The position numbers were made by a program, and so were the translations under genes. Below the pieces are notes generated by a model, which was given only the letters and a program-made list of their open reading frames with translations, did no database searches and was not told the DNA's origin. DNA of 54,613 nt from Cerioporus squamosus (lineage: Eukaryota; Basidiomycota; Agaricomycetes; Polyporales; Polyporaceae), in assembly GCA_022592435.1 (NCBI GenBank), contig JABYQS010000216.1:1-54613 (forward strand). Direction: 5' to 3'. Each line of letters starts with the position of its first letter. The stretch's first letter is position 1. Shown piece by piece: positions 1 through 54,613 of this stretch.

Positions 1-1
1 C

Positions 2-310
2 CTAGCTCGTCCAACAGACATGTGCGCCGCACAAGTAGAGCGACCGGCGGATTTCCAGATCAGTGCCGAATTCCTCGAAGCTCTTCCGCCAGACATCCCG
101 TCCGAAATCATACAGCAGGAGGGCACTGAACGCGCCCAGAGGACATGAGCAGAGCAAGCCGCGCAGCAGCCAGGCGGTCCTGTCGACATCGATCCCGCCA
201 GCTTCATTGCTAGCCTGGATCCCCAGCTTCGTCAGGTCGTGTTGATGGATTCCGACGAGGTCTTCATCCAGAGTCTGCCTTCCCACATCATCGCAGAGGC
301 GAATATCCAT
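2..310 (+). pseudogene. TOM1: Fragment of a TOM1/HUWE1-type HECT E3 ubiquitin ligase with an in-frame stop
   Basis: Read in frame 2, this stretch matches the acidic middle region of fungal Tom1 / animal HUWE1, upstream of the HECT domain. It contains SAEFLEALPPDI, then SEIIQQE, then IDPASFIASLDPQLRQVV, DSDEVFIQSLPSH and IIAEANIH. A single TGA at 146-148 interrupts the frame, while the residues before and after it stay in register, so a one-base nonsense change is the simplest reading. Similarity stops at about 300, with no HECT domain after it. Upstream sequence lies outside the window. This is probably a truncated or captured piece rather than a working ligase. The family match is from memory of the motif, not a search. 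Confidence 0.7.
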
Positions 311-539
311 CTACCGTTTGCCTTCCGCACTGTGCATCACCATCCGTCGATCCCGGTCCGTTATTCTCCTTGCTTTCGACCAACCCTTGCTGCACCGTCC
401 GTCCCCCATCGTCTACCTGACTGTGTACGACCTCGATTCTGTCTCCGTGGCCCTCTCCACATACAGCTCTCGCAGTCTGTCGATCTATGCTGACCCGGAG
501 CCGCTGCTCTCCCGGTCCTGTCGCCGCGCGCTCGTCAGG

Positions 540-560
540 CGCTCGCGCGTATATAATGCC
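540..560 (+). promoter_or_regulatory. TATA-like box upstream of the small spliced gene
   Basis: The sequence GCGTATATAATGCC lies about 120 bp before the ATG at 678, in an otherwise GC-rich, pyrimidine-rich stretch. The position and sequence suit a fungal TATA element. No transcript data are available. Confidence 0.4.
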
Positions 561-677
561 GGTGGTGTTGCCCCATTTGGAAAGCCGGCGCCCACGTCCT
601 TCGTTCCTGACTGCCATCGCGCCCCCGCTCGCTCCCCCCGATCCTCGCCTTCCCCTCGCACGATCTTCGCCCTCGCT

Positions 678-1272
678 ATGGCCGCCCGAACCACCATCAC
701 TTGGCAAGACTTCATGGTCCGTTGCCCTCTCCCATCGTCGTCATCGCTATTACTTCCGCCTGACTTCGCTGCGGATACAGGTCCTCGCGTCGATCTTTGC
801 CACGGATGCCGCCGATCGCTGGGAATTCGGTTATGGGGAACTCCGCACGGTACGTTGACGCAATGCAACCGTCCTTACAGCGTCGTTCATCTCTCGCAGG
901 TCCTCATCAACATCGGCTTCGCCGCTATTCCGAACGTCCCCCCCGCGTTGCGACCCACCGGCGCGCTTGCTGCTGTCGACGCACACGCGTTCCTGTACAA
1001 CCCGGTAAGTTCTTTCATGTGTTGTGATCGTCCTCGTCCCACTCACTCCAATCAGAACAACCTCGTCGCCAACCACCCCGTCCAATCGCAAGTTCAAGAA
1101 TGGTGCGAATCCCTCTTCTTTCCCCCCCTCTGTTGCGATCGTCAACTGACCTCGCTGTCGTCACCGTCTTCAGGCTCGCGTTCACGTTATGGAAGCGGTG
1201 GGGGCTCACCCTCCACAGCTTCTACCTCCCGATACCATTCAACGTCTAGTGAACGACGCCGGAAAAGCATAA
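678..1272 (+). CDS. Small spliced gene, function unknown
   Basis: An ATG at 678 opens a model with good splice signals. The exons read MAARTTITWQDFM, then VLASIFATDAADRWEFGYG and on to LRT, then VLINIGFAAIPNVPP up to HAFLYNP, then NNLVANHPVQSQVQE. The introns begin GTCCGT, GTACGT, GTAAGT and GTGCGA, and the first three are phase 0. The last exon can be read in two frames: one stops at 1247 (ending LPIPFNV), the other at 1270 (ending NDAGKA), depending on the donor chosen near 1097. The protein would be about 110-125 residues with no signal peptide or membrane segment. I do not recognise the family. Confidence 0.5.
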
Positions 1273-1932
1273 GAAACGCGCGAGTTGTCGCTGAGTGAAG
1301 ACAAAAGCCGTCGCTGAGCAGAGCGACCGACGTAACTAGACCGAAGACACTACAATGCTCCCGATCCGTAGCACTCCTTTCTGCGACTTATCCCTCCTGT
1401 AAACCTTGACCAGACGTGACGACGGCATGCACAAAACTGATTATCGGTACGACGGCCCTACACTCCAGTTCCGCATTGTCTGATCACCATATAATATCAA
1501 CTACAACCACAAGTCGGACGACCCTCCTGCCCCTCACGTCAATTACACTCGCGACGCTGCTATACCAGCTAAGTCACGTCTCAGCTGCTTCGCCACCATC
1601 CTTCGCTAACTACCTCTGCATCAACATCGGGCTTCCTTCGTCGTTCACCGACGTTCAGAGTGTTTCGCCCAACTATTCGTCCCTCCCAGTAGTCGCTCCA
1701 CAGTTAGCATCTACTAACCCGTTGTATATATCGCCATACGATAACTACTATCACCAATACACGAGCTCCCCATTTCGTCCTGAGCATTCGCACCTCGACT
1801 TCACTGATCCGCCCGAGTCCGACGCCCGTACAAACCGCCGTGACCAGGTGTGCCCGGAGGGGCGATGCTTATGTCTATGCTATTAGTCTTTTGCTCTACT
1901 GACTGAGGACTCGTGTTGTCCACTCGTCTCAC
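1273..1932. other. Intergenic stretch left of the element
   Basis: No convincing coding exon is seen on either strand. The stretch ends at the CGG that abuts the inverted repeat, so the element appears to have inserted between genes rather than into one. Confidence 0.5.
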
Positions 1933-1935
1933 CGG
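1933..1935. repeat. Left copy of putative 3-bp target-site duplication (CGG)
   Basis: CGG lies directly before the first base of the left terminal inverted repeat and is repeated directly after the last base of the right one. Three bases is the usual duplication for CACTA/EnSpm elements. The G-rich context allows a one-base shift in the boundary. Confidence 0.6.
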
Positions 1936-2724
1936 GGGCATTGGGGCATGTAACGGCCTGTTATATCCTATTTCTACCACAGTCATTGTCCAAATAGGAC
2001 TTTGATATCCCAATTTGCCAAATCATCAACGCTTTTTGAAATCAGTACAACATAGCACTGCAATATATCCAGCAGATAAACTTCCGATATAACGGGCGTA
2101 CAATACTCCAAGTAATGTCATGATATAGCAGTCAGTATAAACGCAAAGTTACTTGGAATACAAAAAAGGTGTAACTAGGATATAGCCGGATGACAATTGG
2201 TAGCCATTTGTTGTTGAGTTTGGAAATATTGATCCCAGATTGAACCAGCAGTATCAACCTATAAATGAAAGTGATATTGCAGTGGTATTCGAAGTTTTTC
2301 TGGTGACAAAGAAGGGATATGTCACATCACTATTGTCCATATAAATTGCGAAAGAATGCAAAGTTTTGCTACTACATTTCTGCAATATGACAAGGGTCTA
2401 TATCGGAAGCCTATTGAGTAAATATACGAAAAAAACAATGCAATATCATTGGAAAGTCTTTGCAGTAAAACAGTGCCACTACTACCACCACTACTGTGGC
2501 CACTACTACCACTACCACCACTACTACAACTACTACCACTGCTACAACTACCTGCACCATTGCCACTACAACTGCTATTGCCTAACACTTGTACATGACA
2601 AAATGGAGGCTTAACAGGTTTACAGAGCCGATCTACCACCACACCGGCTTGAGGCTGTTAGCGTGGCAATCTGCAACGCTGCACAGGCTTGACATTCTTG
2701 GTGTGGCAATCTGAGCCACCGCAC
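1936..2724 (+). repeat. Left terminal inverted repeat
   Basis: It starts GGGCATTGGGGCATGTAACG and is the reverse complement of 47451-48238, with about one base of length difference over the first 672 bases and very few mismatches. The outer 530 bases are AT-rich compared with the surrounding DNA. The inner part holds a CTA/CCA-rich tract (2475-2575) and the first two array-like sub-units. The match stops in the middle of a repeat unit, at GAGCCACCGCAC. Confidence 0.9.
2475..2575. repeat. CTA/CCA trinucleotide-rich tract in the left TIR
   Basis: Imperfect CTACTACCACCA-type triplets. The reverse-complement copy is at about 47600-47705 in the right TIR. It yields Ser/Gly- or Tyr/His-rich reading frames that are not believable proteins. 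Confidence 0.85.
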
Positions 2725-5700
2725 GGGCTTGACATGCTTGCTTGCTGTTGGACGGGCTCCGCCAGCGACGACAGAGGCCTAACGGGTCGAGGGAGCTTAT
2801 CCGCACCGCCGCACAGGCTTGCAGTTCTCAATGTGGCAATCTGAGCCACCACACAGGCTTGACATTCTTGGTGTGGCAATCTGAGCCGCCGCACGGGCTT
2901 GACATGCCTGCTCGCTGTTGGACGGGCTCCGCCGGCGACAACAGAGGCCTAACGGGTCTAGGGAGCTTATCCGCACCGCCGCACAGGCCTGCGGTTCTCT
3001 GTGTGGCAATCTGAGAGCGACCGCACAGGCTTGACATTCTTGGTGTGGCAATCTGAGCCGCCGCACAGGCTTGACATGCCTGCTCGCTGTTGGACGGGCT
3101 CCGCCGGCGAAGACAGAGGCCTAACGGACAGGCCTGCAGTTCTCAGTGTGGCAATCTGAGAGCGACCCACAGGCTTGACATTCTTGGTGTGGCAATCTGA
3201 GCCGCCGCACGGGCTTGACATGCCTGCTCGCTGTTGGACGGGCTCCGCCGGCGACAACAGAGGCCTAACGGGTCTAGGGAGCTTATCCGCACCGCCGCAC
3301 AGGCCTGCGGTTCTCTGTGTGGCAATCTGAGAGCGACCGCACAGGCTTGACATTCTTGGTGTGGCAATCTGAGCCGCCGCACAGGCTTGACATGCCTGCT
3401 CGCTGTTGGACGGGCTCCGCCGGCGAAGACAGAGGCCTAACGGGTCTAGGGAGCTTATCCGCACCGCCGCACAGGCCTGCAGTTCTCTGTGTGGCAATCT
3501 GAGAGCGACCGCACAGGCTTGACATTCTTGGTGTGGCAATCTGAGCCACCGCACGGGCTTGACGTGCTTGCTTGCTGTTGGACGGGCTCCGCCAGCGACG
3601 ACAGAGGCCTAACGGGTCGAGGGAGCTTATCCGCACCGCCGCACAGGCTTGCAGTTCTCAATGTGGCAATCTGAGCCACCACACAGGCTTGACATTCTTG
3701 GTGTGGCAATCTGAGCCGCCGCACGGGCTTGAGATGCTTGCTTGCCGTTGGACGGGCTCCGCCGGCGACGACAGAGGCCTAATGGGTCGAGGGAGCTTAT
3801 CTGCACCGCCGCACAGGCTTGCAGTTCTCAGTGTGGCAATCTGAGAGCGACCGCACAGGCTTGACATTCTTGGTGTGGCAATCTGAGCCGCCGCACGGGC
3901 TTGACATGCCTTCTCGCTGTTGGAAGGGCTCCGCCGGTGACGACAGAGGCCTATCGGACAGGCCTGCAGTTCTCAGTGTGGCAATCTGAGAGCGACCACA
4001 CAGGCTTGACATTCTTGGTGTGGCAATCTGAGCCGCCGCACGGGCTTGACATGCCTGCTCGCTGTTGGACGGGCTCCGCCGGCGACAACAGAGGCCTAAC
4101 GGGTCTAGGGAGCTTATCCGCACCGCCGCACAGGCCTGCAGTTCTCTGTGTGGCAATCTGAGAGCGACCGCACAGGCTTGACATTCTTGGTGTGGCAATC
4201 TGAGCGGCCGCACGTGCTTGAGATGCTTGCTTGCCGTTGGACGGGCTCCGCCGGCGACGACAGAGGCCTAATGGGTCGAGGGAGCTTATCTGCACCGCCG
4301 CACAGGCTTGCAGTTCTCAGTGTGGCAATCTGAGAGCGACCGCACAGGCTTGACATTCTTGGTGTGGCAATCTGAGCCGCCGCACGGGCTTGAGATGCTT
4401 GCTCGCCGTTGGACGGGCTCCGCCGGCGACGACAGAGGCCTAATGGGTCTAGGGACCTTATCTGCACCGCCCCACAGGCCTGCGGTTCTCAGTGTGGCAA
4501 TCTGAGAGCGACCGCACAGGCTTGACATTCTTGGTGTGGCAATCTGAGCCACCGCACGGGCTTGACATGCTTGCTCGCTGTTGGAAGGGCTCCGCCGGTG
4601 ACGACAGAGGCCTAACGGACAGGCCTGCAGTTCTCAGTGTGGCAATCTGAGAGCGACCCACAGGCTTGACATTCTTGGTGTGGCAATCTGAGCCACCGCA
4701 CGGGCTTGACATGCTTGCTCGCTGTTGGAAGGGCTCCGCCGGTGACGACAGAGGCCTAACGGACAGGCCTGCAGTTCTCAGTGTGGCAATCTGAGAGCGA
4801 CCCACAGGCTTGACATTCTTGGTGTGGCAATCTGAGCCGCCGCACGGGCTTGACATGCCTGCTCGCCGTTGGACGGGCTCCGCCGGCGACAACAGAGGCC
4901 TAACGGGTCTAGGGAGCTTATCCGCACCGCCGCACAGGCCTGCGGTTCTCTGTGTGGCAATCTGAGAGCGACCGCACAGGCTTGACATTCTTGGTGTGGC
5001 AATCTGAGCCGCCGCACAGGCTTGACATGCCTGCTCGCTGTTGGACGGGCTCCGCCGGCGAAGACAGAGGCCTAACGGGTCTAGGGAGCTTATCCGCACC
5101 GCCGCACAGGCCTGCAGTTCTCTGTGTGGCAATCTGAGAGCGACCGCACAGGCTTGACATTCTTGGTGTGGCAATCTGAGCCACCGCACGGGCTTGACAT
5201 GCTTGCTTGCTGTTGGACGGGCTCCGCCAGCGACGACAGAGGCCTAACGGGTCGAGGGAGCTTATCCGCACCGCCGCACAGGCTTGCAGTTCTCAATGTG
5301 GCAATCTGAGCCACCACACAGGCTTGACATTCTTGGTGTGGCAATCTGAGCCGCCGCACGGGCTTGAGATGCTTGCTTGCCGTTGGACGGGCTCCGCCGG
5401 CGACGACAGAGGCCTAATGGGTCGAGGGAGCTTATCTGCACCGCCGCACAGGCTTGCAGTTCTCAGTGTGGCAATCTGAGAGCGACCGCACAGGCTTGAC
5501 ATTCTTGGTGTGGCAATCTGAGCCACCGCACGGGCTTGACATGCTTGCTCGCTGTTGGAAGGGCTCCGCCGGTGACGACAGAGGCCTATCGGACAGGCCT
5601 GCAGTTCTCAGTGTGGCAATCTGAGAGCGACCGCACAGGCTTGACATTCTTGGTGTGGCAATCTGAGCCACCGCACGGGCTTGACATGCTTGCTCGCTGT

Positions 5701-7138
5701 TGGAAGGGCTCCGCCGGTGACGACAGAGGCCTATCGGACAGGCCTGCAGTTCTCAGTGTGGCAATCTGAGAGCGACCACACAGGCTTGACATTCTTGGTG
5801 TGGCAATCTGAGCCGCCGCACGGGCTTGACATGCCTGCTCGCTGTTGGACGGGCTCCGCCGGCGACAACAGAGGCCTAACGGGTCTAGGGAGCTTATCCG
5901 CACCGCCGCACAGGCCTGCAGTTCTCTGTGTGGCAATCTGAGAGCGACCGCACAGGCTTGACATTCTTGGTGTGGCAATCTGAGCCGCCGCACAGGCTTG
6001 ACATGCTTGCTTGCCGTTGGACGGGCTCCGCCGGCGACGACAGAGGCCTAATGGGTCGAGGGAGCTTATCTGCACCGCCGCACAGGCTTGCAGTTCTCAG
6101 TGTGGCAATCTGAGAGCGACCGCACAGGCTTGACATTCTTGGTGTGGCAATCTGAGCCGCCGCACGGGCTTGAGATGCTTGCTCGCCGTTGGACGGGCTC
6201 CGCCGGCGACGACAGAGGCCTAATGGGTCTAGGGACCTTATCTGCACCGCCCCACAGGCCTGCGGTTCTCAGTGTGGCAATCTGAGAGCGACCGCACAGG
6301 CTTGACATTCTTGGTGTGGCAATCTGAGCCACCGCACGGGCTTGACATGCTTGCTCGCTGTTGGAAGGGCTCCGCCGGTGACGACAGAGGCGTATCGGAC
6401 AGGCCTGCAGTTCTCAGTGTGGCAATCTGAGAGCGACCACACAGGCTTGACATTCTTGGTGTGGCAATCTGAGCCGCCGCACGGGCTTGACATGCCTGCT
6501 CGCTGTTGGACGGGCTCCACCGGCGACAACAGAGGCCTAACGGGTCTAGGGAGCTTATCCGCACCGCCGCACAGGCCTGCAGTTCTCTGTGTGGCAATCT
6601 GAGAGCGACCGCACAGGCTTGACATTCTTGGTGTGGCAATCTGAGCGGCCGCACGGGCTTGAGATGCTTGCTTGCCGTTGGACGGGCTCTGCCGGCGACG
6701 ACAGAGGCCTAATGGGTCGAGGGAGCTTATCTGCACCGCCGCACAGGCTTGCAGTTCTCAGTGTGGCAATCTGAGAGCGACCACACAGGCTTGACATTCT
6801 TGGTGTGGCAATCTGAGCCGCCGCACGGGCTTGAGATGCTTGCTCGCCGTTGGACGGGCTCCGCCGGCGACGACAGAGGCCTAATGGGTCTAGGGACCTT
6901 ATCTGCACCGCCCCACAGGCCTGCGGTTCTCAGTGTGGCAATCTGAGAGCGACCGCACAGGCTTGACATTCTTGGTGTGGCAATCTGAGCCGCCGCACGG
7001 GCTTGACATGCCTGCTCGCCATTGGACGGGCTCCGCCGGTGACGACAGAGGCCTAACACGTCTAGGTAGCCTATCCGCACCGCCACACAGGCTTGCGGTT
7101 CTCAGTGTGGCAATCCACGCCACCGCACAGGCTTGACA
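2725..7138 (+). repeat. Left subterminal repeat array (145-172 bp units)
   Basis: Head-to-tail units carry the core GTGTGGCAATCTGAG, followed by CCGCACRGGCTTGACAT and then GCTCGCTGTTGGACGGGCTC. Long units (172 bp) include a GGGAGCTTATCCGCACCGCC segment; short units (145 bp) lack it. Higher-order copies are evident: sequence at about 3143-3900 recurs 1635 bp later, sequence at about 3901-4467 recurs 1780 bp later, and part of that recurs again after a further 661 bp. Both strands stay open in several frames only because the units repeat, so I do not call genes here. By analogy with CACTA subterminal repeats these could be binding sites for an element protein. Confidence 0.9.
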
Positions 7139-8101
7139 TTTCTCTCACATTGGGAGCTTTTGTTTGGTCCACCTCACCAGAAAGTCCTCTTGCCTGTCCA
7201 CCTCCAGGAAGGCGTCTGAGACGCGGTTTCTAGATGTCATGAGGCTATTATGAGCAGAGTTCAAACTGCAATGAAGGCACTGGCAGCGGTATGTGGGTGC
7301 ATGGACTTCGGGCTTGCAAAGGTGAATGGGTGGGCAACCGCTCTGGCTGTCCCACCACCGTGAGAAATAAAATGAGAAATAAAACACGCAATTGCGCAGG
7401 CTTTATGAAATGCAGCTACGCTAGATCGAACACCGAACAGCCACTTTGTACCCGTACTCACGCGGTAACAGCTAAGCCAAATAAGCACTGTCGCTGTTCT
7501 GTGTAGTTCATTCAAGACAACAGCTCGGGCTGGTATGCTGGGCGCGGACAGGCCTAAGTGGGGACTTGCCTCAGTGCATGACCACAACTCGCGTCGGCGC
7601 GTCTACGCTCGCCGTCGTCTCCGTGCTGTCTTATCACCCATGCAGTAGACTCTGGGCCACCTACTGGAACGAAGAAGAGCCGTCGCGCCAAAGTATTGGA
7701 GTATAGGCAATGAGCGAGGGTGTAGTTGTCGGGCGATGGCGAGCGGCGTATATGTGTCGCCGGGTGTATATGCGTCGCCACAGCTCACTCCACCGCTGCG
7801 CATCCACCCATAGTCTCCCCGGAGTCCTAAGACAGCTTATGGCACACACCTATAGGAACTTCACCACGCTACGGGCTCAATCGCGGGCATCCTGTACTTC
7901 GCAGACACGAGTCGATAGTAAACACTTTCTTCGGGATACATACAGAAGCCTGATAAACGGTACTTGAGGCGGAACCGCTGGGTGCGTCAAAAACCTCGCC
8001 AGGAGGGAAAAAGCTACCAGACGGTATGGGCGACACGTTAAACACTCTCCCGAGCCCTGTTGAGCATGTCCATATGCACCAGCATCGCATCCTGGAAGCG
8101 T
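7139..8101. other. Gene-free stretch after the left array
   Basis: The array ends at about 7138. I see no exon with family resemblance on either strand up to the end of the next gene. A short near-duplication (AATAAAATGAGAAATAAAAC) lies near 7365-7386. Confidence 0.4.
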
Positions 8102-9487
8102 TCAGCACGCTGGACGACAAATTAGACTCGTGTGCATCGAACCGGCTGAACCCCTCACCATCACGATGTTGCCAGCCTGGTTGTACATGACCGTGTACTG
8201 GCGGAACGACCTGCGGACTTGCTCCAGCGGAAGAGGCGCTTCCCCGATAGCGCCGAGGGTGGTGCAGTTCTTCGAGGCGAGCGCCTTGAATTCCTGGTGA
8301 GTAACGTCAGGTATAAGCACACACATCCGGTAAGGTGATCACGTACACGTAGCTCGCAGACCGCCGCCTGTTGCTCATCAGCCTGCATCTGAAGCTCGCG
8401 GAATAGCTCGAGATCCCAGCCAAGGGCATCACAGAAGTCGCCGCTGGTTAGGCGACGACCACTGCGGGAGGTCCAATCCTGACAATGCTCATCCCAGAGT
8501 GTCGCGGAGTCTTGGAGCAGATGTTTACGACGCGCGGCGAGAGCCTGCACCTTGCTCAGCAGTGGCTGCACTTGTTCCGGGAACGTCGACACGGTCCAGG
8601 CGCGGCGGCGATCCAGTTCTTTGATGAGTTGCTCTCGGCCGTGCTGTAGGCAATTGAGGCAATGAGGAATACTGTTATGAGGTTACGAAAGGCGGTGTCG
8701 CTCACCTCGGTCAACACCAGGCTGAAGCATTTGTCCCACTTCACCACGTCCCTGACCAGACCAGCGGCGCTATGATGGAGGTCGTCGTAGGATGAGGTGA
8801 AATTGGGCAGCTCCTTGTCCAACACTTCTCTGTCGGACACCGGGAGGTACAAGTAGTAGCCGTCGTATAGCATCTTGAACTGTGCGATCGCAGTCATGCC
8901 ATGGGTGGATGCTTCACGACAGAAACTAGACGCACCCTGTCGAACAAAGCCATACTCTCCTGAGCGGCCTGACTTGCGCGCGCTACCTGTCTACCCATGC
9001 GCTCGGGAAGCTCTCCGGGTCCGGGATGTACCTCTTCAAGCGTAGACTTGAGGCGGCTGATCTCATAGCACATCGTAGTCGAGAACACGTCGAAACGCGC
9101 CAGTGAACGGGACGTAATAAAGAGGCCCCACGAAGCCTGGTCGACAGGGAGATCGTATGTGAGCCTTGTTCTGAATAACGGAAGTCACCATGCCGAGCAT
9201 TAGCAAACGTCGTATACCGGTGGATTCCTGTGAGCCACTCACGTCTCGAGCTGAACGTCCAAGGTGGAGGCGATCTCCTTGATTGCGTTCGGGACGCCTT
9301 CAGCGAGCGCAAGGGCGGTATTGATACGGAGTCCGGGTGGCATGTTGAGCAGGCGATGGTGTCTATTGGATAGCCACAGTGAACCGAGAGGGAGATGGAG
9401 GGACATAGAAGGCGAGACTGAGCTTAAGAGCAATCGGTTGTGAGCCACTCGGCATGACGAACCTTTGTCAAGCCAAAACGTGCCCAA
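8102..9487 (-). CDS. Multi-exon helical protein, function unknown
   Basis: Successive minus-strand exons splice in frame: LRINTALALAEGVPNAIKEI up to DVQLET (donor GTGAGT near 9240); YEISRLKSTLEEVHPG up to MALFDR (donor GTGCGT near 8937); FKMLYDGYYLYLPVSDREVL up to FSLVLTE; then HGREQLIKELDRRRAW through LSKVQALAARRKHLL to ELQMQADEQQAAVCELR; and a last exon with EFKALASKNCTTLGAIGE, ending at the stop at 8102. The composition is strongly alpha-helical with coiled-coil character and no membrane segment. The true start is uncertain: ATG candidates lie at 9487 and just before PPGLRIN, or the gene continues upstream. I do not recognise the family. Confidence 0.5.
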
Positions 9488-10610
9488 CCACGTTCACATG
9501 CGCCAGACCATATGGCATGTTCAACGAGCTCAAGAGCGACGAGTAACGTATAGATTCGAGGAAGCGATGACATGGCGACTAAGTAGACCTCGAGGTCGCG
9601 TACTCCCTTACCATGAACCCCTGGTTGTTGGATGTTGTAGGGACGCTGGATGTGTAATCGCCACTCTTTCGATGCGCTCGACTCTACCGACCCTGCGCAA
9701 CAGTGAAGATGTACAGAAACAGGCCATATGCGACGTACCGTCTAGTCAAGGCAAGAAATCCATTTGACGAGGAGCTTCTTGCATGTATGCGGCGGTCCTC
9801 GAGCACTATGGACGATGAAGACAGACGAACTGAGAACCTGCGCATGGTGTGCTGAAACCTACCAGAATTATCGGACGGTTAAGTGACTGTCGGTGCGATC
9901 CTTGTGCCGTCGGGTGGAGCTGAGATCGCGGCGATCGACAACATCTTGAGCGTGACGGATGAGACTTGCGATATTGGCCCTCTGAACGAAGACGAGGAGA
10001 TGGACGACTACGGATCGGGAGTGCACTTGGGAGCGCAGCTTGCGACGTGAGCAGCAGGGATGCTTCGAGCACTTGCACGAACGCGCCAGCACACATACCG
10101 GATCCGCCACCGCGATCCTCCTCTTTGATCCTCCTTGTGTGAAGCCTTGCTCACCTGCAGCGGCAGAAGCGAATCGACCATTACGTTGTCCTTGAGCATG
10201 GGATATATGACTATGATAGTATGAGCACACGTACTTGCGGGCCCGTCTCCTTGCCGAATCCAACATGAGCGATTGTAGGTCCACACCGTTGACTCGGAAA
10301 TCAACATAGGTGAAGCTAGTTGGATGAAGTACTAGTCTGAGCCGTCGAGATGTGCGCCGATCACACTGCGCGAGAGACAAGACAAGGGTGCGCTGGTAAG
10401 TCATAGGAGGACAGTACTGAGTTGACGCCGTGCCTCAGGGCACTGATGGTATTCGGGGTCCCGGCTGTAAGACCCCGAAGCCCGCAGGCTGAACATAGAT
10501 CTCTGGTCGTCTCGACTCTCGGGAGTACAAGATGAGGCGAGGCGGCGCCAGACATTCTCGTATGGTGTGCGCGAGGTCGCCCAAGAATCATTGATCATCC
10601 CGAACGCCAC
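9488..10610 (-). CDS. Probable exons of an unknown gene, or the 5' part of the 8.1-9.5 kb gene
   Basis: Coding-like pieces on the minus strand include MINDSWATSRTPYENVWRRL (about 10600), then FTYVDFRVNGVDLQSLMLDS and ARRRARK, then DNVMVDSLLPLQ between a 3' splice site and a GTGAGC donor near 10155. The intron following RARK starts GTACGT. Downstream frames toward 9870 are ambiguous. They may be the N-terminal half of the helical protein that follows or a separate gene. No family recognised. Confidence 0.3.
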
Positions 10611-10875
10611 GTCTCCCAGTTGAGACTACATAGCAACCAGGCCATCATATCAGATACGTATATGAGACAGATACAGATGATACTCTGCACATCGTGATTT
10701 GATGCACAGCGGTAAGCCGGACAGACTCGAACGCAACAGACCTCGAGAGGTATTACTATGACGTTCCCGGACGGTACTACGCCAAGCTCCGGATCCCGGT
10801 CAATGCATCGTTCGCCTTGGAATGCGAGTAGTTCAACAGGCGCTCTCGCAGCGTCTCCCACAAGCTTCGTAACCT

Positions 10876-12608
10876 CTAGAGAAGCCGAGGATCCTGAAGC
10901 TGAAGCTCGGGAGAGCGGTGCCGGTGGCGGTGCTGGCGTGGCACTCTTCGCAAGTCCTGCCCGTAAACACAGACTTGCCCACGTTGCGTGCATGGCCTGG
11001 AAGATGTGCGAAGTTCACCTCCCGCATGCCGTTCGCGATTAGAAAGTGATACTCACCTGCATTTCGGGGGTGTGCTGGGTAAAGGAGGTCCACATGCGAT
11101 CTTCCTTGCACGACAGAAGAGACAAGCCGGTGACGCTTTCTTCTTCTTCGAAGCAGGCGTGGCGGAGGACTTTCCCGACTCAAGTGCGAAGATGCTCTCA
11201 CCCGGGAGCAACGGGGTGGCTTCACGCGTATGCGGAGGCCTGCAGGTGGATGACGTTGATGGCTTTAAAGACGCAGAGCCACGCGAATCGACACACACAG
11301 TATCATGTGGTGCATGTGGTGTAGAATCCCGAGGGCGATCTTCCACCGGAGCGGTAGCATGAAACCCTCCAACATCAGGTCCCTGCCTTGGCAGACGTCC
11401 GAGTGCGCGGGTTGGAGGGCAGTGATTTGCGGCAGCGTTGCCTCCGCTTAGCGGATCGGCCGACTGAGGAACATGTGGTGGTGGTGACTTGTGTGGCTGA
11501 GTGGGCGAGGAACATCGCGGTGACGAGAGACTGTGTCCAGGCGAAGGGGATAGACGCGTCGGGGATAGACGCGTCTGATCCATATGATCTATTTGAGTAG
11601 GAAGACGGCAGAGAGGAGGTGGTGCGTGTTGGGGAGTGATTTCTACCGGATCGAGTGCCCCCTCGAGCGTGTAACTGCGATTGGAGCAAGGAGGTAGAGG
11701 TCGACTGGTATGTACCTGAGAGACGTAATCAAAATCGAAGTCCATGGGGATTGACATCGCGGCCTGTGGGAATGATTCAAGACTCAAGATGAACGAAGGC
11801 TGATATGGCATGGTGATGTTTATACGCAAAGTTGAACCTGAGGAACTCCGCATGACCTGCTGGGGGCGTCAGACGTAACGAAAACGAGGTAGCAGCATGT
11901 CAGACATAAAAGCCGTCATCGGAGGTAACATATTGACTTACGGTCGGTGTGAAGTTCCATGGGGAACTGGAGGGTTTGGTTGCATCAAAGTCAGATCGTG
12001 ACAGATCCGCGAAGACATCCACCGCTGCGTGCTGCTGGAAAGGGACTACCCCAGAGCTACAGTCGGCGGAAACGAGTGGTTCCGCGATCGGCAGGAGAGA
12101 TCGACTTGGTATATCTCGTGGATCAGTGGCCGCGTCGTTTGGGCAGGTCTTTCGGGAGTAGTCCTCGACCTGCGTAGCAAGCGCTTCCCTAATACGTGGG
12201 TGAGGATGTATGGAGAAGGAAGCATAGGGCATATGGGAGTGTACAACCAGGATCCTGTCAGACGCGGACGGCTGGCAGTGGTTTGGTCAGGGGGCACGCT
12301 GCGTTACTGGGTTACATACTGAAGATAAAACTTACTTGAAGCAGGGCCGCGGACCCCCGAGTATAACCATCAGTACGGGAGGATGTGGGGGGCGTTGGCA
12401 CAAGAATCGGGCTTCCAGCGGTGAGCGTCCGCCTTTCCGACGAAACGCCCCGAAGTGGATTCACTGACCGCACAGAGAGATGAGGTGAGTACCCTTGAAG
12501 GCGACCACCCGTAAACATGGAGACACGGAACACGATATCAAACTGGTACTTACCTGGCGGACGACGCCCACAATGTTCGCTTCGCTCCATGTGCTTGACA
12601 GAATACAA
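10876..12608 (-). CDS. Zn2Cys6 (Gal4-type) zinc-cluster protein with a C-terminal cluster
   Basis: Five exons splice in frame into about 480 residues: MERSEHCGRRPPG (start here or at 12608), YSPHLSVRSVNPLRG, PSASDRILVVHSH running on to MPYASFSIHPHPRIREAL, a long Pro/Ser-rich exon, and a final exon from about 10993 to the stop at 10876. The last junction completes the cluster: ACLFCRARKIAC, then CRPCTQRGQVC, giving C-x2-C-x6-C-x10-C-x2-C-x6-C, the canonical binuclear spacing. It is preceded by a KKKK basic tract. The family binds two Zn ions and DNA. A Pro/Ser-rich N terminus with the cluster near the C terminus is an arrangement I associate with agaricomycete proteins. It may regulate element or host genes, which is inference. 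Confidence 0.7.
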
Positions 12609-13471
12609 TCGCCCTCTCCTTCACGCAACACTACTAGGCTTGTCCGATTGCGCTGTGCTCTCTGGCCTTAGACCAAGCCGTATAGTGCGGTTGTATGGTT
12701 GAGTCCGACCAACCTGTCAACATGGACGTCTTACAGGTTTCAAGGGGTGGTAGTAAAGGTCACGGTAGGGGACAAGACGCAAGGCGTACAACGTTGATGC
12801 GCACTAACTAGCCGAGTTAGCCGCCGTAATAGTTACAGTCCTTTAACATTGAACCAGCGATGTAGATGTTATTACTTTCGAGCTGTAGGAAACCGCAGAC
12901 ACTGAAGGTGTTTCGAAGATCAGTCCGCCGCCTACGATAAGTCCTGACTGTAAGGCAAAAATGGAAACACCTGAACGGGACTTCAACCGTTAACACTTTT
13001 GAATCTAGAACCACGCAACGACCTAGCCGATAGACTATCGATCCTGCGACAGCCGGAAAGATAAGGCCGTGAAGTTGACTCGTGCAACACCCCCTTGGTC
13101 AACACGAGTGGGTTGTCCTCCTCCCGTGCTCCTGCATCGTAAAGCTCGACATATGGTAGATCAACAGAAAATATGAAAGCTTCTCCTCGGGAGGCATCCC
13201 CCATAGAGCGCGGAGACCGCTGCGGAATCGACTCCGCGTCTCCTCCTGGTAGATGCAAGAGGGCTCGGACACGGTGTACCTACTCGAGAGCGTTGCGCAC
13301 CAGCTATGAATGCATAAGCCTACCTGGGACCTTGCTGGGACCTCCGACTACCTTGCAGATTGAAGCTCGTATCGTCGATTGTGAGAAGATACATCATACG
13401 TACAACTGACTGTTCGCTCCATCTGTAAGAACACCAGAAAAATCCCGCACGCACGCGACTCGGGCCTTTCG
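12609..13471. other. Spacer with no clear gene
   Basis: Only short open stretches are present, for example 12983-13258 on the minus strand, without splice context or family resemblance. This probably contains the promoter of the zinc-cluster gene and the 3' end of the large acidic-protein gene. Confidence 0.35.
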
Positions 13472-16400
13472 TCAGACGTGAGTCACGCCTTCGACAACCC
13501 ATTCCTTGTACTTTGCGACGGCGCTAACCCTGACGGTGAGCATATGTGAGACGACAAAGACATACGACGTACTTCACAATGGCGGGATCGTGTCCAAAAT
13601 CGTAAGGCTCTTCCCGAGCACGGAGATTGTCTTGTTCGACAGAGGATTGTTCGCCGTACCAGACGTCATCGTAGGCGTTGGCGGGAAGACGGGATACGGC
13701 ATGCGAAGTAGACCGCTTGTCGGAGATGTATCGAAGTCGGGGTTGAGAGCCACGCTTCTCTGCCTGGCTAGAAGTAGCTCGCCACAGGCGGTACAGGGCA
13801 TCGAGTGTACGGAGAAAGGTCGTGACACGCGCGTGTCTCCATGGCTTGACAAGGATGCGGAACCGTTTGAATGGCGCAGCTGTGTCCTCTTCATCCGAGC
13901 TCATCCCGTCGATGCCGAGCCTCTCCAGGATCCACACATGACGGAGCGTCGCCCGATAGCGACGCGCGATCTCATGGCGGCGGTGGAACAGCTGCGGGCG
14001 GTCGCGTCATTGTTGGGTTCAAACCAGAAGACGGACCACAAACCCTGTATTTCCGCTGGTAAGACAGCCCATCATCTTTGACGACTTCTTTGGCGTTGAA
14101 AGCGTTCCTGGTGCCCTGACCCCGACCCGTGCCTTTGCCCTTCGAAGACCCGGCAGCGCCCGATGCGTCTGCGTTAGCCGATGTCGCTTTCAGATGTCGC
14201 TGAAGAGTGCGGAAATGTGACTGGAACATGCGGTTGATCTTCGTTCTGCTCTTGCAATCATACCGGTTGCAGGCAAGGAAGTCATCGACGAACACTTTGA
14301 TTGCTGAAGCGTTCCAAGGAGCACCGGGTGTACTGGTGAGATCGAGACGGAAGGTGGCAACGTCGCAACAAGGTCCGTTGTCAGGTCGAAACCCTCGGAC
14401 TTCGTTCTCGTTGGCTAGCGCGGAAGGCGGGAAGGGGGTTCCCTTATCCTTGCGTTTAAGTAAGAGCAGCGCATGGGTTGCAACGTCGGCCTGGAAGAAG
14501 CCTGGGCTCAACAAACTGCAAGTCTAGTCATCGTGGACGCACTCACGGCGAGTTGGTTCTGTGCCTGTGTCCGCCGTTTGGTTCGCTTGGTGAGTTTCTC
14601 TGGCTCTTCGGAGTCTCCCTCATAGTCATCGTCCGGCTCGGGACCACCTTTCTGCTTGCCCACAGCAGCTCCCGAAGTGCGAGAGTTCGTGATCTCGGTG
14701 GTCATAGCACGGATCTCGGTGGACAGACCGCCGACTGCAACTGTCAGCAAGGCAAGGTCTTTCTTGCTAGCAGGAAGTCGATCCTATATCGTAATGAGAA
14801 AGACTTGTACCGATGCACGAGACCATGACTCACAGTATCATCGTCGGCTTCACCGTCTGACGCATCGGGATCATCGTGACCGCGTGCCTTCTGTGTTGCG
14901 GTAGAAGCGGGTCGAGTCTGAGATGGAGGGGGATTCTGTGACATGGGCGATGCAGCGGAGGTAGCAGCCGTTATCCTGGGACGCGGTTTGGGAGGGGATG
15001 ATGATGATGGACCTGGCGCGGCAGCAGAGGATTGGGCGTCGCTCCATCTTGGAGCTCGGTTCGTGTTGACTGATTGAGACTGCTTGCTAGCCGCTGCGTT
15101 CGACGCCATTGCAGCGCCATGCACCTTCTCCTTCTCCTTCGCTTTTCCCTTATTGACCTTGCCCTTCGCTTTGCCCTCCTCGAGCTTGTTCTTCTCCTTG
15201 AGCTTTTCGCCCCTCTCCTTCTCCTTACCCTTGTTGTTCTTCCCCTTCTTCCTCTCTGTGCCCCTCTGCGTCCCGGAGTCGGTCTTTGTCTGTGCCTGTG
15301 CCCGAATCGTCGCCCTACGAGCCTTGGTTGCGGACCGCGAGCGTGAGGTCTTCTCGTCTTCGTCGTCCTCGTCGTCCTCGTCCTTGTCGTCCTCCTCCTC
15401 GTCCTCCTCGTCCTCCTCCTCCTCCTCGTCCTCCTCCTCGTCCTCGTCCTCCTCCTCGTCCTCCTCCTCCTCCTCCTCCTCCTCTTCGTCCTCCTCCTCG
15501 TCGTTCCCTTTGTCCGCGCCAAGGCCTTGATGGCCGTCATCGTCGTAGTTCGCACCCTCCGCACCCTTCCTCTGACCATCGTCTGAGCTTTGGCCTCGGC
15601 GTCCGCCTCTATATCCACGAGCTCCGTTGCGCTCACCCCCATCCTCATCTGGGTTACCACTCTCGGACCCATCAACGTCTTCCTCCTCCTCTTCGTCCTC
15701 GTCGTGACCACGTCGACGGTTCCGGCCTACGTCCTCGACCTCGCGCTTCCTCTTGGACCGCGCTTTGCCTTCAGTACCCGGGGGCGCCGTAACAGTCGAC
15801 TCGCTTCCTGACTCGGTCTCGTCCTCATCTGACGAGTGGGTACTTGGCTCTACTTTAACTTGGAGAACAACAGACTTCGACTGTCGGTCGGCATCATCGG
15901 CGACGTCCACTTCCATAGCATACGGATCCGGACCGAACATAGATTGGAAGTCGACCCAAGGGACATCGTCTTCTTCGCGAGTCGACTGGAGCGAGTCGTC
16001 TCTCGCTGCAGACGGAGATGAGCCATGGGGGGTAGTCGACGGGTTAGGATTGCGGCGAATAGATGGGGATAGTTGAGTAGACGACGATCTCGACCTCCCT
16101 GCGCTAGACCGTGATGCACGTTCCTTATCGATATTGGGAGTGTTTGGCGCGCATCCGGAACCTTTCCCCTGTCGTACGCAGTCCGATGCAGACTTGCCAT
16201 CGGAAGTGACGGGAGAAGGACGACCATCCACTCCATGACGATTAGTGCTGGTCGCAGGCTGGGGGGTTGAAGAACTCGGGCTAGCAGAGGCGAGATGACT
16301 CTTCGCGGTCCGCGGGTTCGAACGACCTTTTGACGATGACGGTGGGCGCGGTGACGATGACGGTTGGCGCGGTGACGATGACGGTGGGCGCGGTGACGAT

Positions 16401-18596
16401 GACGGTAGGCGCAGTGGAAGAGAGCTGCCTGCTGCTGGCATGGGTGCCTTCGGCGACGCTCGAGCGGGGCTCCCAGACGGAGTCCTAGAAGTTGGTCGGG
16501 TAGTCTGCTTTGACAGAGCGCCTGCTTCGCTCGGAGGCGCGGAGTCTCGCACGTCAGCTTGGAAAGAATGAGTAGCAGTGGAAGCGACGAGGGAGTCATC
16601 GGCGACCGGCGCCGGAGCCAACACGCCAACGGTCTTCTGCGCCATGGTGTTCAACAACGTCCCAATAGCTCCAAAGAGGTTGGACGAGGTTGAGAGGGGG
16701 ACAGCTGACGTCGTAGGAGGCTCGTCGGGTGTAGACTGGTTTCGTGATTGTAGAGCAGAACCCTTGTAATCAAAGTATGTAGGAATTGATGTCAGTGATG
16801 TGTGCAGTCGCATACGACGTCAGACACTCACCTCTGGAGGAACATACTCTTCTACACTGCGGTCGACTGGAGCGATCAGCTCCGCTTCTATCTCCATGGC
16901 AGATTGCGCGTCATCATCCTCGTCCTCGTGGTCTTTGGAGGAGGTAGTCTGCACCGCGCCCGCTTTCACAGAATGAGTTCCTAGCGCGCCGACTGCGGCT
17001 GATTGAGCGCCGCGGGTAAGTCGGTGAGGTGCCGATGTCCCCTCGTTCTCCCCATGTTCTGACTCGGGCACGGCAGGCGATGAGGGCACTGACGCAGTAT
17101 CGATGTTGTCGGTGGGAGGGAGTCGTAGATGATTCGAGGCAGGAGAATTGCTCTCAGAAGGTAAGAACAAAGGGGCGTTAGGGGACCGATGTGCGGTTAC
17201 AGAAGGAGGACGCTGAGATCGCGCTCCGGTCATATCGTCGGAGGTCTGCGAAGGTTTTGAGCGAGGTCCGACGTTGTCTACATCTGAGCTGTGCGTCTTC
17301 GAGGTGTCTGGAGAGACCCCGTGCCGGCTGGACGACTCTTCGTCAGCAGAGCCTCCTCCCAACGACCTCGTCAAGCCCAACATCGCGCTGGAAGCCTCGT
17401 CCACACGCGGGTTCGCGTCCTGCAGGTTTGAAGTACCAGGCGAAGAAGACGTATCAATCTGAGGGACTTCATCAGGCGGCGAACAACAGCAGAAGCAGGA
17501 TGTACTCACGAGTGTATCTAAGTCGGCACTCACAGACGCTTCAATAGGGCCTTTGGTCGCGACAACTTCTTCCATGGGCTCGGGACTGCCACCAGGTCGT
17601 TCATCCATATCCACATCGTCAAGGTGTTCAGACGACTCCGCCGGATCTTCAAGCTGAGACCCTCCGGACGGCGATGCCAACGAGCCCGACTCTCCCGACT
17701 CGACATCTGGCTGCTGTTGGTATTGCTGACTGGAAACGGACGCGAACCGAGCTGTCAAGAATAACAAAGATGAGCGTACGACGCCTGGAGAGCTAGGATT
17801 ACTCACAAGACGTTTGGTCTGAATCTGATTGTTCCTCATCCATATCGTGGTCTTCTTCGATCGCTGAGACTTGGGATTCGTTCACGAGACCGTGGCTCTG
17901 GAATAGTTGAACGACTTCGGGCGAGGCCTCTCCGGCCTGTATCTTTTTCCACATCTGGTCCACGAGCTCCTTAGCGGACGGACCTCTCAAACGTCGCTTC
18001 TTGAACTGCCCGGCTGCAGGGTCGCGGGCGGCGTTGGCCATCTCCACCTCCTTAGCACGCACACGCTGCTTGTAGGTGAGGTGCGCCCCTGCGCCCCTGG
18101 CTGAGCAAGTATAAGCGCGTAAGTTCATGGATTCATTCAACGAACTAGACACATACTTGGCAATGCCTTGACCGTCCGAACGTCGACTGGTTCGACGGGA
18201 GTGTTCTGGGGTTCGCCCCCATCGGAATCTGATTCTTCGACATCGTTCGACTGTCCGCGCTTTCTGGAGGGTCCTGCAGACCGACGGGCATAATCAGATC
18301 CTCGCGGAATTGCCACGGATGCACCCCGCGCTGCCTCCCCGGTTTCGTGGGGCGACTCCTCCGGATCATTCGACTGTTTGAGCTGTCCTGAGGTTTCTGG
18401 AAAATAAATGATGGAGCGGTTCGCGTATGTCAACGGATTCCACGTACTCTTTTCCAACAACTGTCGTGCCTCTTCGTGAGCAGTCGAGGGTGGCGCCTTA
18501 CGGGACTCTGGAGCAGTATTCAAAAACAAATTATCAATAAGGGTTCAAGTATGCGAATTTTTCAAACGTACCGGACATAAGACTATCTTGATTCAT
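13472..18596 (-). CDS. Large acidic, mostly disordered protein with a conserved C-terminal block; candidate second transposon protein
   Basis: About ten exons splice cleanly from MNQDSLMS (ATG at 18596) to KVSAVAKYKEWVVEGVTHV (stop at 13472), giving roughly 1500 residues. The N-terminal part has YKQRVRAKEVEMANAA and KELVDQMWKKIQAGEAS. The middle is Ser/Pro-rich with a Glu/Asp tract (DNA 15350-15500) followed by a Lys/Glu-rich segment, typical of nuclear disordered proteins. The C-terminal part is well ordered: DVATFRLDLTSTPGAPWNAS, QRKYRIARRYRATLRHVW, LGIDGMSSDEE, PWRHARVTTFLRTLDALYR, LPANAYDDVWY, YDFGHDPAIV. I recall this block as a repeated agaricomycete protein of unknown function. It may be a TnpA-like accessory that binds the subterminal repeats, which is inference. 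Confidence 0.6.
15350..15500. repeat. CTC/GTC triplet tract encoding poly-Glu/Asp
   Basis: A long run of CTC, CTT and GTC triplets on the plus strand. It reads as Glu/Asp on the coding minus strand, inside the large acidic protein. Opposite-strand poly-Ser and poly-Arg frames are shadows. Confidence 0.85.
16331..16412. repeat. About 21-bp tandem repeat inside the acidic-protein gene
   Basis: Units of the type GACGATGACGGTGGGCGCGG repeat nearly four times and encode SSSPRPP-like heptads on the minus strand. They stay in frame, so this is a coding minisatellite. Confidence 0.75.
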
Positions 18597-18687
18597 ACTA
18601 TGAGCTTGTGAGAAGAAGCTGGGGGGAGGATGTAAAGCGAACGAGAAGAGGTCAGAGTACGGGGACAGGTCGAGAAAGGCGAGATGA

Positions 18688-20118
18688 GCCACCCATCAAT
18701 CCTTTGTCCTCCTGAACGTGGCGAGCTTCACTCCGGTACCGGTCACGCAACCAGCGGGCACGACGCCGCTGCAGGGCGTACCGAACTTCACGTCCGCGTC
18801 GGGAGGCGCAGGGACTGCTCCGGACTGATCTTCATCGTAAACAAACATACAGTGACGGTGGACAGCCTATTGTACATGTCTGAACGGGGGACATCACGAT
18901 ATACAGTTGGGAGAAGGCATGATTGAAAACGTGGAGGCAGCAGCGGCCGTAGCAAGCCCAATCGAGGTTATGCACGAACTGGCTGTGAACGCACGGTTAG
19001 GACGCGACACATGTACAGAACGATGGTGAATCAGTACTCACCACAAGTCGACCAGCCTTTACGCGTCGTTTGCGCCGACTTCGATATACGCTCCATGTTT
19101 CCTTGGTGACCCAACTCGGATCCCCGTTGCGCTGAATGTTAAGTCTGCGCGACGGGTCCGACGGACGCTTGTCACCGGGACGAATACGGATCCAGACGGA
19201 GTTGTTGGTGAAAACCCAGAGTTTGGCACGAGAGGTACGCTCATCCACATGGATGAAGATGTCGTCCACGTCGGCAAGCAGAGAGGAAGGCGGTTGACAC
19301 AACTCGAAACGGCCAGACGTTCTATACCATACCGTCTCATCGTCGCCTCCCCTGATCTCTTTGGCGTCGCGATACTGATCCCAGTCAGTAACGCTGAAGA
19401 GGTCAGGTAGATGGGCTTGCTGGCTGCTGATGGAAGAGCGCGCGGGCTCCTGACCACGCTGCACGACACCGCTGCCGACAGACGAGTCCTCGACAGGGGT
19501 AGGAGAGACCGGAGGCCGGATAGTTGCAGTCACATCAGATACATGGCCATCCTCTTGATCTGAAGCCACCTGGGAAGTCTGGCGCATCCGGGGAGATGTC
19601 GAGCGGGTAGCAGGGGTGCCACCACTCTGAACCCTTGGGAAAGTAATGAAGGGGAGATTGGCCGTACTGGCAACAGGATCGGGCTGTCGAGCGTTGGGAG
19701 GGAATTCGGACGCGGTAGATTGAGGGAATGAGGCGAGGTCGGGGCAGGTGGAAGAGAGAGAAGAGGCTGAGAGGGATCTTAGGAACGCTGCTCGTAACAA
19801 CCGAGACGCAACGGACTCACCTCCGAATGGTTCCCCACAGCCCATATCCTCCTGTCGACCAGCCATGAGGTTGGGACTGGACTCGGCAAGACCAGACAAC
19901 CCGATCGGCGGAGCAGGTGCACTGTCCGCAAAAGCACCCGGGCTGCCCAAGCCTGTCGTCCCCGACTCGTCAGTTGTCTCTCCGACAGAAACCAGTCCTG
20001 ACTCACCTCCTGTGCGGTAGTCTGCAGGATCTTCCACTGCAACGACGTCGAGTCCTTGATTGCGCGCGTTGCTGTCGCCGATTTGACCGATAACGGCAGG
20101 ACTCTGTGAGGAAAACAT
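18688..20118 (-). CDS. Unknown protein with a C-terminal W..I.PG..R...PSWV module
   Basis: ATG at 20118 (MFSSQSPAVIGQIG) opens about 350 residues in one exon. The first 230 are Ser/Pro/Thr-rich and probably disordered. The C-terminal part contains FSVTDWDQYRDAKEIRGG, DDIFIHVDERTSRAKLWVF, IRIRPGDKRP and GDPSWVTKETW, followed by SRRKRRVKAG. A GTGAGT donor near 19040 leads to further exons; the last reads DVKFGTPCSGVV and ends FRRTKD with a stop at about 18688. The intermediate splices are uncertain. It shares a short module with the protein at 29613-30773. No known family recognised. Confidence 0.5.
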
Positions 20119-20559
20119 TTCCGTAGATCTAATTGACCACGCACCCAGAGCCAGGAAGCGAGAGAGAAAATCGTCTGCGATTCTTGTAGGATTTCGGAGC
20201 CTGCGAAGGAAGAGGAACAGGTCGGTCCGCGGTCAAGTGGCTCATGAGGTGAGCGCTCTCACCTCCGAAGCAGGTGTCACGGCGTTACTCGGTTTAGCGC
20301 TGGTTTGCGCCAGGAGGGATTGAATCCCAGAGTTCGCCACAAGCACGAGGGTCTCTCGTCGACGTATGGCGGGCATGTCTGACGACTACTGAGTTCACGA
20401 GAGGAGAGTATGAGGGACAGGCTGCGCTCAAGAGACGACGACTGACAAAGGCCTTTACCAAAAACCACGTCGTTGCATTGTTCGCTCATGTGGCGAGAGC
20501 ATGGCAGAGACTCGGAGCCGCACGAAGTGACATCCTGATAGCCAGAAAACTACATTGAA

Positions 20560-23500
20560 TCACAGTTCTCCTAAGTCCACAACCATGTCGTCGAGCTCAT
20601 CCATAGATCCCAACTCCCGTTCATCCAAGTCATTTTTGTCCGGGACGTGGGATACGAGACGGACACTCTGTTCAACAGTTACGTCTGGTGAGATACGGCT
20701 CCTGAGAGACGAAACAACGTTGACCTGACGCACCCTGTCAAGCGAAAGGATGTGCACGCAGGGTGCCCGAATTCCTGATATCTCCATCGGTGTACGCGTT
20801 GAGTGAGCTATAACATGCTCTGCGGAGATAACGATCCCTGGGAGGTAGCTGTCGTAGTACAGCTGGCCACCGACAAACCGGTAACGCCTGTATGGATCTC
20901 GCCGTGCGTCTTCCTGAGAGAGCTCTTCGAGGGGCGCCACGACAACATATGTTGACTCGCGCAGCTGACCGTCGCGGTCCCGGACGGAGTAGTGGAACAT
21001 CTGCAGGATACGACCGGCGCGTATACGGGTTGGGTCAGTGGGACACTTGAACACGATATTGCTGTCCTTGGGGGAGTCAGATGCGCTGTAGAAGGAGACG
21101 CCTCCGTGAAAGAGCCTTGAACACTTCAGAGCTCTGGGACCGAGTTGTTGAGTGCCGGGAACGCGACGCAGCTCTCGGATGTCGATATAAAGCTCCCGCC
21201 CAACCTGAGAATTCAGGAAGGAGATGAATGCGCTGAAGCGATCCTCCGCCAGGGTGATGTAGGTCCGTTTCTGTGCCTTGTCGTTGCTAGCTCCCAAGAA
21301 CCGCGATTCGCGCAATCGCGTGCCCCGTCGATCCTCGGCGGCTGTCTCTTGAACGGCCTCGACAAGTTCCTGAGCATCTTCACGGACCCTCTCGTCCTCC
21401 AGAAGGACGCGTATGTTCGCCGCGCGAGAGCTGTGTCTGAGGTATGTAGACTCCAGTTCCCCTGTTTGCAAGAACTTCAGCAAGATCTCATCGACTGGAT
21501 GAAGAAGGCGTATCCTCACCGAATTTCATGTTCGTATTCACGCGCTGCAGGAGATAGTTCATTCGTTCCGAGAAGAAAGTCCGAATCGAATGAAGCGGGC
21601 CATAGAGACGGAGAAAGAAGGCGATGTGCACGGAATTGTGCTGGTTAGGGGTGATCTGGGTGCCGGGGTATAGCTTCTGCAAGCCCCGCAGGTATCGAAC
21701 AGAGACTGTCTCGTAGAGCTTGATCGCCTCTTCCGACATCTGCAAGAGACTGCCTATCACGACCTCTGTCACAAGATCCATGTAGTTGTCGAGAATCTCC
21801 TGCTGATGATCTCCTTTCTTGTGCCAAAGCCGGATGAGGATGATCGGAAGGCATATGACGCAGAATACGTGCCACTGGTCGGCACTGAGCTTGCCTCTAG
21901 CCTTCGTGCCGACGTTCGCAGGGACGGCGTTCACCCAGGAGGGCAGCTCGATGTTACGCAGGTTGGCATGGATGTGCTTAAGCGTATGACGTCCGAGAAT
22001 GACTCCGGGTCGCTCAGATGCTTTGGCAGCGTCTAGAGTGTGCTCGGAATCACCCGACGACTTCTGTAGGCCAGGTGAGATGGCGTAAGCACCAAACGGG
22101 AGACGTGGCTTACGCGAGTATCAGCCTTTGCAGTGTCGTCCACCTTGCTCGAGGACTACCAGTCCGATGAGAAGGCGCAGACGTTCCAGAGAATATAACC
22201 CTTACCTCAGTGGTCTTCGAGTTGTTCTCTGGCACGGAGACACCTGTGTCGCGGACAGGCTCTGGCCATTTACGAGCCTGATACTGGTGGCGGATATGAA
22301 TAATGATCATGAACGGCAGCGTGAATCCTCACATCATCAACCAGTGCCTTGATAAGGTCCTTCTTAACTCCCGTAGCTTGGACACCATGCCGCTTGCAAA
22401 GTTCCTTGAATGCGGGTACGTTGTAACTGGAGGCAAGGGTGTTCACAGTGTTCCCACGTCGGATGGCTTGCTCCGCAGCCTCCGGATCATTGCGGCCGCT
22501 CGAGAGGGCTGCTGTCGCTGCCGAAGAATTGACTGCGTCCGACGCATCGGTGGAGTTCGCGACTGCGGCGGCTTGAGCTTCGGACTCGATACCTTCCTTG
22601 ATACGCTAATGCACATCGAGTAAGGAGGCATTTCGCTAAATGACTATGAGAACGACTCACGTAGTTACGAAGCGCCTGCATGAGGGCTTTCTTGGTGCTC
22701 TTCTGGTGCGGCAGTCCCAACATCGACACTAGGTACAGCAAGACCGGACGAGTACATCTCTCGAGTTGTGAAGATGTGCCAGAGTAAAGTCGAGAGAGGC
22801 CCTCCGCAACTTGAGAGGGGGATAGATCGGCTAGCACGGATTCGTCATCGTCGGCATCCTCCCCGGCCACATTCATACCCCATATGCGGCGACAGTGATG
22901 CTTGAGGAGACCAAGATAATGGTTGTGCATGGAATCGATGACGGTGAATTGGACAGGATCCCAATACGGAAGGTCAAGAAGAGCGGACCAGCGAATGCTG
23001 TTCTCCTTGAAGGCGTCCTTGCGCTGAGCGACCGAAGGCTTATCCTTCCACGCCGCCGCTGCAGCGCGATGCTCTTCGCACGATCTCGGCGGCCAGTTCT
23101 CAGGGTCTATCGTGTTGATGTCCTCTCGTAGAAGCTTGCATACGCTGCAGAAGTACTTCGACATGTATCCGCCGAAGCCGGACGTTTGTCGGGCTGCAGG
23201 CAAGTCGCAAACAAGGGGGCCCAAAGCGCAGCGGACTAGGCGACCATCGGGATACTTGGCCGTGCGGGAGTAGAATACGCCGGTCCGCCAGAACACCAAG
23301 AGCTCATCGACGAGGGGCCGAAGGAAATGGTTGAGTTGGTCTGTGGATGGCTTTCGAGGACCGGGGACAACGCCAACCAGGTACATATTTTCGGGAAGAT
23401 AGCGAAGGTGAGGTGGGAGATTGAGACAGTAGAGGTACATCGCCGTCACGCTGACCTGCTGCTTGGCCTGTTTGTTCTGGAACGGATTGAATCCATCCAC

Positions 23501-24166
23501 AGACATACCAAAAATAAGGCGTCCCTCTGCGATTGGTGCGTCAATGAAGCGGGTGCCATCTTCCGACCGAATCTCGCATACGATCGGGGCGTCCCAGATA
23601 TCAGACAGCACTGACGAAGTGGCGCTGGCAGCGCGTTTCAACATGTCGTCCATGATGTCTTCAAGGCCGTGGCGAGCGAGCAGACGAGCGAGCCAGTGCT
23701 TCATATCCTGGTGGAGATACACCGACAGCGGAAACGACAGCACTCTGCCGCGGATGTTGCGTGAGCGCCAGAGGGCACTTCCACAAGGCTTGCTCTTGCG
23801 CGCTGCTTTGTGGGTGCACACCTCTGGAAAGGGGTGGCTGTAAAGGGCGTAGCAGGAGGGGCAACAGACATATTCCTGCACGACGGGATCGAGGTTGAAC
23901 CGTCCAAGGATGGTGCGAATGTCGATAGGGAGGCTGTCCACGAGTGCCTGTTCGCCGGGATCAGCCGCTGCACCCTTACTCACTCGTACGAGCAGTCGTA
24001 GGCCGACGAGCAGAACGCGGGTCGCGCGCCGGGGAACTTTGTAGAGCAGATGAATGAGGAGTGCGGTGACGTGGTGGACGACAACCAAAGGGTTCTTCAA
24101 GTAGTGTGACTTCGCGAAGTATCGCCCTATTACATCGTCAGCGCCGCTCTGCACACCGCCAGGCAT
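20560..24166 (-). CDS. Tnp2-family (CACTA/EnSpm-like) transposase with a SAP motif, intact
   Basis: Six exons join without a frame break (24166-22661, 22605-22333, 22283-22206, 22143-22114, 22063-21520, 21461-20560), giving 1110 residues. A CCPSC...C...C zinc-ribbon-like stretch lies near residues 99-130. The Tnp2 core has GMSVDGFNPF (about 220), YCLNLPPHLRYLPEN and GPRKPSTDQLNHFLRPLVDE (about 270), ARQTSGFGGYMSKYFCSVC, and DSMHNHYLGLLKHH (about 405). Exon 2 ends in a SAP-like DNA-binding helix pair, FKELCKRHG...KKDLIKAL (residues 562-593). The C-terminal half has LRNIELPSWVNAVPANVGTK, GKLSADQWHVFC, LYPGTQITPNQHNSVH and FFSERMNYLLQR, as in fungal Tnp2 proteins. It would catalyse DNA cut-and-paste at the element ends. 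Its ATG is 4 bases after the stop of the ubiquitin-fold gene, so a fused transcript is possible. Confidence 0.88.
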
Positions 24167-24170
24167 GACG

Positions 24171-25502
24171 TTACTGACCGGAATCCAGGTATTCTGCTCC
24201 CATACGCTCGCATCGGGCTCGAACTTCCTTCTGCTTCATCCACTCGCGTTCCTTGTAAAGCTGCATCCGAGCCCACTCCTGATCGATCGCCTTGGTCAAT
24301 TCCGAGCACTTAGGCTCCAACCGCGCTGAACCAGTCGACGCTATAGCGTCGATGTCGTCGTGCATTGACACAAGCCACAGTTCATGCTCGAGGAATGCCG
24401 CATTGCAAGTGTCTTTCGGATCCAGCGCGTGAGGTCCGACGTTAGTCTGCGAAATCTCCGCTATTTCGACAGTCTGGAAGGCCGGACCCGTGCGCGGATT
24501 GTGTGAGAAGGCGAGGGGAGCGCCAAACGTGAACGTGCGAATACGGCTATGGAGATATGCCTCAAGGAATGCCAAGTCGGCCTCCACTGTCTCCTCAGAC
24601 GTCCCCCTCTGATATGGAGCGGATGCTCGGTGATCCGCCGGTGGGTCCGAGGATACGGGGGATGACGCAGTGGGTCGGATCTTGGTGGGAGATGGTTGCG
24701 CTCGGTTGGAGATCGGGTGATTCGACGGAGTTGTATGCGAGGTGGGAGGATGCGAGCAAGATCCCGCAGGAGAAGGGACGGAGGGGGAAGCTTGCGATGG
24801 GCCTGCGTGTTTGGAATCTGGATTTGGGGCAGCAGCCTGAGACCCAGACGGTGCAGGTCCGGTATGAGGCGGTAGACTATCCTCGTATTCACCCTTGACT
24901 TCAAGACCTTCAGTTTCATCCACCTGCCTGTCTATCTCGCGGCGACGAGTCGTTCGACTTCCACGCGATTTGCCTGAAGGGGGGTTAGCTCAGCCCGCGG
25001 GCGAGAAAAAGCTGGTACTAACCAGACTTCCTCCTTAGCGACGAATTTTCCAGATCTTCCAGCTCTTCTAGCTCTTCTAGCTCTTCTAGCTCTTCTAGCT
25101 CTTCCAGCTCAAGCGGCTCTTCCTGCACTGATGTTCCGAGTTTGTCTGTTAGTCAGAACGCTTACTGAGGATAACAGTTAGTTTCGTACCTGCTTTGTTT
25201 CGGGCAGATCCCCCACGAAGAGAGTAGCGAACATGGAGAACGGAGAGAGCATGAACACCGATGTCTTCCAAGGTCGCTTCATCACGGAGGGCCCTCCAGC
25301 AGAAGGAGTCGAAATATACGACAGGGCGGACGCGCAAGAGTCGAGGAATAAGGCGGCGCTGTTGTAGCACCCATAAGATATCCGACACCCTCCATTGCGG
25401 ATTAACCGCTAACCCACAAGGTCAGCACATGCAGTTCTCACCGAGTAGCTGCGTACCTATCGGAACCGATTGCGGTCTGAGTCCAAGCACGAAAATGGTC
25501 AT
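24171..25502 (-). CDS. Ubiquitin-fold N-terminal protein directly upstream of the transposase
   Basis: Four exons splice in frame (25502-25457, 25408-25190, 25127-25023, 24973-24171) to 390 residues. The N terminus resembles a ubiquitin beta-grasp fold: MTIFVLGLRPQSVPI, VSDILWVLQQRRLIP, PVVYFDSFCWRALRDEATLE, DIGVHALSVLHVRYSLRGG. The Arg-Gly-Gly recalls the LRGG end of ubiquitin, but here it is internal. An (ELE)n acidic repeat follows (DNA 25055-25106), then a basic patch, a Pro/Ser-rich linker and a helical end, FLEHELWLVSMHDDIDAI to EWARMQLYKEREWMKQK. I recall similar proteins as common hypothetical proteins of agaricomycetes. Their role is unknown. The 4-base gap to the transposase start suggests co-expression or a fusion through an unseen splice. 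Confidence 0.7.
25055..25106. repeat. 9-bp coding microsatellite (EEL)n
   Basis: AGCTCTTCT units repeat about five times and read as Glu-Glu-Leu on the minus strand within the ubiquitin-fold gene. Confidence 0.8.
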
Positions 25503-25530
25503 AGAGGGCTGGCCCTTGCGACGCTGACCA

Positions 25531-25887
25531 TCAATGGAGGGCAGCGTACTCCGGAGAGCGGGATGGAGGGCTGGAGCGATGAGCGATATGACACATAACA
25601 ACAGGAATTATGCACTCACCAACAGATATGGAGTAAAGCGCTACGAGATCCAGGAAAAAGGTGCACGATAGCACGCCTACCACCCACCTCTCCCCATCCT
25701 CGAGTAGCTTCGACGGGGATGAGCCAACGAAGAGCAATAGGGATAAGGCGATGGCAACGAGGAACCAGGCACCGGTTATGATCATGAGCAAGGTGCGATA
25801 CCTGCTGTTGCGTCGCGCATCCGTCCGTCGACGCCATCGGGTCCAGTAGCGTTGTCGTATGTAGCAAAGGTATCGCATGAGCAGCAA
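25531..25887 (-). CDS. Small two-TM membrane protein or C-terminal exon of one
   Basis: An open frame of 118 residues has a basic N terminus (RQRYWTRWRRRTDARR). Two hydrophobic segments follow, at residues about 32-55 (TLLMIITGAWFLVAIALSLL) and about 68-90 (WVVGVLSCTFFLDLVALYS). A GTGAGT donor follows the second segment. It may be the end of a longer membrane-protein gene reaching toward 27 kb, but I could not chain upstream exons. It may be related to the membrane tails of the neighbouring WD40 genes. No family recognised. Confidence 0.35.
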   Translation of the reverse strand: MLLMRYLCYIRQRYWTRWRRRTDARRNSRYRTLLMIITGAWFLVAIALSLLLFVGSSPSKLLEDGERWVVGVLSCTFFLDLVALYSISVGECIIPVVMCHIAHRSSPPSRSPEYAALH

Positions 25888-27466
25888 CCAGGGATGTGGA
25901 TGTGGGACATAGGAGAGACCGCTACGATCCTGGACAGCGGCGGGAAGACATTGATGATCTTGATGATCAATGTCGACAATGTCGAGGATAACAAGAAAAT
26001 AAAGATATGCTACTGTAAGTTGTCCGACAATATCTGCGTGCGCTATCAGTGTAGGACGTATGCCTGATCAATGTTGCAATCTCAGAACATGATAATCACT
26101 GCTGATCAGCGCCATAACTCGGTAAGCACAGTTGAGCAGTCGATGAAAGAAGTCATTGCTTACGCCCGCAGTGCATCGGTTCCCGCAAGTAGCACATTCT
26201 TTAACTCGCATCCGTTCCTTCTGTGTGGTAGCGCACTTTGCGCACTTCCAAAACACCGCTAAACCGTCCGGCAGAGGAGGGGAGCATGACCGACGAGCTG
26301 GGAAGCCGATGAAACGCAGCTCCGGCGATGCATGTAAGATAGAGACACTCACGCGAAGCACATCCCTCTACCGCCTGGTTTCGTGCATCCACACTCGGCA
26401 AAAGCTTGACAGAGCGGAGCATCGGCCGCGCGCTCGCGAACTTGACGCGACGGAGACCGCTGGGTGCTGAACGCTGGCCGACTTGTGATTACGGCTGTCC
26501 ACTTTTGCCTATGGAGATGTCGCGCGCACTATGGTTTGTCCCGCCAACGGTCAAGAAGCCGATAGCTTCCCCAAGCTGGCAGGCATAAATAAGCAAGCGC
26601 ATGGCGCGGTGGGAGATGAGGGTACCTGTGATCCGAGAATGTCCAGATTCCACTTCCTGGATACCTGTCGCATCATCTCAGATCAGTATAGGATGATAAT
26701 CTGAATATAGCAGGGGACTGCCGCACCTGCACTCGAGAGCGAGCATGAGTATGGCTCTAGGTATGTGACGATCTCGGCACCGTGGCAAGTCGGTGAATCG
26801 TGCCAGAGAAGCTGGTGACCACAAAGCAGGGGTCTTTGGAGGAATCTGGCGGTGGAGAAGCGAACTCATGCGCATGTCCTTCGAAAAACGCGCCCGCGTT
26901 CGTACCTGCCTTGTCCGCCTTTGCCCCACAGCTGGACGCTCAGGGTATGATACACCTCATCAACATGACAGGATGAGCCGACGGCAATGCGAGGTGCGGA
27001 CACGCTAGGGATACGCTGCACATGGGGATCTACAGTCGTTGCCCTAGGACGGGTCAGTACGAAGTGTCTGTTTCCTTGACGTGCAAGATTTCACCTCAGT
27101 GATACAGATGCTGAAGGCGAGAGTGACACTGATATCTGCAAGCGGCCTGAGGATCAATTCCAGAGGGATTTCTGCTAACATATGAGTAGAATACGGTGTC
27201 GTTAAGGCGATCTGGAGAGAAGGATGGAGGAAGGATATGGCCCACCAGGAACCGAACCTTCATGTAGCGCTCATACAATTCACGTGACTACACGTTGACC
27301 GCAGCTGCGAAGAGCTGCGACCGGCCCGGAGTTGACGTTCAGGCTCCAACTTGAAAGGACAGTGAACGCAAAAAATGGACTAATATTAACAAGCATCCAG
27401 CCCCAGGAGACAAGACGTCAGAGACGTTGGCCCGTCCACATAATGTACCTAGATAAGTGGTATCGG
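25888..27466. other. Stretch without a resolvable gene
   Basis: Short open stretches with splice-like ends occur on the minus strand (around 26070-26360, 26680-26930 and 27100-27280). They do not join into a recognisable protein. Confidence 0.3.
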
Positions 27467-29382
27467 TCAGATACTGCCAGTACCGTATCTCCGACTATCG
27501 AGCAGACATGCGTACCTATTCCCAGCGTCGACTAGCACACGCGCAACGGCGACGGTTTCGTTCAAGAAGTAGTTCAATACAAGTTGCCAGAGCTGCTGTA
27601 AGACAGACTTAAGGAGTCTCAGTGTATACGCAGAGCTCTGCTGGTGCATACAAGTACTTAGAGACTCACAACGAATGCATCCCGGCGCTCGGTGACGAAC
27701 AGGGTTAACTTGTCCAAAATGGCAGCAGTATCAACTAGTTGCATCACATCGATGCTCCGATCCGACGGGCCAATCGCAAGTACGAGGTTTGCCCTGCCGA
27801 AGAACTTGACAAACTGTAGGCACGCCGCGCTCAAAAGCACGCAGCCGAGCACTGAAGTTGTCAGGAGATATCAGGTACGACATGAGGATGCTACACGGTA
27901 CTCACCGACAGGAAAGGTACGACCAACACCCATTGAACGCATGAATGCCGTTGCGGCATAGCCACTCGAACCCGACGATTGCTTGGCCGGAGCCTCAAGA
28001 AGACGTGATTGCTTGCCGCGGTCGATGCCTATGAGGTGCCATATGCTGATGCATGTCGCCTCCGCCTTCTCGGACTGCCCAGTGGCCAGAATGTCCGCCT
28101 GGTCGCCGCAGTGCATGTCGAGGTATGCCTAACAGTAACCTCAGTATCTGGGAGCCCTGGAGCGAAGTAACACTGACCAGAGCCTGCACGATGTCGCCTG
28201 TATACACGTACTTGGTAAGTGTATTCAGATTGTACTTCGTATAAAGCAGGGCTCACCACCGTGATCGAGGACGAGTTGAACTTGACCGGTTGCAACGTCG
28301 CAAATACTGACCTTCCCACAGGAGCTGCCAGCAATAAGTTTGGCACCTCCATCAACGAAAACAACAGGGAGAGGGATGTTGTCCGTGATGTCTAAGGGGA
28401 TGGTTCGTAGTAGCGCTGCATCTGCACCGTTGTATACGTCGACGCCGTCGTACAGGTTTGAGATCGCGAGGAACTGGCCATCCGGTGCCAGGGCTGAACG
28501 GCCGCTACGCGGAACAGAATACGTCAACGGCCACGGAGAACTGCGCGTCCCGGAATGAAATCGCTCACATCCGCTTCTTGGTAGGCGTGAGACGCCAGTC
28601 CTCGGAAAAACTGGCCTCCGACAAATTCCAGCGGCTGGATCATCGTCAGCTATCAACAATCCATCCCATGCATGGACTACCGAATGATGCTCACTAGATG
28701 CCATGGTCAAGATAGGATACCAATAGAGCCCGGTCACCATCGGCTGCATGGACCGACCGTGGTTCTGCCTGAGTGAGTCCTGATGGAAGGGGAAGGGTTT
28801 TTTTCTTCCAAACACCTCGATAAAATGTCAGGTTCAGGTGCAGTGCAAGTGGACTCATGCCAGTCACCTTGCCGAACTTCGGTCCATAATTCCACTTTGC
28901 TGTCCGCGCACACCGCGAGCTGTCGAGTACGGTTGATGTAAGCCAAGTCCTCAATAAGTCCCTCCCCTGCAGCTCTAGGAAGATACGTGGCTGTCAGATC
29001 GTCAAGCTATCGATAGCATGTCAGTGATCGTCTGCCGACTACAACTGAAAGGACGTTACACGCATACTTCGTCCAGTATTGCAGAGAGCAGGATGCCATC
29101 TCCGAATCCCACATATAAACGTAGTACATCTCCATTTGCAACCCATAATAAGGCAGTCACCCGGCTAGTTCCGCTCAACTTGTGCGCCCTCGCCCAGCTT
29201 TGAACATCGTAGAGGTGGACCACGCCGTCATCGTCTCCACTGGCCAGGTATCTCCCACCGGGAGAGAAGCTGAGCACGTTGACCGAGTTTTGCGGGCCAT
29301 AGATGCGGGTCTCGCATATGTATGCTGCCATGTCGGGGTGGAGAGTGAAGTGCAGGGCACGAGCGGAAGATGCTACGGACAA
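27467..29382 (-). CDS. WD40-repeat protein with C-terminal membrane segment (copy 1)
   Basis: About nine exons splice in frame from MSVASSARALHFTLHP. WD-type blades are visible: VNVLSFSPGGRYLASGDDDG, VVHLYDVQSW, VTALLWVANGDVLRLYVGFG, LAYINRTRQLAVCADSKVEL, ALLVSYLDHGIYRWNL, GRSALAPDGQFLAISNLYDG and AKLIAGSSCGKVSICDVATG. A GGDIVQALAYLDMHCGDQ block follows. The C-terminal exons carry a hydrophobic VLGCVLLSAACLQFVKFF segment and end near 27467 after QLWQLVLNYFLNETVAVARV. The arrangement suggests a beta-propeller tethered to a membrane. I recall this WD40 architecture as repeated in agaricomycete genomes, with no known role. It is paralogous to 30945-32696. Confidence 0.65.
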
Positions 29383-29566
29383 AGGACGCTCATGGCGGCG
29401 GCCAGGCAGCTAGCACGTTGACGCGCGCCTGATGCGAGGACTCCCCAATCCGGGGGTTCGCCGCCGTGCAGGATATCTTTTGACAGCAATTGCCAGCGAA
29501 GAAGGCGAGCGCAAATACCCACATTACCGAACGAGTTCTATGAGACAGATCGATATATTCGTGTAC

Positions 29567-29580
29567 ATATATATATATAT
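29567..29580. repeat. (AT)n microsatellite
   Basis: Seven AT dinucleotides in the spacer between the copy-1 WD40 gene and its upstream neighbour. Confidence 0.8.
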
Positions 29581-29612
29581 GACTACAGGGGCACCACCGA
29601 ATTCTCTAGGAT

Positions 29613-30773
29613 TCACATACGGCCGACTATATTGGCAACGTTAACGTTTGAATAGTTCAAGCATTGTCTCAACTCACCATGACTCTTGTGTTTAGTCATG
29701 AACGTCGACTCCGCCACCCAAGAGGGATTTCTGTATGTGTCCGTAATCACCATGTACCGGCCGTCTGCCCGCCTGTAGCCCGGAGAAATGGATCTCCAAT
29801 GTGGCGTTCCATGTTCGTCGAGAGCCCAGAGCCAGAGCAGGCACCTCTTCGACATTCGATGACAGAAGACATCCCCTATCCTGACCTTTGGGCACGACGA
29901 GAAGTCGGGAGGGTGCTGAATGGGAGCGCTTGATGTCGACTCGAACCAGGCTGTCCCTACATCGGTGCTCTCATCCACGACGGGACCGACTCCCTTGAAT
30001 GCTATATACTCGCGTTTGTACACAGAGGATGGAGTGTTCGTCTGAGAGACCTGCTGTCAGTGTTATCTATTGACGCGTGATGCAACGACGACTTACATTT
30101 CCGGAGGCGAACGATGTTGAAGCAGATGAGGAAGACGAAGGGCCAGTGGATGACGGTACGGAGGCAGGCCCCGAGCGCGATGAGCCCGCAGTTGCGCCTC
30201 CAGCGGGGGCTTCCGAAGTAGAGCGTGACCGAGGCGGGGTAGCAAACCGCACGGAGCGCGCGAGCTTCGCTGGCTCTGAGAAGGGGGGGCCGTTGTCGTC
30301 GCCGGAGTTAGTATGCGCCAGTCTACCAATATGATTGAGTATCTCCGGGGTGATCAAGAAGACTACGCATACCGCTGAGCATTGTAGAGTAGATTCCTGT
30401 CGCAATTCCGCATGATCATGGGCTGCACGTCAGGTCGAGCATCAGGTGGTACTGGTGCAATGTATGTGAGACGGGTCGTTTCCAGAGCTCGGATCGCCGC
30501 GCTCATCGAGAAGCTGTATTCTTGGGAAATTGTTCGCGAGCGTGTTGCGACATCCGATGTTTGTCGACGGTTTGCGCTCTGACGGCGGGACCTGTTGCGA
30601 GAGTAGAGATGGAACGAGGAAACCGCGACCACAAGCACCGCCGCCGATGCCAAGATTTCGAGTAGCCAGCGCCGCCACTCATGCGGAATGATGCCGCGGA
30701 CGCCAGGCATGTGTGGCACAAGTCGGACGTCGGGCATGTGTGGCACAGAGCGGACAATCTGTCGAAGGAGCAA
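29613..30773 (-). CDS. Unknown protein with one membrane segment and a W..I.PG..R...PSWV module
   Basis: Three exons splice in frame. The first starts MLLRQIVRSVPHMPDVR and includes a hydrophobic helix, LEILASAAVLVVAVSSFHLY, followed by RNRSRRQSANRRQ. The second is Ser/Ala/Pro-rich (LAHTNSGDDNGPPFSEPAKL onward). The third has VYKREYIAFKGVGPVVDEST, VRIGDVFCHRMSKRCLLWLW, RSISPGYRRADGRYMVITDT and RNPSWVAESTF, with the stop at 29613. The last part aligns with the end of the protein at 18688-20118 (W, I, PG, R, I, PSWV, T conserved). It could be a membrane-anchored relative. Function unknown. Confidence 0.5.
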
Positions 30774-30944
30774 TACAGTACTCAGCTTTGGAGTGGCGTG
30801 CGTGGGGCGTGGCAGAGCCGTGCGATCAGCTCAATCATACGCAGGTATTGGCGTGGGCGGCTGGCCGCGCCGGCGTGAGAAACTAACGGTGACATTGACC
30901 ATGAGGAGAGCTCAGGCTGTATAGCACGCTACAAGCTGGACGGT

Positions 30945-32696
30945 CTAGGGATTCGAAGCCCCAGTCCCGTACCTGTCGATATGTAGTGGGTTCTCCACGG
31001 CAACTGCAGCGTTGGAGGTTGAGCTCACCCCACCCCCTCCGTTGCGTCCGACTGAGTTTGCACTAGAATCGCGCAGCCACTGACGCGATAGGCGTAGCCT
31101 CCTAGTACGACAGTCTGATCCCGGTACATTACGAATGACAGGGCGAGTCATCGTGTGTCGTGACGTCCCGAGAACGATACTCAGCGTTGTTCCTGCAAAT
31201 TCAATGAACCTCTCAACGTCAGTCGACAGATTGAGACATACCAACAAAACGAAAGCGCCAATGGCAAAGACAAGGACGTAAGACATCCACTTGAGCGCCT
31301 GAAACCAGAGAGAAACCTGAGGAGGATCCTCAACAACCCGACGTTCTGGAGAAGGCTCGCCTAAGGTAGAGATAAGCCTGCGGATCCTAATCCCGCGAAA
31401 GAAATTAGAGACGCACGGTACTCTTTTTTTGACCAAATGAACACTGGGTCCACGTCCTGCTCAAACATCCCGGCCGCGATGTAGAAGCGTTCTCGAGGAC
31501 GGTCATAGTAGACCTTGAGGACATTAGCATCTGCATCGCTCACGATGTGATAGGTACACGCACATCGACAGCGAGCACCGCGTTCGATTCTACAAGTGGC
31601 TTCGGAATTCAGGGAGACATGTGAAATGAATGAGCAAGAGTACTAACCGCCATAGGATATGGTCTGAACTCTACGGCCTGTTGCGGTATCCCAGATATGC
31701 ATCTCGCCGACCGCACTGCCCCCTACTATGGCGCTTTCTGCCTCGATGAATTTGACCGGAGTCGGGTATTTTCCCCCTACGTCGTGGCCGAAGGCACGCA
31801 GCAGCTCACCAGTCTCGAGGGAATACAAGTCGAATCCGGTGAGAAGATTGGAAATCACAAGGAGCGTTCCATCCTGACTCAAATCCGCCCGAACACTACG
31901 AGGGTCAGGAAGTAACAACAGACAATGTTGGTACGCACATTTGTCCATCTACGTTGATCTCCTCAGGACATGTCCAAGAACCCGCCGTGAATATACTAGC
32001 AAGAGTCAGTAAGACCATCTTGGCTATCAGTTAGTTCCTGAATAGCTCACCGTATTCCATGGTTGAGGTAAGTCACTACCAGCTTCCGCACGCCGTCAGA
32101 CTTCGTCCAGTGCAGACTCGTCACTAGGACATCCTGCGGATCATCGGGATTGCTCGGTGGGGGTTCTGCGATATCTGCACGGAGCATCCACGGCTCTGGC
32201 ATCTGTTGGGTGACACGATGATTCACAGATGGCACATGAACGACACTGACCTTCAGCCTGCCAACTCCACACGCGCAACTCGCGAGATCCTCCTGATGCC
32301 ACGAAGCACCCAGTGATGGCGATACATTCGACTGGTACCGTATGAACGCGTATGCCGCGTGCCGAAATAATGCCCTAGCAATGATATCAGTCAAGTAGCG
32401 GACTTCAATGCGAAGCAGAGGATACGTACCAACGAGAACGACATGGACACTACATAGCCATCGGCCGTTCCACAGAGTAAGCAGTCCTCTCTCTGAGGAA
32501 ACCACGCCAGGGACAACGTATCGCAGCTTCCGTTGAACTCGTAGAGTAGTTTATGGCTAGATGTCTCCCAAATGCAGACTTTCCTGTCTAGCGCGGCGGT
32601 AGCGAGGAGCGAGGCCTGAGGACTGAATGCGATCGCGGTCACGTAACCGATGTGGCCTCCTTGCAATTGGACTTTTTCGGAGTATTCTCGAAACAT
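30945..32696 (-). CDS. WD40-repeat protein with C-terminal membrane segment (copy 2)
   Basis: It starts MFREYSEKVQLQGGHIGYVT, with blades VTAIAFSPQASLLATAALDR, KVCIWETSSHKLLYEF, LSLAWFPQREDCLLCGTADG, LVTSLHWTKSDGVRKLVVTY, RADLSQDGTLLVISNLLTGF, FIEAESAIVGGSAVGEMHIW and DTATGRRVQTIS. Further exons read RERFYIAAGMFEQDVDPVFI, then a basic stretch and a membrane helix, WMSYVLVFAIGAFVLLVCLN, with the stop at 30945. The order of blades, the LNHGI/LDHGI motif and the membrane tail match copy 1, so the two are diverged paralogues in tandem on the same strand. Some internal splices are approximate. Confidence 0.65.
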
Positions 32697-33417
32697 GGTC
32701 TGGGGATGCGCAGGGAGAGAGCAGACCAAAGCGAGACACTCAACTATGCTCACCGCGTGGCAACCGCAAGGCAGCCAAACCACACGGGATTGACGTCATC
32801 GCCATGTCGTGCAGGCAGGTCGTGGTACCTGACGGGAATTCGAGCGATGAGCAACCTGAGATACCTAAGACTCCGCGACAACGGCTACGGGAAGGATAGG
32901 CTGACTCTCGTATCCGGAGGGGCGATTTCGACTCCGGGTGAAGCTGAGGGTGAGGTGTGGCGTGACGCGCAGATTGGCACTGCGCACCTAGACATTGCCT
33001 GACAGGTACACGGGATGATGCAGGGCATCCGACGAGGGCAAAGCTTAGCTCGGCGTCGGAGGGACGCACGTGTGAGTCTGTGACCGCATCCCGTCGTGTC
33101 CGCACTCCATATTCCGCGTGAGCGAATCCCTCGACACAACATTGCACGACGTGCATTTTGCAGTCCCTTCAAGTCTGTGGAGTAAGGCGGCAGACGCTAT
33201 CGTGATACACGAGACGGGAGTCAACAGAGAGAGTGATAACTATTGATGCACAGCACAAGTAGTCGTACAAGGACACTTTTAGTTACTTTAACAGGATGGT
33301 ACGCGCTTAGCTCTCCGCAACCACAAACCATAACCCTACGGCCGCGGCGGTTCTACAGAGTAAAAGAGTCTGAGACATGCAGTCGATGAGCGGTGAATTG
33401 GAACGAGGCTGACGTAC
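32697..33417. other. Spacer upstream of WD40 copy 2
   Basis: No coding exon is supported. It probably holds the promoter of the WD40 gene and the 3' end of the gene at 33418. Confidence 0.35.
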
Positions 33418-34033
33418 TCAATAGAACTCGGTTGGTAGATCAAGGGGTTCGCCCAGTGCGATAGACTCAATGACCATCTCTTCTGTCTCCGTAAGGAACC
33501 TATCATACAGTGGTGAGCATGGCGAGTGCCGACAGCAGCTCGAGATGACACATACTTGCGCACGGCTTCGTTAGCCAATTCCCGGTGGATGGGAGTGCTA
33601 ATATCCACGTGGGACAATGTGCCTCCACCTCGCATGACGAGGAGTGGCCCCCTCCAGGTGATCGGCGGCAAGACCTTGAGCAAGGCCTTGTTTACTGGGA
33701 AGGCGGCATCGTATTGCGCGGCGATGAAGAAGCGATGAACTTTGCCAGACGTGTCGGTGCATGTTACCCACGCCTCCTGCAAGTTCGCGTTGACTCCGAA
33801 AATGTTCTCAAGGTAGGGGAAACGAGGGACGGCGAGGGAGTCGAGCTTCGGGTCAAACCCGGTTGGAACGTTGATAGGTCTGCGGTCGCTTGCCTGTCGC
33901 CCGTACATCACACCTTTGATGTTCCTGTGTCCAGGCTAGGACAAAGACGATAAGAACGACGGCATGGAAAGGATCGCGAAAGTGAGCTCACCTTCGTGCA
34001 AGAATTAGGAAGAGGAATGCGAACCGTACCCAT
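33418..34033 (-). CDS. Small unknown protein, complete, three exons
   Basis: MGTVRIPLPNSCTK (ATG at 34033) joins PGHRNIKGVMYGRQASDRRP. This exon carries LENIFGVNANLQEAWVTCTD, HRFFIAAQYDAAFPVNKALL and WRGPLLVMRGGGTLSHVDIS, then LANEAVRK. It joins FLTETEEMVIESIALGEPLD up to PTEFY and the stop at 33418. The protein is about 170 residues with no signal peptide or membrane helix. The upstream region is strongly CT-rich, as is common in fungal promoters. The pattern 'WRG-x-hydrophobic-MRxG' followed by 'A-x2-A-VRKF' reminds me of abundant agaricomycete hypothetical proteins, but I can name no function. Confidence 0.55.
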
Positions 34034-36312
34034 CGAGGTCGTGAGAGCAAGGAAAGCAACGGCTCAGTGCGGGAGGAGCGGTGAGCGAGGAGGAGGTGGA
34101 GGTGGAAGAGAGACTAGCCCGGCTCCGCTCATGTTCTTTGTCCTTTGCGGGGACTCCCTCCGGTCCACACGTGGGGGCCGGCCTCGGGGCTGAAGATCTT
34201 GACGCAAACCGAGATCAAGAGCCTCCCATACCTGATATGTCCATGCATGAAGCATGCAGCAGTCACGCCTGGGATCCGACGTGCGCGGCTTCGTGCTAGC
34301 AATCCCTACTGCGCCCAGCCGTCCAGGTATGCTGGGGTCACGTGGAGAATGGTTGACACGATCGAAGATCATAAACGCAGGTCCCTCTGTGCAAAACTCG
34401 GGATGTGGTGTTCAGTAGAGCGGCGATTGATCATGCTGATCGTTCTGTTCCGCGCTTACGACGCAGCTCGAGTTAACACTCGTTGACATGCTCAGGCACC
34501 CGGTACACTCGCAACCCGCCATGAGCTGTCTCTAGCATGTCGCGAGCTCAGCCATCTAAGGATGCGAAGGCGAAGTATGATATCAGTAGATGGTAGTGCT
34601 GGGGAGTCGAACTGCAGCACTGTGCAATGAACAAGGCTACAAGCAGCAAATTCATATGGGAAGGGATACCAACGAAGACGCGGTGGATGCTAGCATGCCG
34701 AAGAAGAGACGCATGGCGAGCTGCCGGCTCGGGAGGAACACCGGCATTACTAGGCGCATATCATATGATGAGCAAGTTGGGATGGACAGACGTGTACGAC
34801 ATACGTTACGCTATCCCTTTCCCTCGACGGATAGAGGGGGAACGTCTGCGACGATGCTCCACGATCCACTGGCCGGTGGTGTGTCGATAGAGTGCGGACA
34901 CCGCCGACATGTGCGTCCCCATGAGGTTCTGTAGTGAGCTCATTGTTGTCAAAATATCGAGGTAGACTGGACTGCGCGACGTACAGCAGAAGTTCTGGCT
35001 TATTGGGCATGGTGCTGTTTATCACGCAAGTGGACTGCTTGCCTAAGGTCTCAGGAGATGTCGCACTTCATGGTGTGCAAACAGGCATGTGGGAGCGCGT
35101 AGGTGTCGGAACTCGGGACGTCAGCGGGACGATGGGGAAGGTAAGGGCTGCGCGGCGGCCTGCGCTGCGGGAGAGAAGGGAGGAGGGAGCGGATGCGAGG
35201 TAGAGCGGCACGGTTGTAGATGGCGACAGCGAATGCCAGTGGCGAACGACGCTACGGCTAGCATCTTGGCGGGCGACTGGGAGGACAGGATTGCAAAGAT
35301 GTGGCTGGGGAAGCTCGACATGCTTGGGGTTTGGGAGGTCGGGCGGATCGGCGCGTCAATGGAATGCGTGAGGTGAGCGCATGGCAGCGGACTCGGGATC
35401 GTCAGAAGCGACTATGCGTTGAGCGCCCTGAATTGCAGAGTCAGCAAACGGTTCACGCTTCGAGCCAGACAGACACGTACTATTGAGAGTTGCCGTCGAC
35501 GAGACGGCGAATGTATTCGAGCGGTACGCCCAAGAGGCCGGGTCGAGACGCACAATGGCGTCACGCGAGGGCTTCAACGAGTAGTGTGCCGGGGAAAGGT
35601 TGAGAGCCTCGGGGATGGCAGAGTAACGCGACGCGATCTGGAACAGGGCGAAAGAGCCACAGAGACAGAAGATGCAGACGTAGGGACAAGAGCAACGTGG
35701 CGACGAGAGCCCGAAGACGAGCCCGAGTCGCGGGAGAGCTTAGGACCAAACAGTCCGGGTGGAAATAAGGGTATGAGAGTGGACGTGAGGTGATCGTACG
35801 GGGTGCACAGGGGTGCACGCGAGGCGGTGGAGCGAGGAATGGAGAGGCGCGTTGCGATAGACGACGCGGCGGTTTTGTCCTGCTGCCCTCGTCGCAACAT
35901 ATTCTCGACTTATACCGTGCAAGAGGAGAAGCCGAGCTAGGCGTGGAGTACGAGCTTGCTCAGAGATGGTTCAAGTCCAGACGCAGGCAACTACGACGGT
36001 CAACGTTAACTCGAAATACGCAGAACGACGAGACATCGACGCTTACCGATCGCCCCATAGACCATCTGTCTCCGCCTCGCTCTACTTCATCCATCGGAGA
36101 GTCTCCATACCTAAGGGATCCATCGGCTGGCTCAGGCCAAGGCGTTTATGGATATGGGGAAGTCGACGCAAGCATTGGCAGGCAATGGTTCGGAAGCAAG
36201 AGACGGGCGCTCGTTACACGGAGAGTAACGCAATGCGATCAATTTGACAGACTCATAACGTACAAGCAGCGATATGACATTGTGAGGTAAGAAAGAAAAA
36301 AATCCAGGATGT
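34034..36312. other. Long stretch with no convincing gene
   Basis: Several open frames occur on both strands, but none chain into a recognisable protein. A plus-strand frame at about 35883-36215 contains two similar pieces, LAQRWFKSRRRQL and IGRQWFGSKRRAL. They resemble the WFxxRR recognition helix of homeodomains, but the rest of the domain is not evident. Confidence 0.35.
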
Positions 36313-38837
36313 TCAAGGAGATTTCAAGCCAGCCCACGCCTTCTTAGGGACCCTCATCGTCGCTACGCGGTAGTCTCCGCGCAGGCGATGCACCACGTCA
36401 ACGAAGACAGGAATATCCTCGTCGGGCAGGGTCGACTCCATCAAGACCACGGCGGTGTGCATGTATTCGGGGGAGTCCAAGGACAGACTGCGCCTGTCAC
36501 CGGGCAGCAGTAGGATGTGCCTGCGTGTTATATGAGTAATCTGTCGGGTTGCGGCCGGTGAAGCATGACTCACTCCATATTGCAATGAGTGACCAGCTCC
36601 AGAAACGAGTGTGAAAAACGAGACTGCGGCCAGTCGCATAGCTGGCAATGCCAACGCGAACGAACTCTGGCAGCCGTGGCCGTCTCCTCTCGGTCAGAAT
36701 ACTCGACGAGCTTCACCTTATCGGAGACCTTCGGGCAAGTCTTGACCCAGCGGACCTGATGTCCGTCGTGGACATGGAACGTGTGATGGACCTGCCGCGT
36801 TCGTCGTGGCACACGTTAGCGAGCGTTGCATGACGTTAATGAATCACCAACCGCCCGACGCCAGCCCATGACAACCATGACTTTGTCGACAACGCTACAG
36901 GTCGAGCATGCAAGCCGGACTGATTCGGCCTTCGCGTTAGATGCCCCAGTCACATCCAATCCAGCAGCCGCCCATACGGAACGAACGACATCGGAGCACG
37001 GACGCAGTGTAGCGGGCGACCACTGCTTGAGTCCGCGGTTGTGAATGAGGAAGATCCGATTGAGCATGTCAACGCCTTCAGTGATGATTGGAGTGTAGGC
37101 GCCGTCGATGAGGGGAGCCGAAGGCGGATTGAGACTGCGCCACTCGTAATCGCGGGGATAACAGCACTGATGCTGTATAGCTAGCAAGCCGGGAACAAGC
37201 TCCTCGCAGCGAGTGCACCAGAACAACGCCTGCTGAGAAGACAAGGGAGAAGGCCGAGCGGACATGGACCGCGTTGTGATGGTCAACGCGGTTGGCCGAG
37301 TGAAGGCCGAGTTGGCGTCGATACCGGGTAGGAGTGCAAGGACAGCGCTCTCCCTGAACTGGCGCCAATCGTTAACGAAGGAAGGGACACTATTGATGTA
37401 CGATGACGGTGGTATGGAAATGTCGCGGTCGAGGTCGATGAAGTTCATCACGACTTGCAAGTCCATGAGATCGAGGGCGCACGGCCAGACATCGTTCGCG
37501 TGATGTGGGTGCGACAGCATGTACCTCTCCAAGGCATCGTCGAGGTTCTTCAGCCGTAGGAGCTTGACGTCGACATCGCGCTGGCGGTTCTCGAGGACCT
37601 TCCGGCCTTCCAGGGCCTCCTTAAGCCGGGGAAGCGTTCTCTTCCACTCTAGTATCAACATGTGAGATGAGCATAGCAAGGGAGCGTCAAAGAGCGCCTT
37701 ACCTCGCTCAGACAACGGCTCTGGCTTATCCACGAACGCCCGGAGGTCGGCGGGTAGACCTTCGAGCTGGATCCCAAGCGTTGTCAACTCGCGCAGATAC
37801 CCGAGTTCCATCACCCTCGCACGGATGCTGATACTTCGTTTTTAGCGGGGGCATGCACGGCGGAGGATGACAACTCACTCTAAGTAACGCTTTAGCTGAA
37901 TCTGAGCGATGCGGTCTGCCTCGCGATTGTTCATCAATTCTTGCCAGTCTTCACACAGGTCCGCGTGCTGGGAGATGATATCTCAACCACTGTATCTCAG
38001 GTATGAGGACATTACGCACCTCCTGGCGGGCCGTAGTCGCTGCTTTGAACTCGCGCACGACGTCGACGCGTGCTACCTCCGAAGCGTTCATGATGCGCTC
38101 CCGGAAGCAAAGCACATCGGGGAGGTGGAAGACAGTTTCCTCTACCTCCTCGCCGTCTGCGGAGCATTGACAAGTGAGCTGACGACAGAAGCAACCGACA
38201 CAAGGAGCGACATACCTTTGACAACCATACGGTAGTAGCAGGGGAGAACATCCTCAATCTCACCAGCGAAGAGCGTCTTGTACTCGCCGTCGGGAAGACC
38301 ATGGAAGGGATCTTCGATTGTGGTCCTAAGCACCGCCATTAATAACAGTGAGGATATGGCGGCGCCGTGACTGGGACGTACTGTTTTGGTTCGCAATCGA
38401 AGCAGTAACGCACGTAGAACGCCCAAATGGGGACGCGGGTGGACGCATCAACCCGCAGGCAAACTGTGCAAGAAGCATCGTACATGAACGAAGCGAACTG
38501 CATCTCAGTCTGCCACGAGGGGCAGGCGGGGAGACCGTCGGCGTTGTCGCGCGCTCGCTTCCAGTAGACCGCACATTGTCGAAGGCGCAGGGAGGTGTGT
38601 TGCTCTTTGTTGGTACGCGCTAGATTGACGAGTTCGTCTGGCTTGAGGTGCCCGTAGATCTGAACGTCCAACGAGAGGTGAGGAGAGCGCGCTGAGGACC
38701 AAAAAGAACGCAAACAACAAAGAACTCACCTCGACATGGAGGTCGTACGGTAAACCTGACCAATTAAAAGACGGCGGGGGAGCCAATGCAGCTCTGCGGG
38801 CACGGGCTTTCTTGCGGGCGACGGAAGAGGGCGACAT
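36313..38837 (-). CDS. F-box protein with Cys-rich motifs
   Basis: ATG at 38837 (MSPSSVARKKARARRAALAP) leads into an F-box-like start, LPYDLHVEIYGHLKPDELVN and LARTNKEQHTSL. A C-x2-C...C-x2-C pair follows (DASCTVCLR ... YCFDCEPKQ). Further exons give TTIEDPFHGLPDGEYKTLFA, a helical region (RIAQIQLKRYLEIRARVMEL), LFWCTRCEELVPGLLAIQHQ and CSTCSVVD. A late exon has VRWVKTCPKVSDKVKLVEYS and WHCQLCDW. The protein ends RVPKKAWAGLKSP with the stop at 36313. F-box proteins recruit substrates to SCF ubiquitin ligases, and agaricomycetes have hundreds of this layout. About eight exons splice without frame breaks. Its presence inside a transposon is unusual. Confidence 0.7.
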
Positions 38838-39821
38838 CGAAGACGTACAAAGGGGAGAAGGTTGGAGTCGTCGGTAGAGGAAGACAAGTCGCACCAGGGA
38901 GAAACGTACCGTTTTGTAGGACAACCGCTCCCTGTAGACAAAGAACTCTTTCAATTGCCGCATTAGTGGAAAGCGGGACCGACAGGCCTGCTCGCCACGT
39001 GCAGGAGACATGCGTCGAGGGTCGTGTTGCGATAGATCTGACGACAGGCGGCTTGAATATAGGACGCAGGAATTGCAACGCTGGAAGAGATGTTGTAAGC
39101 TCAAGACGACGACATTAGACACGCAGGGGGAAGAAGAGGAGTAGAAGACAGGTCGGCGAGCAGCACCGGCCACGGATGCGGTCGCAATACTACGCGCGCG
39201 CTCAGCCCTACCCGCGGGTCCTGCCAGAGATGCTCGAGATGCTCGAGAATCGGATGACAGCCGTATGCTCACCTGCTCATCTTCTGCCAAGGAAGTGGGG
39301 ATACTTACGTTCAGGCGAGGTGAAACCCCATATAAAAGGTCTCACTAGGACCCTGAAATCGTGAGTTACCTCTTGACGAGAGTAGAATAGCATGAGAATA
39401 GCAGTACCTGAGTGGGGTTGAGAGCATTTCAATACTTCAAGGTGAGGCCAACCTGGACGACCAGTCACCAGTTACGATGCAATCGCTGCGCAGTGCATAT
39501 CGTAGGATTATCACTGGCTACTTGCTTAACAAACCAATACTCTGCAGTGACGTCCACGGGATGTCAGTCAGTATAAGTAGACGGCAGAGAGTGGGCCAAA
39601 CATTCGCGAGCATTACTTACAGGTGTCCCAGACTGCGACGTCTGTCTCAGTAGCTCTTGCGAACATGAAGAGGAGGGGGGAGGAGGGGAGGAGGAGGAGG
39701 AGGAGGAGGAGGAGGAGGAGGAGGAGGGAGTTTGCCAGCGCTGCGCGCGAAATGCGCGCTCGTCCACTGATCGGGAGGCCGGCCCGTAAGTATTTCACCG
39801 GCATTCGCAATGGATGACGGT
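38838..39821. other. Spacer with a GGA microsatellite
   Basis: No gene is seen. A purine (GGA)n tract spans about 39669-39730. Confidence 0.5.
39669..39730. repeat. (GGA)n microsatellite
   Basis: About 60 bases of near-pure GGA/GGGGA purine repeat on the plus strand. Confidence 0.9.
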
Positions 39822-39823
39822 TA

Positions 39824-40543
39824 CTATCACTGCACCAGAAGTGAACAATTTGACTTGTTACTTACGTATCTCCTCCATTCCTGTGCAGATTTTGGTCGGA
39901 CTTGCACGAGTTGAGTCTAAGCCGTCTTCAGTATGGTCCTCAAATTTTTTGGAAGGGAGAGGAGGAAAGAGAGAGGAAGTATGGTGCTCGCACTTGAGCG
40001 AAACAGAAGTGAACAATCCGGAACCATTTCCGAGGCTCGGAGTAACGCGCTGTCACGGGCGTTTGTACGGCATATTCAGGCACCGACACGGCACTCACTA
40101 CAGAGCTCCGAACTCCGACGTCCTCGCATTGAGGACGGCACACGCTCAATTGGGGCTCCGATGCCTCTCTGTGGCGGATTGTCACGCTCGAAGCCCTCCT
40201 GTAAACTGCAGCCTCGCCGCCTTCGTCGATCCCTTCGGAAAATTGGGTATGTTATCTTTGAGCACCCGTGTTAACGATGTTCAGGTCTCAAGGGAATCGG
40301 TGGAGAGGACACGCGAGCCGAGGGCAATTAACCCCGCATGCCCGCGGCCCAACTCTTTGCTACTTCTATAGATTTGCAACGGCTGCACGGTTTCTCAAGC
40401 GCTTTTCACGGGCGTATAGGCAGGACGATTGCGCACCTAACTCAGAAAGAACTGAGGAGAAAGGGCGAGATTTGAGGCTTGCAGGTACAATTGTTCACTT
40501 CTGTTGCAGCATCTGGCGTTGTTCACTTCTGGTGCAGTGATAG
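39824..40543. mobile_element. 720-bp MITE-like element nested in the large element
   Basis: The ends are inverted repeats. The left starts CTATCACTGCACCAGAAGTG and continues AACAA; the right (about 40519-40543) is its reverse complement. A TA dinucleotide flanks both sides (39822-39823 and 40544-40545), as for Tc1/mariner-type insertions. Further copies of AGAAGTGAACAA lie at about 40005 (direct) and 40490-40501 (inverted), giving subterminal repeats. No transposase is seen inside, so it would be non-autonomous. Confidence 0.6.
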
Positions 40544-40545
40544 TA

Positions 40546-42127
40546 ATTACTGGTGTATCTGGGTACTTAAGCCATCGGCGAGGATGATCCAGAGGTGGAG
40601 CACTACAGAAAGTAGACGGGAGATAACGACACGAGGCCACGAGTTTGTTGCTCGCTTTGAGCAAAAGCACACATCTGACATTATTCCATTGAAAATCTTT
40701 CTCGGCGCCTTATCCTCGTAGCAGAGCACAGCATCTCGTAGCTCGTTGCGCTACTGTAGCGTACGGTCGTGCTATGTAGATCTCCATCCAAAGGCCGCAC
40801 AGACAAACTCCGAAGCCCATCGGTGCACAAGACTATGAAGGGGAGCAGATGGGCATTGTTGACGCCCAACGATCGGAATGGTTGTCGGAGCTCATCGTAG
40901 TTTTAAGCGCCGTCTGATCAGCTCTCTCAGACTCTCGCTGAGTCGTCTGTGTCTCTCTCCTCGTCCAACCCCTCGGGCCTCTACTATACACAACGCCGCT
41001 GTCAGATTAAGTAGCAGAAGGACCCAGAGAACACCACCAAGTCGCAACCTGTGCTGGCACTGCCGTCAGCGATGCAAGATGTCGTCTCCTCGCCGACTCT
41101 CGTACTCGGCTGCAGGCCCTTCTCGGCCGTTACGTGAGCAAGACTGGTTTTTTGGAGACCTCGCCTGCTCGGTATATCTGTGACTCTGGTTGGAATGCCA
41201 TCATATATTGAAGGAGAGGCGAGGGTTTGAGGAGGAGTCGCTCCTCTTCGAGCTTCAAGTATCGGCCGCTCCCCCCAAGTGAGACTATCCCTCGCTACTC
41301 TCGCCATCTGCCCTGCACGTCTGCACGCTGCTCTCGCATGCGCTCGCCCAGCTCGCTGCTCTTCCCCGCTCCCCGCTCGCCATGCCCGCTGCTCTTCCCC
41401 GCTCCCCGCTCGCCATGCCCGCTGCTCTTTCCCGCTCCCCGCTCGCCCTGCCTGTCGCTCACGTCTGCACCTCTCATCTGCTCGCCCTGCCTGTCGCCGT
41501 TGCTCTCGTCTGAGCGCCCTCCCGCTGCTCTCTTGTTCTCGCCCGCCCGCCCTGGCCGCTACTCTCCTTTACTTGCCCTGCCTGTCGCTCTCGTCTGTGT
41601 GCTGCTCTCGTCTGCTCGCCCTGCCTGCCGCTCACGTCTGCTCGCCGCTCTTGCTGCTCGACCGGCCCGCCACTCACGTTTGCCTGCCCTGCCCGCCGAA
41701 CCTCGCTTCCTCTCATCTGTGCCCGCCCTACCAACTTCTGCCCACGCGCTCTTGTCAGCCTGCACGCAGTCGTCTTCCTGTGCTACACGTCCACTCTCGT
41801 CCGCGTGCCCATAGTCGTCTTGCCAGCCCGCCAGCCGCCTCTACCTGCATGGCCTCGCAGCTTTCCGTCACTATGTAGTCTCGCCAGTATACTCAGTGGT
41901 TATCTGCAGTGCAGTACTGTATGTATGCGTACTGTCGTCGAGCTTCTCCATTGTGTGATCAAGCACCAGTGAAATACTGACCACCTGGTATGCCCAACAA
42001 TGGTAATACCTCTATACAGAGGGGGACTGGCTACAGTGTTACAGTGGCTACATGGGCGGTGAAGTACTATTAAGACGACAAAATTTTCGTCCAAAAGGGG
42101 TGCATGGCAAGACAGAGGCTGACACAG
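40546..42127. other. Gene-free stretch before the right array, with a 33-bp minisatellite
   Basis: Long C/T-rich frames at 41227-41878 look coding only because of a strong composition bias and a 33-bp repeat. No splice-supported protein is seen. Confidence 0.45.
41357..41453. repeat. 33-bp tandem repeat, about three units
   Basis: Units of the type GCTCTTCCCCGCTCCCCGCT followed by CGCCATGCCCGCT occur three times with small changes. Degenerate relatives (CTCGCCCTGCCTGTCGCTC) continue to about 41700. Confidence 0.8.
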
Positions 42128-45100
42128 GCTTGAGACTTTGAGCACACTGATCTGCGCCGCCGCACAGGCATGACAATCTTGCTTGCTGCCAGAGTAACAC
42201 AGTGGCTTGACCACCGCACGGGCTTGACATGCTTGCTCGCTGTTGGAAGGGCTCCGCCGGTGACGACAGAGGCCTATCGGACAGGCCTGCAGTTCTCAGT
42301 GTGGCAATCTGAGAGCGACCACACAGGCTTGACATTCTTGGTGTGGCAATCTGAGCCACCGCACGGGCTTGACATGCTTGCTCGCTGTTGGAAGGGCTCC
42401 GCCGGTGACGACAGAGGCCTATCGGACAGGCCTGCAGTTCTCAGTGTGGCAATCTGAGAGCGACCGCACAGGCTTGACATTCTTGGTGTGGCAATCTGAG
42501 CGGCCGCACGGGCTTGAGATGCTTGCTTGCCGTTGGACGGGCTCCGCCGGCGACGACAGAGGCCTAATGGGTCGAGGGAGCTTATCTGCACCGCCGCACA
42601 GGCTTGCAGTTCTCAGTGTGGCAATCTGAGAGCGACCGCACAGGCTTGACATTCTTGGTGTGGCAATCTGAGCCGCCGCACGGGCTTGACATGCTTGCTC
42701 GCTGTTGGAAGGGCTCCGCCGGTGACGACAGAGGCCTAATGGGTCGAGGGAGCTTATCTGCACCGCCGCACAGGCTTGCAGTTCTCAGTGTGGCAATCTG
42801 AGAGCGACCGCACAGGCTTGACATTCTTGGTGTGGCAATCTGAGCCGCCGCACGGGCTTGAGATGCTTGCTCGCCGTTGGACGGGCTCCGCCGGCGACGA
42901 CAGAGGCCTAATGGGTCTAGGGACCTTATCTGCACCGCCCCACAGGCCTGCGGTTCTCAGTGTGGCAATCTGAGAGCGACCGCACAGGCTTGACATTCTT
43001 GGTGTGGCAATCTGAGCCACCGCACGGGCTTGACATGCTTGCTCGCTGTTGGAAGGGCTCCGCCGGTGACGACAGAGGCCTATCGGACAGGCCTGCAGTT
43101 CTCAGTGTGGCAATCTGAGAGCGACCGCACAGGCTTGACATTCTTGGTGTGGCAATCTGAGCCGCCGCACGGGCTTGAGATGCTTGCTTGCCGTTGGACG
43201 GGCTCCGCCGGCGACGACAGAGGCCTAATGGGTCGAGGGAGCTTATCTGCACCGCCGCACAGGCTTGCAGTTCTCAGTGTGGCAATCTGAGAGCGACCGC
43301 ACAGGCTTGACATTCTTGGTGTGGCAATCTGAGCCACCGCACGGGCTTGACATGCTTGCTCGCTGTTGGAAGGGCTCCGCCGGTGACGACAGAGGCCTAT
43401 CGGACAGGCCTGCAGTTCTCAGTGTGGCAATCTGAGAGCGACCACACAGGCTTGACATTCCTGGTGTGGCAATCTGAGCCACCGCACGGGCTTGACATGC
43501 TTGCTCGCTGTTGGAAGGGCTCCGCCGGTGACGACAGAGGCCTATCGGACAGGCTTGCAGTTCTCAATGTGGCAATCTGAGAGCGACCGCACAGGCTTGA
43601 CATTCTTGGTGTGGCAATCTGAGCGGCCGCACGGGCTTGAGATGCTTGCTTGCCGTTGGACGGGCTCCGCCGGCGACGACAGAGGCCTAATGGGTCGAGG
43701 GAGCTTATCTGCACCGCCGCACAGGCTTGCAGTTCTCAGTGTGGCAATCTGAGAGCGACCGCACAGGCTTGACATTCTTGGTGTGGCAATCTGAGCCACC
43801 GCACGGGCTTGACATGCTTGCTCGCTGTTGGAAGGGCTCCGCCGGTGACGACAGAGGCCTATCGGACAGGCCTGCAGTTCTCAGTGTGGCAATCTGAGAG
43901 CGACCACACAGGCTTGACATTCCTGGTGTGGCAATCTGAGCCACCGCACGGGCTTGACATGCTTGCTCGCTGTTGGAAGGGCTCCGCCGGTGACGACAGA
44001 GGCCTATCGGACAGGCTTGCAGTTCTCAATGTGGCAATCTGAGAGCGACCGCACAGGCTTGACATTCTTGGTGTGGCAATCTGAGCGGCCGCACGGGCTT
44101 GAGATGCTTGCTTGCCGTTGGACGGGCTCCGCCGGCGACGACAGAGGCCTAATGGGTCGAGGGAGCTTATCTGCACCGCCGCACAGGCTTGCAGTTCTCA
44201 GTGTGGCAATCTGAGAGCGACCGCACAGGCTTGACATTCTTGGTGTGGCAATCTGAGCCGCCGCACGGGCTTGACATGCCTTCTCGCTGTTGGACGGGCT
44301 CCGCCGGCGACGACAGAGGCCTAACGGGTCTAGGGAGCTTATCCGCACCGCCGCACAGGCCTGCAGTTCTCTGTGTGGCAATCTGAGAGCGACCGCACAG
44401 GCTTGACATTCTTGGTGTTGCAATCTGAGCCACCGCACGGGCTTGAGATGCTTGCTCGCCGTTGGACGGGCTCCGCCGGCGACGACAGAGGCCTAATGGG
44501 TCTAGGGACCTTATCTGCACCGCCCCACAGGCCTGCGGTTCTCAGTGTGGCAATCTGAGAGCGACCGCACAGGCTTGACATTCTTGGTGTGGCAATCTGA
44601 GCCACCGCACGGGCTTGACATGCTTGCTCGCTGTTGGAAGGGCTCCGCCGGTGACGACAGAGGCCTATCGGACAGGCCTGCAGTTCTCAGTGTGGCAATC
44701 TGAGAGCGACCACACAGGCTTGACATTCTTGGTGTGGCAATCTGAGCCACCGCACGGGCTTGACATGCTTGCTTGCTGTTGGACGGGCTCCGCCGGCAAC
44801 GACAGAGGCCTAATGGGTCTAGGGACCTTATCTGCACCGCCCCACAGGCCTGCGGTTCTCAGTGTGGCAATCTGAGAGCGACCGCACAGGCTTGACATTC
44901 TTGGTGTGGCAATCTGAGCCACCGCACGGGCTTGACATGCTTGCTCGCTGTTGGAAGGGCTCCGCCGGCGACAACAGAGGCCTAACGGGTCTAGGGAGCT
45001 TATCCGCACCGCTGCACAGGCTTGCAGTTCTCAATGTGGCAATCTGAGCCACCACACAGGCTTGACATTCTTGGTGTGGCAATCTGAGCCGCCGCACGGG

Positions 45101-47395
45101 CTTGAGATGCTTGCTTGCCGTTGGACGGGCTCCGCCGGCGACGACAGAGGCCTAATGGGTCGAGGGAGCTTATCTGCACCGCCGCACAGGCTTGCAGTTC
45201 TCAGTGTGGCAATCTGAGAGCGACCGCACAGGCTTGACATTCTTGGTGTGGCAATCTGAGCCGCCGCACGGGCTTGAGATGCTTGCTCGCCGTTGGACGG
45301 GCTCCGCCGGCAACGACAGAGGCCTAATGGGTCTAGGGACCTTATCTGCACCGCCCCACAGGCCTGCGGTTCTCAGTGTGGCAATCTGAGAGCGACCGCA
45401 CAGGCTTGACATTCTTGGTGTGGCAATCTGAGCCACCGCACGGGCTTGACATGCTTGCTCGCTGTTGGAAGGGCTCCGCCGGTGACGACAGAGGCCTATC
45501 GGACAGGCCTGCAGTTCTCAGTGTGGCAATCTGAGAGCGACCGCACAGGCTTGACATTCTTGGTGTGGCAATCTGAGCCGCCGCACGGGCTTGAGATGCT
45601 TGCTTGCCGTTGGACGGGCTCCGCCGGCGACGACAGAGGCCTAATGGGTCGAGGGAGCTTATCTGCACCGCCGCACAGGCTTGCAGTTCTCAGTGTGGCA
45701 ATCTGAGAGCGACCGCACAGGCTTGACATTCTTGGTGTGGCAATCTGAGCCACCGCACGGGCTTGACATGCTTGCTCGCTGTTGGAAGGGCTCCGCCGGT
45801 GACGACAGAGGCCTATCGGACAGGCCTGCAGTTCTCAGTGTGGCAATCTGAGAGCGACCACACAGGCTTGACATTCCTGGTGTGGCAATCTGAGCCACCG
45901 CACGGGCTTGACATGCTTGCTCGCTGTTGGAAGGGCTCCGCCGGTGACGACAGAGGCCTATCGGACAGGCTTGCAGTTCTCAATGTGGCAATCTGAGAGC
46001 GACCGCACAGGCTTGACATTCTTGGTGTGGCAATCTGAGCGGCCGCACGGGCTTGAGATGCTTGCTTGCCGTTGGACGGGCTCCGCCGGCGACGACAGAG
46101 GCCTAATGGGTCGAGGGAGCTTATCTGCACCGCCGCACAGGCTTGCAGTTCTCAGTGTGGCAATCTGAGAGCGACCGCACAGGCTTGACATTCTTGGTGT
46201 GGCAATCTGAGCCACCGCACGGGCTTGACATGCTTGCTCGCTGTTGGAAGGGCTCCGCCGGTGACGACAGAGGCCTATCGGACAGGCCTGCAGTTCTCAG
46301 TGTGGCAATCTGAGAGCGACCACACAGGCTTGACATTCCTGGTGTGGCAATCTGAGCCACCGCACGGGCTTGACATGCTTGCTCGCTGTTGGAAGGGCTC
46401 CGCCGGTGACGACAGAGGCCTATCGGACAGGCTTGCAGTTCTCAATGTGGCAATCTGAGAGCGACCGCACAGGCTTGACATTCTTGGTGTGGCAATCTGA
46501 GCGGCCGCACGGGCTTGAGATGCTTGCTTGCCGTTGGACGGGCTCCGCCGGCGACGACAGAGGCCTAATGGGTCGAGGGAGCTTATCTGCACCGCCGCAC
46601 AGGCTTGCAGTTCTCAGTGTGGCAATCTGAGAGCGACCGCACAGGCTTGACATTCTTGGTGTGGCAATCTGAGCCGCCGCACGGGCTTGACATGCCTTCT
46701 CGCTGTTGGACGGGCTCCGCCGGCGACGACAGAGGCCTAACGGGTCTAGGGAGCTTATCCGCACCGCCGCACAGGCCTGCAGTTCTCTGTGTGGCAATCT
46801 GAGAGCGACCGCACAGGCTTGACATTCTTGGTGTTGCAATCTGAGCCACCGCACGGGCTTGAGATGCTTGCTCGCCGTTGGACGGGCTCCGCCGGCGACG
46901 ACAGAGGCCTAATGGGTCTAGGGACCTTATCTGCACCGCCCCACAGGCCTGCGGTTCTCAGTGTGGCAATCTGAGAGCGACCGCACAGGCTTGACATTCT
47001 TGGTGTGGCAATCTGAGCCACCGCACGGGCTTGACATGCTTGCTCGCTGTTGGAAGGGCTCCGCCGGTGACGACAGAGGCCTATCGGACAGGCCTGCAGT
47101 TCTCAGTGTGGCAATCTGAGAGCGACCACACAGGCTTGACATTCTTGGTGTGGCAATCTGAGCCACCGCACGGGCTTGACATGCTTGCTCGCTGTTGGAA
47201 GGGCTCCGCCGGTGACGACAGAGGCCTATCGGACAGGCCTGCAGTTCTCAGTGTGGCAATGTGAGAGCGACCGCACAGGCTTGACATTCTTGGTGTGGCA
47301 ATCTGAGCCACTGCACAGGCTTGACATGCCTGCTCGCTGTTGGACGGGCTCCGCCAGCGACGACAGAGGCCTAACAGGTCTAGGGAGCTTATCGG
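42128..47395 (+). repeat. Right subterminal repeat array, same orientation as the left array
   Basis: The units and core words are the same as in the left array and are also read on the plus strand (GTGTGGCAATCTGAG, then CCGCACRGGCTTGACAT). The first units (42128-42215) are diverged. A block at about 42730-44770 recurs almost unchanged 2416 bp downstream (45146-47186), and a 462-bp higher-order unit is tandemly doubled at 43243-44166 and again in the second block. The array reverses direction at about 47395-47450, where it meets the terminal inverted repeat. Confidence 0.9.
43243..44166 (+). repeat. 462-bp higher-order unit, two tandem copies
   Basis: 43243-43704 and 43705-44166 appear virtually identical. 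Each holds short (145) and long (172) units. The same pair is present about 2416 bp further right. Confidence 0.8.
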
Positions 47396-47450
47396 CACCA
47401 CATCAAGCCTGTGCGGTGGCTTGGATCGCAAAGCTAATAGTGTCAAGCCT

Positions 47451-48238
47451 GTGCGGTGGCTCAGATTGCCACACCAAGAATGTCAAGCCTGTGCAGCGTT
47501 GCAGATTGCCACGCTAACAGCCTCAAGCCCGTGTGGTGGTAGATCGGCTCTGTAAACCTGTTAAGCCTCCATTTTGTCATGTACAAGTGTTAGGCAGTAG
47601 CAGTTGTAGTGGCAATGGTGCAGGTAGTTGTAGCAGTGGTAGTAGTTGTAGTAGTGGTGGTAGTGGTAGTAGTGGCCACAGTAGTGGTGGTAGTAGTGGC
47701 ACTGTTTTACTGCAAAGACTTTCCAATGATATTGCATTGTTTTTTCGTATATTTACTCAATAGGCTTCCGATATAGACCCTTGTCATATTGCAGAAATGT
47801 AGTAGCAAAACTTTGCATTCTTTCGCAATTTATATGGACAATAGTGATGTGACATATCCCTTCTTTGTCACCAGAAAAACTTCGAATACCACTGCAATAT
47901 CACTTTCATTTATAGGTTGATACTGCTGGTTCAATCTGGGATCAATATTTCCAAACTCAACAACAAATGGCTACCAATTGTCATCCGGCTATATCCTAGT
48001 TACACCTTTTTTGTATTCCAAGTAACTTTGCGTTTATACTGACTGCTATATCATGACATTACTTGGAGTATTGTACGCCCGTTATATCGGAAGTTTATCT
48101 GCTGGATATATTGCAGTGCTATGTTGTACTGATTTCAAAAAGCGTTGATGATTTGGCAAATTGGGATATCAAAGTCCTATTTGGACAATGACTGTGGTAG
48201 AAATAGGATATAACAGGCCGTTACATGCCCCAATGCCC
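47451..48238 (-). repeat. Right terminal inverted repeat
   Basis: This is the reverse complement of 1936-2724, ending CCCCAATGCCC just before CGG. It includes the mirrored trinucleotide tract (about 47600-47705) and the mirrored first array sub-units. Confidence 0.9.
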
Positions 48239-48241
48239 CGG
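48239..48241. repeat. Right copy of putative 3-bp target-site duplication (CGG)
   Basis: It directly follows the last base of the right inverted repeat and matches 1933-1935. Confidence 0.6.
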
Positions 48242-48791
48242 TGAATGCATATAAGTTGCATCGCGTCCTCAGGCGCCATGGGCCCTTATATATTATACCG
48301 CAGCCGCCCCCGAATTGAAACTCAGACTCCGCGCTGCGGGGGTGGCGGCCACACTTCTTGTCTGGCCGCCAACCTACTAGTCTTCAGCTGTCCTCGACAG
48401 CCTCACCACAATCGACCACGCACAGTTCAATCCGGTAGGTATACAGTTCTCTGAGTTGAGGTGAAGTTGACCCTGGGCCCTCATGTCTTGCAGCAGGACT
48501 TAAATCATAGCACTTCCTTCTCCGCGTGCCCTACTCGGTAAGACCGTTGTAGTTGTAAGCATAGGTCACCGAACTAACGGGAAGGCATCTGAATGTAGCT
48601 GCTCTACCTCAGGGCTCAACCCAGCTGCGTTGCGGAGTCTCCACAGGATTCAGGCTCACTTCTCACCTGCGGCGCACGCCGGGTTCCCCTGAGGCAAGTA
48701 CTTGATCCCAGCCATTCCTTGCCCGAACTAGTACCTCTGACCTTTCTCAGCAGCAACATGCAGGAGGCATCTACCTCCGCAACCGGAGACC
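48242..48791. other. Intergenic stretch right of the element
   Basis: No exon is evident. It joins the left flank (1273-1932) in the inferred empty site and should contain the promoter of the following F-box gene. Confidence 0.45.
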
Positions 48792-50547
48792 ATGCCCGGA
48801 AGGACGTCGAAAGACCAGATTGAAGTGCACGCTCGTGCCATCACCGACCTCAAGACCCGACTAAATACGATGACCCCGGTAGCCCGCCTCCCGCCCGAGC
48901 TCCTTTCTGCCGTCTTCACGCTCGTCACCGCAGATAGTTTTGTGGAGAGCTTCGACACCTGGGAGCTCGTACCAACAAAGCGAGCGAACACTTGGGTAGG
49001 GGTCACACCGTCTGCCGCCACTGGCGGGCACCGCGCTCAGCTCCCCGCGCTTCTGGAGCTACATCGCCGTCACGAGCAAGCGCGCCGCGGATGTGATGCT
49101 CGTACGGTCCAAGCAGGCTCCCCTCCACGTCGTCGCCTCTGTCCCCACCTATGGAGGCGACCGACAGAAGGCCGTGAAGGAGGTCATGGCTAATTTCGCA
49201 CGCATCCGCACCCTGCAGCTCGCTGGAGCTCGGAAGCAATCTGCGATCTGTTCAAGATGGTCAGCGCGCCCGCCGCAATGCTGGAGAGTCTCAAGTTGTC
49301 AGACCGAAGCTCGTATTATGCCGACGCGGGGATCGTGTCCCTGGTTCTCCCTGCGGATGGGGTCCCACGGCTCCGGAACTTGGAGATCAACGGGTTTTTC
49401 GTTCGCCTGGGACCTTCCTCTCTTCTGCTCGACCCTTACGACGCTCGTCTTCTATGGTCGCCTCCACTTCGAAGCCTCGGTGTACACCGGTCGTTTGAGA
49501 CTTTTCTATCCGTTCTCGCCAGCATGCCCGCTCTGCAGAAGCTCGAGTTGGGGCATGTCATCCCACGAGCCCCGCCCGGACCTCCCTCTCGCAAGATTCC
49601 CTTCCTCATTTGTCTTTCCTCCGAGTTATCGCGGGCGGCGCGGAGTGCACAGTTTTCCTTCACCACCTTACCCTCCCCTCCGACGTCCGCTATCGTATCC
49701 TGGCGGAAAGAGGCAGCCAGGAATCGGCGGATAGAGGGTCGGCTAACCTCTTCTTCGCGCTTCAACCCACCTTTCGTCGTCCCCGCCCATGCGCACAGCG
49801 TGTTTCGATGATTGGGGTGGACAGCTGTCCCTCCATGGCTGGCGTGCGGAGTTGCAGCATATCACGCTCCCAAACCCATGCGAGCGCGATTCGGGGGAAG
49901 AGCGTGCTGACCTGGAGCTGGAAGTTAGCACAGGCGTAATGGATCCCGGCATGTCAAGTCTGCTGCGAACTTCAACCATCTTCACCGCGGTCACCCACCT
50001 GACAGTCGGCTGGACGTCGTTGAGGGCTCTGTTTATCGGTGGAGATGGTCGGAGGTCTTTGCGGGGATGCCGAACATCCGCTGTTTGTCTGTCAGCAGAC
50101 ACCAAACCACAGAGCTCCCTGAGGCGCTCTCACCTACCGACGGCGACGACCCCATGGCTCTGCTCTCCCCACCTGGAAGTGCTGAAGCTGACAACTATCC
50201 GCCTCCACAGCCGTCACTACAACCGACCGCAGAGTTCCTGGACGTCATGATAGATGCCCTTATCACGCGCTGCAACTGTGGAACTCCTGTACAAGAGCTG
50301 CACATCAAGACTTGCGCTAACACATGCCGAAAGGACGTCGACCGGCTTGCGGAGATCGTGCCTGAAGTGCATTGGGACGGCGCGTGTATGGCAGACGAGA
50401 GTTCTTGGAGGAGCTAGTTGAAGCGGGCTCAGATGAGGAAGAGCTTGCGGACTATGACTATGACTACGAGGACGACGATAATGACGAGCACGATGCTGAT
50501 CCAGGTGATGTGATGTTCGACGACGACGTATTCTTCGGTTGGTATTG
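48792..50547 (+). pseudogene. F-box/LRR-type protein gene broken by several frameshifts
   Basis: ATG at 48792 (MPGRTSKDQIEVHARAITDL) is followed by an F-box start, VARLPPELLSAVFTLV. The rest continues in shifting frames: VCRHW, then SYIAVTSKRAADVM and SKQAPLHVVASVP, PAAMLESLKLSDRSSYYADA, LTTLVFYGRLHFEASVY, MPALQKLELGHVIPRAP, VFLHHLTLPSDVRYRILAER, ACFDDWGGQLSLHGWRAEL, MPNIRCLSVSRHQTTELPEA, IDALITRCNCGTPVQELHIK, and an acidic tail ending DDDVFFGWY. At least six one- or two-base shifts are needed, yet the residues stay coherent. Either the gene is a recent pseudogene or the consensus sequence has uncorrected indels. It is paralogous to the gene at 52900-54613. Confidence 0.65.
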
Positions 50548-50649
50548 ATCAAAGCATACAAATACATTGCTCCCTAAGCTTCCATGCGCTACGATCCAGC
50601 TACTGTACGGTGCAGCTTATAGCGACTCGCAGGGTACTGTCGGCGCGAC

Positions 50650-52576
50650 CTAGTCCTCGAATAAGGGGCGGAATGCCTGTCGACAAGGTCAATTTCCATC
50701 TCATGCGCGAGCGTGTGAACGTACCTTTGTCCCGCCATCGTTCTGCGTCGGCGCCATCTCCACATCATCCACGAGCTCGAAGCTGTCTGTCCTCCCACGA
50801 AGTCCTCCCGGCGCGAAGTCCATGCCGTCATCCACCTGCCAGTCATCTTCTCCCAGGTCGTCCTCTTGCGATTCCTCTGGCTTGACGCGTGCCTCGCCGA
50901 ACTCGATCTCGTCTGCATCGCATTGCAGCATGGCCGCGAACTCCTCAGCACTCATATGTTCTATTCCTAAGCGGACTCGATGATGGCGGCCTCCACAGCT
51001 GGTGGAAGCTGCGACAGCTGCGAGCTCGGGAGAAACAGCGGCTCCTTCACAGCCGCCCTTCCCATTTCCGGCTGCGAGGGTCCAGCGCTGGCGTATGCGT
51101 TTTCGTTATAATCCTCGTATTGATCCTGCGCTTCGGGTTGCTGCGCGGTTGTGAGGATCGCCCAGGATGGCTGGGGCTCTCGGGGCACTGTGGAGGATGC
51201 ATCTCGCGAGCAATGGACGCTCGATCCGCCTGGTACACGACCTTCATCGGTTTCTTCACTCTGGGGCGATTCCTCTCGGTACGGTGGTTACTGTCATCAT
51301 CCAATGGGCGCTTTCGACCGTTCGAGCCTCCGCCAACCCGCAGGCCCTGGTCTCTCTGGCGGTTCTGGGAGGTCTGTTGGGAGGACTGTACATGGCTGGT
51401 CGCAATGACGAAAAGGGAACTGAAGAGCTCGTGATCCGCCGAAATGGAGATCATCTCGGCCGGGGTGTGCGAATTTCTAGCGGAAGTTGCGACGCCTCTG
51501 CAAACGCGACGGGGGCCTATGATTGATATGTTAAACTGGACTCTGAACGTGTGCAGCGTATACTCACATTGAACTCGCGCAGGTGGAAGGATAACATCAT
51601 CGGGCCAGTTGGAGATCATACTCGTCGAACTCCTCCGCGCTGATAGTGAGTTCTGTAGCTAGTTGTGGACGCCCTACATCGATCATCAGCATCATCAGGG
51701 CAACGCTGGACTGTCTTCCAACGCCACCTTTGTCGTCGACGGAAGCCGCATGACTTCGCAGCTGCACTTCGTCATCATAGAAGTACCAGATGAGCTGCGG
51801 GTCGGATTTGCTTCCTTTGCCGAACGGAAAATGCTCCAGCAAACTCTTCAGCGTCTTCGAGCCGACCACCATCCGCGACTCCTGCGCTGCGTCAGGTACG
51901 CTGGGCGCTAGGTTGTTCGCGACATTGAGTGCGAGACGATGGGTTTTGACCACACCTGGGAACGAGCATACGATAGAGAGCGCTCAGTACGCGCATATAT
52001 GGACCTCGGGGACTGGGGATAGGAAGTGCGTGATGAGCTTGTAATAGGATATTCACCGTGTTTGCAATGTAAACGCACTGTCAATCTGCTCTCAAGCGAG
52101 TCGCGCTCCTCGTCCTCGTCCTCTACCTGTACGTGCTGCGACGGGCCGTCGGTGATGATGATAAATCGCACTTCTCGCACCCCTTCTCGTTCGTCCGGTG
52201 CCTAAAAATGGAAAGAAGGGACTGTATGCGCGTAGCAAACGTCCGGAAAGCATGCCCGGAAACCGCACCTTTGTAGCGATTTGCCCCGAAATCGACGGAG
52301 CGCCTCCGTCATCATCCACTAGCCCTGCATCGACACGGTATTTGCTGAAGAACGACCTGGGATACTTGAATCGGCCATACGCAGAATTTGAGGAGTTCGT
52401 GGAGGAGAGAGAGCGAGTGTTTCGGGTGTGGCGACACGAGGTGACCTCCTCCCCGAACTTAGAAGACAGGTAAGAGCCCGGGTGAGATCTAGCGATGGTC
52501 AATATAAAGGAGCACATGCGAGCTGATGAAGAGAGTGCGTACGTTTAACAGCGGTCGCGTCCACAGTGGCTTGCAT
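50650..52576 (-). pseudogene. rad9: rad9 checkpoint-clamp homologue with at least four one-base frameshifts
   Basis: Rad9 is a subunit of the 9-1-1 DNA-damage clamp. The start MQATVDATAVK is followed by RALTCL, then GEEVTSCRHTRNTRSLSSTN, FKYPRSFFSKYRVDAGLVDD, REVRFIIITDGPSQHV, SLESRLTVRLHCKHG, VVKTHRLALNVANNLAPSVP, SKTLKSLLEHFPFGKGSKSD, PQLIWYFYDDEVQLRSHAAS, ATELTISAEEFDEYD, HELFSSLFVIATSHVQSS, a disordered tail, GIEHMSAEEFAAMLQ and the end KAFRPLFED (stop at 50650). The frame shifts after ALTCL, after EYDLQLA (a C-run of three where four fit), near IREMHPP, and at ESA/GIEHM; a fifth is likely before ISADHEL. All look like single-base losses. It is either a decayed copy or the product of consensus errors. 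Confidence 0.75.
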
Positions 52577-52899
52577 GAGGCGCGGCAGGGGATGATGGTG
52601 GTGGTCGTTGGTAGAATTCAACGCGCGCCGGGCGCGTCGCGTCTGTGGCTGAATCACGCCGGCGCCTTGCCATCCAGATAATCCGACATGGCCAATGATG
52701 GACACACTTGCGCCTTGTACGCTGCACATATGAGAAAGCAGGTTGTAGTAGCTTGTGTACATAACGACGCGGGGGGTGTATGCTAGCTGACCCACACCGG
52801 GATGGTCGCAGCCAACTCCTCCTCATCCAACTCCTCCTCGTCGCTCTCTTCCACCTCTCCGAGTCCGTCGATGCATGAGCGTGATAGTCGTGAATGCTC

Positions 52900-54613
52900 A
52901 TGCCGTCACTGTATACATGTCCTCGTCTGAGTCAGACCACGAATCACCGGAGTCCATGTCCTCCTCCCCACCCATCTCACGTCTGCGACGATATGTTTCA
53001 ACGCCTCGACCGCAGCGTGCACTCGTATGCAACTGTGCACATGCAGCTCCGCTAGCGAGATGCCAGCCGAATCGCGTGACTTCAGCAACTTGAGAAGAGC
53101 CGGGAAGAACTCGATGCCCCCGCATCGTTGGTCGTCGTAGGTCGACGATATGGACGAGATGGACGAGGACGAAACACGATGTACTCGAGTTCGACTTTGC
53201 GAAGCTGCGGAAGGAGAGCGACAGGCTTCTTGGGCGGGAACGAGAACGCGGATGGAGGGTGTCAAAGAAGCCTTGAGGAGGGTTACTGTCGATATGCAGC
53301 TCTTGCAGCTGAGGGATCCGTGAGAAGAATTCCCTCCAGTCCACCGTGTCGTACGAGCCCGCCATCTCCAACCGTCTGAGAGAGCCAAACCAACTGCTGA
53401 TTTGGCTGCAGATGGTGGCGAGTGGCACGGCGTACCATTGGGCACGCAGAAGCTGAGAGCAGCTGGTTGTCTTTCGTATCGCGTGGCCCGGCCCAGGCGG
53501 TCACATGGAGGCCGTCCGCGCTTGAGTTCATCGCTACGGCCTGCCAAGGTTCTGTTCGCGCAAACACTTCCGAAGTCGCTGTATAACCTCCGAAATGTCG
53601 GCGTCCCATACACGACGATGCTGACACGGGCGATGGATGGGATGGACATGTGTTTCAGAAGACGAGCGCAATCCTTGGCATCTCCCACTAGTTCGATCGA
53701 ACGAAGGACGGGAAAGGGAAGTATCCTGGAGGTGGATTCGGCAGGGATCCTTCAGTCGTTGTGGTATGGATTCCTTCAGCGTGAGGGACTGAGAGAGGGC
53801 GCTAGCTGCTCGAGAGTTAGCAGTAGCTGCTCGAACTTCCCGGTCTTCGGCGGTTCGCGCCTCATGCGCCCTTCTCGATGGAAGAACGCCGTGACGGTGA
53901 GACTGTTCACCGCAGCATTGGAGAAGATCCCGTCCTGCCACCTGACCGGAAGGTTCTTGATTTCGACGTGCCGCAACTTCGGAAAAGAGCCAGGATGTGC
54001 GATGAGTGTTCGACACTCGGGAACAGTGCGCCCATTGTTGAACTCCCCGTCCGGCGCCTCAAGGATGAGCGTGCGTAAACTGCTTCCAGGAAGTTTCATC
54101 CTTGCGCACAGAGCCTGGAGGTACTGGGATTTACCCCGGAGTCGGAGCTCCTCTAGGCGGTCAGACTCTCCGGCAAGAGCATCGACAGCCTTCATGATAA
54201 CGGCGGAGCAAACACCATATGGTGGAATGGACGTCGTGACGCACAACGGTGCTTTCTTGGAGCGAGCCAGGAACTTCAGGAACTGATCTGTTCCCAGTTC
54301 CAGTGCGACATATGCCCAGATAGCTGGCGTGTTGAGCGCCAGAGAGCCAGGCACGGCAAACGTGAGCAACTCTGATCCAGTTCAGAGGACGGTCCTTCAT
54401 GAAGTCGTAGTATCCGTGGTAGTAGTCGCGAGCGAGATGGTCATGATCTCCGCAAGGACCTCTCGTGGCAGTCTCCCGATAGGAGTGAGCGTGTTGAGGT
54501 TGGTCCTGATTTCCCATGATCGCGTGTTTGTAGGCCTCTATCGAGCGAAGCATCGCTCCGAATGACAGGTACATCGGTTTTGATGCACGTCACCAACATC
54601 GCTAGCTGGAAGA
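52900..54613 (-). pseudogene. Second F-box/LRR-type gene, frameshifted and cut by the window edge
   Basis: On the minus strand the order is GRLPREVLAEIMTIS (F-box start), NWIRVAHVCRAW, ALNTPAIWAYVALELGTDQF, ARSKKAPLCVTTSIPPYG, SDRLEELRLRGKSQYLQALC, SSLRTLILEAPDGEF, FPKLRHVEIKNLPVRWQDGI, LRRLEMAGSYDTVDWREFFS, LQELHIDSNPPQGFFDTL, SCIRVHAAVEALKHIVADVR, and an acidic tail ending DEDMYTVTA. Several frame changes are needed to join these pieces. The order and motifs parallel the F-box gene at 48792-50547 (RSKxAPL, ExHV/IxxC, xVxWxG), so they are divergent paralogues flanking rad9. The 5' end may lie outside the window. Confidence 0.6.

What the first reader, a model, noticed from the sequence alone, without database searches (positions are those of the whole stretch)
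1936..48238. A 46-kb CACTA-like giant transposon carrying ten or more multi-exon genes
Inverted ends of about 790 bp, a CGG direct repeat at both edges, subterminal repeat arrays and an intact Tnp2 transposase all point to one unit. Its size and its load of WD40, F-box, zinc-cluster and ubiquitin-fold genes go far beyond a classic CACTA element and recall cargo-carrying giant elements such as ascomycete Starships, but with a different transposase class. I do not know of such a basidiomycete element being described.
Basis: partly seen in the sequence, partly recalled or inferred. Interest (0 to 1): 0.92.

Follow-up and report, generated by a model that had tools for sequence, protein, structure and literature searches.

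The report
Giant CACTA transposon in a mushroom
A polypore mushroom carries CACTA-type DNA elements of about 46 and 60 kilobases that share a set of conserved genes; the 60-kb one sits at a site where a second sequence of the same genome has none, so such elements likely move as single units much larger than the CACTA elements in the papers searched.

Summary
The window is a whole contig (C131) of Cerioporus squamosus, a polypore. The 800-bp inverted ends, the subterminal arrays and the Tnp2 transposase core are real. The "CGG duplication" is not: family ends read CACCGGGGGCATT, so CGG is part of the terminus and the element is 1930-48243 (46,314 bp). Its true flanks are TCT and AAT, no target-site duplication, and they match two different contigs (C579, C38). 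This copy is therefore likely a recombinant or an assembly join of two near-identical copies.

The giant unit survives because of a sister found here: C39:14878-74999, 60,122 bp, same first 13 bases, outer 1,004 bp of its TIRs identical, TGT/TGT duplication, and an empty site with one TGT on contig C559. Seven gene blocks are shared by the two elements at 43-74% amino-acid identity (an eighth weakly), with third codon positions near random: a conserved backbone (transposase, gene A, two WD40 genes, others). A 3.28-kb derivative with the window's ends sits on C445 with a TCT duplication. The transposase model resembles RAG1. Giant EnSpm elements with accessory genes are known from algae (15-20 kb in the passages read), so this is a new, much larger variant.

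The parts
1930..2734 (+). left terminal inverted repeat, starting CACCGGGGGCATTGGGGC; holds a simple ACT/ACC-rich stretch (2442-2545) that matches the C39 element's TIR at 74%
47441..48243 (-). right terminal inverted repeat; its terminal G run is one base short in this contig (C982 has the full run)
2663..7140 (+). left subterminal array (periods near 40, 145 and 172 bp), 53 motif copies
42211..47399 (+). right subterminal array, same orientation as the left one, 64 motif copies
20563..24989 (-). Tnp2 (EnSpm/CACTA) transposase gene over several ORFs; catalytic core 22487-24235, C-terminal parts 21491-22120 and 20563-21525
13527..14783 (-). gene A: conserved companion gene, often on the same contig as a Tnp2 gene; candidate subterminal-repeat-binding (TnpA-like) protein, untested
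31646..32795 (-). WD40 gene 2, shared with the C39 element (51-61% in the main matches)
28228..30830 (-). WD40 gene 1 block, shared with the C39 element (42-49%), there moved and on the other strand
25152..25607 (-). small conserved gene beside the transposase, weakly ubiquitin-like
19000..20232 (-). conserved gene of unknown function (63% over 100 aa with C39)
17802..18293 (-). weakly matching ORF (24% over 80 aa, E 2e-4), at the same place in the gene order of C39
33339..33935 (-). conserved gene of unknown function (43% over 127 aa with C39)
10950..11868 (-). Zn2Cys6 cluster gene (two exons joined by hand; lower end approximate); no counterpart among the C39 matches
36816..39341 (-). gene block with a weak F-box (joined by hand); no clear counterpart among the C39 matches
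1927..1929 (.). left flank TCT, at the edge of a multi-copy repeat; the C579 allele goes on GCTAGTCG here
48244..48246 (.). right flank AAT; counterpart on C38 from about 83,555 on

Best explanation
The window holds what is likely one 46,314-bp giant EnSpm/CACTA-type DNA transposon of the mushroom Cerioporus squamosus, with 800-bp inverted ends beginning CACCGGGGGC, predicted to move as a cut-and-paste unit driven by its own RAG1-like Tnp2 transposase. Shown: ends of this or its sister family occur as pairs at three loci (46 kb, 60 kb, 3.3 kb), two of them with a 3-bp target-site duplication, one (60 kb) with an empty site. Shown: the two giant copies share seven clear gene blocks and one weak one; seven of the eight keep order and strand; codon patterns are those expected of purifying selection. 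Inferred: the transposase pairs the two CAC..GTG ends, cuts, and inserts at a 3-bp target; the long subterminal arrays are bound by an accessory protein, for which gene A is the best candidate (as TnpA in maize Spm); the WD40 and other backbone genes serve the element; the JmjC, Zn-cluster and F-box-like genes are variable cargo. Inferred: the window copy lacks a matching duplication because two copies recombined or were joined in assembly.
Against: The window copy has no target-site duplication and its flanks match two contigs. Only one clean giant insertion with an empty site is in hand, in one genome, and C559 reaches only 118 bases to the left of that site. No transposition was observed. 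Ends of the other Tnp2/gene A loci were not seen. Synonymous divergence is saturated: NG86 gave no dS in 9 of 13 segments and YN00 none in 13, so selection rests on codon-position identity, which protein alignment favours. Gene A's model was poor (pLDDT 54.9) and found no fold match; its role is a guess by analogy. Strand and order of gene A and Tnp2 vary between loci.
Confidence: 0.85

Rival explanations
1. C131 is an assembly join of two near-identical giant copies: one inserted at TCT in a C579-like locus, the other at AAT in a C38-like locus. The element is real and giant, but this contig's two flanks come from different copies.
For: No duplication; flanks match two contigs. Short contigs C730 and C982 repeat parts of C131: C730 has no substitution in about 450 and 500 unique bases, while its array fits C131 badly in register (about 93% over the first 1.5 kb).
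Against: The two junctions this predicts were not found: the TIR search listed only five ends, and C38's side left of the site was found only on C38. C730 and C982 may be leftover pieces of the same copy; C982's array fits C131 in register (8 mismatches, 13 gaps in 3,858 columns).
Confidence: 0.5
2. The window copy is a genuine recombinant: exchange between two insertions, or transposition using ends of two copies, joined two loci and left unmatched flanks.
For: Unmatched 3-bp flanks beside otherwise good ends, and two loci joined; another copy with the same ends exists (C445).
Against: No reciprocal product found; cannot be told from an assembly join with these data.
Confidence: 0.35
3. Two small CACTA derivatives like C445 happen to flank an unrelated 35-kb stretch of host genes; no giant unit exists.
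For: A 3.28-kb two-ended derivative exists whose ends nearly equal the window's; no duplication at C131.
Against: Seven of eight shared blocks keep order and strand in the 60-kb C39 element, which has a duplication and an empty site; the transposase lies inside; two derivatives would leave four ends, and the search found two in the window.
Confidence: 0.05

Closest known systems
EnSpm/CACTA transposons of plants (Spm/En 8.3 kb, Tam1 17 kb, soybean Tgmt* 20.5 kb; PMC2613891, passages)
   Same: CACTA-type class, 3-bp duplication, Tnp2 transposase, many subterminal repeats, deletion derivatives
   Different: 46-60 kb instead of 8-20 kb; TIRs of 800-1,000 bp instead of 13 bp in Tgmt*; seven or more conserved gene blocks
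Giant EnSpm elements of algae (Chondrus crispus 16-20 kb with 4-5 ORFs, as told in PMC6431247; Ectocarpus EnSpm up to 15.2 kb, PMC12477816; passages)
   Same: EnSpm class, enlarged, accessory genes
   Different: Two to four times shorter in these accounts; not fungi; gene content not compared here
Fungal EnSpm with TET/JBP genes, and Plavaka (PMC12730594, passages)
   Same: Fungal; 5'-CAC..GTG-3' termini and 3-bp duplications for EnSpm; C(2)C and H(3-4)H motifs; may carry an epigenetic-modifier gene
   Different: No such size in the passages read; no TET/JBP hit among the ORFs scanned, but a JmjC ORF in C39
Starships (Ascomycota; also reported in the basidiomycete Tremella fuciformis, PMC13066641, passages)
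   Same: Giant, multi-gene, present or absent between sequences of one genome
   Different: Starships use a tyrosine recombinase captain; here a DDE transposase resembling RAG1
Giant KDZ elements (Ectocarpus 30.3 kb, Chlamydomonas 31.7 kb; PMC12477816, passages) and Teratorn (41-182 kb; PMC6431247, passages)
   Same: Giant elements moved by a transposase of their own
   Different: Other transposase superfamilies; Teratorn is a herpesvirus fusion, and no viral domain turned up among the ORFs scanned here

Membership tests
EnSpm/CACTA | Tnp2-type DDE transposase (PF02992) | tested here: met
   50.7 bits (window) and 66.8 bits (C39), cut-off 28.6
EnSpm/CACTA | 5'-CAC..GTG-3' termini | tested here: met
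   CACCGGGGGCATT at both ends of C445 and C39, the left end of C131 (right end one G short), and one end each on C982 and C197; rule from PMC12730594
EnSpm/CACTA | family makes a 3-bp target-site duplication | tested here: met
   TGT at C39 with empty site on C559; TCT at C445, whose ends are the window's
EnSpm/CACTA | this very copy bears a matching 3-bp duplication (marks a simple insertion rather than the family) | tested here: not met
   TCT against AAT; flanks match two contigs
EnSpm/CACTA | catalytic D residues with C(2)C and H(3-4)H motifs | tested here: met
   D247, D344, C363, C366, H437 invariant or nearly so in 30 sequences; which letters are catalytic is my reading of the known motif, and the last acidic residue was not assigned
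EnSpm/CACTA | subterminal repeats | tested here: met
   53 and 64 motif copies in the window; 44 and 33 (29 direct, 4 inverted) in C39; none in between
EnSpm/CACTA | second protein binding the subterminal repeats (TnpA-like) | not testable with these tools
   gene A is a candidate by linkage only; its model is poor
Plavaka | PF18759 above cut-off; TGT..ACA or CATCA..TGATG termini | tested here: not met
   22.7 and 18.6 bits against 26.3; termini CACCG; terminus rule from PMC12730594
Starship | tyrosine recombinase captain (DUF3435) at one end | tested here: inconclusive
   no such hit in 37 ORFs of the window element and 20 of C39 scanned against Pfam; not every exon was scanned

The most novel reading that the evidence does not exclude
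Polypore mushrooms harbour their own class of giant mobile elements, the basidiomycete counterpart of Starships but built on a RAG1-related CACTA transposase: 46-60 kb units with kilobase-long inverted ends and a conserved backbone of seven or more genes (transposase, gene A, two WD40 genes and others), plus variable cargo such as a JmjC chromatin gene, active recently enough to differ between the haplotypes of one strain, and spread over several genera.
Probability: 0.6. Interest if true: 0.9.

Novelty: new variant of a known kind. Interest (0 to 1): 0.82.

Why it matters
It suggests that a classic cut-and-paste DDE transposase can carry units of 46-60 kb in a eukaryote, with a gene set kept by selection rather than random captured fragments. 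The 60-kb copy comes with a natural empty site, so transposition, its size limit and the role of each backbone gene become testable. It also offers a vehicle for gene movement in basidiomycetes, where giant cargo elements are scarcely known, and a RAG1-like enzyme working across unusually long distances.

Tried and rejected
CGG as target-site duplication: rejected, it is part of the terminus.

Plavaka: rejected on Pfam cut-off and termini.

Nested retrotransposons as the cause of the size: a 4-kb interior query found only C131 and one 72% match on C90; the rest of the interior was not tested well, because the two 17-kb queries did not list even C131 itself, so their absences mean nothing.

C100 as the other side of the left insertion: it diverges before the site; led nowhere.

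Structure of gene A: pLDDT 54.9, 4 PDB matches at E up to 10, none at 0.001. Pfam gave it no family here, though seven of its 12 relatives carry a precomputed PF26792, a model my scan did not return. The transposase profile found no solved structure by sequence below E 0.15; NCBIfam gave nothing useful. TM-scores to RAG1 are low (0.25-0.31 among the 43 matches at E 0.001 or better).

Linkage count: I used 27 of 39 contigs with a transposase match and dropped 12 with short or weak matches (C298, C199, C28, C87, C149, C260, C2, C236, C492, C279, C146, C201); none of the 12 carries gene A. Of 18 contigs with gene A I dropped C730 as a repeat of C131. The 60-kb limit was set after seeing the distances (5.5 to 59.8 kb), and some contigs may be two haplotypes of one locus, so the binomial value (about 1e-11 with 1.0 expected) is only a guide.

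The script failed to place the second Zn-cluster exon; its coordinate is read off and approximate.

Literature: 10 of 10 searches used. No CACTA/EnSpm element of this size appeared in the listings or in the passages read; smaller fungal ones did (PMC12730594, PMC12810828). The library lacks most subscription journals. Nine papers were opened, passages (and one outline) only. The original paper on Chondrus was not read, only told by PMC6431247.
Full report
What the window is. The window equals contig C131 (54,613 bases) of an assembly of 54.0 Mb in 988 contigs. A deposited protein with 100% identity to part of the transposase region, on a contig of 54,613 bases, is labelled Cerioporus squamosus (P0021), a polypore mushroom.

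Ends. The inverted ends are there and nearly identical. A search of the genome with the first 265 bases listed five places: both window ends, an inverted pair on C445 3.3 kb apart, and one on C982. C982 repeats the right end and right flank of the window; two flank segments differ by indels only (0 mismatches in 1,103 and 1,265 columns), the whole flank by 17 mismatches and 66 gaps in 6,422 columns. I take it for the same locus, with indel errors in one contig. The pattern CACCGGGGGCATTGGGGC is exact at the window's left end, both C445 ends and C982; the window's right end is one G short. The element spans 1930-48243, 46,314 bp. C445 is flanked TCT/TCT; the window is flanked TCT/AAT.

Flanks of the window copy. 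The left flank (window 424-1929) matches C579 at 99% and stops exactly at 1929, where C579 goes on GCTAGTCG. The last 62 bases of the left flank are part of a repeat with 30 further places listed, and its continuation across the site is repeated too. The right flank matches C38 at 98% from window 48251 on; C38 reads AACAATCATAAG there, which would fit an AAT target with a small length difference. The pieces of C579 and C38 that I compared do not hold the other flank, and the two flank searches have no contig in common other than C131 in their listings (that was cut at 40 matches). C730 (14,031 bases) repeats the window from about 6033 with no substitution in the unique stretches looked at (about 450 and 500 bases) but with a differing array. 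Two near-identical copies merged by the assembler, or a true recombinant, both fit; I cannot decide.

The 60-kb sister. Scanning the genome for the 18-base terminus with up to 3 mismatches gave 52 places against 34 for the reversed control, so most of the 3-mismatch places are chance; the seven with 0-2 mismatches include an inverted pair on C39, 60 kb apart, and one end on C197. C39:14878-74999 is 60,122 bp, bounded TGT|CACCGG and CCGGTG|TGT; its TIRs are 1,173 bp at 98.2%, the outer 1,004 bp identical. It has a 54-bp subterminal array at each end, both pointing the same way as in the window, with only the part inside the right TIR flipped. C197 carries the right end of another copy of this family (93% over 3.9 kb) next to other sequence. 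A query made of C39's two flanks joined with one TGT matched C559:1-519 in one piece. The first 300 letters of C559 differ from the joined flanks at one base, and the joint lies after base 118. This is the empty site: a 60,122-bp stretch present in one sequence and absent in another of the same genome, with the 3-bp duplication expected of CACTA insertion. The same query found no empty site for C445.

Shared backbone. ORF-to-ORF comparison of the window and C39 finds the transposase in several ORFs (55-74% in its three main ones, 44% in the first), 19000-20232 (63% over 100 aa), gene A at 13527-14783 (53-59% in its main parts), 25152-25607 (40-55%), WD40-2 at 31646-32795 (51-61% in the main matches), WD40-1 at 28228-30830 (42-49%), 33339-33935 (43%), and weakly 17802-18293 (24% over 80 aa). 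Seven of these eight blocks keep order and strand; WD40-1 is moved and flipped in C39. In 13 of 13 coding segments aligned, the second codon position is more alike (0.60-0.87) than the third (0.24-0.47), with amino-acid identity 0.43-0.74 over 74-486 codons. dS was saturated in 9 of 13 and the second method failed in all 13, and protein alignment favours such a pattern; still, identity of this kind at randomised third positions is what purifying selection leaves. Not matched between the two: in the window a Zn2Cys6 gene and a weak F-box gene; in C39 a JmjC ORF (PF02373, E 4.7e-9) and a piece like the dehydrogenase E1 component, below cut-off.

Gene A and other loci. Gene A matches lie on 18 contigs of this genome; without C730, 12 of 17 also carry a Tnp2 gene (27 Tnp2 contigs used), at 5.5 to 59.8 kb. 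The protein search found 12 relatives: three of C. squamosus itself, four of L. tigrinus, one of Collybia nuda, four without a species name. WD40-2 found 7: two of C. squamosus, three of L. tigrinus, two unnamed. The clusters give matching longest-contig lengths, which suggests that gene A and WD40-2 are neighbours on two L. tigrinus contigs, and Tnp2 and gene A on a 62,171-base contig. So the backbone is probably shared beyond this genus. Whether all these loci are giant elements is unknown, since their ends could not be fetched.

How it likely works. By analogy with Spm (TNPD as transposase, TNPA binding the subterminal repeats; passages of PMC2613891) the Tnp2 protein would pair the CAC..GTG ends, cut and insert at 3 bp, with an accessory protein on the arrays. 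Gene A is the best candidate for that protein because of its linkage; this is untested. C445, with both ends and one array within 3.3 kb, looks like a deletion derivative moved in trans.

Known or new. Giant EnSpm elements with accessory genes are in print for algae: 16-20 kb in Chondrus (as told in PMC6431247) and up to 15.2 kb in Ectocarpus (PMC12477816). Soybean has a 20.5-kb CACTA (PMC2613891). The fungal EnSpm and Plavaka account (PMC12730594) gives no such size in the passages read. For basidiomycetes the giant elements met in the searches are Starships in Tremella (PMC13066641). None of the ten searches listed a CACTA element of 46-60 kb. I therefore rate it a new variant of a known kind, strong in size and in its conserved gene set.

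Noticed in passing
G000:C39:26621-27852(-) (L045:8621-9852): A JmjC-domain ORF in the 60-kb element, without a match in the window; may act against chromatin silencing, as TET/JBP genes are thought to do in other fungal transposons.
   Followed up: partly
G000:C39:67839-68906: An ORF stretch not far from the right array resembling the dehydrogenase E1 component, below Pfam's cut-off; perhaps a captured host gene fragment.
   Followed up: partly
G000:C445:300155-303434 (L006): A 3.28-kb two-ended derivative with the window's ends, one array and a TCT duplication.
   Followed up: yes
window 48244-54613 against C982 and C38: The right flank differs from the overlapping contig C982 by 66 gaps but only 17 mismatches in 6,422 columns, so one of the contigs likely carries uncorrected indel errors that break reading frames.
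   Followed up: partly
window 1868-1929: The left flank ends in a repeat with 30 other places listed, four pairs of them about 6 kb apart on one contig, as in a retrotransposon's terminal repeats.
   Followed up: no
window 35069-35898: 72% DNA match to C90:308131-309035, the only other place found for a 4-kb interior query; nature unknown.
   Followed up: no
window 7180-7404: A stretch of about 225 bases repeated at 83-85% in seven places on six other contigs.
   Followed up: no
G000:C38:81314-89752: The right flank's counterpart contains a locally duplicated stretch (73% between copies).
   Followed up: no
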